Source: Sipunculus nudus
Taxonomy: Eukaryota > Annelida > Sipuncula > Golfingiida > Sipunculidae
DNA length: 64,000 nt
NCBI GenBank assembly: GCA_026874595.1
Contig: CM049315.1
Span: 72,213,416-72,277,415, forward strand
Reading direction: 5' to 3'
The first letter of the stretch is position 1. Every line of letters starts with the position of its first letter. A model generated the notes under the pieces. The model was not told the origin of the DNA. It made no database searches and was given only the letters and a program-made list of their open reading frames with translations. The translations under genes were made by a program, and so were the position numbers. Below, in pieces: positions 1-64,000 of this stretch.

Positions 1-440
1 GTATGTCCATATAAACTTTATAAACGGAGGGAAACATGAATGCACAGAGTCATGCAGGAATGCACGATGACACGCGTTTTAGTAAGACAAAGACACGTGT
101 AGGTATGAGCGACAATCAGCGCAGTTTGCTCGTTTTGTGTAGGGTCCATCGGGCCAAATGCCAATTCAGGCCCGCAGCCTACGGGAGGAATTAATTGGCG
201 TAGCGGGGACCACGGCCACTTCCTGGTAAAAACTTGTGAATAAATATACCGGACGGGCTGACCATTTTCTCAGGGCCATAGGAATGTCACCATTCCAGCG
301 TGCCCTCAGACCTGGTCAGACCTGGTCAGACCTAAAACGCGTGCCTGCACATCTGTGCGCATGCAGGTGATTGCTGTCCAAAGTTTCAGTCGCTGTGTCC
401 TTCAGGAAAGGACCCGAACCGTTTTTTTTTTTTTTTTTTT
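1..440. repeat. Module C cassette, copy 1 (poly-T ended)
   Basis: First of eight copies of a GC-richer cassette opening with GTATGTCCATATAAACTTTA and closing with a T19 run at 422-440. It contains a 10-bp direct repeat (ACCTGGTCAG, two and a half copies near 309-333) and ACGCGT, TGCGCATGCA and ACACGTGT motifs. Its composition differs clearly from the AT-rich DNA around it. No open frame or tRNA-like promoter box is recognisable. The copy starts exactly at the window edge, so it may extend further left. Function unknown. Confidence 0.85.
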
Positions 441-442
441 AA

Positions 443-622
443 TTGCTCGCCGGAAATCTTCGATTTCTGCAGGCAGGTTGGCCAGTCGCAAATGTCTGTT
501 TGTTGCTTGCCGGAAATCTTCGATTTCTGCAAGCAGGTTGGTCAGTCGCGGATGTCTGTTTGTTGCTTGCCGGAAATCTTCGATTTCTGCAAGCAGGTTG
601 GTCAGTCGCGGATGTCTGTTTG
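443..622 (+). repeat. Module V: 60-bp minisatellite, 3 units
   Basis: Three head-to-tail 60-bp units begin at 443, 503 and 563. Each carries an imperfect inverted repeat with arms GCTTGCCGGAAATC and GATTTCTGCAAGC around a TTC loop, then GTTGGTCAGTCGCGGATG and TCTGTTTG. The first unit differs (GCTCGCC, GCAGGCAGG). Because 60 is divisible by three, the array stays open in several frames and gives repetitive pseudo-peptides on both strands, which I do not treat as coding. Confidence 0.9.
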
Positions 623-659
623 TCTGTTTGTTTGTTTGTCTGTCTGTCTGTCTGTCTGT
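609..659 (+). repeat. (GTCT/GTTT)n microsatellite
   Basis: Mixed tetranucleotide run of GTCT and GTTT between the 60-bp minisatellite and the GTACTCTCTACAGGCC start of the next module. The same arrangement recurs across the window, for example near 2436-2483, 4158-4193, 10290-10340, 12474-12506, 18618-18668, 24265-24308, 28138-28180, 35907-35960, 48868-48901 and 50298-50322, with varying lengths. Confidence 0.9.
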
Positions 660-1100
660 GTACTCTCTACAGGCCACAATTTTCCAGCAATTGCTTTCAA
701 ACTTATACAGCTGGTAGACAAGCAAAAGTCCTGGAGGCCTATTTTTTTTGGGCATTATAGGTCAAATGTCAAGGGCAAGGTCATCAAAAGTATACAAAAC
801 GGTTTTTTGTTCATATCTGTGTTAATATTGGTCGTATCTACTTCAACAGTAGCTCATTTTAATCGTCATTCCAAGGCCTGTTTTCTGGTATGTAGCTGAC
901 TCAATTTGCGGTAACCATGGTAACGCATTTTTGGGGAAAAGTGCTGATATTTTTCTAAATTTGTCAGTTTTAAAGCTACAGAGGTCTAGTTTTTTGCTTC
1001 AGGTAGCATTCACCTAGTACTACAAGATTCTATTAAGAGTCTCGCAATATCTCGTATAATATCTCGTCAAACGAGATATTTCGAGATTTCAGTAATCTTG
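660..1100 (+). repeat. Module N, 0.44 kb
   Basis: Starts CTCTACAGGCCACAATTTT and carries, in order, a degraded AGGTCA half-site cluster near 768-783, an RFX-like GTAACCATGGTAAC at 911-924, and a perfect hairpin at 1058-1080 (arms AATATCTCGT and ACGAGATATT, loop CAA). The module then runs into the first R331 monomer. The same order recurs in every module N in the window. Confidence 0.85.
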
Positions 1101-1690
1101 CCCTGGAGGCCACAGTTTTGCAGGAATCTTTTTGAAACTGACATATTGAAAGTCCTACACTATTATCTCGAAATCAATTTTTCATTTTTTTAATTCGGCC
1201 GCTAGGGGGCGCTGGGTGCAAACCTCTCCAACATATTATGTTTTGGCAATATCTCCAAAATTATAAGCCTCAATTACAAAAACTATAGTGTTTTTTTTTT
1301 CCTCTATGTCTTCTTCATGAACTCGTTTAGTCATCTGGTCTCAATCTTGTGTCACTTTGTCTGTGTGTCCGTCTGTTTCTCAGTTGTCCTCAAATCCGCT
1401 TGCTTGCCGGTTCTTTGCTTCTCACATATACCATTCTACAGGGGACAGTTTTGAAAGAATCCTTTTAAAACTATTACATCTTATGTCTTACACTAATATC
1501 TCGAAACCCATTTTTTCATTTTCCAGAATTGGCCGCTAGGGGGCGTTGCACATGACCCTCACTCACATATCATTATATTGGCCATATCTCTAAAACCCAA
1601 AGACTCAATTACATAAACTATAGCTTATGTTCTTCCTTTGAGTCTTCCCCATAACCTGGTTAAGTCATCTGGTCTCGGTCTTGTGTCACT
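1100..1690 (+). repeat. R331 tandem monomers, 2 copies
   Basis: Two monomers of about 331 bp with CTCF-like cores at 1197-1214 and 1531-1548, spaced 334 bp. Each monomer runs from GGCCACAGTTTTG through TATCTCGAAA and TTTTTCATTTT to the GGCCGCTAGGGGGCG core, then CATATCATTTTGGCCATATC, ATAAACTATAGCTTATTTTC, and a GTCACTTTGTC-GTCTGTTTCTCAG tract that leads into the next monomer. Confidence 0.88.
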
Positions 1691-1696
1691 TTGTCA

Positions 1697-2135
1697 GTAT
1701 GTCCATATAAACTTTATAAACGGAGGGAAACATGAATGCACAGAGTCATGCAGGAATGCACGATGACACGCGTTTTAGTAAGACAAAGACACGTGTAGGT
1801 ATGAGCGACAATCAGCGCAGTTTGCTCGTTTTGTGTAGGGTCCATCGGGCCAAATGCCAATTCAGGCCCGCAGCCTACGGGAGGAATTAATTGGCGTAGC
1901 GGGGACCACGGCCACTTCCTGGTAAAAACTTGTGAATAAATATACCGGACGGGCTGACCATTTTCTCAGGGCCATAGGAATGTCACCATTCCAGCGTGCC
2001 CTCAGACCTGGTCAGACCTGGTCAGACCTAAAACGCGTGCCTGCACATCTGTGCGCATGCAGGTGATTGCTGTCCAAAGTTTCAGTCGCTGTGTCCTTCA
2101 GGAAAGGACCCGAACCGTTTTTTTTTTTTTTTTTT
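1697..2135. repeat. Module C cassette, copy 2
   Basis: Near-identical to the copy at 1-440, with a T18 run at 2118-2135. It lies 1,696 bp downstream of that copy, which defines a composite C-V-N-R331 unit of about 1.7 kb. Confidence 0.9.
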
Positions 2136-2137
2136 AA

Positions 2138-2449
2138 TTGCTCGCCGGAAATCTTCGATTTCTGCAGGCAGGTTGGCCAGTCGCAAATGTCTGTTTGTTG
2201 CTTGCCGGAAATCTTCGATTTCTGCAAGCAGGTTGGTCAGTCGCGGATGTCTGTTTGTTGCTTGCCGGAAATCTTCGATTTCTGCAAGCAGGTTGGTCAG
2301 TCGCGGATGTCTGTTTGTCTGTTTGTTTGTTGCTTGCCGGAAATCTTCGATTTCTGCAAGCAGGTTGGTCAGTCGCGGATGTCTGTTTGTTGCTTGCCGG
2401 AAATCTTCGATTTCTGCAAGCAGGTTGGTCAGTCGCGGATGTCTGTTTG
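2138..2449 (+). repeat. 60-bp minisatellite, 5 units (longest array)
   Basis: Units start at 2138, 2198, 2258, 2330 and 2390. A 12-bp GTTT/GTCT insertion separates the third and fourth. This is the longest of the module V arrays; the others have two to four units. Confidence 0.9.
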
Positions 2450-2489
2450 TCTGTTTGTTTGTTTGTTTGTCTGTCTGTCTGTGTACTCT

Positions 2490-2950
2490 CTACAGGCCAC
2501 AATTTTCCAGCAATTGCTTTCAAACTTATAAAGCTGGTAGACAAGCAAAAGTCCTGGAGGCCTATTGTTTTTGGGCATTATAGGTCAAATGTCAAGGTCA
2601 AGGTCATCAAAAGTATACAAAACGGTTTTTTGTTCATATCTGTGTTAATATTGGTCGTATCTACTTCAACAGTAGCTCATTTTAATCGTCATTCCAAGGC
2701 CTGTCTTCTGGTGTGTAGCTGACTCAAATTTGCCGTAACCATGGTTACGAATTTTCGGGAAAAAGTCATGATATTCTGAAATAAGGGGTCTTATTTTTCT
2801 AACTTTGTCAGTTTTAAAGCTAGAGAGGTCTAGTTTTTTGCATGAGGTAGCATTTAACAAGTACTGCAAGATTTTATTAAAATTCTCGCGATATCTCGTT
2901 CAATATCTCGTCAAACGAGATATTTCGAGATTTCAGTAATCTTGCCCTGG
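2490..2950 (+). repeat. Module N
   Basis: Contains AAGGTCAAGGTCATC near 2595-2609, the perfect palindrome GTAACCATGGTTAC at 2735-2748, and the AATATCTCGT/ACGAGATATT hairpin at 2902-2924. It is nearly identical to 6,581-7,041 (offset 4,091 bp) and 14,914-15,374. Confidence 0.85.
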
Positions 2951-3535
2951 AGGCCACAGTTTTGCAGGAATCTTTTTGAAACTGACATATCGTAAGTCCT
3001 ACACTATTATCTCGAAAAAAATTTTTCATTTTTTGAATTCGGCCGCTAGGGGGCGCTGGGTGCAAACCTCTCCAACATATCATGTTTTGGCAATACCTTC
3101 AAAATTATAAAGCTCAATTACATAAACCACAGCTTATTTTCTTCCTCTGAGTCTTTCCAAAATCCTGGTGTAGTCATTTCGACTCAATCTTGAGTCACTT
3201 TGTCAGTGTGTCCGTCTGTTTCTCAGTTGTCCTCAAATCCGCTTGCTTGCCGGTTCTTGCGTCTCACATATAGCATTCTACAGGACACAATTTTGAAAGA
3301 ATCCTTTTAAAACTATTACATCTTATGTCTTACACTAATATCTCGAAACCGATTTTTCATTTTCCAGAATTGGCCGCTAGGGGGCGCTGCACATGACCCT
3401 GACACACATATCATCATATTGGCCATATCTCTAAAACCCAAAGACTCAATTACATAAACCATAGCTTATGTTCTTCGTCTGAGTCTTCTCCATAACCTGG
3501 TTAAGTCATCTGGTCTCGGTCTTGTGTCACTTTGT
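2950..3535 (+). repeat. R331 monomers, 2 copies
   Basis: CTCF-like cores at 3041-3058 and 3372-3389, spacing 331 bp. Nearly identical to the pair at 7132 and 7463. Confidence 0.88.
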
Positions 3536-3537
3536 CA

Positions 3538-3967
3538 GTATGTCCATATAAACTTTATAAACGGAGGGAAACCTGACTGCACAGAGTCATGCAGGAATGC
3601 ACGATGACACGCGTTTTAGTAAGACAAAGACTCGTGTAGGTATGAGCGACAATCAGCGCAGTTTGCTCGTTTTGTGTAGGGTCCATCGGGCCAAATGCCA
3701 ATAAGGGCCCGCAGCCGACGGGATGAATTAATTGGCGTAGCGGGGACCACGGCCATTTCCTGGTAAAAACTTGTGAATAAATATACCGGACGGGCTGACC
3801 ATTTTCTCAGGGCCATAGGAATGTCACCATTCCAGTGTGCCCTCAGACCTGGTCAGACCTGGTCAGACCTAAAACGCGTGCCTGCACATCTGTGCGCATG
3901 CAGGTGATTGCTGTCCAAAGTTTCGGTCGGTGAGTCCTTCAGGAAAGGACCCGAACCGTTTTTTTTT
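3538..3967. repeat. Module C cassette, copy 3 (short poly-T)
   Basis: Same cassette but with only T9 (3959-3967), GCCGACGGGATG in place of GCCTACGGGAGG, and CGGTCGGTGAGTCC in place of CAGTCGCTGTGTCC. It shares these features with the copies at 7629 and 15962, which together form a sub-family. Confidence 0.9.
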
Positions 3968-3969
3968 AA

Positions 3970-4161
3970 TTGCTTGCCGGAAATCTTCCATTTCTGCAGG
4001 CAGGTTGGCCAGTCGCAAATCTCTGTTTATTGCTTGCCGGAAATCTTCGATTTCTGCAAGCAGGTTGGTCAGTCGCGGATGTCTGTTTGTCTGTTTGTTT
4101 GTTGCTTGCCGGAAATCTTCGATTTCTGCAAGCAGGTTGGTCAGTCGCGGATGTCTGTTTG
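3970..4161 (+). repeat. 60-bp minisatellite, 3 units
   Basis: Units start at 3970, 4030 and 4102, with a 12-bp GTTT/GTCT spacer before the third. A (GTCT/GTTT)n run follows to about 4193. Confidence 0.88.
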
Positions 4162-4193
4162 TCTGTTTGTTTGTTTGTTTGTCTGTCTGTCTG

Positions 4194-4630
4194 TGTACTC
4201 TCTACAGGCCACAATTTTCCAGCAATTGCTTTCAAACTTATACAGCTGGTAGACAAGCAAAAGTCCTGGAGGCCTATTGTTTTTGGGCATTATAGGTCAA
4301 ATGTCAAGGTCAAGGTCATCAAAAGTATACAAAACGGTTTTTTGTTCATATCTGTGTTAATATTGATCGTATCTACTTCAACAGTAACTCATTTTGATCG
4401 TCATTCCAAGGCCTGTCTTCTGGTGTGTAGCTGACTCAATTTGCGGTAACCATGGTAAGCATTTTTGGGGAAAAGTGCTGATATTTTTCTAAATTTGTCA
4501 GTTTTAAAGCTACAGAGGTCTAGTTTTTTGCTTCAGGTAGCATTCACCTAGTACTACAAGATTCTATTAAGAGTCTCACAATATCTCGTATAATATCTCG
4601 TCAAACGAGATATTTCGAGATTTCAGTAAT
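4194..4630 (+). repeat. Module N
   Basis: AAGGTCAAGGTCATC near 4306-4320, RFX-like GTAACCATGGTAAG with one changed end base at 4446-4459, and an intact hairpin at 4592-4614. This is the last module before the 8.33-kb tandem duplication. Confidence 0.82.
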
Positions 4631-4689
4631 CTTGCACTGGAGGCCACAGTTTTGCAGGAATCTTTTTGAAACTGACATATCTTAAGTCC

Positions 4690-6190
4690 TACACTATTAT
4701 CTCGAAATCAATTTTTCATTTTTTTAATTCGGCCACTAGGGGGCGCTGGGTGCAAACCTCTCCAACATATCATGTTTTGGCAATATCTCCAAAATTATAA
4801 GCCTCAATTACAAAAACTATAGTTTTTTTTTTCCTCTAAGTCTTCTTCATGAACTCATTTAGTCATCTGGTCTCAATCTTGTGTCACTTTGTCTGTGTGT
4901 CCGTCTGTTTCTCAGTTGTCCTCAAATCCGCTTGCTTGCCGGTTCTTGCGTCTCACATATAGCATTCTACAGGCCACAGTTTTGAAAGAATCTTTTTAAA
5001 ACTATTACATCTTATGTCTTACACTAATATCTCCAAACCGATTTTTCATTTTCCAGAATTGGCCGCTAGTGGGCGGTGCACTCAAACTTGCACAACATAT
5101 CATTTTTTGGCCATATCTCCAAAACTATAAACATCATTCACATAAACTATAGCTTATTTTCTTCCTCTGGGTCTTTCTAAAAACCTGGTGTATTCATTTG
5201 GTCTCAATCTTGAGTCACTTTGTCTGTGTGTCCGTCTGTTTCTCAGTTGTCCTCAAATTCGCTTGCTTGCCGGTTCTTGCGTTTCACATATAGCATTCTA
5301 CAGGCCACAGTTTTGAAAGAATCCTTTTAAAACTATTACATCTTATGTCTTACACTAATATCTCGAAACCGATTTTTCATTTTCCAGAATTGGCCGCTAG
5401 GGGGCGGTGCACTCAAACTTGCACAACATATCATTTTTTGGCCATATCTCCAAAACTATAAACATCATTTACATAAACTATAGCTTATTTTCTTCCTCTG
5501 GGTCTTTCCAAAAACCTAGTGTATTCATTTGGTCTCAATCTTGAGTCACTTTGTCTGTGTGTCCGTCTGTTTCTCAGTTGTCCTCAAATTCGCTTGCTTG
5601 CCGGTTCTTGCGTCTCACATATAGCATTCTACAGGCCACAGTTTTGAAAGAATCCTTTCAAAACTATTACATCTTATGTCTTACACTAATATCTCGAAAC
5701 CGATTTTTCATTTTCCAGAATTGGCCGCTAGGGGGTGGTGCACTCAAACTTGCACAACATATCATTTTTTGGCCATATCTCCAAAACTATAAACATCATT
5801 TACATAAACTATAGCTTATTTTCTTCCTCTAGGTCTTTCCAAAAACCTGGTGTATTCATTTGGTCTCAATCTTGAGTCACTTTGTCTGTGTGTCCGTCTG
5901 TTTCTCAGTTGTCCTCAAATTCGCTTGCTTTCCGGTTCTTGCGTCTCACATATAGCATTCTACAGGCCACAGTTTTGAAAGAATCCTTTTAAAACTATTA
6001 CATCTTATGTCTTACACTAATATCTCGAAACCGACTTTTCATTTTACAGAATTGGCCGCTAGGGGGCGGTGCACTCAAACTTGCACAACATGTCATTTTT
6101 TGGCCATATCTCCAAAACTATTAACCTCATTTACATAAATTATAGCTTATTATCTTCCTCTTAGGTTTATTCATAACATGATTAAGTCAT
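4690..6190 (+). repeat. R331 tandem array, 5 monomers
   Basis: CTCF-like cores lie at 4731, 5061, 5392, 5723 and 6054, with spacings of 330, 331, 331 and 331 bp. The core at 4731 reads GGCCACTAGGGGGCGCTG; later ones are GCCGCTAGGGGGCGGTG with single changes (AGTGGGCGG at 5061, GGGGGTGG at 5723). The third and fourth monomers differ by only a few bases. This is the clearest uninterrupted R331 array. Confidence 0.92.
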
Positions 6191-6552
6191 CTGTTCTCAA
6201 TCTTGGGTCAGTATGTTTGCCTGTTTGTCAGTTGTCCTCACTTTGCCTGCTTCCTGGTTCTTGCGTCTCACATGTAGCATTCTACTGGCCACAGTTTTGA
6301 AGGAATCGTTTTGTAAATTACACTTGTCATATATCGTGATGATATCTGGAAGTCCTATGTTTATTATTTAAATAAGTCAAAGGTCAAGGTCAAGGTGATC
6401 AAAATATATCAAAATCTTATTTTCTTTAGAACTTTGTTAATATTGGTTCTTTCTTCACAAACTATGGATTATTTTCTTTCACTTTGACACTGCTCGTTCA
6501 TCTGACTAACCTTACATCATTTCCGGCAAGCGCGTGACCTCAGGTCATCTAG
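6190..6552 (+). mobile_element. R331-derived segment with hairpin-CTAG end
   Basis: A diverged R331-like stretch without the CTCF-like core. It carries AAGGTCAAGGTCAAGGTGATC near 6380 and ends TTTCCGGCAAGC, then the palindrome TGACCTCAGGTCA at 6535-6547, then TCTAG and T. A hairpin just before CTAG followed by T resembles a Helitron/Helentron terminus. Equivalent ends occur at 14868, 22509, 26005, 33772 and 50280. That the element ends here is inference. Confidence 0.5.
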
Positions 6553-7040
6553 TTTGTTTGTCTGTCTGTCTGTGTACTCTCTACAGGCCACAATTTTCCA
6601 CCAATTGCTTTCAAACTTATAAAGCTGGTAGACAAGCAAAAGTCCTGGAGGCCTATTGTTTTTGGGCATTATAGGTCAAATGTCAAGGTCAAGGTCATCA
6701 AAAGATTACAAAACGGTTTTTTGTTCATATCTGTGTTAATATTGGTCCTATCTACTTCAACAGTAGCTCATTTTAATCGTCATTCCAAGGCCTGTCTTCT
6801 GGTGTGTAGCTGACTCAAATTTGCCGTAACCATGGTTACGAATTTTTGGGAAAAAGTCATGATATTCTGAAATAAGGGGTCTTATTTTTCTAACTTTGTC
6901 AGTTTTAAAGCTAGAGAGGTCTAGTTTTTTGCATGAGGTAGCATTTAACAAGTACTGCAAGATTTTATTAAAATTCTCGCGATATCTCGTTCAATATCTC
7001 GTCAAACGAGATATTTCGAGATTTCAGTAATCTTGCCCTG
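6553..7040 (+). repeat. GTCT microsatellite plus module N
   Basis: Short GTTT/GTCT run, then CTCTACAGGCCACAATTTT, an AGGTCA cluster near 6,680-6,700, the palindrome GTAACCATGGTTAC at 6826-6839 and the hairpin at 6993-7015. Confidence 0.85.
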
Positions 7041-7622
7041 GAGGCCACAGTTTTGCAGGAATCTTTTTGAAACTGACATATCGTAAGTCCTACACTATTA
7101 TCTCGAAACAACTTTTTCATTTTTTGAATTCGGCCGCTAGGGGGCGCTGGGTGCAAACCTCTCCAACATATCATGTTTTGGCAATACCTTCAAAATTATA
7201 AAGCTCAATTACATAAACCACAGCTTATTTTCTTCCTCTGAGTCTTTCCAAAATCCTGGTGTAGTCATTTCGACTCAATCTTGAGTCACTTTGTCAGTGT
7301 GTCCGTCTGTTTCTCAGTTGTCCTCAAATCCGCTTGCTTGCCGGTTCTTGCGTCTCACATATAGCATTCTACAGGACACAGTTTTGAAAGAATCCTTTTA
7401 AAACTATTACATCTTATGTCTTACACTAATATCTCGAAACCGATTTTTCATTTTCCAGAATTGGCTGCTAGGGGGCGCTGCACATGACCCTGACACACAT
7501 ATCATCATATTGGCCATATCTCTAAAACCCAAAGACTCAATTACATAAACTATAGCTTATGTTCTTCCTTTGAGTCTTCCCCATAACCTGGTTAAGTCAT
7601 CTGGTCTCGGTCTTGTGTCACT
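7040..7622 (+). repeat. R331 monomers, 2 copies
   Basis: CTCF-like cores at 7132-7149 and 7463-7480 (the second begins GGCTGCTAGGGGG). Offset from the pair at 3041/3372 is 4,091 bp. Confidence 0.88.
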
Positions 7623-7628
7623 TTGTCA

Positions 7629-8058
7629 GTATGTCCATATAAACTTTATAAACGGAGGGAAACATGAATGCACAGAGTCATGCAGGAATGCACGATGACA
7701 CGCGTTTTAGTAAGACAAAGACTCGTGTAGGTATGAGCGACAATCAGCGCAGTTTGCTCGTTTTGTGTAGGGTCCATCGGGCCAAATGCCAATTCAGGCC
7801 CGCAGCCGACGGGATGAATTAATTGGCGTAGCGGGGACCACGGCCATTTCCTGGTAAAAACTTGTGAATAAATATACCGGACGGGCTGACCATTTTCTCA
7901 GGGCCATAGGAATGTCACCATTCCAGTGTGCCCTCAGACCTGGTCAGACCTGGTCAGACCTAAAACGCGTGCCTGCACATCTGTGCGCATGCAGGTGATT
8001 GCTGTCCAAAGTTTCGGTCGGTGAGTCCTTCAGGAAAGGACCCGAACCGTTTTTTTTT
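7629..8058. repeat. Module C cassette, copy 4 (T9)
   Basis: T9 sub-family copy with T-run at 8050-8058, followed by two 60-bp minisatellite units at 8061 and 8121. It has three partial ACCTGGTCAG repeats. Confidence 0.9.
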
Positions 8059-8060
8059 AA

Positions 8061-8180
8061 TTGCTTGCCGGAAATCTTCCATTTCTGCAGGCAGGTTGGC
8101 CAGTCGCAAATCTCTGTTTATTGCTTGCCGGAAATCTTCGATTTCTGCAAGCAGGTTGGTCAGTCGCGGATGTCTGTTTG
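8061..8180 (+). repeat. 60-bp minisatellite, 2 units
   Basis: Two units identical in layout to those at 3970 and 4030. A GTTT/GTCT run joins them to the variant hairpin at 8195. Confidence 0.88.
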
Positions 8181-8194
8181 TCTGTTTGTTTGTT

Positions 8195-9316
8195 GCTTGC
8201 CGGAATCAAAGATTTCGGCAAGCATATTGCTCAGTTGCGTATGTCTGTTTGTCTGTTTGTTTGTCTGCACTCTCCTGGCCACAATTTTGCCACAATCACC
8301 TTGAAACTTACAGGGATGATAAAAAACATAATTTCTAGGTGCCCTATTGTTTTTGGTTAAAATAGGTCAAAGGTCAAGGTCAAGGTCACGACAGGTATGG
8401 TTAACGGTTTTTGCACTATAACTTCGCCATAATTAGGCTTATCCACTTCTGCAATAGCTCATTTTTTTCGTCATCACCTGGCCTTTCTTTTGACATGTAG
8501 CTTACTTAAATTTGCTGTTACCATGGTTACGCAATTTTGGGGAGAAATCATGGAATTTCCTGATATTTTTCAAATTTGCAGCAATCGTACTGATTCTGAG
8601 ATATTTTATGTAACACAAGAATATCTCGAAATTGCTTTTTTCAGATTTTGGAAATGGCCGCCAGGGGGCGTTGCAGATGAAAAAACATGAAAATTTGTTT
8701 TGGTGCTATACCTCCAGAACTATTAAACATTGGGCCATTTCCATCACAGCACCTTCAACTGGGGTCTATGGGCTTATTTTTGCGCATAGGTGCCAAAGTG
8801 CGCCATTGCCAGATTTCTCTATTTTTGGGGTAAAACTTTTGAATTTTGAAAATATGCAGTTTTCAGCTTCTAACTCTGTCAGTTTTTATGCTGGAGAGGT
8901 CAATTTTTTTGCATCTTGTAGCCCTTGGTGAGCTCTCGGTGATCCAATCAAAAATCTTGCAAAATCTCGCACCGTTTCTCGTCAAACGAGAGTCTTCGAG
9001 ATTTCATTAAATATGACCTACAGGTTGCATTTTTTTAACAATGGCTTTGAAATTGATATATTTTGTGTTATTTATAAATATCTCGAAATCAGTTTTTCAT
9101 TTTTTGGAAATAGCCACCAGGGGGCGTGGTACCTGAAACACTGTAACATATCATTTTTCTGCAATATCTAAAATAATCTTAAACATGGCACAATTTTTAT
9201 CGTTGTTTCTTAAACTAGGAACATTGGCTTATTCCTCCGCACATGTAGCTTTGTGCTGTCGTTACCATGGTTACCAAATTTGTGGGTTAAACTTGACGAT
9301 CTGAAAATATGCAGTT
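8195..9316 (+). mobile_element. Long N-type element start and body, 1.1 kb
   Basis: Starts with a strong hairpin at 8195-8223 (arms GCTTGCCGGAATC and GATTTCGGCAAGC, loop AAA, one mismatch), then GTTT/GTCT and CTGGCCACAATTTTGCC. A DR1-type AGGTCAAAGGTCA at 8364-8376 runs into further half-sites. RFX-like GTTACCATGGTTAC occurs at 8517-8530 and 9261-9274, and CTCF-like cores at 8656-8673 (GGCCGCCAGGGGGCGTTG) and 9112-9129 (AGCCACCAGGGGGCGTGG). A frame open in the copies at 16.8, 26.3 and 34.1 kb is broken here by one extra T, which argues against coding. Confidence 0.7.
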
Positions 9317-10240
9317 TTTGGCTTCTATCTCGGTTAATATTTATGTGTCAAGGGTCTAGTTTTTTGCATAAGGCTGCTTCCCCTTGGTTCTGAGTCATTC
9401 AATTGCAAGTCTCGTCAAATTTCGCTCGGTTTATCGTCAAACGAGAAAAAACGAGATTTCACGGAAATGCTTATAACTCGGCGACTTTTACAGCTACACA
9501 GGTGTAGTTTTCGGCATTTCATAACATATGACCAGCTTGACACGCCAGAAAAGAAATCAGGCCACATCTCGCACCATATCTCGTCAAGCGAGAAAAAACG
9601 AGATATCATGGAAATGCTTATAACTAGGCGACTTTTACAGCTACTCAGGTCTAGTTTATGGCATTTGGTAACATTTGGCCAACTTGAAATAGTAAAACTG
9701 CGATACTTGGCGAAATCTCGCACTATATCTGGTCAAATGTGGAAAAACGAGATTTCACAGAAATGCATATAAGTCGGCGACTTTCACGGCTAGACAGGTC
9801 TAGTTTTTGGCATTCATTAACATTTGGACGGCTTGACATGACAAACCTGCAAGACTGGCCAAATCTCGCACCATATCTCGTGAAACGATAAAAAAGGAGA
9901 TTTCACAGAAATACTAATAACTCGGCAACTTTTACAGCTAGACAGATGTAGTTTTCGCCATTTCATAACATTTAGAGAGTTTGATATGACAAATCTACAA
10001 GACTGGCCAAATCCTGCACCATATCTCGTCAAACGAGAAAACACGAGAGTACACGGAAATGCTTATAACTCGGCGACTTTTACAGCTAGACGGATCTAGT
10101 TTTCGCCATTTTGTAACGTTTGGCCGTCTTGACATAATAAAACTGCTCGTCTTGCCAAATCTCGTACTATATCTCGTCAAGCGAGAAAAAAACATGATTT
10201 CACGTAAATGCTGATAACACGGCGACTTTTGCAGCTAGTT
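9317..10240 (+). repeat. R148 tandem array, about 6 monomers
   Basis: The GAAATG landmark recurs at 9464, 9611, 9760, 9908 and 10056, and a variant at about 10205: spacings 147, 149, 148, 148 and 149 bp. Each diverged monomer has TCTCGTCAAACGAGA or a close variant, then GAGATTTCAC, GAAATGCTTATAACTCGGCG, ACTTTTACAGCTA and GGTCTAGTTTT. The same block arrangement appears once in each module N, so R148 and part of N probably share an ancestor. The open frames on both strands are shadows of this array. Confidence 0.9.
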
Positions 10241-10244
10241 TGTT

Positions 10245-10291
10245 GCTTGCCGGAATCAAAGATTTCGGCAAGCATGTTGGTCAGTTGCGTA

Positions 10292-10322
<31 letters not shown>

Positions 10323-11070
10323 TTGTTGGTTTGTTTGTCTGCACTGTCCTGGCCACAATTTTGCCACAATCACCTAGAAACTTTCAGAGATGATGGAGAA
10401 TTAAATTTCTAGGTGCCCTATTGTTTTTGGTTAAAATAGGTTAAAGGTCAAGGTCAAGGCCATCGAAAAACCTCGAAACCTTATTTTCCTCATAACTTGG
10501 TCAAAAATTGTCGTATCAACCTCATTCTAACCCCATTTTGTTCGTCTTTCCATTGCCCATATCCTGGTATGATCAACCTTGTCAGTATGTCTGTCTGTTT
10601 CAGGGTTGTTGTCAATTTTGTCAACGGCCTTGTTGTTCTTTCTGACATTTAGCACTCTCCATGCCACAATTTTGCCACAATCACCTTGAAACTTTCAGAT
10701 ATGATGGGCAACGAAATAGGTCAAAGGTCAAGGTCGAGGTCATCAAAAGTATACAAAACGGGTTTTTCTTCATATCTTTGTAACTGTTAGTCGTATCTAC
10801 TTGAACTATAGCTCATTTTAATCGTCATCCAATGGCCTTTCTTCTGGTGGGTACTTGACTCAAATTTGCCGTTTCAATGGTAACACATTTTCGGGGAAAA
10901 ATTATCATATTTGAAAATCAATGGACTAATTTGTCAGTTTTAATGCTAGAGAGGTCTAGTTTTTTCCATTAGGTTGCATTCGTTTAATACTACATGATTT
11001 TATTAAAAGTCTGGCAATATCTCGTAAGATAGCTCATCAAACGAGATATTTCGAGATTTCATTAATCTTG
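10245..11070 (+). mobile_element. Hairpin-led N segment, two half-site clusters
   Basis: Begins with the GCTTGCCGGAATC/GATTTCGGCAAGC hairpin at 10245-10273 and a long GTCT/GTTT run (about 10290-10340). Two AGGTCA clusters follow, near 10,443-10,459 and 10,707-10,740, then a decayed RFX-like site (CAATGGTAAC near 10,876) and a mutated hairpin near 11,036. This looks like two N modules in tandem, with the first lacking its downstream half. Confidence 0.7.
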
Positions 11071-12250
11071 CCCTGGAGGCCATAGTTTTGCAGGAATTTT
11101 TTTAAAACTGATATATTTCAAGTCTTACCCTAGTATCTCAAATTTGTTTTTTTTTTTCATTTTTTTGGATAGGGCCGCTAGGGGGCGCTGGATGCGAACC
11201 TCCCCAACATATCATATTTTGGCCATACCTCCAACATTATAAGCCTCAATTACATAAACTATAGCTTATTTTCTTCCTCTGAGTCTTCTCCATAACCTGG
11301 TGTAGTCATCTGGTCACAATTTTGTGTCACTTTGTCAGTGTGTCTGTCTGTTTGATAGTTGTCCTCAAATTCGCCTGCTTGCTCTTGCGTCTCACATATA
11401 GTCTTACACTAATATCTCGAAACCAATTTTTCATTTTCCGGATATGGCCGCTAGGGGGCGCTGAACTCGAACCTCTCCCAACATATCATGCTTTGGCAAT
11501 ATCTCCAAAACTATAAACCTCAGCTGCATAAACTGTAGCTTTTTTCTTTCTTTGAGTCGTCTCCATAAGCTGGAGTAGTCATCTGGACTCAATCTTGATT
11601 CACTTTGTCAGTGTGCCTGTCTGTTTGTCAGTTGTCCTCAAATTCACCTGCTTGCTGGTTCTTGCGTCTCACATATAGCATTCTATAGGCCACAGTTTTG
11701 ACGGAATCCTTTTGAAACTATTACACCTTATGTCTTACACTAATATCTCGAAACAGATTTTTCATTTTCCGGATATGGCCACTAGTGTGCGCTGCACACG
11801 ACCCTCACACACATACCCTTGTATTGGCCATATCTCTACACCCAAAGCCTCAGATACATAAACTATAGCTTATTTTCTTCCTTTGAGTCTTCTCCATAAC
11901 CTGATTAAGGCATCTGGTTTCAATCTTCTGTCACTTTGTCAGTGTGTCCATCTGTTTGTCCGTTATCCTCAAAGTCGCCTGCTTGCTGGTTCTTACGCCT
12001 TACATATAACATTCTACAGGCCACAGCTTTGACGGAATCCTTTTGAAACTGGGACATCTCTTGTCATACACTAATAATACGAAACGCGTTTGTCGTTTTT
12101 TGGAATACGTCCGCTAGAGGGCGCTACAGTCGAACCTCCCAAGTATATCATTAATTCGCCATACCTCCAAAACTATTAATCTAAATTACATAAATTATAA
12201 CTCATTTTCTTCCTTTGAATCTTCTCCATAACTAGGTTAAGTCATCTGGT
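11070..12250 (+). repeat. R331 array, 4 diverged monomers
   Basis: CTCF-like cores at 11173, 11446, 11777 (ACTAGTGTGCGCTG, weakened) and 12109 (CCGCTAGAGGGCGCTA). Spacings are 273, 331 and 332 bp, so the first interval has lost about 58 bp. Divergence is greater than in the 4.69-6.19 kb array. Confidence 0.88.
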
Positions 12251-12473
12251 GTCAATCTTGTCTCACAAAGTCACTATGTCTGTCTGTTCGTCTTTTGTTG
12301 TCAGTTTTGTCTGCTTGCCTGTTCTTTTGTCCCATATGTCATTCTACGGGCCACATATTCTCAGCAATGTCCCTGAGAGTCATTCCATTAATAGAAAACC
12401 GACAATATGTTCTTTCTGTCCGTCTGTGTTTCACTTCCGATTTCCGGCAAGCGTTCGACCTATGGTCGTCTAG
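12250..12473 (+). mobile_element. Segment ending in CGACCTATGGTCG-TCTAG
   Basis: GTCT-rich sequence with TTCCGGCAAGCG, then the hairpin CGACCTATGGTCG at 12456-12468 and CTAG at 12470-12473. Equivalent ends lie at 20762, 30069, 37846, 48848, 58097 and, with CTCAG in the centre, 63600. Interpreted as a possible Helitron/Helentron-like terminus; the function of the end is inferred. Confidence 0.5.
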
Positions 12474-13019
12474 TCTGTTTGTTTGTTTGTCTGTCTGTCT
12501 GTCTGTGTACTCTCTACAGGCCACAATTTTGCAGCAATTGCTTTTAAACTTACACAGCTGATAGACAAGCAAAAGTCCTCGAGGCCTATTGTTATTGGGC
12601 GACATAGGTCCAAGGTCAAGGTCAAGGTCATCAAAACTTCTCAAAACGGTTTTTTCTTCATATCTTTGTAACTGTTAGTGGTATCTTCTTCAAACATAGC
12701 TCATTTTAAACGCCATTCCCAGGCCTTTCTTCTGGTGTGTAGCTCTTTCAAATTTGCCGTAACCATGGTTACGCATTTTGGGGAAAAGTCATGATATTCT
12801 GAAATAAGGGGTCTTATTTTTCTAACTTTGTCAGTTTTAAAGCTAGAGAGGTCTAGTTTTTTGCATCAGGTAGCATTTAACAAGTACTGCAAGATTTTAT
12901 TAAAAGTCTCGCGATATCTCGTACAATATCTCGTCAAACGAGATATTTCGAGATTTCAGTAATCTTGCCCTGGAGGCCACAGTTTTGCAGGAATCTTTTT
13001 GAAACTGGCATATCTTAAG
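12474..13019 (+). repeat. GTCT microsatellite and module N at copy junction
   Basis: GTTT/GTCT run, AAGGTCAAGGTCAAGGTCATC near 12610, palindrome GTAACCATGGTTAC at 12759-12772, hairpin at 12925-12947. It precedes the start of copy 2 of the 8.33-kb repeat. The same module ends copy 2. Confidence 0.85.
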
Positions 13020-14520
13020 TCCTACACTATTATCTCGAAATTAATTTTTCATTTTTTTAATTCGGCCGCTAGGGGGCGCTGGGTGCAAACCTCTCCAACA
13101 TATCATGTTTTGGCAATATCTCCAAAATTATAAGCCTCAATTACAAAAACTATAGTTTTTTTTTTCCTCTAAGTCTTCTTCATGAACTCATTTAGTCATC
13201 TGGTCTCAATCTTGTGTCACTTTGTCTGTGTGTCCGTCTGTTTCTCAGTTGTCCTCAAATCCGCTTGCTTGCCGGTTCTTGCGTCTCACATATAGCATTC
13301 TACAGGCCACAGTTTTGAAAGAATCTTTTTAAAACTATTACATCTTATGTCTTACACTAATATCTCCAAACCGATTTTTCATTTTCCAGAATTGGCCGCT
13401 AGTGGGCGGTGCACTCAAACTTGCACAACATATCATTTTTTGGCCATATCTCCAAAACTATAAACATCATTCACATAAACTATAGCTTATTTTCTTCCTC
13501 TGGGTCTTTCTAAAAACCTGGTGTTTTCATTTGGTCTCAATCTTGAGTCACTTTGTCTGTGTGTCCGTCTGTTTCTCAGTTGTCCTCAAATTCGCTTGCT
13601 TGCCGGTTCTTGCGTTTCACATATAGCATTCTACAGGCCACAGTTTTGAAAGAATCCTTTTAAAACTATTACATCTTATGTCTTACACTAATATCTCGAA
13701 ACCGATTTTTCATTTTCCAGAATTGGCCGCTAGGGGGCGGTGCACTCAAACTTGCACAACATATCATTTTTTGGCCATATCTCCAAAACTATAAACATCA
13801 TTTACATAAACTATAGCTTATTTTCTTCCTCTGGGTCTTTCCAAAAACCTAGTGTATTCATTTGGTCTCAATCTTGAGTCACTTTGTCTGTGTGTCCGTC
13901 TGTTTCTCAGTTGTCCTCAAATTCGCTTGCTTGCCGGTTCTTGCGTCTCACATATAGCATTCTACAGGCCACAGTTTTGAAAGAATCCTTTCAAAACTAT
14001 TACATCTTATGTCTTACACTAATATCTCGAAACCGATTTTTCATTTTCCAGAATTGGCCGCTAGGGGGTGGTGCACTCAAACTTGCACAACATATCATTT
14101 TTTGGCCATATCTCCAAAACTATAAACATCATTTACATAAACTATAGCTTATTTTCTTCCTCTAGGTCTTTCCAAAAACCTGGTGTATTCATTTGGTCTC
14201 AATCTTGAGTCACTTTGTCTGTGTGTCCGTCTGTTTCTCAGTTGTCCTCAAATTCGCTTGCTTTCCGGTTCTTGCGTCTCACATATAGCATTCTACAGGC
14301 CACAGTTTTGAAAGAATCCTTTTAAAACTATTACATCTTATGTCTTACACTAATATCTCGAAACCGACTTTTCATTTTACAGAATTGGCCGCTAGGGGGC
14401 GGTGCACTCAAACTTGCACAACATGTCATTTTTTGGCCATATCTCCAAAACTATTAACCTCATTTACATAAATTATAGCTTATTATCTTCCTCTTAGGTT
14501 TATTCATAACATGATTAAGT
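13020..14520 (+). repeat. R331 tandem array, 5 monomers (copy 2)
   Basis: CTCF-like cores at 13064, 13394, 13725, 14056 and 14387, spaced 330, 331, 331 and 331 bp, matching the array at 4731-6071. Confidence 0.92.
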
Positions 14521-14885
14521 CATCTGTTCTCAATCTTGGGTCAGTATGTTTGCCTGTTTGTCAGTTGTCCTCACTTTGCCTGCTTCCTGGTTCTTGCGTC
14601 TCACATGTAGCATTCTACTGGCCACAGTTTTCAAGGAATCGTTTTGTAAATTACACTTGTCATATATCGTGATGATATCTGGAAGTCCTATGTTTATTAT
14701 TTAAATAAGTCAAAGGTCAAGGTCAAGGTGATCAAAATATATCAAAATCTTATTTTCTTTAGAACTTTGTTAATATTGGTTCTTTCTTCACAAACTATGG
14801 ATTATTTTCTTTCACTTTGACACTGCTCGTTCATCTGACTAACCTTACATCATTTCCGGCAAGCGCGTGACCTCAGGTCATCTAG
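14521..14885 (+). mobile_element. R331-derived segment with TGACCTCAGGTCA-TCTAG end
   Basis: Copy of 6,190-6,552. Palindrome at 14868-14880, then TCTAG. An AAGGTCAAGGTCAAGGTGATC cluster lies near 14,715. Confidence 0.5.
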
Positions 14886-15955
14886 TTTGTTTGTCTGTCT
14901 GTCTGTGTACTCTCTACAGGCCACAATTTTCCACCAATTGCTTTCAAACTTATAAAGCTGGTAGACAAGCAAAAGTCCTGGAGGCCTATTGTTTTTGGGC
15001 ATTATAGGTCAAATGTCAAGGTCAAGGTCATCAAAAGTATACAAAACGGTTTTTTGTTCATATCTGTGTTAATATTGGTCCTATCTACTTCAACAGTAGC
15101 TCATTTTAATCGTCATTCCAAGGCCTGTCTTCTGGTGTGTAGCTGACTCAAATTTGCCGTAACCATGGTTACGAATTTTTGGGAAAAAGTCATGATATTC
15201 TGAAATAAGGGGTCTTATTTTTCTAACTTTGTCAGTTTTAAAGCTAGAGAGGTCTAGTTTTTTGCATGAGGTAGCATTTAACAAGTACTGCAAGATTTTA
15301 TTAAAATTCTCGCGATATCTCGTTCAATATCTCGTCAAACGAGATATTTCGAGATTTCAGTAATCTTGCCCTGGAGGCCACAGTTTTGCAGGAATCTTTT
15401 TGAAACTGACATATCGTAAGTCCTACACTATTATCTCGAAACAACTTTTTCATTTTTTGAATTCGGCCGCTAGGGGGCGCTGGGTGCAAACCTCTCCAAC
15501 ATATCATGTTTTGGCAATACCTTCAAAATTATAAAGCTCAATTACATAAACCACAGCTTATTTTCTTCCTCTGAGTCTTTCCAAAATCCTGGTGTAGTCA
15601 TTTCGACTCAATCTTGAGTCACTTTGTCAGTGTGTCCGTCTGTTTCTCAGTTGTCCTCAAATCCGCTTGCTTGCCGGTTCTTGCGTCTCACATATAGCAT
15701 TCTACAGGACACAGTTTTGAAAGAATCCTTTTAAAACTATTACATCTTATGTCTTACACTAATATCTCGAAACCGATTTTTCATTTTCCAGAATTGGCTG
15801 CTAGGGGGCGCTGCACATGACCCTGACACACATATCATCATATTGGCCATATCTCTAAAACCCAAAGACTCAATTACATAAACTATAGCTTATGTTCTTC
15901 CTTTGAGTCTTCCCCATAACCTGGTTAAGTCATCTGGTCTCGGTCTTGTGTCACT
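14886..15955 (+). repeat. Module N plus R331x2 (copy 2)
   Basis: Microsatellite, N module with GTAACCATGGTTAC at 15159-15172 and hairpin at 15326-15348, then CTCF-like cores at 15465 and 15796 (spacing 331 bp). Confidence 0.87.
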
Positions 15956-15961
15956 TTGTCA

Positions 15962-16381
15962 GTATGTCCATATAAACTTTATAAACGGAGGGAAACATGA
16001 ATGCACAGAGTCATGCAGGAATGCACGATGACACGCGTTTTAGTAAGACAAAGACTCGTGTAGGTATGAGCGACAATCAGCGCAGTTTGCTCGTTTTGTG
16101 TAGGGTCCATCGGGCCAAATGCCAATTCAGGCCCGCAGCCGACGGGATGAATTAATTGGCGTAGCGGGGACCACGGCCATTTCCTGGTAAAAACTTGTGA
16201 ATAAATATACCGGACGGGCTGACCATTTTCTCAGGGCCATAGGAATGTCACCATTCCAGTGTGCCCTCAGACCTGGTCAGACCTAAAACGCGTGCCTGCA
16301 CATCTGTGCGCATGCAGGTGATTGCTGTCCAAAGTTTCGGTCGGTGAGTCCTTCAGGAAAGGACCCGAACCGTTTTTTTTT
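15962..16381. repeat. Module C cassette, copy 5 (T9)
   Basis: T9 sub-family copy (T-run 16373-16381) with only two partial ACCTGGTCAG repeats, one fewer than its partner at 7629. Two 60-bp minisatellite units follow at 16384 and 16444. Confidence 0.9.
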
Positions 16382-16517
16382 AATTGCTTGCCGGAAATCT
16401 TCCATTTCTGCAGGCAGGTTGGCCAGTCGCAAATCTCTGTTTATTGCTTGCCGGAAATCTTCGATTTCTGCAAGCAGGTTGGTCAGTCGCGGATGTCTGT
16501 TTGTCTGTTTGTTTGTT

Positions 16518-17646
16518 GCTTGCCGGAATCAAAGATTTCGGCAAGCATATTGCTCAGTTGCGTATGTCTGTTTGTCTGTTTGTCTGTTTGTTTGTCTGCA
16601 CTCTCCTGGCCACAATTTTGCCACAATCACCTTGAAACTTACAGGGATGATAAAAAACATAATTTCTAGGTGCCCTATTGTTTTTGGTTAAAATAGGTCA
16701 AAGGTCAAGGTCAAGGTCACGACAGGTATGGTTAACGGTTTTTGCACTATAACTTCGCCATAATTAGGCTTATCCACTTCTGCAATAGCTCATTTTTTTC
16801 GTCATCACCTGGCCTTTCTTTTGACATGTAGCTTACTTAAATTTGCTGTTACCATGGTTACGCAATTTTGGGGAGAAATCATGGAATTTCCTGATATTTT
16901 TCAAATTTGCAGCAATCGTACTGATTCTGAGATATTTTATGTAACACAAGAATATCTCGAAATTGTTTTTTCAGATTTTGGAAATGGCCGCCAGGGGGCG
17001 TTGCAGATGAAAAAACATGAAAATTTGTTTTGGTGCTATACCTCCAGAACTATTAAACATTGGGCCATTTCCATCACAGCACCTTCAACTGGGGTCTATG
17101 GGCTTATTTTTGCGCATAGGTGCCAAAGTGCGCCATTGCCAGATTTCTCTATTTTTGGGGTAAAACTTTTGAATTTTGAAAATATGCAGTTTTCAGCTTC
17201 TAACTCTGTCAGTTTTTATGCTGGAGAGGTCAATTTTTTTGCATCTTGTAGCCCTTGGTGAGCTCTCGGTGATCCAATCAAAAATCTTGCAAAATCTCGC
17301 ACCGTTTCTCGTCAAACGAGAGTCTTCGAGATTTCATTAAATATGACCTACAGGTTGCATTTTTTTAACAATGGCTTTGAAATTGATATATTTTGTGTTA
17401 TTTATAAATATCTCGAAATCAGTTTTTCATTTTTTGGAAATAGCCACCAGGGGGCGTGGTACCTGAAACACTGTAACATATCATTTTTCTGCAATATCTA
17501 AAATAATCTTAAACATGGCACAATTTTTATCGTTGTTTCTTAAACTAGGAACATTGGCTTATTCCTCCGCACATGTAGCTTTGTGCTGTCGTTACCATGG
17601 TTACCAAATTTGTGGGTTAAACTTGACGATCTGAAAATATGCAGTT
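16518..17646 (+). mobile_element. Long N-type element (copy 2)
   Basis: Hairpin 16518-16546; AGGTCAAAGGTCA cluster near 16,695; RFX-like sites at 16848-16861 and 17591-17604; CTCF-like cores at 16986-17003 and 17442-17459. A 146-codon frame (16,821-17,261, + strand) is open across the RFX-like and first CTCF-like sites, but its partner at 8.5 kb is frameshifted. Confidence 0.7.
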
Positions 17647-18570
17647 TTTGGCTTCTATCTCGGTTAATATTTATGTGTCAAGGGTCTAGTTTTTTGCATA
17701 AGGCTGCTTCCCCTTGGTTCTAAGTCATTCAATTGCAAGTCTCGTCAAATTTCGCTCGGTTTATCGTCAAACGAGAAAAAACGAGATTTCACGGAAATGC
17801 TTATAACTCGGCGACTTTTACAGCTACACAGGTGTAGTTTTCGGCATTTCATAACATATGACCAGCTTGACACGCCAGAAAAGAAATCAGGCCACATCTC
17901 GCACCATATCTCGTCAAGCGAGAAAAAACGAGATATCATGGAAATGCTTATAACTAGGCGACTTTTACAGCTACTCAGGTCTAGTTTATGGCATTTGGTA
18001 ACATTTGGCCAACTTGAAATAGTAAAACTGCGATACTTGGCGAAATCTCGCACTATATCTGGTCAAATGTGGAAAAACGAGATTTCACAGAAATGCATAT
18101 AAGTCGGCGACTTTCACGGCTAGACAGGTCTAGTTTTTGGCATTCATTAACATTTGGACGGCTTGACATGACAAACCTGCAAGACTGGCCAAATCTCGCA
18201 CCATATCTCGTGAAACGATAAAAAAGGAGATTTCACAGAAATACTAATAACTCGGCAACTTTTACAGCTAGACAGATGTAGTTTTCGCCATTTCATAACA
18301 TTTAGAGAGTTTGATATGACAAATCTACAAGACTGGCCAAATCCTGCACCATATCTCGTCAAACGAGAAAACACGAGAGTACACGGAAATGCTTATAACT
18401 CGGCGACTTTTACAGCTAGACGGATCTAGTTTTCGCCATTTTGTAACGTTTGGCCGTCTTGACATAATAAAACTGCTCGTCTTGCCAAATCTCGTACTAT
18501 ATCTCGTCAAGCGAGAAAAAAACATGATTTCACGTAAATGCTGATAACACGGCGACTTTTGCAGCTAGTT
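17647..18570 (+). repeat. R148 tandem array (copy 2)
   Basis: Second copy of the 148-bp array at 9,317-10,240, offset 8,330 bp, with only isolated base differences (for example TCTAAGTC for TCTGAGTC near 17,720). Confidence 0.9.
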
Positions 18571-18574
18571 TGTT

Positions 18575-18621
18575 GCTTGCCGGAATCAAAGATTTCGGCA
18601 AGCATGTTGGTCAGTTGCGTA

Positions 18622-18652
<31 letters not shown>

Positions 18653-19400
18653 TTGTTGGTTTGTTTGTCTGCACTGTCCTGGCCACAATTTTGCCACAAT
18701 CACCTAGAAACTTTCAGAGATGATGGAGAATTAAATTTCTAGGTGCCCTATTGTTTTTGGTTAAAATAGGTTAAAGGTCAAGGTCAAGGCCATCGAAAAA
18801 CCTCGAAACCTTATTTTCCTCATAACTTGGTCAAAAATTGTCGTATCAACCTCATTCTAACCCCATTTTGTTCGTCTTTCCATTGCCCATATCCTGGTAT
18901 GATCAACCTTGTCAGTATGTCTGTCTGTTTCAGGGTTGTTGTCAATTTTGTCAACGGCCTTGTTGTTCTTTCTGACATTTAGCACTCTCCATGCCACAAT
19001 TTTGCCACAATCACCTTGAAACTTTCAGATATGATGGGCAACGAAATAGGTCAAAGGTCAAGGTCGAGGTCATCAAAAGTATACAAAACGGGTTTTTCTT
19101 CATATCTTTGTAACTGTTAGTCGTATCTACTTGAACTATAGCTCATTTTAATCGTCATCCAATGGCCTTTCTTCTGGTGGGTACTTGACTCAAATTTGCC
19201 GTTTCAATGGTAACACATTTTCGGGGAAAAATTATCATATTTGAAAATCAATGGACTAATTTGTCAGTTTTAATGCTAGAGAGGTCTAGTTTTTTCCATT
19301 AGGTTGCATTCGTTTAATACTACATGATTTTATTAAAAGTCTGGCAATATCTCGTAAGATAGCTCATCAAACGAGATATTTCGAGATTTCATTAATCTTG
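18575..19400 (+). mobile_element. Hairpin-led N segment (copy 2)
   Basis: Hairpin 18575-18603, GTCT/GTTT run to about 18668, and two AGGTCA clusters near 18,775 and 19,050. Copy of 10,245-11,070. Confidence 0.7.
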
Positions 19401-20555
19401 CCCTGGAGGCCATAGTTTTGCAGGAATTTTTTTAAAACTGATATATTTCAAGTCTTACCCTAGTATCTCAAATTTGTTTTTTTTTTTTCATTTTTTTGGA
19501 TAGGGCCGCTAGGGGGCGCTGGATGCGAACCTCCCCAACATATCATATTTTGGCCATACCTCCAACATTATAAGCCTCAATTACATAAACTATAGCTTAT
19601 TTTCTTCCTCTGAGTCTTCTCCATAACCTGGTGTAGTCATCTGGTCACAATTTTGTGTCACTTTGTCAGTGTGTCTGTCTGTTTGATAGTTGTCCTCAAA
19701 TTCGCCTGCTTGCTCTTGCGTCTCACATATAGTCTTACACTAATATCTCGAAACCAATTTTTCATTTTCCGGATATGGCCGCTAGGGGGCGCTGAACTCG
19801 AACCTCTCCCAACATATCATGCTTTGGCAATATCTCCAAAACTATAAACCTCAGCTGCATAAACTGTAGCTTTTTTCTTTCTTTGAGTCGTCTCCATAAG
19901 CTGGAGTAGTCATCTGGACTCAATCTTGATTCACTTTGTCAGTGTGCCTGTCTGTTTGTCAGTTGTCCTCAAATTCACCTGCTTGCTGGTTCTTGCGTCT
20001 CACATATAGCATTCCTTTTGAAACTATTACACCTTATGTCTTACACTAATATCTCGAAACAGATTTTTCATTTTCCGGATATGGCCACTAGTGTGCGCTG
20101 CACACGACCCTCACACACATACCCTTGTATTGGCCATATCTCTACACCCAAAGCCTCAGATACATAAACTATAGCTTATTTTCTTCCTTTGAGTCTTCTC
20201 CATAACCTGATTAAGGCATCTGGTTTCAATCTTCTGTCACTTTGTCAGTGTGTCCATCTGTTTGTCCGTTATCCTCAAAGTCGCCTGCTTGCTGGTTCTT
20301 ACGCCTTACATATAACATTCTACAGGCCACAGCTTTGACGGAATCCTTTTGAAACTGGGACATCTCTTGTCATACACTAATAATACGAAACGCGTTTGTC
20401 GTTTTTTGGAATACGTCCGCTAGAGGGCGCTACAGTCGAACCTCCCAAGTATATCATTAATTCGCCATACCTCCAAAACTATTAATCTAAATTACATAAA
20501 TTATAACTCATTTTCTTCCTTTGAATCTTCTCCATAACTAGGTTAAGTCATCTGG
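19400..20555 (+). repeat. R331 array, 4 monomers, one with a 25-bp deletion
   Basis: CTCF-like cores at 19504, 19777, 20083 and 20415. The interval 19777-20083 is 306 bp instead of 331 because 25 bp between AGCATTC and CTTTTGAAAC is missing near 20,013. Confidence 0.88.
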
Positions 20556-20779
20556 TGTCAATCTTGTCTCACAAAGTCACTATGTCTGTCTGTTCGTCTT
20601 TTGTTGTCAGTTTTGTCTGCTTGCCTGTTCTTTTGTCCCATATGTCATTCTACGGGCCACATATTCTCAGCAATGTCCCTGAGAGTCATTCCATTAATAG
20701 AAAACCGACAATATGTTCTTTCTGTCCGTCTGTGTTTCACTTCCGATTTCCGGCAAGCGTTCGACCTATGGTCGTCTAG
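20556..20779 (+). mobile_element. Segment ending in CGACCTATGGTCG-TCTAG (copy 2)
   Basis: Hairpin at 20762-20774 and CTAG at 20776-20779. Copy of 12,250-12,473, followed by GTTT/GTCT and the module N that closes the 8.33-kb copy (GTAACCATGGTTAC at 21065-21078, hairpin 21231-21253). Confidence 0.5.
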
Positions 20780-21264
20780 TCTGTTTGTTTGTTTGTCTGT
20801 CTGTCTGTCTGTGTACTCTCTACAGGCCACAATTTTGCAGCAATTGCTTTTAAACTTACACAGCTGATAGACAAGCAAAAGTCCTCGAGGCCTATTGTTA
20901 TTGGGCGACATAGGTCCAAGGTCAAGGTCAAGGTCATCAAAACTTCTCAAAACGGTTTTTTCTTCATATCTTTGTAACTGTTAGTGGTATCTTCTTCAAA
21001 CATAGCTCATTTTAAACGCCATTCCCAGGCCTTTCTTCTGGTGTGTAGCTCTTTCAAATTTGCCGTAACCATGGTTACGCATTTTGGGGAAAAGTCATGA
21101 TATTCTGAAATAAGGGGTCTTATTTTTCTAACTTTGTCAGTTTTAAAGCTAGAGAGGTCTAGTTTTTTGCATCAGGTAGCATTTAACAAGTACTGCAAGA
21201 TTTTATTAAAAGTCTCGCGATATCTCGTACAATATCTCGTCAAACGAGATATTTCGAGATTTCA

Positions 21265-22150
21265 GTAATCTTGCCCTGGAGGCCACAGTTTTGCAGGAAT
21301 CTTTTTGAAACTGGCATATCTTAAGTCCTACACTATTATCTCGAAATTAATTTTTCATTTTTTTAATTCGGCCGCTAGGGGGCGCTGGGTGCAAACCTCT
21401 CCAACATATCATGTTTTGGCAATATCTCCAAAATTATAAGCCTCAATTACAAAAACTATATTGTATTTTTTTCCTCTAAGTCTTCTTCATGAACTCGTTT
21501 AGTCATCTGGTCTCAATCTTGTGTCACTTTGTCTGTGTGTCCGTCTGTTTCTCAGTTGTCCTCAAATCCGCTTGCTTGCCGATTCTTGCGTCTCACATAT
21601 AGCATTCTACAGGACACAGTTTTGAAAGAATCTTTTTAAAACTATTATTATGTCTTACACTAATATCTCGAAACCAATTTTTCATTTTCCAGAATTGGCC
21701 GCTAGGGGGCGGTGCACTCAAACTTGCACAACATATCATTTTTTGGCCATATCTCCAAAACTATAAACATCATTTACATAAACTATAGCTTATTTTCTTC
21801 CTCTGGGTCTTTCAAAAACCTGGTGTTTTCATTTGGTTTCAATCTTGAGTCACTTTGTCTGTGTGTCCGTCTGTTTCTCAGTTGTCCTCAAATTCGCTTG
21901 CTTGCCGGTTCTTGCGTCTCACATATAGCATTCTACAGGCCACAGTTTTGAAAGAATCCTTTTAAAACTATTACATCTTATGTCTTACACTAACATCTCG
22001 AAACCAATTTTTCATTTTCCAGAATTGGCCGCTAGGGGGCGGTGCACTCAAACTTGCACAACATGTCATTTTTTGGCCATATCTCCAAAACTATTAACCT
22101 CATTTACATAAATTATAGCTTATTATCTTCCTCTTAGGTTTCTTCATAAC
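21265..22150 (+). repeat. R331 array, 3 monomers
   Basis: CTCF-like cores at 21370, 21697 and 22027 (spacings 327 and 330 bp). The segment from about 20,826 to 22,524 is repeated at +3,495 bp (24,321 to about 26,020). Confidence 0.88.
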
Positions 22151-22526
22151 ATGATTAAGTCATCTGTTCTCAATCTTGGGTCAGTATGTTTGCCTGTTTG
22201 TCAGTTGTCCTCAATTTCGCCTGCTTCCTGGTTCTTGCGTCTCACATGTAGCATTCTACTGGCCACAGTTTTGAAGGAATCGTTTTGTAAATTACACTTG
22301 TCATATATCGTGATGATATCTGGAAGTCCTATGTTTATTATTCAAATAAGTCGAAGGTCAAGGTCAAGGTGATCAAAATATATCAAAATCTTATTTTCTT
22401 TAGAACTTTGTTAATATTGGTTCTTTCTTCACAAACTATGGATTATTTTCTTTCACTTTGACACTGCTCGTTCATCTGTCTAACTTAGTGTCATTTCCGG
22501 CAAGCGCGTGACCTCTGGTCATCTAG
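22150..22526 (+). mobile_element. R331-derived segment with TGACCTCTGGTCA end
   Basis: Same type as 6,190-6,552 but with a CTCTGG centre. Hairpin at 22509-22521, then TCTAG and a GTCT microsatellite. Confidence 0.48.
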
Positions 22527-23580
22527 TTTGTCTGTCTGTCTGTCTGTCTGTGTACTCTCTACAGGCCACAATTTTCCAGCAATTGCTTTCAAACTTATAC
22601 AGCTGGTAGACAAGCAAAAGTCCTGGAGGCCTATTTTTTTGGGCATTATAGGTCAAATGTCAAGGTCAAGGTCATCAAAAGTATACAAAACGGTTTTTTG
22701 TTCATATCTGTGTTAATATTGGTCGTATCTACTTCAACAGTAGCTCATTTTAATCGTCATTCCAAGGCCTGTTTTCTGGTATGTAGCTGACTCAATTTGC
22801 GGTAACCATGGTAACGCATTTTTGGGGAAAAGTGCTGATATTTTTCTAAATTTGTCAGTTTTAAAGCTACAGAGGTCTAGTTTTTTGCTTCAGGTAGCAT
22901 TCACCTAGTACTACAAGATTCTATTAAGAGTCTCGCAATATCTCGTATAATATCTCGTCAAACGAGATATTTCGAGATTTCAGTAATCTTGCCCTGGAGG
23001 CCACAGTTTTGCAGGAATCTTTTTGAAACTGACATATTGAAAGTCCTACACTATTATCTCGAAATCAATTTTTCATTTTTTTAATTCGGCCGCTAGGGGG
23101 CGCTGGGTGCAAACCTCTCCAACATATTATGCTTTGGCAATATCTCCAAAATTATAAGCCTCAATTACAAAAACTATAGTGTTTTTTTTTCCTCTATGTC
23201 TTCTTCATGAACTCGTTTAGTCATCTGGTCTCAATCTTGTGTCACTTTGTCTGTGTGTCCGTCTGTTTCTCAGTTGTCCTCAAATCCGCTTGCTTGCCGG
23301 TTCTTTGCTTCTCACATATACCATTCTACAGGGGACAGTTTTGAAAGAATCCTTTTAAAACTATTACATCTTATGTCTTACACTAATATCTCGAAACCCA
23401 TTTTTTCATTTTCCAGAATTGGCCGCTAGGGGGCGTTGCACATGACCCTTACTCACATATCATTATATTGGCCATATCTCTAAAACCCAAAGACTCAATT
23501 ACATAAACTATAGCTTATGTTCTTCCTTTGAGTCTTCCCCATAACCTGGTTAAGTCATCTGGTTTCGGTCTTGTGTCACT
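22527..23580 (+). repeat. Module N plus R331x2
   Basis: Closely matches about 636-1,690 (offset about 21,890 bp). RFX-like GTAACCATGGTAAC at 22802-22815, hairpin 22949-22971, CTCF-like cores at 23088 and 23421. Confidence 0.87.
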
Positions 23581-23586
23581 TTGTCA

Positions 23587-24024
23587 GTATGTCCATATAA
23601 ACTTTATAAACGGAGGGAAACATGAATGCACAGAGTCATGCAGGAATGCACGATGACACGCGTTTTAGTAAGACAAAGACACGTGTAGGTATGAGCGACA
23701 ATCAGCGCAGTTTGCTCGTTTTGTGTAGGGTCCATCGGGCCAAATGCCAATTCAGGCCCGCAGCCTACGGGAGGAATTAATTGGCGTAGCGGGGACCACG
23801 GCCACTTCCTGGTAAAAACTTGTGAATAAATATACCGGACGGGCTGACCATTTTCTCAGGGCCATAGGAATGTCACCATTCCAGCGTGCCCTCAGACCTG
23901 GTCAGACCTGGTCAGACCTAAAACGCGTGCCTGCACATCTGTGCGCATGCAGGTGATTGCTGTCCAAAGTTTCAGTCGCTGTGTCCTTCAGGAAAGGACC
24001 CGAACCGTTTTTTTTTTTTTTTTT
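23587..24024. repeat. Module C cassette, copy 6 (T17)
   Basis: Long-T sub-family copy, T-run 24008-24024. Confidence 0.9.
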
Positions 24025-24026
24025 AA

Positions 24027-24274
24027 TTGCTCGCCGGAAATCTTCGATTTCTGCAGGCAGGTTGGCCAGTCGCAAATGTCTGTTTGTTGCTTGCCGGAAA
24101 TCTTCGATTTCTGCAAGCAGGTTGGTCAGTCGCGGATGTCTGTTTGTTGCTTGCCGGAAATCTTCGATTTCTGCAAGCAGGTTGGTCAGTCGCGGATGTC
24201 TGTTTGTCTGTTTTTTGCTTGCCGGAAATCTTCGATTTCTGCAAGCAGGTTGGTCAGTCGCGGATGTCTGTTTG
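24027..24274 (+). repeat. 60-bp minisatellite, 4 units
   Basis: Units begin at 24027, 24087, 24147 and about 24215. The spacer before the last has become a T-run (GTCTGTTTTTTGC) instead of GTTTGTTTG. Confidence 0.88.
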
Positions 24275-24308
24275 TCTGTTTGTTTGTTTGTCTGTCTGTC
24301 TGTCTGTG

Positions 24309-25640
24309 TACTCTCTACAGGCCACAATTTTGCAGCAATTGCTTTTAAACTTACACAGCTGATAGACAAGCAAAAGTCCTCGAGGCCTCTTGTTATTGGG
24401 CGACATAGGTCCAAGGTCAAGGTCAAGGTCATCAAAACTTCTCAAAACGGTTTTTTCTTCATATCTTTGTAACTGTTAGTGGTATCTTCTTCAAACATAG
24501 CTCATTTTAAACGCCATTCCCAGGCCTTTCTTCTGGTGTGTAGCTCTTTCAAATTTGCCGTAACCATGGTTACGCATTTTGGGGAAAAGTCATGATATTC
24601 TGAAATAAGGGGTCTTATTTTTCTAACTTTGTCAGTTTTAAAGCTAGAGAGGTCTAGTTTTTTGCATCAGGTAGCATTTAACAAGTACTGCAAGATTTTA
24701 TTAAAATTCTCGCGATATCTCGTACAATATCTCGTCAAACGAGATATTTCGAGATTTCAGTAATCTTGCCCTGGAGGCCACAGTTTTGCAGGAATCTTTT
24801 TGAAACTGGCATATCTTAAGTCCTACACTATTATCTCGAAATCAATTTTTCATTTTTTTAATTCGGCCGCTAGGGGGCGCTGGGTGCAAACCTCTCCAAC
24901 ATATCATGTTTTGGCAATATCTCCAAAATTATAAGCCTCAATTACAAAAACTATATTGTATTTTTTTCCTCTAAGTCTTCTTCATGAACTCGTTTAGTCA
25001 TCTGGTCTCAATCTTGTGTCACTTTGTCTGTGTGTCCGTCTGTTTCTCAGTTGTCCTCAAATCCGCTTGCTTGCCGATTCTTGCGTCTCACATATAGCAT
25101 TCTACAGGACACAGTTTTGAAAGAATCTTTTTAAAACTATTATTATGTCTTACACTAATATCTCGAAACCAATTTTTCATTTTCCAGAATTGGCCGCTAG
25201 GGGGCGGTGCACTCAAACTTGCACAACATATCATTTTTTGGCCATATCTCCAAAACTATAAACATCTTTCACATAAACTATAGCTTATTTTCTTCCTCTG
25301 GGTCTTTCCAAAAACCTGGTGTTTTCATTTGGTTTCAATCTTGAGTCACTTTGTCTGTGTGTCCGTCTGTTTCTCAGTTGTCCTCAAATTCGCTTGCTTG
25401 CCGGTTCTTGCGTCTCACATATAGCATTCTACAGGCCACAGTTTTGAAAGAATCCTTTTAAAACTATTACATCTTATGTCTTACACTAACATCTCGAAAC
25501 CAATTTTTCATTTTCCAGAATTGGCCGCTAGGGGGCGGTGCACTCAAACTTGCACAACATGTCATTTTTTGGCCATATCTCCAAAACTATTAACCTCATT
25601 TACATAAATTATAGCTTATTATCTTCCTCTTAGGTTTCTT
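24309..25640 (+). repeat. Module N plus R331x3
   Basis: GTAACCATGGTTAC at 24560-24573, hairpin 24726-24748, CTCF-like cores at 24865, 25192 and 25523 (spacings 327 and 331 bp). Confidence 0.87.
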
Positions 25641-26021
25641 CATAACATGATTAAGTCATCTGTTCTCAATCTTGGGTCAGTATGTTTGCCTGTTTGTCAG
25701 TTGTCCTCAATTTCGCCTGCTTCCTGGTTCTTGCGTCTCACATGTAGCATTCTACTGGCCACTGTTTTGAAGGAATCGTTTTGTAAATTACACTTGTCAT
25801 ATATCGTGATGATATCTGGAAGTCCTATGTTTATTATTCAAATAAGTCAAAGGTCAAGGTCAAGGTGATCAAAATATATCAAAATCTTATTTTCTTTAGA
25901 ACTTTGTTAATATTGGTTCTTTCTTCACAAACTATGGATTATTTTCTTTCACTTTGACACTGCTCGTTCATCTGTCTAACTTAGTGTCATTTCCGGCAAG
26001 CGCGTGACCTCTGGTCATCTA
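25641..26021 (+). mobile_element. R331-derived segment with hairpin-TCTAG end
   Basis: TGACCTCTGGTCA at 26005-26017 followed by TCTAG. Here the next element begins immediately with the GCTTGCCGG hairpin at 26029, so two proposed element ends abut with only TTTGTT between them. Confidence 0.52.
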
Positions 26022-26028
26022 GTTTGTT

Positions 26029-27180
26029 GCTTGCCGGAATCAAAGATTTCGGCAAGCATATTGCTCAGTTGCGTATGTCTGTTTGTCTGTTTGTCTGTTT
26101 ATTTGTCTGCACTCTCCTGGCCACAATTTTGCCACAATCACCTTGAAACTTACAGCGATGATGAAAAACATAATTTCTAGGTGCCCTATTGTTTTTGGTT
26201 AAAATAGGTCAAAGGTCAAGGTCAAGGTCACGACAGGTATGGTTAACGGTTTTTGCACTATAACTTCGCCATAAATAGTTTTATCCACTTCTGCAATAGC
26301 TCATTTTTTTCGTCATCACCTGGCCTTTCTTTTGACATGTAGCTTACTTAAATTTGCTGTTACCATGGTTACGCAATTTTGGGGAGAAATCATGGAATTT
26401 CCTGATATTTTTCAAATTTGCAGCAATCGTACTGATTCTGAGATATTTTATGTAACACAAGAATATCTCGAAATTGTTTTTTCAGATTTTGGAAATGGCC
26501 GCCAGGGGGCGTTGCAGATGAAAAAACATGAAAATTTGTTTTGGTGCTATACCTCCAGAACTATTAAACATTGGGCCATTTCCATCACAGCACCTTCAAC
26601 TGGGGTCCATGAGCTTATTTTTGCGCATAGGTGCCAAAGTGCGCTATTGCCAGATTTCTCTATTTTTGGGGTAAAACTTTTGAATTTTGAAAATATGCAG
26701 TTTTCAGCTTCTAACTCTGTCAGTTTTTATGCTGGAGAGTTCAATTTTTTTGCATCTTGTAGCCCTTGGTGAGCTCTCGGTGATCCAATCAAAAATCTTG
26801 CAAAATCTCGCACCGTTTCTCGTCAAACGAGAGTCTTCGAAATTTCATTAAATATGACCTACAGGTTGCATTTTTTTAACAATGGCTTTGAAATTGATAT
26901 ATTTTGTGTTATTTATAAATATCTCGAAATCAGATTTTCATTTTTTGGAAATAGCCACCAGGGGGCGTGGTACCTGAAACACTGTAACATATCATTTTTC
27001 TGCAATATCTAAAATAATTTTAAACATGGCACAATTTTTATCGTTGTATCTTAAACTAGGAACATTGGCTTATTCCTCCGCACATGTAGCTTTGTGCTGC
27101 CAATACCATGGTTACCAAATTTGTGGGTTAAACTTGACGATCTGAAAATATGCAGTTTTTGGTTTCTATCTCGGTTAATA
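26029..27180 (+). mobile_element. Long N-type element
   Basis: Hairpin 26029-26057; AGGTCAAAGGTCA near 26,206; RFX-like GTTACCATGGTTAC at 26359-26372; CTCF-like cores at 26497 and 26953. The second RFX-like site is damaged here (CAATACCATGGTTACC near 27,101) but intact in the partner copy at 34875. Confidence 0.7.
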
Positions 27181-28085
27181 TTTATGTTTCAAGGGTCTAG
27201 TTTTTTGCATAAGGCTGCTTCCCCTTGGTCTTTAGTCATTCAATTGCAAGTCTCGTCAAATTTCGCTCGGTTTATCGTCAAACGAGAAAAAACGAGATTT
27301 CACGGAAATGCTTATAACTCGGCGACTTTTACAGCTACACAGGTCTAGTTTTCGGCATTTCATAACATATGACCAGCTTGACACGCCAGTAAAGAAATCA
27401 GGCCAAACCTCGCACCATATCTCGTCAAGCGAGAAAAAAACGAGATATCATTGAAATGTTTATAACTAGGCCGACTTTTACAGCTACTCAGGTCTAGTTT
27501 TTGGCATTTGGTAACATTTGGCCAACTTGACATAGTAAAACTGCGATACTTGGCGAAATCTCGCACTACATCTGGTCAAATGTGGAAAAACGAGATTTCA
27601 CAGAAATGCATATAAGTCGGCGACTTTCACGGCTAGACAGGTCTAGTTTTTGGCATTCATTAACATTTGGACGGCTTGACATGACAAACCTGCAAGACTG
27701 GCCAAATCTCGCACCATATCTCGTCAAACGATAAAAAAGGAGATTTCACAGAAATGCTAATAACTCGGCAACTTTTACAGCTAGACAAATGTAGTTTTCG
27801 CCATTTCATAACATTTAGAGAGTTTGATATGACAAATCTACAAGACTGGCCAAATCCTGCACCATATCTCGTCAAACGAGAAAACACGAGAGTACACGGA
27901 AATGCTTATAACTCGGCGACTTTTACAGCTAGACGGATCTAGTTTTCGCCATTTCGTAACGTTTGGCCGTCTTGACATAATAAAACTGCTCGTCTTGCCA
28001 AATCTCGTACTATATCTCGTCAAGCGAGAAAAAAACATGATTTCACGTAAATGCTGATAACACGGTGACTTTTGCAGCTAGTTTG
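27180..28085 (+). repeat. R148 tandem array, about 6 monomers
   Basis: GAAATG landmarks at 27305, 27453, 27603, 27751 and 27899, with a variant near 28048: spacings 148, 150, 148, 148 and 149 bp. Confidence 0.9.
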
Positions 28086-28087
28086 TT

Positions 28088-28134
28088 GCTTGCCGAATTC
28101 AAAGATTTCGGCAAGCATGTTGGTCAGTTGCGTA

Positions 28135-28165
<31 letters not shown>

Positions 28166-28950
28166 TTGTTGGTTTGTTTGTCTGCACTGTCCTGGCCACA
28201 ATTTTGCCACAATCACCTTGAAACTTTCAGAGATGATGGAGAATTTCTAGGTGCCCTATTGTTTTTGGTTAAAATAGGTTAAAGGTCAAGGTCAAGGCCA
28301 TCGAAAATCCTCGAAACCTTATTTTCCTCATAACTTGGTCAAAAATTGTCGTATCAACCTCATTCTTACCCCATTTTGTTCGTCTTTCCATTGCCCATAT
28401 CCTGGTATGATCAACCTTTGTTGGCCTTGTGTCACCTTGTCAGTATGTCTGTCTGTTTCAGGGTTGTTGTCAATTTTGTCAACGGCCTTGTTGTTCTTTC
28501 TGACATTTAGCACTCTCCTGCCCACAATTTTGCCACAATCACCTTGAAACTTTCAGATATGATGGGCAACCAAAATTCTAGGTGCCCTATTGTTTTTGGC
28601 CCAAATAGGTCAAAGGTCAAGGTCGAGGTCATCAAAAGTATACAAAACAGGTTTTTCTTCATATCTTTGTAACTGTTAGTCGTATCTACTTGAACTATAG
28701 CTCATTTTAATCGTCATCCAATGGCCTTTCTTCTGGTGGGTACTTGACTCAAATTTGCCGTTTCCATGGTAACACATTTTCGGGGGAAAATTATCATATT
28801 TGAAAATCAATGGACTAATTTGTCAGTTTTAATGCTAGAGAGGTCTAGTTTTTTCCATTAGGTTGCAGTCGTTTAATACTACATGATTTTATTAAAAGTC
28901 TGGCAATATCTCGTAAGATAGCTCATCAAACGAGATATTTCGAGATTTCA
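28088..28950 (+). mobile_element. Hairpin-led N segment
   Basis: Hairpin 28088-28116 with arms GCTTGCCGAATTC and GATTTCGGCAAGC, GTCT/GTTT run, then two AGGTCA clusters near 28,283 and 28,608. Unlike the copy at 10.2 kb it keeps CTAGGTGCCCTATTG ahead of both clusters. Confidence 0.68.
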
Positions 28951-29860
28951 TTAATCTTGCCCTGGAGGCCACAGTTTTGCAGGGTTTTTTTTAAAACTGA
29001 TATATTTCAAGTCTTATCCTCGTATTTCAAATTTGTTTTTTTTTCATTTTTTTGGATAGGGCCGCTAGGGGGCGCTGAACTCGAACCTCTCCCAACATAT
29101 CATGCTTTGGCAATATCTCCAAAACTATAAACCTCAGTTATATAAACTGTGGCTTTTTTCTTCCTTTGAGTCTTCTGCATACCTTGGAGTAGCCATCTGG
29201 ACTCAATCTCGAGTCACTTTGTCAGTGTGTCTGTCTGTTTGTCAGTTGTTCTCAAATTCGCCTGCTTGCTGGTTCTTGCGTCTCACATATAGCATTCTAT
29301 AGGCCACAGTTTTGATGATATCCTTTTGAAACTATTACACCTTATGTCTTACACTAATATCTCGAAATAAATTTTTCATTTTCCGGATATGGCCACTAGT
29401 GGGCGCTGCACACAACCCTCACACGCATACCATTGTATTGGCCATATCTCTACACCCAAAGCCTCAGTTACATAAACTATAGCTTATTTTCTTCCTTTGA
29501 GTCTTCTCCATAACCTGATTAAGGCATGTGGTTTCAATCTTCTGTCACTTTCTCAGTGTGTCCATCTGTTTGTCCGTTATCCTCAAAGTCGCCTGCTTGC
29601 TGGTTCTTACGCCTTACATATAGCATTCTACAGGCCACAGCTTTGACGGAATCCTTTTGAAACTGGGACATCTCATGTCATACTCTAATAATACGAAACG
29701 CGTTTGTCGTTTTTGGAATATGTCCGCTAGAGGGCGCTACAGTCGAACCTCCCAAGTATATCATTAATTCGCCATACCTCCAAAACTATTAATCTAAATT
29801 ACATAAATTATAACTCATTTTCTTCCTTTGAATCTTCTCCATAACTAGGTTAAGTCATCT
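28950..29860 (+). repeat. R331 array, 3 monomers
   Basis: CTCF-like cores at 29060 (CCGCTAGGGGGCGCTG), 29391 (CCACTAGTGGGCGCTG) and 29722 (CCGCTAGAGGGCGCTA), spacing 331 bp each. One fewer monomer than the related array at 11.1-12.2 kb. Confidence 0.88.
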
Positions 29861-30089
29861 GGTGTCAATCTTGTCTCACAAAGTCAGTATGTCTGTCTGT
29901 TCGTCTTTTGTTGTCGGCTTTGTCTGCTTGCCTGTTCTTTTGTCTCATATGTCATTCTACTGGCCACATATTCTCAGCAATGGCCCTGAGAGTCATTCCA
30001 TTGATAGAAAACCGACAAAATGTTCTGTCTGTCCGTCTGTGTTTCACTTCCGATTTCCGGCAAGCGTTCGACCTATGGTCGTCTAGTTT
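29861..30089 (+). mobile_element. Segment ending in CGACCTATGGTCG-TCTAG
   Basis: Hairpin at 30069-30081 followed by TCTAG and a GTCT microsatellite. Same as 12,250-12,473. Confidence 0.5.
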
Positions 30090-31470
30090 GTCTGTCTGTC
30101 TGTCTGTCTGTGTACTCTCTACAGGCCACAATTTTCCAGCAATTGCTTTCAAACTTATACAGCTGGTAGACAAGCAAAAGTCCTGGAGGCCTATTTTTTT
30201 TTTGGCATTATAGGTCAAATGTCAAGGTCAAGGTCATCAAAAGTATACAAAACGGTTTTTTGTTCATATCTGTGTTAATATTGGTCGTATCTACTTCAAC
30301 AGTAGCTCATTTTAATCGTCATTCCAAGGCCTGTTTTCTGGTATGTAGCTGACTCAATTTGCGGTAACCATGGTAACGCATTTTTGGGGAAAAGTGCTGA
30401 TATTTTTCTAAATTTGTCAGTTTTAAAGCTACAGAGGTCTAGTTTTTTGCTTCAGGTAGCATTCACCTAGTACTACAAGATTCTATTAAGAGTCTCGCAA
30501 TATCTCGTATAATATCTCGTCAAACGAGATATTTCGAGATTTCAGTAATCTTGCCCTGGAGGCCACAGTTTTGCAGGAATCTTTTTGAAACTGGCATATC
30601 TTAAGTCCTACACTATTATCTCGAAATCAATTTTTCATTTTTTTAATTCGGCCGCTAGGGGGCGCTGGGTGCAAACCTCTCCAACATATCATGTTTTGGC
30701 AATATCTCCAAAATTATAAGCCTCAATTACAAAAACTATAGTGTTTTTTTTTCCTCTAAGTCTTCTTCATGAACTCGTTTAGTCATCTGGTCTCAATCTT
30801 GTGTCACTTTGTCTGTGTGTCCGTCTGTTTCTCAGTTGTCCTCAAATCCGCTTCCTTGCCGGTTCTTGCGTCTCACATATAGCATTCTACAGGACACAGT
30901 TTTGAAAGAATCTTTTTAAAACTATTACATCTTATGTCTTACACTAATATCTCGAAACCAATTTTTCATTTTCCAGAATTGGCCGCTAGGGGGCGGTGCA
31001 CTCAAACTTGCACAACATATAATTTTTTGGCCATATCTCCAAAACTATAAACCTCATTTACATAAACTATAGCTTATTTTCTTCCTCTGGGTCTTTCAAA
31101 AAACCTGGTGTATTCATTTGGTCTCAATCTTGTCTCACTTTGTCAGTGTGTCCGTCTGTTTCTCAGTTGTCCTCAAATCCGCTTGCTTGCCGGTTCTTGC
31201 GTCTCACATATACCATTCTACAGGGGACAGTTTTGAAAGAATCCTTTTAAAACTATTACATCTTATGTCTTACACTAATATCTCGAAACCCAATTTTTCA
31301 TTTTCCAGAATTGGCCGCTAGGGGGCGTTGCACATGACCCTCACTCACATATCATTATATTGGCCATATCTCTGAAACCCAAAGACTCAATTACATAAAC
31401 TATAGCTTATGTTCTTCCTTTGAGTCTTCTCCATAACCTGGTTAAGTCATCTGGTCTCGGTCTTGTGTCA
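30090..31470 (+). repeat. Module N plus R331x3
   Basis: RFX-like GTAACCATGGTAAC at 30364-30377, hairpin 30511-30533, CTCF-like cores at 30650, 30981 and 31313 (spacings 331 and 332 bp). Confidence 0.87.
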
Positions 31471-31478
31471 CTTTGTCA

Positions 31479-31919
31479 GTATGTCCATATAAACTTTATA
31501 AACGGAGGGAAACATGAATGCACAGAGTCATGCAGGAATGCACGATGACACGCGTTTTAGTAAGACAAAGACACGTGTAGGTATGAGCGACAATCAGCGC
31601 AGTTTGCTCGTTTTGTGTAGGGTCCATCGGGCCAAATGCCAATTCAGGCCCGCAGCCTACGGGAGGAATTAATTGGCGTAGCGGGGACCACGGCCACTTC
31701 CTGGTAAAAACTTGTGAATAAATATACCGGACGGGCTGACCATTTTCTCAGGGCCATAGGAATGTCACCATTCCAGCGTGCCCTCAGACCTGGTCAGACC
31801 TGGTCAGACCTAAAACGCGTGCCTGCACATCTGTGCGCATGCAGGTGATTGCTGTCCAAAGTTTCAGTCGCTGTGTCCTTCAGGAAAGGACCCGAACCGT
31901 TTTTTTTTTTTTTTTTTTT
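31479..31919. repeat. Module C cassette, copy 7 (T20)
   Basis: Long-T sub-family, T-run 31900-31919, followed by a two-unit 60-bp minisatellite (31922-32041). Confidence 0.9.
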
Positions 31920-34900
31920 AATTGCTCGCCGGAAATCTTCGATTTCTGCAGGCAGGTTGGCCAGTCGCAAATGTCTGTTTGTTGCTTGCCGGAAATCTTC
32001 GATTTCTGCAAGCAGGTTGGTCAGTCGCGGATGTCTGTTTGTCTGTTTGTTTGTTTGTCTGTCTGTCTGTCTGTGTACTCTCTACAGGCCACAATTTTGC
32101 AGCAATTGCTTTTAAACTTACACAGCTGATAGACAAGCAAAAGTCCTCGAGGCCTATTGTTATTGGGCGACATAGGTCCAAGGTCAAGGTCAAGGTCATC
32201 AAAACTTCTCAAAACGGTTTTTTCTTCATATCTTTGTAACTGTTAGTGGTATCTTCTTCAAACATAGCTCATTTTAAACGCCATTCCCAGGCCTTTCTTC
32301 TGGTGTGTAGCTCTTTCAAATTTGCCGTAACCATGGTTACGCATTTTGGGGAAAAGTCATGATATTCTGAAATAAGGGGTCTTATTTTTCTAACTTTGTC
32401 AGTTTTAAAGCTAGAGAGGTCTAGTTTTTTGCATCAGGTAGCATTTAACAAGTACTGCAAGATTTTATTAAAATTCTCGCGATATCTCGTACAATATCTC
32501 GTCAAACGAGATATTTCGAGATTTCAGTAATCTTGCCCTGGAGGCCACAGTTTTGCAGGAATCTTTTTGAAACTGGCATATCTTAAGTCCTACACTATTA
32601 TCTCGAAATCAATTTTTCATTTTTTTAATTCGGCCGCTAGGGGGCGCTGGGTGCAAACCTCTCCAACATATCATGTTTTGGCAATATCTCCAAAATTATA
32701 AGCCTCAATTACAAAAACTATATTGTATTTTTTTCCTCTAAGTCTTCTTCATGAACTCGTTTAGTCATCTGGTCTCAATCTTGTGTCACTTTGTCTGTGT
32801 GTCCGTCTGTTTCTCAGTTGTCCTCAAATCCGCTTGCTTGCCGATTCTTGCGTCTCACATATAGCATTCTACAGGACACAGTTTTGAAAGAATCTTTTTA
32901 AAACTATTATTATGTCTTACACTAATATCTCGAAACCAATTTTTCATTTTCCAGAATTGGCCGCTAGGGGGCGGTGCACTCAAACTTGCACAACATATCA
33001 TTTTTTGGCCATATCTCCAAAACTATAAACATCATTTACATAAACTATAGCTTATTTTCTTCCTCTGGGTCTTTCCAAAAACCTGGTGTTTTCATTTGGT
33101 TTCAATCTTGAGTCACTTTGTCTGTGTGTCCGTCTGTTTCTCAGTTGTCCTCAAATTCGCTTGCTTGCCGGTTCTTGCGTCTCACATATAGCATTCTACA
33201 GGCCACAGTTTTGAAAGAATCCTTTTAAAACTATTACATCTTATGTCTTACACTAACATCTCGAAACCAATTTTTCATTTTCCAGAATTGGCCGCTAGGG
33301 GGCGGTGCACTCAAACTTGCACAACATGTCATTTTTTGGCCATATCTCCAAAACTATTAACCTCATTTACATAAATTATAGCTTATTATCTTCCTCTTAG
33401 GTTTCTTCATAACATGATTAAGTCATCTGTTCTCAATCTTGGGTCAGTATGTTTGCCTGTTTGTCAGTTGTCCTCAATTTCGCCTGCTTCCTGGTTCTTG
33501 CGTCTCACATGTAGCATTCTACTGGCCACAGTTTTGAAGGAATCGTTTTGTAAATTACACTTGTCATATATCGTGATGATATCTGGAAGTCCTATGTTTA
33601 TTATTCAAATAAGTCAAAGGTCAAGGTCAAGGTGATCAAAATATATCAAAATCTTATTTTCTTTAGAACTTTGTTAATATTGGTTCTTTCTTCACAAACT
33701 ATGGATTATTTTCTTTCACTTTGACACTGCTCGTTCATCTGTCTAACTTAGTGTCATTTCCGGCAAGCGCGTGACCTCTGGTCATCTAGTTTGTTGCTTG
33801 CCGGAATCAAAGATTTCGGCAAGCATATTGCTCAGTTGCGTATGTCTGTTTGTCTGTTTGTCTGTTTATTTGTCTGCACTCTCCTGGCCACAATTTTGCC
33901 ACAATCACCTTGAAACTTACAGCGATGATGAAAAACATAATTTCTAGGTGCCCTATTGTTTTTGGTTAAAATAGGTCAAAGGTCAAGGTCAAGGTCACGA
34001 CAGGTATGGTTAACGGTTTTTGCACTATAACTTCGCCATAAATAGTTTTATCCACTTCTGCAATAGCTCATTTTTTAGCTCATCGTCATCACCTGGCCTT
34101 TCTTTTGACATGTAGCTTACTTAAATTTGCTGTTACCATGGTTACGCAATTTTGGGGAGAAATCATGGAATTTCCTGATATTTTTCAAATTTGCAGCAAT
34201 CGTACTGATTCTGAGATATTTTATGTAACACAAGAATATCTCGAAATTGTTTTTTCAGATTTTGGAAATGGCCGCCAGGGGGCGTTGCAGATGAAAAAAC
34301 ATGAAAATTTGTTTTGGTGCTATACCTCCAGAACTATTAAACATTGGGCCATTTCCATCACAGCACCTTCAACTGGGGTCCATGGGCTTATTTTTGCGCA
34401 TAGGTGCCAAAGTGCGCTATTGCCAGATTTCTCTATTTTTGGGGTAAAACTTTTGAATTTTGAAAATATGCAGTTTTCAGCTTCTAACTCTGTCAGTTTT
34501 TATGCTGGAGAGTTCAATTTTTTTGCATCTTATAGCCCTTGGTGAGCTCTCGGTGATCCAATCAAAAATCTTGCAAAATCTCGCACCGTTTCTCGTCAAA
34601 CGAGAGTCTTCGAAATTTCATTAAATATGACCTACAGGTTGCATTTTTTTAACAATGGCTTTGAAATTGATATATTTTGTGTTATTTATAAATATCTCGA
34701 AATCAGATTTTCATTTTTTGGAAATAGCCACCAGGGGGCGTGGTACCTGAAACACTGTAACATATCATTTTTCTGCAATATCTAAAATAATTTTAAACAT
34801 GGCACAATTTTTATCGTTGTATCTTAAACTAGGAACATTGGCTTATTCCTCCGCACATGTAGCTTTGTGCTGCCGTTACCATGGTTACCAAATTTGTGGG

Positions 34901-34952
34901 TTAAACTTGACGATCTGAAAATATGCAGTTTTTGGTTTCTATCTCGGTTAAT

Positions 34953-35858
34953 ATTTATGTTTCAAGGGTCTAGTTTTTTGCATAAGGCTGCTTCCCCTTG
35001 GTCTTTAGTCATTCAATTGCAAGTCTCGTCAAATTTCGCTCGGTTTATCGTCAAACGAGAAAAAACGAGATTTCACGGAAATGCTTATAACTCGGCGACT
35101 TTTACAGCTACACAGGTCTAGTTTTCGGCATTTCATAACATATGACCAGCTTGACACGCCAGTAAAGAAATCAGGCCAAACCTCGCACCATATCTTGTCA
35201 AGCGAGAAAAAAACGAGATATCATTGAAATGTTTATAACTAGGCCGACTTTTACAGCTACTCAGGTCTAGTTTTTGGCATTTGGTAACATTTGGCCAACT
35301 TGACATAGTAAAACTGCGATACTTGGCGAAATCTCGCACTACATCTGGTCAAATGTGGAAAAACGAGATTTCACAGAAATGCATATAAGTCGGCGACTTT
35401 CACGGCTAGACAGGTCTAGTTTTTGGCATTCATTAACATTTGGACGGCTTGACATGACAAACCTGCAAGACTGGCCAAATCTCGCACCATATCTCGTCAA
35501 ACGATAAAAAAGGAGATTTCACAGAAATGCTAATAACTCGGCAACTTTTACAGCTAGACAAATGTAGTTTTCGCCATTTCATAACATTTAGAGAGTTTGA
35601 CATGACAAATCTACAAGACTGGCCAAATCCTGCACCATATCTCGTCAAACGAGAAAACACGAGAGTACACGGAAATGCTTATAACTCGGCGACTTTTACA
35701 GCTAGACGGATCTAGTTTTCGCCATTTCGTAACGTTTGGCCGTCTTGACATAATAAAACTGCTCGTCTTGCCAAATCTCGTACTATATCTCGTCAAGCGA
35801 GAAAAAAACATGATTTCACGTAAATGCTGATAACACGGTGACTTTTGCAGCTAGTTTG
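34953..35858 (+). repeat. R148 tandem array
   Basis: Fourth copy of the 148-bp array, offset 7,773 bp from the copy at 27,180-28,085. One hairpin reads CTTGTCAAGCGAG here instead of CTCGTCAAGCGAG (near 35,195). Confidence 0.9.
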
Positions 35859-35907
35859 TTGCTTGCCGAATTCAAAGATTTCGGCAAGCATGTTGGTCAG
35901 TTGCGTA

Positions 35908-35946
<39 letters not shown>

Positions 35947-38900
35947 TGGTTTGTTTGTCTGCACTGTCCTGGCCACAATTTTGCCACAATCACCTTGAAA
36001 CTTTCAGAGATGATGGAGAATTTCTAGGTGCCCTATTGTTTTTGGTTAAAATAGGTTAAAGGTCAAGGTCAAGGCCATCGAAAATCCTCGAAACCTTATT
36101 TTCCTCATAACTTGGTCAAAAATTGTCGTATCAACCTCATTCTTACCCCATTTTGTTCGTCTTTCCATTGCCCATATCCTGGTATGATCAACCTTTGTTG
36201 GCCTTGTGTCACCTTGTCAGTATGTCTGTCTGTTTCAGGGTTGTTGTCAATTTTGTCAACGGCCTTGTTGTTCTTTCTGACATTTAGCACTCTCCTGCCC
36301 ACAATTTTGCCACAATCACCTTGAAACTTTCAGATATGATGGGCAACCAAAATTCTAGGTGCCCTATTGTTTTTGGCCCAAATAGGTCAAAGGTCAAGGT
36401 CGAGGTCATCAAAAGTATACAAAACAGGTTTTTCTTCATATCTTTGTAACTGTTAGTCGTATCTACTTGAACTATAGCTCATTTTAATCGTCATCCAATG
36501 GCCTTTCTTCTGGTGGGTACTTGACTCAAATTTGCCGTTTCCATGGTAACACATTTTCGGGGGAAAATTATCATATTTGAAAATCAATGGACTAATTTGT
36601 CAGTTTTAATGCTAGAGAGGTCTAGTTTTTTCCATTAGGTTGCAGTCGTTTAATACTACATGATTTTATTAAAAGTCTGGCAATATCTCGTAAGATAGCT
36701 CATCAAACGAGATATTTCGAGATTTCATTAATCTTGCCCTGGAGGCCACAGTTTTGCAGGGTTTTTTTTAAAACTGATATATTTCAAGTCTTATCCTCGT
36801 ATTTCAAATTTGTTTTTTTTTCATTTTTTTGGATAGGGCCGCTAGGGGGCGCTGAACTCGAACCTCTCCCAACATATCATGCTTTGGCAATATCTCCAAA
36901 ACTATAAACCTCAGTTATATAAACTGTGGCTTTTTTCTTCCTTTGAGTCTTCTGCATACCTTGGAGTAGCCATCTGGACTCAATCTCGAGTCACTTTGTC
37001 AGTGTGTCTGTCTGTTTGTCAGTTGTTCTCAAATTCGCCTGCTTGCTGGTTCTTGCGTCTCACATATAGCATTCTATAGGCCACAGTTTTGATGATATCC
37101 TTTTGAAACTATTACACCTTATGTCTTACACTAATATCTCGAAATAAATTTTTCATTTTCCGGATATGGCCACTAGTGGGCGCTGCACACAACCCTCACA
37201 CGCATACCATTGTATTGACCATATCTCTACACCCAAAGCCTCAGTTACATAAACTATAGCTTATTTTCTTCCTTTGAGTCTTCTCCATAACCTGATTAAG
37301 GCATGTGGTTTCAATCTTCTGTCACTTTCTCAGTGTGTCCATCTGTTTGTCCGTTATCCTCAAAGTCGCCTGCTTGCTGGTTCTTACGCCTTACATATAG
37401 CATTCTACAGGCCACAGCTTTGACGGAATCCTTTTGAAACTGGGACATCTCATGTCATACTCTAATAATACGAAACGCGTTTGTCGTTTTTGGAATATGT
37501 CCGCTAGAGGGCGCTACAGTCGAACCTCCCAAGTATATCATTAATTCGCCATACCTCCAAAACTATTAATCTAAATTACATAAATTATAACTCATTTTCT
37601 TCCTTTGAATCTTCTCCATAACTAGGTTAAGTCATCTGGTGTCAATCTTGTCTCACAAAGTCAGTATGTCTGTCTGTTCGTCTTTTGTTGTCGGCTTTGT
37701 CTGCTTGCCTGTTCTTTTGTCTCATATGTCATTCTACTGGCCACATATTCTCAGCAATGGCCCTGAGAGTCATTCCATTGATAGAAAACCGACAAAATGT
37801 TCTGTCTGTCCGTCTGTGTTTCACTTCCGATTTCCGGCAAGCGTTCGACCTATGGTCGTCTAGTTTGTCTGTCTGTCTGTCTGTCTGTGTACTCTCTACA
37901 GGCCACAATTTTCCAGCAATTACTTTCAAACTTATACAGCTGGTAGACAAGCAAAAGTCCTGGAGGCCTATTTTTTTTTGGGCATTATAGGTCAAATGTC
38001 AAGGTCAAGGTCATCAAAAGTATACAAAACGGTTTTTTGTTCATATCTGTGTTAATATTGGTCGTATCTACTTCAACAGTAGCTCATTTTAATCGTCATT
38101 CCAAGGCCTGTTTTCTGGTATGTAGCTGACTCAATTTGCGGTAACCATGGTAACGCATTTTTGGGGAAAAGTGCTGATATTTTTCTAAATTTGTCAGTTT
38201 TAAAGCTACAGAGGTCTAGTTTTTTGCTTCAGGTAGCATTCACCTAGTACTACAAGATTCTATTAAGAGTCTCGCAATATCTCGTATAATATCTCGTCAA
38301 ACGAGATATTTCGAGATTTCAGTAATCTTGCCCTGGAGGCCACAGTTTTGCAGGAATCTTTTTGAAACTGGCATATCTTAAGTCCTACACTATTATCTCG
38401 AAATCAATTTTTCATTTTTTTAATTCGGCCGCTAGGGGGCGCTGGGTGCAAACCTCTCCAACATATCATGTTTTGGCAATATCTCCAAAATTATAAGCCT
38501 CAATTACAAAAACTATAGTGTTTTTTTTTCCTCAAAGTCTTCTTCATGAACTCGTTTAGTCATCTGGTCTCAATCTTGTGTCACTTTGTCTGTGTGTCCG
38601 TCTGTTTCTCAGTTGTCCTCAAATCCGCTTGCTTGCCGGTTCTTGCGTCTCACATATAGCATTCTACAGGACACAGTTTTGAAAGAATCTTTTTAAAACT
38701 ATTACATCTTATGTCTTACACTAATATCTCGAAACCAATTTTTCATTTTCCAGAATTGGCCGCTAGGGGGCGGTGCACTCAAACTTGCACAACATATAAT
38801 TTTTTGGCCATATCTCCAAAACTATAAACCTCATTTACATAAACTATAGCTTATTTTCTTCCTCTGGGTCTTTCAAAAAACCTGGTGTATTCATTTGGTC

Positions 38901-39255
38901 TCAATCTTGTCTCACTTTGTCAGTGTGTCCGTCTGTTTCTCAGTTGTCCTCAAATCCGCTTGCTTGCCGGTTCTTGCGTCTCACATATACCATTCTACAG
39001 GGGACAGTTTTGAAAGAATCCTTTTAAAACTATTACATCTTATGTCTTACACTAATATCTCGAAACCCATTTTTTCATTTTCCAGAATTGGCCGCTAGGG
39101 GGCGTTGCACATGACCCTCACTCACATATCATTATATTGGCCATATCTCTGAAACCCAAAGACTCAATTACATAAACTATAGCTTATGTTCTTCCTTTGA
39201 GTCTTCCCCATAACCTGGTTAAGTCATCTGGTCTCGGTCTTGTGTCACTTTGTCA

Positions 39256-39695
39256 GTATGTCCATATAAACTTTATAAACGGAGGGAAACATGAATGCAC
39301 AGAGTCATGCAGGAATGCACGATGACACGCGTTTTAGTAAGACAAAGACACGTGTAGGTATGAGCGACAATCAGCGCAGTTTGCTCGTTTTGTGTAGGGT
39401 CCATCGGGCCAAATGCCAATTCAGGCCCGCAGCCTACGGGAGGAATTAATTGGCGTAGCGGGGACCACGGCCACTTCCTGGTAAAAACTTGTGAATAAAT
39501 ATACCGGACGGGCTGACCATTTTCTCAGGGCCATAGGAATGTCACCATTCCAGCGTGCCCTCAGACCTGGTCAGACCTGGTCAGACCTAAAACGCGTGCC
39601 TGCACATCTGTGCGCATGCAGGTGATTGCTGTCCAAAGTTTCAGTCGCTGTGTCCTTCAGGAAAGGACCCGAACCGTTTTTTTTTTTTTTTTTTT
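39256..39695. repeat. Module C cassette, copy 8 (T19)
   Basis: Last copy of the cassette in the window; T-run 39677-39695. No copy is seen further right. Confidence 0.9.
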
Positions 39696-39697
39696 AA

Positions 39698-39949
39698 TTG
39701 CTCGCCGGAAATCTTCGATTTCTGCAGGCAGGTTGGCCAGTCGCAAATGTCTGTTTGTTGCTTGCCGGAAATCTTCGATTTCTGCAAGCAGGTTGGTCAG
39801 TCGCGGATGTCTGTTTGTTGCTTGCCGGAAATCTTCGATTTCTGCAAGCAGGTTGGTCAGTCGCGGATGTCTGTTTGTCTGTTTGTTTGTTGCTTGCCGG
39901 AAATCTTCGATTTCTGCAAGCAGGTTGGTCAGTCGCGGATGTCTGTTTG
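39698..39949 (+). repeat. 60-bp minisatellite, 4 units
   Basis: Units at 39698, 39758, 39818 and 39890, with a 12-bp spacer before the last. The partner array at 31922 has only two units, so copy number changed after the 7.77-kb duplication. Confidence 0.88.
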
Positions 39950-39984
39950 TCTGTTTGTCTGTCTGTCTGTCTGTGTACTCTCTA

Positions 39985-41035
39985 CAGGCCACAATTTTGC
40001 AGCAATTGCTTTTAAACTTACACAGATGGTAGACAAGGAAAAGTCCTGGAGGCCTATTGTTTTTGGGCAATATAGGTCAAAGGTCAAGGTCAAGGTCATC
40101 AAAAGTTCCTAAAGTGCTCTTTTCTTCATATCTCCATTACTATTTGTCATAGCCACTTCAAACATGGCTCATTTTATTCGGCATTCCAAGGCCTTTCTTC
40201 TGATATATATGTTGCTGAAATCTGCTGTTTCTATGGTTACACATTTTTGGGGAAAACTCATGATTTTCGAAAATAAAAGGCCTAATTTTTCTAACTTTGT
40301 CATTTTTAAAGCTAGAGAGTTCTAGTTGTTTGCATCAGATAGTACTAAATAAGCTTTTTATCATACAAGTGAAAGTCTCGTAAAATCTCGCACCATTTCT
40401 CGTCAAACGAGAATTTTCGAGATTTCATTAAATATGGCTTACAGGTCGCATTTTTTAAACTATGACTTTGAAAATGACATATGTTGTGTTATTTAGAAAT
40501 ATCTCGAAACCAATTTTTCATTTTTTGGAAATAGCCACCAGGGGGCGTGGTACATGAAACACTGTAACATATCATTTTTCTGCAATATCTCAAAAAATAT
40601 TAAACGTGACACCATTTTTTTTTTGTCGTATCTGAAACTAGGAACATTGGCTTATCCCTTCGCACATGTAGCTTTGTGCTGCCGTTACCATGGTTACCGA
40701 ATTTTGGGGTAAAACTTGACAATCTGAAAATGCGGAGTTTTCCAGCTTCTATCTCTGTTGATATTTGCGATAGAAAGGTCTGGTTTTCGGCGTTAGACAG
40801 CATCCCTCTAGTTCTAAGCCGTTCAATCGCAAGTCTCGTCATATCCCGCACCGTTTCTCGTGAAACGAGAACACGTGACCATTCAAAGAAATGCCTATAA
40901 TTCTGTCATTTTTGACGCTACAGACACATGGTTTGCAGCGCTGCATAGCGGCTGAAACTCGCGGTCACATTCAGGGGTTACATTGTTAGTCTCGTCAAAT
41001 CTCGCGCCGTTTTACGCCAAACCACGAAGACACGT
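39985..41035 (+). repeat. Diverged N / CTCF-like / R148 segment
   Basis: AGGTCAAAGGTCAAGGTCAAGG cluster near 40,075, degraded RFX-like site near 40,225, hairpin-like TCTCGTCAAACGAGA near 40,399, CTCF-like AGCCACCAGGGGGCGTGG at 40533-40550, RFX-like GTTACCATGGTTAC at 40684-40697, then one or two R148-like monomers to about 41,030. Similar in order to 52.1-52.87 kb and 58.4-59.4 kb. Confidence 0.75.
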
Positions 41036-41140
41036 GCCGTCGCCGCAAGTGGCGGCAGGGTCCTTACGGTGGGCGGCCGGCGTGTGCAGCGGTCCGTGAC
41101 GGCCTCTCCGGGCCCCATCTATTATCGTACATGTTGGAGG
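41030..41140. repeat. GC-rich cassette, copy 1
   Basis: Short GC- and CpG-rich block with GGTCCTTACGGTGGGCGGC, CGGCGTGTGCAGCGG and GACGGCCTCTCCGGGCC. Copies lie at 46,028-46,160, 52,865-52,990 and 55,217-55,345, and a decayed relative may lie near 59,500-59,600. No gene or RNA identity recognised. Confidence 0.8.
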
Positions 41141-41156
41141 CACAGTCACAACTTTA

Positions 41157-41404
41157 TTGCTTGCCGGAAATCTTCGATTTCTGCAAGCAGGTTGGTCAGT
41201 CGCGGATGTCTGTTTGTTGCTTGCCGGAAATCATTGATTTCTGCAAGCAGGTTGGTCAGTCGCGGATGTCTGTTTGTCTGTTTGTTGCTTGCCGGAAATC
41301 TTCGATTTCTGCAAGCAGGTTGGTCAGTCGCGGATGTCTGTTTGTTGCTTGCCGGAATCAGAGATTTCGACAAGTATGTTGATCAGTTCCGTTTGTTTGT
41401 TTGT
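41157..41404 (+). repeat. 60-bp minisatellite, 3 units plus variant
   Basis: Units at 41157, 41217 and 41285, then the variant unit at 41345 (GCTTGCCGGAATCAGAG, TTTCGACAAG) that opens the first 1,274-bp repeat. The array is preceded by ACTTTATT rather than by a poly-T cassette. Confidence 0.85.
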
Positions 41405-44400
41405 CTGTATGTCCCCGCTCTACAGGCCACAATTTTGCACCAATCGTCCTGAAACTTATAGATAGAGTGTATAATCGGTTCTTCTCGGAGCCTATTGTTT
41501 TTGGTCATGATCGGTCAAGGGTCAAGGTCAAGGTCACCAAAAAGCTCAAAAACGGTTTTTTCTTCATACCTTCGTCAAAAATAGCCGTAGGCACCTAATC
41601 TGTAGCCCGTTTTATTTGCCACTGCATGGCCACTTCCAGCACTGCAAAATTGCCTCATTTCCCTGTTACCATGGTTACGCAATTTTGGGGAGAAATCATG
41701 GAATTTCGTGATATTTTTCAAATTTGCAGCAATTTTACTGATTCTGAGATATTTTATGTAACATAAGAATATCTCGAAACGGGTTTTTCAGATTTTGGAA
41801 ATGGCCGCCAGGGGGCGTTGCAGATGAAAAAACATGAAAATTTGTTTTGGTGCTATACCTCCAGAACTATTAAACATTGGGCCATTTCCATCACAGCACC
41901 TTAAACTAGGGTCCATGGGCTTATTTTTGCGCATAGGTGCCAAAGTGCGCTATTGCCAGATTTCTCTATTTTTGGGGTAAAACCTTTGAATTTTGAAAAT
42001 ATGCAGTTTTCAGCTTCTAACTCTGTCAGTTTTTATGCTAGAGAGGTCAAAATTTTTGCAACTTGTAGCCCTTGGTGAGTTCTCGGTGATCCAACCAAAA
42101 ATCTTGCAAAATCTCGCACCGTTTCTCGTCGAATGAGATTTCCCGATTTCACGGTGACATGCCCTACAGGCCACAGATATGCAGGCATCCTTTTGAAACT
42201 GATACATGTTACTTCATACATTATTATCTCGAAAGCAATTTTTCAGTTTTTGGAAAATTACCGCTAGGGGGCGCTGCACTGCAACCCCGTACCTACTATC
42301 ATTGTTTAACCATATCTCCAAAACTACACATTTTAGGTACACAAACTGTACAGCATATGAGTTGGCGTTTCATGGCCTTTCTGCCCATGGCCTCTTTTGT
42401 TTAATCAAACACGGTCACCACAAATTTTAGCAACTTTTTAAAAATTAAAACCCGCATGCACCAATACATATGCCATCACGCATGCATGCACGCGTTTTAG
42501 TATGAAAGACAGACACGCTTTCTCGTGACTGCAAAAATTATAGCGTTCGCCGTATAAAATAAGTGACCACAGGCACTCTTTGCGGGCCGGTTTGCCATTT
42601 CTGTCGCGTTATAGTTTATTGCTTGCCGGAATCAGAGATTTCGACAAGTATGTTGATCAGTTCCGTTTGTTTGTTTGTCTGTATGTCCCCGCTCTACAGG
42701 CCACAATTTTGCACCAATCGTCCTGAAACTTATAGATAGAGTGTATAATCGGTTCTTCTCGGAGCCTATTGTTTTTGGTCATGATCGGTCAAGGGTCAAG
42801 GTCAAGGTCACCAAAAAGCTCAAAAACGGTTTTTTCTTCATACCTTCGTCAAAAATAGCCGTAGGCACCTAATCTGTAGCCCGTTTTATTTGCCACTGCA
42901 TGGCCACTTCCAGCACTGCAAAATTGCCTCATTTCCCTGTTACCATGGTTACGCAATTTTGGGGAGAAATCATGGAATTTCGTGATATTTTTCAAATTTG
43001 CAGCAATTTTACTGATTCTGAGATATTTTATGTAACATAAGAATATCTCGAAACGGGTTTTTCAGATTTTGGAAATGGCCGCCAGGGGGCGTTGCAGATG
43101 AAAAAACATGAAAATTTGTTTTGGTGCTATACCTCCAGAACTATTAAACATTGGGCCATTTCCATCACAGCACCTTAAACTAGGGTCCATGGGCTTATTT
43201 TTGCGCATAGGTGCCAAAGTGCGCTATTGCCAGATTTCTCTATTTTTGGGGTAAAACCTTTGAATTTTGAAAATATGCAGTTTTCAGCTTCTAACTCTGT
43301 CAGTTTTTATGCTAGAGAGGTCAAAATTTTTGCAACTTGTAGCCCTTGGTGAGTTCTCGGTGATCCAACCAAAAATCTTGCAAAATCTCGCACCGTTTCT
43401 CGTCGAATGAGATTTCCCGATTTCACGGTGACATGCCCTACAGGCCACAGATATGCAGGCATCCTTTTGAAACTGATACATGTTACTTCATACATTATTA
43501 TCTCGAAAGCAATTTTTCAGTTTTTGGAAAATTACCGCTAGGGGGCGCTGCACTGCAACCCCGTACCTACTATCATTGTTTAACCATATCTCCAAAACTA
43601 CACATTTTAGGTACACAAACTGTACAGCATATGAGTTGGCGTTTCATGGCCTTTCTGCCCATGGCCTCTTTTGTTTAATCAAACACGGTCACCACAAATT
43701 TTAGCAACTTTTTAAAAATTAAAACCCGCATGCACCAATACATATGCCATCACGCATGCATGCACGCGTTTTAGTATGAAAGACAGACACGCTTTCTCGT
43801 GACTGCAAAAATTATAGCGTTCGCCGTATAAAATAAGTGACCACAGGCACTCTTTGCGGGCCGGTTTGCCATTTCTGTCGCGTTATAGTTTATTGCTTGC
43901 CGGAATCAGAGATTTCGACAAGTATGTTGATCAGTTCCGTTTGTTTGTTTGTCTGTATGTCCCCGCTCTACAGGCCACAATTTTGCACCAATCGTCCTGA
44001 AACTTATAGATAGAGTGTATAATCGGTTCTTCTCGGAGCCTATTGTTTTTGGTCATGATCGGTCAAGGGTCAAGGTCAAGGTCACCAAAAAGCTCAAAAA
44101 CGGTTTTTTCTTCATACCTTCGTCAAAAATAGCCGTAGGCACCTAATCTGTAGCCCGTTTTATTTGCCACTGCATGGCCACTTCCAGCACTGCAAAATTG
44201 CCTCATTTCCCTGTTACCATGGTTACGCAATTTTGGGGAGAAATCATGGAATTTCGTGATATTTTTCAAATTTGCAGCAATTTTACTGATTCTGAGATAT
44301 TTTATGTAACATAAGAATATCTCGAAACGGGTTTTTCAGATTTTGGAAATGGCCGCCAGGGGGCGTTGCAGATGAAAAAACATGAAAATTTGTTTTGGTG

Positions 44401-46028
44401 CTATACCTCCAGAACTATTAAACATTGGGCCATTTCCATCACAGCACCTTAAACTAGGGTCCATGGGCTTATTTTTGCGCATAGGTGCCAAAGTGCGCTA
44501 TTGCCAGATTTCTCTATTTTTGGGGTAAAACCTTTGAATTTTGAAAATATGCAGTTTTCAGCTTCTAACTCTGTCAGTTTTTATGCTAGAGAGGTCAAAA
44601 TTTTTGCAACTTGTAGCCCTTGGTGAGTTCTCGGTGATCCAACCAAAAATCTTGCAAAATCTCGCACCGTTTCTCGTCGAATGAGATTTCCCGATTTCAC
44701 GGTGACATGCCCTACAGGCCACAGATATGCAGGCATCCTTTTGAAACTGATACATGTTACTTCATACATTATTATCTCGAAAGCAATTTTTCAGTTTTTG
44801 GAAAATTACCGCTAGGGGGCGCTGCACTGCAACCCCGTACCTACTATCATTGTTTAACCATATCTCCAAAACTACACATTTTAGGTACACAAACTGTACA
44901 GCATATGAGTTGGCGTTTCATGGCCTTTCTGCCCATGGCCTCTTTTGTTTAATCAAACACGGTCACCACAAATTTTAGCAACTTTTTAAAAATTAAAACC
45001 CGCATGCACCAATACATATGCCATCACGCATGCATGCACGCGTTTTAGTATGAAAGACAGACACGCTTTCTCGTGACTGCAAAAATTATAGCGTTCGCCG
45101 TATAAAATAAGTGACCACAGGCACTCTTTGCGGGCCGGTTTGCCATTTCTGTCGCGTTATAGTTTATTGCTTGCCGGAATCAGAGATTTCGACAAGTATG
45201 TTGATCAGTTCCGTTTGTTTGTTTGTCTGTATGTCCCCGCTCTACAGGCCACAATTTTGCACCAATCGTCCTGAAACTTATAGATAGAGTGTATAATCGG
45301 TTCTTCTCGGAGCCTATTGTTTTTGGTCATGATCGGTCAAGGGTCAAGGTCAAGGTCACCAAAAAGCTCAAAAACGGTTTTTTCTTCATACCTTCGTCAA
45401 AAATAGCCGTAGGCACCTAATCTGTAGCCCGTTTTATTTGCCACTGCATGGCCACTTCCAGCACTGCAAAATTGCCTCATTTCCCTGTTACCATGGTTAC
45501 GCAATTTTGGGGAGAAATCATGGAATTTCGTGATATTTTTCAAATTTGCAGCAATTTTACTGATTCTGAGATATTTTATGTAACATAAGAATATCTCGAA
45601 ACGGGTTTTTCAGATTTTGGAAATGGCCGCCAGGGGGCGTTGCAGATGAAAAAACATGAAAATTTGTTTTGGTGCTATACCTCCAGAACTATTAAACATT
45701 GGGCCATTTCCATCACAGCACCTTAAACTAGGGTCCATGGGCTTATTTTTGCGCATAGGTGCCAAAGTGCGCTATTGCCAGATTTCTCTATTTTTGGGGT
45801 AAAACCTTTGAATTTTGAAAATATGCAGTTTTCAGCTTCTAACTCTGTCAGTTTTTATGCTAGAGAGGTCAAAATTTTTGCAACTTGTAGCCCTTGGTGA
45901 GTTCTCGGTGATCCAACCAAAAATCTTGCAAAATCTCGCACCGTTTCTCGTCGAATGAGATTTCCCGATTTCACGGTGACATGCCCTACAGGCCACAGAT
46001 ATGCAGGCATCCTTTTGAAACTGATACA
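41346..46028 (+). mobile_element. 1,274-bp tandem array, 3.7 copies
   Basis: Units begin at about 41346, 42620, 43894 and 45168; the last stops after 861 bp at ACTGATACAT. Landmarks repeat at exactly 1,274 bp and I found no difference between copies. Each unit has a GCTTGCCGG head, GTTT/GTCT, GGGTCAAGGTCAAGGTCACC, RFX-like GTTACCATGGTTAC (41665, 42939, 44213, 45487), CTCF-like GGCCGCCAGGGGGCGTTG (41803, 43077, 44351, 45625) and TACCGCTAGGGGGCGCTG (42259, 43533, 44807). It ends in a GCATGCATGCACGCG-rich tail with GCGTTATAGTTTATT. Head-to-tail copies of a whole element fit rolling-circle products or unequal crossing-over. Confidence 0.92.
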
Positions 46029-46160
46029 TACCACGAAGACACGTGCAATTGCCGCAAGTGGCGACAGGGTCCTTACGGTGGGCAGCCGGCGTGTGCAGCG
46101 GTCCGTGACGGCCTCTCCGGGCCCTATCTATGATCATACATGTTGGAGGCGGAGGCACAG
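46028..46160. repeat. GC-rich cassette, copy 2
   Basis: ACCACGAAGACACGTGC, GGTCCTTACGGTGGGCAGC and CGGCGTGTGCAGCGG, followed by ATGTTGGAGGCGGAGGCAC. It abuts the truncated 1,274-bp unit. Confidence 0.8.
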
Positions 46161-46895
46161 TCCAGACTTTATTACTTGTATTACTTGCCGGAAATCTTCG
46201 ATTTTCGCAAGCATGTTGGTCACCCGTGTATGTTTGTTCCTTCATCTTATGTATTATACTAATATCTCAAAACTTATTTTTCATTTTCCCGATATGGCTG
46301 CTAGGCGGCGCAGCACTTGACCCTTCCAAAAAATTCAGTTTTTGAACATATTTCCGTAAGAGTAAACCTATATTACACGTACTATAGCTTATTTTCTTTC
46401 TCTTGGTCTTCTTCAAAACATGGTCAAGTCATCTGGTCTCCATCTTGTGTCACTTTGTCAGTATGTCTGTCTGTTTGTCATTTATCCTCAAATTCGCCTG
46501 CTTGCTAGTTTTTGCACTTTAGATATAGCAATCAACAAGTCAGATATGTGGACGATTCCTTTTGAAACTATTACATCTTATGTCATACAGTAATATCACG
46601 AAACGCATTTGTCGCCTTCAGGATATGTCCACTAGAGGGCGCTGCAGTCGAACACCCCCAGTATATCATTATTTGGCCATATCTCCAAAATTATAAGCCT
46701 CAATTACATAAAGTATAGCTTATTTTCTTCCTCTGAGTCTTCTCCATAACCTGGTTAAGTCATCTTGGATCCATCTTGTGACCCTTTGAAAGTTTGTCTG
46801 TTTGTTTGTCGGTTGTCCTCAAATTCGCCGGCTTGTTGGTTCTTGAGTCTCACTGATAGCATTCTACAGGCCACCGTTTTGAAAGGATCATTTTT

Positions 46896-48108
46896 AGCTC
46901 AGCTGACTTTCAGTCATGCTGGGCTATAGCGATGAGTCTTTGTCCGTCGTCCTTCCATCTGTCCATCCTGCTGACTGGCCGTCCGTCTGTTAGCAGGGCA
47001 CAAATCGTAACTGTACGGGCTAGGGTCATGGACCCTATGTAGTCTTAGAGGTTCTAAAATGATCTCCTTGCAAACCTGAAATTAGGTCCCTGACCTATAT
47101 TCTCGAAGTTACAGGGTGTGTATGCACCCCCGAGAAATAATTCTTTTAGCTAAAATTTTCATCCAAAACCTTCCATCTTTCACATACAGCTCATCTACCA
47201 ACAGGGGAAGAACCATAATTATTTTGAAGTCAACAGGTCAAAGGTCAAGGTCACAGGAGCCACTTTTTTAATGCCTGTGGTACATTTTAAGCCAAATCTT
47301 TCATCCCAATTCTTTGATCTTTTACATATATTTCACCTACTAAGAGGGAGAAAAATCCTATAGATTTTTAAGTCACAAGGTCAAAGATCAGGGTCACAGG
47401 ATTCAATTTTTTTAAAAGGTTGTGAAAACATTTCAAGCTAGACATTTCATTCCAAACTTTCCAGCTCTGATATCGCTTCTCTGCCAACAGGGGAAAAGAC
47501 CCCTTAATTTTGAGGTCAAAGGTGAAATTCACTGCACCCATTTTTTGTGTGGGGTCATTTTCAGGAAACTTTTCAATTTATACCTTCCATTTGTCATATA
47601 TGGCTTACCTACCAATAGGGAAAGAAGCCTATCGATGTCGAGTTCAAAAGGTCAAAGGTCAAGGACACAACACTTAATTATTCTAAATGGTTGTGAACAT
47701 TTTGCAAGTGAAACTGTTCAACCCAAACCTTCAGTCTTTCACATATGCCACATCTATGCATCACTCAATTTGATTCAAACTTCATATTTATAAGCACCCG
47801 TTTCTCAATAATTCTTGCATGGATTTCCTTGATTTTTGCTATATATTTTGATCTTATAATTGCCCTTTGTGGTGTTTCTTTTGAGATTGACAGGTATCAA
47901 GCAAGCTATGGGAATAGTTACTGATAGCTTAACAATCGTACATTTTTCCTCAGACCATCCAGTCACTGTGTTATAACCAGACATAGGTGATATATATTTC
48001 TGTTGTCGTAGAAAATTTCAACATATTGGCAAATTGGTTCTTCAAAATGTGACTGGAAGTTGTGAATCTCAGTCCATGATGTGGCAGGTCAAGCTTGCCA
48101 GCTGAGCG
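46896..48108. mobile_element. 1.21-kb inserted element with short inverted ends (copy 1)
   Basis: Outer ends GCTCAGCTG (46897-46905) and CAGCTGAGC (48099-48107) are perfect 9-bp inverted repeats. To the left lies R331 sequence GGCCACCGTTTTGAAAGGATC; soon after the right end comes AAACTAATACATCTTACATC, the expected R331 continuation, so the element split a monomer. The interior has a GTCCGTCGTCC tract and four diverged 135-143 bp repeats carrying AGGTCAAAGG-type motifs at 47235, 47378, 47513 and 47649. The one longer frame (47,422-47,793) has no recognisable domain. Probably a non-autonomous element; no target duplication is obvious. Confidence 0.7.
47150..47790 (+). repeat. 135-143 bp degenerate tandem repeats, about 4
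   Basis: Each unit has CTTCCATCTTTCACATA-like, CTACCAACAGGGGAAGAA-like and GGTCAAAGGTCAAGG-like blocks. Spacings between the AGGTCAAAG landmarks are 143, 135 and 136 bp. It lies inside the 1.21-kb inserted element. Confidence 0.8.
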
Positions 48109-48860
48109 TCATGACCAATGGCTCACTTGTTAAACTAATACATCTTACATCTTACAGTAATATCTCGAAACAGATTATTCATTTTCCGGATATTGTCAAT
48201 AGGTGGCGCTGCACTCGCCCCTCCCCTATATATATATTTTTGCCTATTTCTACAAAACTATAAACCTCAATTACAAACACTTATTGATTGTCTTCCTTTG
48301 AATCTTCTCCATAATCTGAGTTAGTCATCTGGTCTTATTCTTGTGTCACATTTTCAGTATGTCTGTCTGTTTGTCAGTGATCCTCAATTTCGCCTGCTTG
48401 CTAGATCTTGCGTCTTACACTCAGCAATCTTCAGGCCACAGTTTTCCAGGAATCCTTTTGGAATTGAAACATCTTATTTGTTATATTAATAGCTCAAAAG
48501 AAATTTTTAATATTTGGGATATGGCCGCTAGGAGATGCTGCAGTAGAGCCTCTACACCATATCATTTTTGGGCCATATCTCCGACATTATAAACTCTACC
48601 TACTAAAACTATAGCTCATTTTGCTTCTCTTTACGTTCCCCACTTTTTTCTGGTATTCTGTTATCTCAGGTGTGTCAGTATATCTGTCTGTTTTGAGCTT
48701 AGTCTGCTTTCATGTTCTTTTTTGTAATATATGTCGTTCAACAGGCCAAGCTTTCCAGCAATCGCTTTAAAATTCATACAGTTGATAGAAAACCGACAGT
48801 TTGTCATGTTTGTCCAATCTGTAAGTCATTTCGGTCCGGCAAGCTCTCGACCTATGGTCG

Positions 48861-48871
48861 TCTAGTCTGTT

Positions 48872-48902
<31 letters not shown>

Positions 48903-50297
48903 GTACTCTCTACAGGCCATAATTTTAAGGCAATTGCCTTATAACTTATACAGCTGGTAGACAAGCAAAAGTCCTCGGGGCCTATTATTTTTGGGCAATA
49001 CAGGTCAAAGGTCAAGGTCAAGGTCATCAAAACTTCTCAAAACGGTTTTTTCTTCATATCTTTGTCACTATTAGTCGTATCTTCTTCAAACATAGCTCAT
49101 TTTAAACGTCATTCCAAGGCCAGTCATCTGGTGTGTAGCTGACTCAAATTTGCCGTAACCATGGTTACGAATTTTTGGGAGAAAGTCATGATATTCTAAA
49201 ATAAGGGGTCTTATTTTTCTAACTTTGTCAGTTTTAAAGCTAGAGAGGTCTAGTTTTTTGCATCAGGTAGCATTTAACAAGTACTGCAAGATTTTATTAA
49301 AATTCTCGCGATATCTCGTACAATAACTCGTCAAACGAGATTTTTCGAGATTTCAGTAATCTTGCCCTGGAGGCCACAGTTTTGCAGGAATCTTTTTGAA
49401 ACTAACATATTGAAAGTCCTACACTATTATCTCGAAATTAATTTTTCATTTTTTGAATTCGTCCGCTAGGGGGCGCTGGGTGCAAACCTCTCCAACATAT
49501 CATGTTTTGGCAATATCTCCAAAATTATAAGCCTCAATTACAAAAACTATAGTTTTTTTCCCCTAAGACTTCTTCATGAACTAGTTTTGTCATCTGTTCT
49601 CAATCTTGTGTCACTTTGTCTGTGTGTCCGTCTGTTTCTCAGTTGTCCTCAAATCCGCTTGCTTGCCGGTTCTTGCGTCTCACATATAGCATTCTACAGG
49701 AGACAGTTTTGAAAGAATCTTTTTTAAACTATTACATCTTATGTCCTACACTAATATCTAGAAACCGATTTTTCATTTTCCAGAATTGGCCGCTAGGGGG
49801 CGGTGCACTCAAACTTGCACAACATATCATTTTTTGCCCATATCTCCAAAACTATTAACCTCATTTACAAAAACTATAGCTTATTGTCTTCCTCTGAGGT
49901 TTCTTCATAATATGATTAAGTCATCTGTTCATCAATCTTGGGTCAGTTTGTCAGTATGTTTGTCTGTTTGTCAGTTGTCCTCAATTTCGCCTGCTTTCTG
50001 GTTCTTGCGTCTCACATGTAGCATTCTACTGGCCACAGTTTTGCAGGAATCGTTTTGTAAATTACACTTGTCATATATCGTGATGATATCTGGAAGTCCT
50101 ATGTTTAATATTCAAATAAGTCAAAGGTCAAGGTCAAGGTGATAAAAAATATATCAAAATATTATTTTCTTTAGAACTTTGTTAATTTTGGTTCTTTCTT
50201 CACAAACTATGGATTATTTTCTTTCAGTTTGACACTGCTCGTTCATCTGACTAACTTAACATCATTTCCGGCAAGCGCGTGACCTCAGGTCATCTAG
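48861..50297 (+). repeat. Microsatellite, module N, R331x2 and end segment
   Basis: GTCT/GTTT run 48868-48901; AGGTCAAAGGTCAAGGTCAAGG near 49,003; GTAACCATGGTTAC at 49155-49168; a mutated hairpin near 49,324 (ATAACTCG left arm); CTCF-like cores at 49461 (GTCCGCTAGGGGGCGCTG) and 49788; end hairpin TGACCTCAGGTCA at 50280-50292, then TCTAG. Confidence 0.83.
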
Positions 50298-50842
50298 TTT
50301 GTCTGTCTGTCTGTCTGTCTGTGTACTCTCTACAGGCCACAATTTTCCAGCAATTGCTTTCAAACTTATACAGCTGGTAGACAAGCAAAAGTCCTGGAGG
50401 CCTATTTTTTTTTGGCATTATAGGTCAAATGTCAGGTCAAGGTCATCAAAAGTATACAAAACGGTTTTTTGTTCATATCGGTGTTAATATTGGTCGTATC
50501 TACTTCAACAGTAGCTCATTTTAATCGTCATTCCAAGGCCTGTTTTCTGGTATGTAGCTGACTCAATTTGCGGTAACCATGGTAACGCATTTTTGGGGAA
50601 AAGTGCTGATATTTTTCTAAATTTGTCAGTTTTAAAGCTACAGAGGTCTAGTTTTTTGCTTCAGGTAGCATTCACCTAGTACTACAAGATTCTATTAAGA
50701 GTCTCGCAATATCTCGTATAATATCTCATCAAACGAGATATTTCGAGATTTCAGTAATCTTGCCCTGGAGGCCACAGTTTTGCAGGAATCTTTTTGAAAC
50801 TGGCATATCTTAAGTCCTACACTATTATCTCGAAATCAATTT
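50298..50842 (+). repeat. Module N truncated at a chimeric junction
   Basis: GTCT microsatellite, RFX-like GTAACCATGGTAAC at 50573-50586, hairpin with one changed base near 50,724 (CTCATC). Module N runs as far as ATCTCGAAATCAATTTTT near 50,842 and then switches to 1,274-bp unit sequence. Confidence 0.82.
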
Positions 50843-51676
50843 TTTTCAGATTTTGGAAATGGCCGCCAGGGGGCGTTGCAGATGAAAAAACATGAAAATT
50901 TGTTTTGGTGCTATACCTCCAGAACTATTAAACATTGGGCCATTTCCATCACAGCACCTTAAACTAGGGTCCGTGGGCTTATTTTTGCGCATAGGTGCCA
51001 AAGTGCGCTATTGCCAGATTTCTCTATTTTTGGGGTAAAACCTTTGAATTTTGAAAATATGCAGTTTTCAGCTTCTAGCTCTGTCAGTTTTTATGCTAGA
51101 GAGGTCAAAATTTTTGCATCTTGTAGCCCTTGGTGAGTTCTCGGTGATCCAACCAAAAATCTTGCAAAATCTCGCACCGTTTCTCGTCGAATGAGATTTC
51201 GCGATTTCACGGTGACATGCCCTATAGGCCACAGATATGCAGGCATCCTTTTGAAACTGATACATGTTACGTCATACACTAATATCTCGAAAGACATTGT
51301 TCAGTTTTTGGAAAATTACCGCTAGGGGGCGCTGCACTGAAACCCCGTACCTACTATCATTGTTTAACCATATCTCCAAAACTACACATTTTAGGTACAT
51401 AAACTGTACACCATATGAATTGGCGTTTCATGGCCTTTCTGCCCATGACCTCTTTTGTTTAATCATACACGGTCCCCGCAAATTTTTAGCAACTTTGTAA
51501 AAATTAAAACCCGCATGCACAAATACATATGCCATCACGCATGCATGCACGCGTTTTAGTATGAAAGACAGACACGCTTTCCCGTGACTGCAAAAATTAT
51601 AGCCTTCGCCGTATAAAATAAGTGACCACAGGCACTCTTTGCGGGCCGGTTTGCCATTTCTGTCGCGTTATAGTTT
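50843..51676 (+). mobile_element. Partial 1,274-bp unit (3' two thirds)
   Basis: Corresponds to about 41,790-42,620 of the 1,274-bp unit, with CTCF-like cores at 50861-50878 and 51317-51334 and the GCATGCATGCACGCG tail near 51,540. It carries point differences from the perfect array (for example TCCGTGGGC for TCCATGGGC), so it is an older or separately evolving copy. Confidence 0.85.
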
Positions 51677-52870
51677 GTTGCTTGCCGGAATCAGAGATTT
51701 CGACAAGTATGTTGATCAGTTCCGTTTGTTGCTTGCCGGAAATCTTCGATTTTCGCAAGCATGTTGATCACCCGCGTATGTTTGTTTGTTTGTTTGTTTG
51801 TTTGTTTGTTTGTCTGTCTGTTTGTTTGTCTGTATGTACACGCGCTACAGGCCACAGTTTTCAAGCAATCGCTCTGAAACTTATGCATTAAGTGTAAGAT
51901 TGGTTCTCCTCGGAGCCTATTGTTTTTGGTCATGATCGGTCAAAGGTTAAGGTCAGGGTCACCAAAAAACCTAAAATTTTTACTTTCTTCATATCTTTGT
52001 CAATAATAATCGTAGCCGCATAATCTGTAGCTCATTTTATTCCTCACTATGTTAGCTTTCCAAGTGCTGGCAAATTTTTCCGGTCAATGGTTACCATGGT
52101 AACGTATTTTTGGGGGAAATTCAGAAAATTCGAAAATTTCCCTCCAAATTTCTCATTATTTAAGTTAGAGAGGTCTAGTTTTTTGCAATGCGTAGCATTT
52201 AATATGCTCTATGCGAAATTAATGTAAGTCTCGCAAAATCTCGTGCCATTTGTCGTCAAATGAGACTTTTCGAGATTTCATTAAATACGATTTACAGGTG
52301 GCAGTTTTACAGCTAAAGTTCTGAAAGTGGCATATTTTCTGTTGTTCTGTATTATCTCGAACTTGTTTTTTCATTTTTCGGAAATAGCCACCAGGGGGCG
52401 TGGTACTGGAAACACTACAACTTATCATTTTTCCGCAATATCTAAAAAAATATTAAGCAAAGAACAATTTTTTTTGTCGCATCTAAAACTAGGATCATTG
52501 CCTTATTCCTTCGTACATTTAGCCTTGTGCTGCCGTTACCATGGTTACCAAATTTTGGGGTAAAACTTGACAATCTGAAATACGGAGTGTTCCTGCTTCT
52601 GTCTCTGTCAATATTTGCGATAGAACGCTCTGGTTTTTGGCGTTAGATAGCATTAGTTTACTTCTTAGTCATTCAATAGAAAGGCTCGTCATATCTCGCA
52701 CCGTTTCTCGTGAAACGAGAACACGAGACCATTCAAAGAAATGCCTATAATTCTGTCATTTTTTACGCTACAGACACATGGTTTTCAGCGTTGGGTAGCG
52801 CCTGACACTCGCAGTCACATTCAGGGGTCATATTGTAAGTCTCGTCAAATCTCGCGCCGTTTTTCGCCAA
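51676..52870 (+). repeat. Diverged hairpin-N-CTCF-R148 segment
   Basis: Two GCTTGCCGG units (about 51,679 and 51,729), the second with a TTCGATTTTCGCAAGC arm. A long GTTT/GTCT run lies at about 51,777-51,832, then AGGTTAAGGTCAGGG near 51,955 and the canonical RFX-type palindrome GTTACCATGGTAAC at 52090-52103. A CTCF-like AGCCACCAGGGGGCGTGG lies at 52386-52403, GTTACCATGGTTAC at 52535-52548, and R148-like sequence follows to 52,870. Related to 58.1-59.4 kb at about +6,310 bp. Confidence 0.78.
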
Positions 52871-52990
52871 ACCACGAAGACCCGCGCAATTGCCGCAAGT
52901 GGCGACAGGGTCCTTACGGTGGGCGGCCGGCGTGTGCAGCGGTGCGTGACGGCCTCTCCGGGCCCTGTCTGTGATCATACATGTTGGAGG
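52865..52990. repeat. GC-rich cassette, copy 3
   Basis: CACGAAGACCCGCGC, GGTCCTTACGGTGGGCGGC, CGGCGTGTGCAGCGG and GACGGCCTCTCCGGGCC, then ATGTTGGAGGCACAG. It precedes a GCTTGCC hairpin, as at 41.03 kb. Confidence 0.8.
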
Positions 52991-53079
52991 CACAGTCCGA
53001 AGAACTTTATTGCTTGCCCGAAATCTTCGATTTTCGCAAGCATGTTGATCACCCGCGTATGTTTGTTTGTTTGTTTGTT

Positions 53080-55217
53080 GCTTGCCGGAATCAGAGATTT
53101 CGACAAGTATGTTGATCAGTTCCGTTTGTTTGTTTGTCTGTATGTCCCCGCTCTACAGGCCACAATTTTGCATCAATCGTCCTGAAACTTATAGATAGAG
53201 TGTATAATCGGTTCTTCTCGGAGCCTATTGTTTTTGGTCATGATCGGTCAAGGGTCAAGGTCAGGGTCACCAAAAAGCTCAAAAACGGTTTTTTCTTCAT
53301 ACCTTCGTCAAAAATAGCCGTAGGCACCTAATCTGTTGCCCGTTTTATTTGCCACTGCATGGCCACTTCCAACACTGCAAAATTGCCTCATTTCGCTGTT
53401 ACCATGGTTAAGCAATTTTGGGGAGAAATCATGGAATTTCGTGATATTTTTCAAATTTGCAGCAATTTTACTGATTCTGAGATATTTTATGTAACATAAG
53501 AATATCTCGAAACGGGTTTTTCAGATTTTGGAAATGGCCGCCAGGGGGCGTTGCAGATGAAAAAACATGAAAATTTGTTTTGGTGCTATACCTCCAGAAC
53601 TATTAAACATTGGGCCATTTCCATCACAGCACCTTAAACTAGGGTCCATGGGCTTGTTTTTGCGCATAGGTGCCAAAGTGCGCTATTGCCAGATTTCTCT
53701 ATTTTTGGGGTAAAACCTTTCAATTTTGAAAATATGCAGTTTTCAGCTTCCAACTCTGTCAGTTTTTATGCTAGAGAGGTCAAAATTTTTGCATCTTGTA
53801 GCCCTTGGTGAGTTCTCGGTGATCCAACCAAAAATCTTGCAAAATCTCGCACCGTTTCTCGTCGAATGAGATTTCGCGATTTCACGGTGACATGCCCTAT
53901 AGGCCACAGATATGCAGGCATCCTTTTGAAACTGATACATGTTACGTCATACACTAATATCTCGAAAGCAATTGTTCAGTTTTTGGAAAATTTCCGCTAG
54001 GGGGCGCTGCACTGCAACCCCGTACCTACTATCATTGTTTAACAATATCTCCAAAACTACACATGTTAGGTACATAAACTGTACACCATATGAATAGGCG
54101 TTTCATGGCCTTTCTGCCCATGACCTCTTTTGTTTAATCATACACGGTCCCCACAAATTTTAGCAACTATGTAAAAATTAAAACCCGCATGCACCAATAC
54201 ATATGCCATCACGCATGCATGCACGCGTTTTAGTATGAAAGACAGACACGCTTTCCCGTGACTGCAAAAATTATAGCGTTCGCCGTATAAAATAAGTGAC
54301 CACAGGCACTCTTTGCCGGCCGGTTTGCCATTTCTGTCGCGTTATAGTTTATTGCTTGCCGGAATCAGAGATTTCGACAAGTATGTTGATCAGTTCCGTT
54401 TGTTTGTTTGTCTGTATGTCCCCGCTCTACAGGCCACAATTTTGCACCAATCGTCCTGAAACTTATAGATAGAGTGTATTATCGGTTCTTCTCGGAGCCT
54501 ATTGTTTTTGGTCATGATCGGTCAAGGGTCAAGGTCAGGGTCACCAAAAAGCTCAAAAACGGTTTTTTCTTCATACCTTCGTCAAAAATAGCCGTAGGCA
54601 CCTAATCTGTTGCCCGTTTTATTTGCCACTGCATGGCCACTTCCAACACTGCAAAATTGCCTCATTTCACTGTTACCATGGTTACGCAATTTTGGGGAGA
54701 AATCATGGAATTTCGTGATATTTTTCAAATTTGCAGCAATTTTACTGATTCTGAGATATTTTATGTAACATAAGAATATCTCGAAACGGGTTTTTCAGAT
54801 TTTGGAAATGGCCGCCAGGGGGCGTTGCAGATGAAAAAACATGAAAATTTGTTTTGGTGCTATACCTCCAGAACTATTAAACATTGGGCCATTTCCATCA
54901 CAGCACCTTAAACTAGGGTCCATGGGCTTGTTTTTGCGCATAGGTGCCAAAGTGCGCTATTGCCAGATTTCTCTATTTTTGGGGTAAAACCTTTCAATTT
55001 TGAAAATATGCAGTTTTCAGCTTCTAACTCTGTCAGTTTTTATGCTAGAGAGGTCAAAATTTTTGCATCTTGTAGCCCTTGGTGAGTTCTCGGTGATCCA
55101 ACCAAAAATCTTGCAAAATCTCGCACCGTTTCTCGTCGAATGAGATTTCGCGATTTCACGGTGACATGCCCTATAGGCCACAGATATGCAGGCATCCTTT
55201 TGAAACTGATACATACC
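53080..55217 (+). mobile_element. 1,274-bp repeat, second array (1.7 copies)
   Basis: One full and one partial unit, landmarks 1,274 bp apart (53134/54408, 53743/55017). CTCF-like cores at 53536, 53992 and 54810; RFX-like sites at 53398 (last base changed, GGTTAA) and 54672. It differs from the 41.35-46.03 kb array by shared changes such as AAGGTCAGGGTCACC and TTTCGCGATTTC, so the two arrays homogenised separately. It is truncated at the same point as the first array. Confidence 0.9.
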
Positions 55218-55345
55218 ACGAAGACACGTGCAATTGCCGCTAGTGGCGACAGGGTCCTTACGGTGGGCAGCCGGCGTGTGCAGCGGTGCTTGTCGGCCTT
55301 TCCGGGCCCTATCTATTGTCATACATAATGGAGGCGGAGGCACAG
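55217..55345. repeat. GC-rich cassette, copy 4
   Basis: More mutated than the other copies (GTGCTTGTCGGCCTTTCCGGGCC, ATAATGGAGGCGGAGGC). Confidence 0.78.
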
Positions 55346-56079
55346 TCCAGACTTTATTACTTGTATTACTTGCCGGAAATCTTCGATTTTCGAAAGCATG
55401 TTGGTCACCCGTGTATGTTTGTTCCTTCATCTTATGTATTATACTAATATCTCAAAAATTATTTTCATTTTCCTGATATGGCTGCTAGGGGGCGCTGCAC
55501 TTGACCCTTCCAAAAAAATCAGTTTTTGAACATATTTCCGTAAGAGTATACCTATATTACACAAACTATAGCTTATTTTCTTTCTCTTGGTCTTCTTCAA
55601 AACATGGTCAAGTCATCTGGTCTCCATCTTGTGTCACTTTGTCAGTATGTCTGTCCGTTTGTCATTTATCGTCAAATTCGCCTGCTTGCTGGTTTTTGCA
55701 CTTTAGATATAGCAATCAACAAGTCAGATATATGGACGAATCCTTTTGAAACTATTACATCTTATGTCATACACTAATATCATGAAACGCATTTGTCGTC
55801 TTCAGGATATGTCCACTAGAGGGCGCTGCAGTCGAACATCCCAAGTATATCATTATTTGGCCATATCTCCAAAATTATAAGCCTCAATTACATAAACTAT
55901 AGCTTATTTTCTTCCTCTAAGTATTCTCCATAACCTGATTAAGTCATCTTGTCTCCATCTTGTGTCCCTTTGTAAGTTTGTCTGTTTGTTTGTCGGTTGT
56001 CCTCAAATTCGCCGGCTTTTTGGTTCTTGAGTCTCACTGATAGCATTCTACAGGCCACCGTTTTGAAAGGATCATTTTT

Positions 56080-57294
56080 AGCTCAGCTGACTTTCAGTCA
56101 TGCTGGGCTATAGCGATGGGTCTTTGTCCGTCGTCCTTCCATCTGTCCATCCTACTGACCTGCCGTCCGTCTGTTAGCAGGGCACAAATCGTAACTGTAA
56201 GGGCTAGGGTCATGAACCCTATGTAGTCTTAGAGGTTCTAAAATGATCTCCTTGCAAACCTGAAATTAGGTCACTGACCTATATTCTCGAAGTTACAGGG
56301 TGTGTATGCACCCCCCATAAATAATTCTTTTAGCTAAAATTTTCATCCAAAACCTTCCATCTTTCACATACAGCTCATCTACCAACAGGGGAAGAACCAT
56401 AATTATTTTGAAGTCAACAGGTCAAAGGTCAAGGTCACAGGAGTCCCTTTATTTAATGCCTGTGGATGCATTTTAAGCCAAATCTTTCATCCCAATTCTT
56501 TGAACTTTAACATATATTTCACCTACTAAGAGGGAGAAGAATCCTATAGATTTTTAGGTCACAAGATCAAAGATCAGGGTCACAGGATCCAATTTTTTTA
56601 AAAGGTCGTGAAAACATTTCAAGCTAGACATTTCATTCCAAACTTCCCAGCACTGATATCGCTTCTCTGCCAACAGGGGAAAAGACCTGTTGATTTTGAG
56701 GTCAAAGGTCAAGTTCACTGCACCCACTTTTTGTGTGGAGTCATTTTCAGGAAACCTTTCAATCTATACCTTCCAATTGTCATATATGGCTTACCTACCA
56801 ATAGGGGAAGAAGCCTATCGATGTCGAGTTCAAAAGGTCAAAGGTCAAGGACACATTACTTAATTATTCTAAATGGTTGTGAACATTTTGCAAGTGAAAG
56901 TGTTCAACCCAAACCTTCAGTCTTTCACATATGCCACATCTATGCATCACTCAATTAGATTCAAACTTCATATTTATAAGCACCCGTTTCTCAATATTTC
57001 TTGCATGGATTTCCTTGATTTTTGCTATATATTTTGATCTTATATTTGCCCTTTGTGGTGTTTCTTTTGAGACTGACAGGTATCAAGCAAGCTATGGGAA
57101 TAGTTACTGATAGCTTAACAATCATTCATTTTTCCTTAGACCATCAAGTCACTGTGTTTTAACCAGACATAGGTGATGTATATTTCTGTTGTCGTAGAAA
57201 ATTTCAACATATTGGCAAATTGGTTCTTCAAAATGTGACTGGAAGTTGTGAATCTCAGCCCATGATGTGGCAGGTCATGCTTGGCAGCTGAGCG
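56080..57294. mobile_element. 1.21-kb inserted element with short inverted ends (copy 2)
   Basis: GCTCAGCTG at 56081-56089 and CAGCTGAGC at 57285-57293, in the same R331 position as copy 1, so the insertion came before the segment duplication. Interior tandem repeats with AGGTCAAAGG-type motifs lie at about 56,420-56,850. A frame related to the one at 47.4 kb ends earlier, so coding is unlikely. Confidence 0.7.
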
Positions 57295-58109
57295 TCATGA
57301 CCCATGGGTCACTTGTTAAACTATTACATCTTACATCTTACAGTAACAGATTATTCATTTTCTGGATATTGCCAAAAGGGGGGCGTTGCACTCGCCTCTC
57401 CCCTATATATATTTCTTTGCCATATCTACAAAACTATAAACTTCAATTACAAACACTATGACTTATTGTCTTCCTTTGAATCTTCTCCATAATCTGAGTT
57501 AGTCATCTGGTCTTATTCTTGTGTCACTTTTTCAGGATGTCTGTCTGTTTGTCAGTGATCCTCTATTTCACCTGCTTGCTGGATCTTGCGTCTTACAGTT
57601 AGCAATCTTCAGGCCACAGTTTTTCAGTATGTCTGTCTGTTTGTCAGTGATCCTCATTTTCGCCTGATTGCTGGATCTTGCGTCTTACAGTTAGCAATCT
57701 TCAGGCCACAGTTTTGAAGGAATCCTTTTGGAATTGGAACATCTCTTACAATAATATATACATCTTGGAACATTTCTTACAATAATATCTCAAAAGAAAT
57801 TTTTAATTTTTGGGATATGGCCGCTAGGGGATGCTGCGGTAGAGCCTCCACACCATATCATTTTTTGGCCATATCTCCGACATTATAAACTCTACCTTCA
57901 CTTGTAGTCAGTTATCTCAGGTGTGTCAGTATATTTGTATGTTTTGAGCTATGTCTGATTTCATGTTTTTTGTGTGATATATGTCGTTCAACAGGCCAAA
58001 CGTTCCAGCAATCGCTTTAAAAGTCATTCAATTGATAGAAAACCGTCAGTTTGTCCTGTTTGTCCATCTGTCTGTCATTTAAGTCCGGCAAGCTCTCGAC
58101 CTATGGTCG

Positions 58110-59410
58110 TCTAGTTTGTTTGTCTGTCTGTTTGTTTGTCTGTATGTACACGCGCTACAGGCCACAGTTTTTAAGCAATCGCTCTGAAACTTATGCATTA
58201 AGTGTAAGATTGGTTCTCCTCGGAGCCTATTGTTTTTGGTCATGTTCGGTCAAAGGTCAAGGTCAGGGTCACCAAAAAACCTAAAATATTTATTTTCTTC
58301 ATATCTTCGTCAATTATAATCGTAGCCGCATAATCTGTAGCTCATTTTATTCCTCTTTATGTTATCTTTCCAAGTGTTAGCACATTTTTCCGGTCAAATG
58401 TTACCATGGTAACGTATTTTTGGGGGAAAATCAGAAAATTCGAAAATGTCACTCTAAATTTCTCATTTTTTAAGTTAGAGAGGTCTAGTTTTTTGCGTTG
58501 TGTAGGATTTAATATGCTCTATGGAAAATTAATGGAAGTCTCGCAAAATCTCGTGCCATTTGTCGTCAAATGAGACTTTTCTAGATTTCATTAAATACGA
58601 TTTAGAGGTGCCATTTTTACAGCTAAGGTTCTAAAAGTGACATATTTTCTGTTGTTCTGGATTATCTCGAACTTGTTTTTTCATTTTTTTAAATTAGCCA
58701 CCAGGGGGCGTGGTACTGGAAACACTGCAACTTACCATTTTTCTGCAATATCTCAAAAAATATTAAACGTGGCACACTGTTTTCTGTCTTATCTGAAACT
58801 AGGATCGTTGGCTTATTCCTGCGTACATGTAGCTTTGCGCTGCTGTTACCATGGTTACCAAATTTTGGGGTAAAACTTGGCATTCTGAAAATAATAAGTT
58901 TTTTGCTTCTATCTCTGTTGATATTTATACTACAAGGGTCTAGTTTTCTGCATGAGGTAGCATTCCCTTGCCTCTAATGCAGTTAATTGCAAGTCTCGTA
59001 GAATCTCGCTCTGTTTTCCGTCAAACGAGAAATTACGAGATTTCACAGAAATGCTTATAACTTGGTCACCTTTTCGGCTAAAGAGGAGCAGTTTTCAGCA
59101 TTTTGTTGCGTTTTGGAAGCTTAACATGATAATAACTTATATCTCGCCACATCTCGTATCAACTCCCTCCAAACGAGAATATTCGAGAATTCGAACAAAT
59201 GTCTATATCTCTGTCATTTTAATGCCAGAGATTTTATTTTTCTATTGTTCAAGATTCACTTGACTAGTTTGAAGTGACAAAATTGAATATCTCGTCTTAT
59301 CTCGCACCATTTCTTGTCAAACGAGAACATGGGACCATTCAAAGATACGCCTATAATTCTGTTATTTTAATGCTGAAGACCTTTAGTTTTCAGCATTCGA
59401 TAGCGTCTAA
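58110..59410 (+). repeat. Diverged N / CTCF-like / R148 segment
   Basis: GTTT/GTCT run near 58,115-58,145; GGTCAAAGGTCAAGGTCAGGG near 58,249; canonical RFX-type palindrome GTTACCATGGTAAC at 58400-58413; CTCF-like AGCCACCAGGGGGCGTGG at 58696-58713 (last core in the window); GTTACCATGGTTAC at 58845-58858; then three or four decayed R148-like monomers to about 59,410. Confidence 0.78.
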
Positions 59411-59810
59411 CACTCTCGGTCACATTATGTGATTATATTGTAAGTTTCGTCAAATCTGGGATCGTTTTTTTCTTCAAATAAAAAAGTAAATCCTATTGCC
59501 GTGACCATAAGTGGCGGCAGTATGTGATAGTAAATGTCGGCAGGGGCATTACACTTGACAGTTGGAGCCATGTTCTATGGGTGTGCGATGGCCCATGAAA
59601 AGGACTTCTATTGTGTTGTTATCGTCTTCCTTTGATTGTTGCTTCGTAAACTTCACCGACCAGCCCCAACCACCTGGTTGCCTTGTGTCCTCAATGTAAA
59701 CAACCTTTGCTGTTTTCCATTACCTAAGATATGTATGGTAGCCTGTTCACTTGTCCTTAGATTGTTAATTGTTGGTGTATTGAAGTAAAATAAAATGCCA
59801 TGTTTTCCTG
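59410..59810. other. Transition region, no feature recognised
   Basis: Decayed relatives of the GC-rich cassette (GTGGCGGCAG near 59,511) and then sequence that matches nothing else in the window. No open frame, RNA or tandem structure is seen. Confidence 0.5.
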
Positions 59811-61390
59811 CACATTGATTGTAAATTTAAAAAAAACATACAAGAACCAACCAATGTTCTATGACCACTATTTCAGATTAGAGATCAGAACAATTGATTT
59901 CTGCATAAACCACTATGACCAGATTTGAAAAACTTTAAAGTGGTCTATATTTTTTTCTGAAGAAGTTGAGCTATATGCTTGGAGATGCATGCCAGTGGGT
60001 GTGAATGGATTGCAATGAAACCCAAACCAGGTGTGTGTGAAGAGTCTGGTGCAGATGAAGGGGGCCAAAACCTATTTGACTGTGTATCAGCATAAACTGG
60101 CCTGAAATCAGGTTTCTGGGGGCTTAAAATTTTTGTTATTGGGAACAGGGTTATATTATCTTGTTTCCCTGTATATACACCCTAAACGGGGCCTAATGAC
60201 ACCAAAACCAGGTTTTTTGGACCATCAGTACAGATTTGAGGTCAAAAAATGGATTTTCTCTGTATATCACTATGTTCACTGTGTCCAGATTTGGAAATTC
60301 AAACTGGTCCTAATTTTTTTTCTGAGGGAGTTGAGCCAAAAGCTTTGAGATACCAGCCAGTGGGTGTAAATGGATTGCAATGATACCCAAACCAGGTGTG
60401 TGTGTTGAGTTTTGTGGAGATGAGGGGTGCCAGAACCTATTTGCCTGTGTATAAGCATAAACTGGCCTGAAATCAGGTTTCTGGGGGCATGAAATTTTTG
60501 TTTGTGGGAACAGGGTAATATTATCTTGTTTCCTTGTATATACACCCTAAACTGGGCCTAATGACACCAAAACCAGGTTTTTTGGACCATTAGTACAGAT
60601 TGGAGGTCAAAAAATGGATTTTCTCTGTATATCACTATGTCCACTGTGTCCAGATTTGGAAATTCAAACTGGTCCTAATTTTTTTTCTGAGGGAGTTGAG
60701 CCAAAAGCTTTGAGATACCAGCCAGTGGGTGTAAATGGATTGCAATGATACCCAAACCAGGTGTGTGTGTTGAGTTTTGTGGAGATGAGGGGTGCCAGAA
60801 CCTATTTGCCTGTGTATAAGCATAAACTGGCCTGAAATCAGGTTTCTAGGGGCTTGAAATTTTTGTTTGTGTCAGCAGGGTAATATTATCTTGTTTCCCT
60901 GTATATACACCCTGAATTGGGCCTAATGACACCTAAACCATGTTTGTGGGACCATCATGACAGATTTGAGGTAAAAAAATGGATTTTTCACCTGTATATC
61001 ACTATGTCCACTGTGTCCAGATTTGGAAATTCAAACTGGCCCTAATTTTTTTTCTGAGGGATTTGAACCAAATGCTTTGAGATTCCAGCCAGTGGGTGTA
61101 AATGGATTGCAATGATAGCCAAACCAGGTGTGTGTGATGAGTCTGGTGGAGATGAGGTGGTCCAAAACACTATTTGCCTGTGTATAATAAGCCATATTAC
61201 TGTCCTCAGCTGAAATCAGCTTTCTGGGGGCTTGAAATGTTTGCTGGTGGGAACAAGGTGATATTATCTTGTTATCATGGATATACACCCTAAAATGGCC
61301 CTGAGGACACCAAAAACATGCATGTTGGACCATGAGTACAGATTTGAGGTAACAAATTGTCTGTCTATAAATTAAAAAAAAAAAAATCAA
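59811..61390 (+). repeat. 365-bp tandem array, about 4.3 copies
   Basis: TACACCC landmarks at 60176, 60541, 60906 and 61284 give spacings of 365, 365 and 378 bp; a more diverged first copy starts near 59,811. Units share AATGACACCAAAACC, CTGTATATCACTATG, CAGCCAGTGGGTGTAAATGG and GGCCTGAAATCAGG. The two central copies are almost identical. Unrelated to the R331/R148 families. It ends near an A13 run at 61374-61386. Frames open on either strand follow the repeat and are not supported as genes. Confidence 0.9.
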
Positions 61391-61950
61391 ATATCAAACT
61401 GTTATAAACATGTGTCAATATATTTAATAAAATCTCTTTTCATCCAATGAATTGCATCTTATTTTTTTATAAATAAACCATGATATTCAACTACATCCAG
61501 CAATAAAAAATGAAAATAAAATGAATAAAAGTTTGTTTTTTTTTTTTGGGGGGGGGGGGGGAGGGGGTGGTTGTGTTTTGTCAGTAAAATCCAGGCTTCT
61601 CTTTGGATCCCGGCGGTGGGCGAGGGTACAATGGACACCAAACAACATTTGAATAAACATTTTTTCTGCTGTTATTGGATGAGCAAGTCTCTGTGAATTT
61701 AAAAAAAATATTTATTCTGGTATTCAAGATGACAGTGAAAATGACCCTATTTTTTCAACCATTCACCACCCTGTTCGAGCGTTCATCGAATAAGAAAGAG
61801 CCCGTCCCACCGCATTTCCTGCGAGGGTTCGTTTCTTCAGAGTCCAAACTATCCTACCAGGGCGGGGTTTAGTCCATCTCGTCTGAAATTTGTGTCCGGG
61901 GCTCGGCAAACATGATGAAAGCGGACAAAACTTTCATACGGCTGATAATG
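61391..61950. other. AT-rich non-coding stretch with T12G14 run
   Basis: Contains several AATAAA words, a T12 run at 61536-61547 joined directly to G14 at 61548-61561, then AGGGGG. A 65-codon frame at 61,675-61,872 (+) has no recognisable domain. AGAGCCCGTCCCA near 61,797 recurs near 62,641, inside a weakly similar stretch of about 70 bp. Confidence 0.6.
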
Positions 61951-62388
61951 CGTATATATGTAAACGCGGGGAATTCCCGGAGAATTCACGGAGATTTTCC
62001 GGAGAGCTTTTATATGCAATGATACTTTTAATTACACGTTAAAATCATTTAAAATCTAACACTATATAACTCTTAAGACATTTATTCACTGTTAAATTAC
62101 CGAAATAATAACCAGCGCAAACAATGTGGGACTGCCACTAACACCAATCTGGATCACCAGCTAACTATTGACTACCGATCTTACATAAGACGAAAACGCT
62201 AAACACTATATATTGTTTCAACAGTTTACTGTGCAAACCGTAACAAAACCATGCAGGATATCAAATTTACAGGTTCTTAAGGAAATATGGTACAAAACAT
62301 AAATTGTACCTTTGCTCACATTTAATGATATCATCATGATGAATTCTCCGCGAATTCTCCAGCTTCCCGCGTTATAGATATATATGTA
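61951..62388. mobile_element. Candidate 0.44-kb inverted-repeat element (MITE-like)
   Basis: Left GTATATATG, AACGCGGGG and GGAGAATTCACGGAG (61979-61993) are mirrored on the right by CTCCGCGAATTCTCC (62346-62360), CCCGCGTT and ATATATATG. The inner arms match 14 of 15 bases. The interior is AT-rich without a long frame. It could be a miniature inverted-repeat transposable element or a chance pairing; no target-site duplication was confirmed. Confidence 0.45.
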
Positions 62389-63384
62389 TTTATTAATGAC
62401 AAAAAGTGACATACAATTTTATGGATACCCGTGTAATTGCGGTTTTCTGGACCGTCCCAGCCCACAGGTAGTGTAATATGGATTCCCGACAATATTCTAA
62501 TGACCGTTCCCTGAGCTGGAACGGCCTAAGAAGGCCCCTGTCATTTTTTTTAATTGCCAATTCCAAAGGTTTTTCGGACTAAAAAATGGCCCTACCCTTC
62601 ATTCAATCTCCAGCCTCTTCTGGCGTTCCGAGTTTAAAAAAGAGCCCGTCCCATGCCTATTTAAGCTAGGACTGCAAATTCTGGGGTCAAAACAACTCAA
62701 CTACGGCTTGGGATTACCACCTTTCCTCTTAAATTTCCATCGCGCCCGTGTCAAGTGTACCGTTTTTATTCACAAACGTGCGGCAGGCGCCAAAAAATTT
62801 GACAGCACCCCTTTCGGATGCCAGTAAATAGTTTTATATTTAAAGTCCTAACCCACCACGGAACTAGGGCCTCACAATTTTTTATCGGGTTACTTACCAC
62901 TTCAGACTCCTATAAAATCCCTGCTTTCCTTTTTTAACCAAAGATTCCAATTTTTAACAAATATTAAATTTCACATTACACGAAGGGGACATTACAGTTA
63001 ATCCGTGATGGGCAGGACTTCTTGGAATTTTATAATTCCCGGACGCAGGCTGACCGACTGCCTTTTTTCTTCAAGGACAGCCCTAATTTAAGCCATCATC
63101 AGACTTGAAGATGTCCTCAGGCCGACCTATTTGTCCAGGAATGAAAGGTCACGTCTCTGTTACCTAGAGGTCGGGTCTCTGTCTAACACGAACGCGGCTT
63201 CGCTTGCGTTTCGGCATTCTGGACGTTCAACTCTTCAAGTTTCATTTTCAGTGCTTTTTTCTTATTTCCAGCACTCAAGAATAGGAGAACTGCCAAGGAT
63301 TCAGTTGGACTTCCATTATTTTTTATTTCTGTCCAAAAATGGATTATCCTGTATAGGATGGCTACTAATAATAACACTATTAAT
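62389..63384. other. Apparently unique region, no feature recognised
   Basis: Mixed-composition DNA without tandem structure. A 106-codon frame (63,131-63,451, +) runs into the GTCT microsatellite and has no start context or domain that I recognise. Confidence 0.5.
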
Positions 63385-63432
63385 GTCTCTCTATCTGTCT
63401 GTCTGTCTGTCTCTCTGTCTGTCTCTCTGTCT
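63385..63432 (+). repeat. (TCTG/TCTC)n microsatellite
   Basis: Mixed TCTG and TCTC tetranucleotides outside the main repeat system, with a shorter CTGTCTGTCTG run near 63,533. Confidence 0.85.
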
Positions 63433-63584
63433 ACTCCTCTTTGACTTTTGAAAATCAGCAAGACCTTATTCATATGTGCTGCTGTTTTCCCCATGATAGA
63501 GGTTTTTCATTTGATCAGATACAAATATTCCCTGTCTGTCTGCCTAGTAACTGTCTATCTATTTCGCTGTCTTATTTCCAGTCA

Positions 63585-64000
63585 CTTTCGGCAAGCGTTC
63601 GACCTCAGGTCGTCTAGTTTGTTTGTCTGTCTGTCTGTCTGTCTGTGTACTTTCTACAGGCCACAATTTTCCAGCAATTGCTTTCAAACTTATACAGCTG
63701 GTAGACAAGCAAAAGTCCTGGAGGCCTATTTTTTTTGGGCATTATAGGTCAAATGATAAGGTCAAGGTCATCAAAAGTATACAAAACGGTTTTTTGTTCA
63801 TATCTGTGTTAATATTGGTCGTATCTACTTCAACAGTAGCTCATTTTAATCGTCATTCCAAGGCCTGTTTTCTGGTGTGTAGCTGACTCAATTTGCGGTA
63901 ACCATGGTAACGCATTTTTGGGGAAAAGTGCTGATATTTTTCTAAATTTGTCAGTTTTAAAGCTACAGAGGTCTAGTTTTTTGCTTCAGGTAGCATTCAC
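63585..64000 (+). mobile_element. Repeat system resumes: end motif, microsatellite, module N
   Basis: TTTCGGCAAGCG, hairpin CGACCTCAGGTCG at 63600-63612, CTAG at 63614-63617, GTTT/GTCT run to about 63,648, then module N with a degraded half-site cluster near 63,755 and RFX-like GTAACCATGGTAAC at 63898-63911, cut by the window end. It closely matches 636-1,012. Here the hairpin-CTAG motif lies at the outer edge next to unique DNA, so it may be a left rather than a right end. Confidence 0.75.

What the first reader, a model, noticed from the sequence alone, without database searches (positions are those of the whole stretch)
1197..58713. About 80 CTCF-like sites, all on one strand, conserved across otherwise diverged modules
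Three module families with very different flanks (R331, long N, 1,274-bp unit) keep the same C-(A/C)GGGGGCG-type core, one or two per module, always in the same orientation, roughly every 0.7 kb for 58 kb. In vertebrates CTCF site orientation governs loop anchoring, so a long co-directional array could act as a strong insulator or boundary. The alternative is shared ancestry of the modules plus duplication.
Basis: partly seen in the sequence, partly recalled or inferred. Interest (0 to 1): 0.78.

Follow-up and report, generated by a model that had tools for sequence, protein, structure and literature searches.

The report
Mobile-element array carrying CTCF-like sites
The roughly 80 one-way CTCF-like sites are real, but they ride on a head-to-tail pile of a rolling-circle mobile element that occurs very often in this animal genome, so their shared direction comes from tandem duplication and is no evidence of a purpose-built insulator.

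Summary
In detail: 79 sites of 14 bits or more on +, none on -, one per 737 bp. The flanks are not "very different": a core-masked profile covers 79 of 79 sites. The array is built from a non-autonomous Helentron (HINE): dispersed copies show 5' subterminal repeat and hairpin, TGTC/TGTT microsatellite, 3' subterminal repeat and palindrome, insertion after TT, and one empty site without target duplication (pattern control 0 of 100). GGCCRCYAGGGGGCG occurs 6,979 times in the 1.43-Gb genome. Direction is trivial: non-CTCF words share it and 0 of 3,739 self-alignments are inverted. The genome has a CTCF ortholog with human-like fingers 3-5 and native CTCF-like sites, so binding is plausible. Raw, the core changes as fast as its flanks; matched for base and without CpG columns it is the slowest 19-bp stretch (0.72 of expected; window 0.54). 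In genome copies the deficit lies in amplifying lineages. This fits mild selection, more likely on the element than on a host boundary. Binding and insulation are untested.

The parts
1..59600 (+). Head-to-tail array of HINE-derived modules; it begins before the window, and its right edge is approximate
   Evidence: 0 of 3,739 self-BLAST HSPs on the minus strand; TRF rows; sequence partly read
1196..58713 (+). 79 CTCF-like 19-mers of 14 bits or more (commonest TGGCCGCTAGGGGGCGGTG 13, CGGCCGCTAGGGGGCGCTG 11, TGGCCGCCAGGGGGCGTTG 11, TAGCCACCAGGGGGCGTGG 7)
4641..6312 (+). Example of the 331-bp CTCF module in tandem, 5.1 copies
   Evidence: TRF; sites at 4730, 5060, 5391, 5722, 6053
41340..46029 (+). 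1,274-bp unit with two CTCF-like sites per unit, copies 99.95-99.97% identical
   Evidence: sites 41802/42258, 43076/43532, 44350/44806
9014..9232 (+). Example of the 'long N' module (TAGCCACCAGGGGGCGTGG), aligned by the core-masked profile
   Evidence: coordinates; site 9111
443..623 (+). 60-bp minisatellite that is the element's 5' terminal hairpin (subTIR + IR) in tandem; 46 hairpin matches read on + in the window (8 on -, the hairpin being nearly palindromic)
   Evidence: TRF; the same hairpin is the 5' end of dispersed copies
25995..26060 (+). 3' subTIR + palindrome + CTAGTTTG joined directly to a 5' hairpin: head-to-tail element junction (same at 33762)
6525..6550 (+). One of 13 element 3' ends found in the window (6525, 12446, 14858, 20752, 22499, 25995, 30059, 33762, 37836, 48838, 50270, 58087, 63590), 13 on + and 0 on -
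6277..6484 (+). Second module class, weakly matched by the core-masked profile, with AGGTCA repeats at the core position (also 663, 14610, 22251, 25747, 30115, 37892, 50021, 54423)
   Evidence: 37 weak-class rows of 261, 15.6-28.9 bits; TCAAGGTCA 59:0
4161..22285 (+). Recent segmental duplication 4161-13991 = 12473-22285, 98.1%
24147..40600 (+). Segmental duplication 24147-32699 = 31922-40600, 96.4%
63590..64000 (+). Element 3' end followed by the start of the next module: the array resumes in the same direction

Best explanation
The 58 kb is a head-to-tail array of a non-autonomous Helentron (HINE) whose internal 331-bp monomer carries one strong CTCF-like site. SHOWN: HINE anatomy in dispersed copies, insertion after TT, one empty site, one-strandedness of the array, 6,979 exact cores in the genome, a CTCF ortholog. 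INFERRED: a helicase/Rep from an autonomous Helentron-like element spreads the element by rolling circle; unequal exchange and segmental duplication (and possibly element-into-element insertion) lengthen arrays, so all sites face one way automatically. INFERRED, about 0.6: the host CTCF binds intact cores. INFERRED, about 0.35: binding helps the element (for example by keeping it open), since the core is mildly constrained and, in genome copies, the constraint sits in lineages that amplify while single insertions drift. A duty of this array as a host insulator is possible but has no support of its own.
For: Of 20 dispersed 8-kb loci, 16 have the 5' subTIR GCTTGCCGGAA + complementary IR, 15 of those 16 preceded by TT, 13 a TGTC/TGTT microsatellite, 15 the 3' subTIR + palindrome, 13 both ends; the two end patterns occur in 0 of 100 Markov loci, and the 3' one on the opposite strand in 0 of 20. 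L046 empty site GTGTTCATT|TAATCTG, filled between Ts, no target duplication. These match HINE substructures of oyster and mite (passages of PMC7492417; PMC4067079). Helitron_like_N (PF14214): 143 matches. 6,979 exact GGCCRCYAGGGGGCG, mirrored control 0. One-strandedness; of 100 listed places on C1, neighbours within 5 kb share strand 67 to 2, further ones 14 to 16. CTCF ortholog: best PDB match CTCF 7w1m, E 2.9e-109; key residues of fingers 3, 4, 5 identical to human. Element-free flanks: 14 matches of 14 bits or more in 108,008 bp against means of 0.8-1.6. Core without CpG columns, base-matched: 0.72 of expected in 199 copies, 0.73 in 141 genome copies, 0.54 in 58 window copies, rank 1 of 43, 43 and 39. 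Genome copies: tips 127 against 138 expected, branches with 5 or more descendants 24 against 54. Deep changes avoid high-information positions: Fisher 0.0044 at 5 or more, 0.0001 at 8 or more descendants. Changes lose less score than a flank-spectrum null (-2.60 against -2.96, P 0.0015).
Against: The window's 58 copies show no excess of constraint in deep branches (ratio 1.01, rank 16 of 24; Fisher 0.75). The core is not unique: the block at +81 has a lower deep/tip ratio in three of four non-window runs (0.38 against 0.49; 0.32 against 0.42; 0.47 against 0.49), and blocks at +47/+51 and -41 are nearly as slow overall (0.74-0.75). Score loss of deep against tip changes is not significant on the leave-out tree (-2.01 against -3.02, P 0.099), though -1.21 against -2.85 on the flank tree. 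Rate against matrix information: Spearman -0.10 (P 0.68); without CpG -0.43 (P 0.11). Motif-breaking CpG changes are as common as tolerated ones (17/16 and 10/7), and broken GGCTGCTAGGGGGCG (816) outnumbers GGCCACTAGGGGGCG (247). Slow G-runs could be mutational; only 17 flank G columns serve as yardstick. Fingers 1, 2, 6 and 7 differ from human at one or more key positions. Native sites favour CAGGTGGC/CAGATGGC. No autonomous partner with matching ends was sought or found. Dispersed copies all come from contig C1.
Confidence: 0.78

Rival explanations
1. Host-maintained insulator or boundary macrosatellite, working like DXZ4 or D4Z4: the host keeps a co-directional CTCF array to anchor loops.
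For: 79 strong co-directional sites; in the window the core has 39 changes against 73 base-matched, rank 1 of 39; CTCF gene present; DXZ4 and D4Z4 are CTCF-binding tandem arrays (PMC3218863 passages; PMC2639723, start of abstract in a listing).
Against: The core occurs 6,979 times on both strands; broken cores are common; direction is shared by non-CTCF words; the same mild constraint is seen in dispersed copies.
Confidence: 0.1
2. Coincidence: the element ancestor happened to contain a CTCF-like word that nothing binds; preservation is shared ancestry, gene conversion and slow mutation of G-runs.
For: Raw core rate equals flank; symmetric CpG decay; other blocks nearly as slow.
Confidence: 0.26
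3. The core is kept for another reason: a different zinc-finger protein, or a step of the Helentron cycle, recognises conserved monomer blocks including this one.
For: Blocks at -45..-27, +47/+51 and +81 behave similarly; 320 matches of the CTCF finger query in the genome show many other zinc-finger genes.
Against: On deep branches the spared positions are those of high information in the CTCF matrix; a 19-bp match of up to 28 bits to CTCF is unlikely by accident.
Confidence: 0.15
4. A classical satellite unrelated to transposition.
For: Long tandem arrays with higher-order duplications.
Against: Dispersed copies with defined ends, insertion after TT and an empty site.
Confidence: 0.03

Closest known systems
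Cg_HINE / Pearl elements of bivalves (non-autonomous Helentrons)
   Same: 5' subTIR + IR, GTCY-type microsatellite, central tandem repeats, 3' subTIR + palindrome, T-rich/TT insertion, no target duplication, uniform orientation of repeats within the element (PMC7492417 passages)
   Different: Monomer 331 bp rather than about 160 bp, carries a CTCF-like site, and is piled into an array of tens of kb; CTCF has 0 occurrences in the main text of PMC7492417
DINE-1 / HINE families of Drosophila and mite
   Same: subTIRs, 3' palindrome, T-rich target without duplication (PMC4067079 passages)
   Different: The 3' subTIR ends about 22-25 bp from the 3' end here, not 38-60 as in the mite; sequences were not compared
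SINE-borne CTCF sites of rodents, dog and opossum
   Same: A mobile element spreads thousands of CTCF motif copies; a survival benefit to the element has been proposed (PMC3368268 passages)
   Different: There retrotransposed SINEs with ChIP evidence; here a rolling-circle DNA element with no binding data
DXZ4 / D4Z4 macrosatellites
   Same: Tandem unit with CTCF binding (PMC3218863 passages; D4Z4 from a listing)
   Different: DXZ4 is an X-linked array in which promoter and CTCF site outlast the rest; here the unit is found very often across the genome, and the core is only mildly slower than its flanks

Membership tests
HINE (non-autonomous Helentron) | 5' subTIR with complementary inverted repeat | tested here: met
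   16 of 20 dispersed loci (searched as one pattern with up to 2 mismatches per arm); 0 of 100 Markov loci
HINE (non-autonomous Helentron) | 3' subTIR followed by a palindrome near the 3' end | tested here: met
   15 of 20 loci; 0 of 100 Markov loci, 0 of 20 on the opposite strand; 13 ends in the window, all on +
HINE (non-autonomous Helentron) | Microsatellite and central tandem repeats | tested here: met
   microsatellite within 160 bp in 13 of 20 loci; 331-bp monomers in the window
HINE (non-autonomous Helentron) | Insertion in T-rich/TT targets without target-site duplication | tested here: met
   TT before 15 of 16 5' ends; one empty site (L046) in 13 loci compared; the other 12 scored 20-63 and were not examined further
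HINE (non-autonomous Helentron) | No coding capacity, autonomous Helentron partner with the same ends | tested here: inconclusive
   Window ORFs were listed but not searched against families; 143 Helitron_like_N matches exist, their ends were not compared
CTCF binding site | Match to the CTCF matrix well above chance | tested here: met
   79 against means of 0.65-1.4; matrix recalled
CTCF binding site | A CTCF with matching fingers in the same genome | tested here: met
   fingers 3-5 identical at the four key residues, finger 6 one of four, finger 7 two of four
CTCF binding site | Occupancy in vivo | not testable with these tools
   no ChIP or CUT&RUN data
CTCF insulator macrosatellite (DXZ4-like) | Core conserved beyond the rest of the unit | tested here: inconclusive
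   raw rate equals flank, about 140th of 198 windows; base-matched without CpG the slowest window, 0.54 in the window and 0.72 overall, but other blocks close behind
CTCF insulator macrosatellite (DXZ4-like) | Single or few host loci | tested here: not met
   6,979 exact cores; the 100 listed fall in 30 clusters of 20 kb on C1 alone
CTCF insulator macrosatellite (DXZ4-like) | CTCF-dependent contact insulation | not testable with these tools
   no Hi-C

The most novel reading that the evidence does not exclude
A rolling-circle DNA transposon of an invertebrate has made CTCF binding part of its own life cycle: lineages that keep the site multiply, dead copies lose it, and the result is thousands of CTCF sites, many in long one-way arrays that reshape the host's chromatin loops. 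This would be a direct case of the proposal that CTCF binding protects mobile elements from silencing.
Probability: 0.24. Interest if true: 0.75.

Novelty: new variant of a known kind. Interest (0 to 1): 0.48.

Why it matters
Mobile elements are known to spread CTCF sites in mammals, by SINEs. If a Helentron-type element does so in an invertebrate, repeat-driven rewiring of genome folding is not a mammalian speciality. The tens-of-kb one-way arrays would then be a natural test of whether CTCF orientation matters in an animal group where directionality has not been found (the squid case reported in PMC10658182, passages). The split between drifting single copies and constrained amplifying lineages, if it holds in a larger set, is a testable signature of selection on the element itself.

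Tried and rejected
Direction as a regulatory feature: rejected, because other repeated words and all self-alignments at E 1e-20 share it; of the 12 words tested, ACCATGGT is its own reverse complement (34:34), and AGGTCA 143:15, ATATCTC 151:31 and GTTACCATGGTTAC 15:6 lean without being exclusive. A first window-only scan put the core among the top 15-bp blocks, level with TATCTCGAAA. A script read the core two columns off, so its scores are void and it stopped with an error; corrected. Overlapping loci made 6 of 224 rows double; counts were repeated on 218. The 24 windows left out +81 through the occupancy filter, which flattered the core; include it. Naming the host: molluscan haemocyanin domain gave no match, but no control rang either; the bivalve leaning rests on resemblance to HINE/Pearl and is not shown. 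A viral-contig scan for GGCCGCTAGGGGGCGCTGCAC found 0. Paper searches for a known CTCF-bearing repeat of this kind: listings seen were 3 of 3, 20 of 590, 23 of 23, 12 of 2,154, 10 of 477, 8 of 6,171; none shown was one, which is not proof of absence. The fourth CpG count (GGCCGCTAGGGGGCA) did not complete; GGCCGCTAGGGGGTG gave 72. Rows dropped before counting: from 447 profile hits, 261 distinct rows spanned the core, 37 weak-class rows were set aside (224), 6 coordinate duplicates (218), then 19 copies fetched by the core itself (199).


Full report
What was checked. With a CTCF matrix recalled from memory (JASPAR MA0139.1) the window has 79 sites of 14 bits or more on the + strand and none on the - strand; 20 Markov sequences of each order give on average 0.65 and 1.4. 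They run from 1196 to 58713, one per 737 bp. The claim of very different flanks is not: the sites sit in a recognisably shared context, TATCTCGAAA..TTTTTCATTTT..core..CATATCTCCAAAACTAT, and a profile with the core masked covers 79 of 79 sites with hits of 60 bits or more. Eighty-one contexts (80 sites of 12.9 bits or more plus one weaker) collapse to 63 distinct and 23 clusters at 90%, and the array contains 96-99.97% identical duplications of 1.3-9.8 kb.

Why all sites face one way. Other repeated words are one-sided too: TATCTCGAAA 59:0, TCAAGGTCA 59:0, TACAGGCCACA 42:0, TCTCGTCAAACGAGA 21:0, TTGCTTGCCGGAAATC 24:0; less strictly AGGTCA 143:15, ATATCTC 151:31 and the near-palindrome GTTACCATGGTTAC 15:6; the palindrome ACCATGGT is 34:34 as it must be. 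None of 3,739 self-alignments at E 1e-20 is inverted. Among the first 100 genomic places of the exact core (all on the first 36 Mb of contig C1), neighbours within 5 kb share strand 67 times and differ twice; more distant neighbours 14 and 16. Co-direction follows from head-to-tail duplication.

What the array is made of. The window lies at C10:72213416-72277415 of a 1.43-Gb genome in 153 contigs; the exact core GGCCRCYAGGGGGCG occurs 3,782 + 3,197 times, its mirror image never. Twenty dispersed 8-kb loci (15 chosen by the core, 5 by a flank word, all on C1) contain discrete elements of about 0.7-4.5 kb with shared ends. By pattern, 16 of 20 have the 5' hairpin GCTTGCCGGAA..TTTCGGCAAGC, 15 of these 16 directly after TT; 13 have a TGTC/TGTT microsatellite; 15 have a 3' end CGGCAAGC..CGACC..GGTCG..CTAGTTT; 13 have both ends. 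Neither pattern occurs in 100 Markov copies of the loci, nor the 3' one on the opposite strand of the 20 loci. Two pairs, L046/L057 and L048/L059, look like relatives, so the loci are not all independent. In L046 the host is a minisatellite and a neighbouring unit shows the unfilled site: GTGTTCATT|TAATCTG; the filled unit reads GTGTTCATT[element]TTAATCTG, so the element sits between Ts without a target duplication beyond them. The other 12 loci compared gave no such view. These are features of HINEs described for oyster and mite (passages read: PMC7492417; PMC4067079). The genome has 143 matches to Helitron_like_N, seven of them in open frames over 2,000 residues; a partner with matching ends was not sought. 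In the window 13 element 3' ends lie on + and none on -, and two (25995, 33762) run straight into a 5' hairpin; the 60-bp minisatellite is the 5' hairpin in tandem.

Can the core be a CTCF site? Fingers 3, 4 and 5 are identical to human at the four key helix positions; finger 6 keeps one of four and finger 7 two of four; other fingers differ as well. In 108,008 bp of element-free flank there are 14 matches of 14 bits or more (one place, in L055, counted on both strands), against means of 0.8 and 1.6 in Markov sequence (largest single runs 3 and 6) and 0.8 with permuted matrices (largest 7); at 18 bits or more there are 4, against 0-0.2. Several read CAGGTGGC or CAGATGGC. These flanks surround element insertions and are not a random sample of the genome. 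Canonical CTCF sites thus appear to be in use, and the element's core is a close variant. Binding is inferred, not shown.

Is the core constrained? Of 447 profile hits, 261 distinct rows spanned the core, 224 belonged to the CTCF module, 218 after removing coordinate duplicates, and 199 after removing 19 copies fetched by the core itself. A site of 14 bits or more is present in 55 of 58 window copies and 131 of 160 genome copies, or 112 of 141 without the focal ones; several isolated copies are broken. Raw changes on 205 rows: 10.8 per core column, 9.9 per flank column, about 140th of 198 windows. But the core is rich in G, C and CpG. Matched for base and with CpG columns left out, on trees built without the window tested, the core is the slowest stretch: 132 changes against 183 expected in 199 copies (0.72, rank 1 of 43), 104 against 142 in 141 genome copies (0.73, rank 1 of 43), 39 against 73 in the 58 window copies (0.54, rank 1 of 39); other blocks follow closely (+51 and -41: 0.74-0.75 in all copies). 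Most of the deficit is in the five-G run, which might also mutate slowly for its own reasons; only 17 flank G columns serve as yardstick. Against selection: motif-breaking and tolerated CpG changes are about equal (17 and 16; 10 and 7), rate and matrix information are not significantly correlated, and in the genome broken GGCTGCTAGGGGGCG has 816 places and tolerated GGCCACTAGGGGGCG 247; on C1, counted as 20-kb clusters, 48 and 22, so part of the excess is amplification of a subfamily.

Depth of branches. In 199 copies the core has 144 tip changes against 165 expected but only 26 on branches with 5 or more descendants against 61; the ratio 0.49 is second of 30 windows after +81 (0.38). With 8 or more descendants 0.42 (second, +81 0.32). 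Genome-only copies (141) give 0.49, second after +81 (0.47) at 5 or more, and first at 3 or more. Window-only copies (58) give 1.01, rank 16 of 24: there the deficit is equal in tips and deeper branches. Deep changes avoid high-information positions: Fisher 0.0044 (all, 5 or more), 0.0001 (8 or more), 0.0226 and 0.0144 (genome-only), 0.75 (window-only); without CpG positions 0.018, 0.0023, 0.047, 0.080 and 1.0. The loss of matrix score per change, deep against tip, is not significant on the leave-out tree (P 0.099). Parsimony, gene conversion and sampling from contig C1 are limits; several windows and thresholds were looked at, so these P values are only indicative.

Reading. The array is a pile of HINEs; its CTCF-like sites are inherited from the element. 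The core is mildly constrained, together with other blocks of the monomer. In genome copies, individual insertions drift nearly freely while lineages that multiply tend to keep the core. This fits selection on the element better than maintenance of this array by the host, but the window data alone do not decide between them. Schmidt et al. proposed for mammalian retrotransposons that CTCF binding may protect elements from repression (PMC3368268, passages). In Spiralia, squid TAD boundaries carry a CCCTC-like motif without identified directionality (PMC10658182, passages). I saw no report of a Helentron carrying CTCF sites in the listings, most of which were capped.

Noticed in passing
window 663-864, 6277-6484, 14610-14817, 22251-22459, 25747-25954, 30115-30320, 37892-38095, 50021-50226, 54423-54621: A second module class, weakly matched by the core-masked CTCF profile (15.6-28.9 bits), carries AGGTCAAGGTCA repeats (nuclear-receptor half-site-like, name recalled) at the core position; TCAAGGTCA is 59:0 on one strand.
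   Followed up: partly
window 1062, 2906, 4596 and 18 more places to 40398: TCTCGTCAAACGAGA, a short inverted repeat, occurs 21 times on + and 0 on -; related-looking 148-bp tandem units lie at 9434-10238, 17764-18568, 27275-28081 and 35048-35854.
   Followed up: no
window about 46895-48130 and 56070-57310: A 1.2-kb stretch of another kind with GGTCAAAGGTCAAGGTCAC words interrupts a module in both copies of the 43888-48449 / 53073-57627 duplication; it may be an inserted element.
   Followed up: no
window 59910-61357: A 365-bp unit in 3.9 tandem copies beside the array, without CTCF-like sites.
   Followed up: no
G000:C1 about 62.2-68.1 Mb: 56 of the 100 listed places of the flank word CATATCTCCAAAACTATAAAC on C1 (0.3-94.4 Mb) fall in this stretch; possibly a pericentromeric region.
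   Followed up: no
L047, L048, L051, L055, L060, L062 (flanks): CTCF-like sites of CAGGTGGC/CAGATGGC type outside the element; all such matches together are about ten times more than expected.
   Followed up: partly
block at +81 from the core start in the 331-bp monomer: Deep branches spare this block more than the CTCF-like core (ratio 0.32-0.38 in all copies); what it does is unknown.
   Followed up: no
G000:C7:69271462-69272253: A second zinc-finger gene is the next best match to the CTCF finger array (41% identity, query 17-285); could be a CTCF-like paralogue.
   Followed up: no
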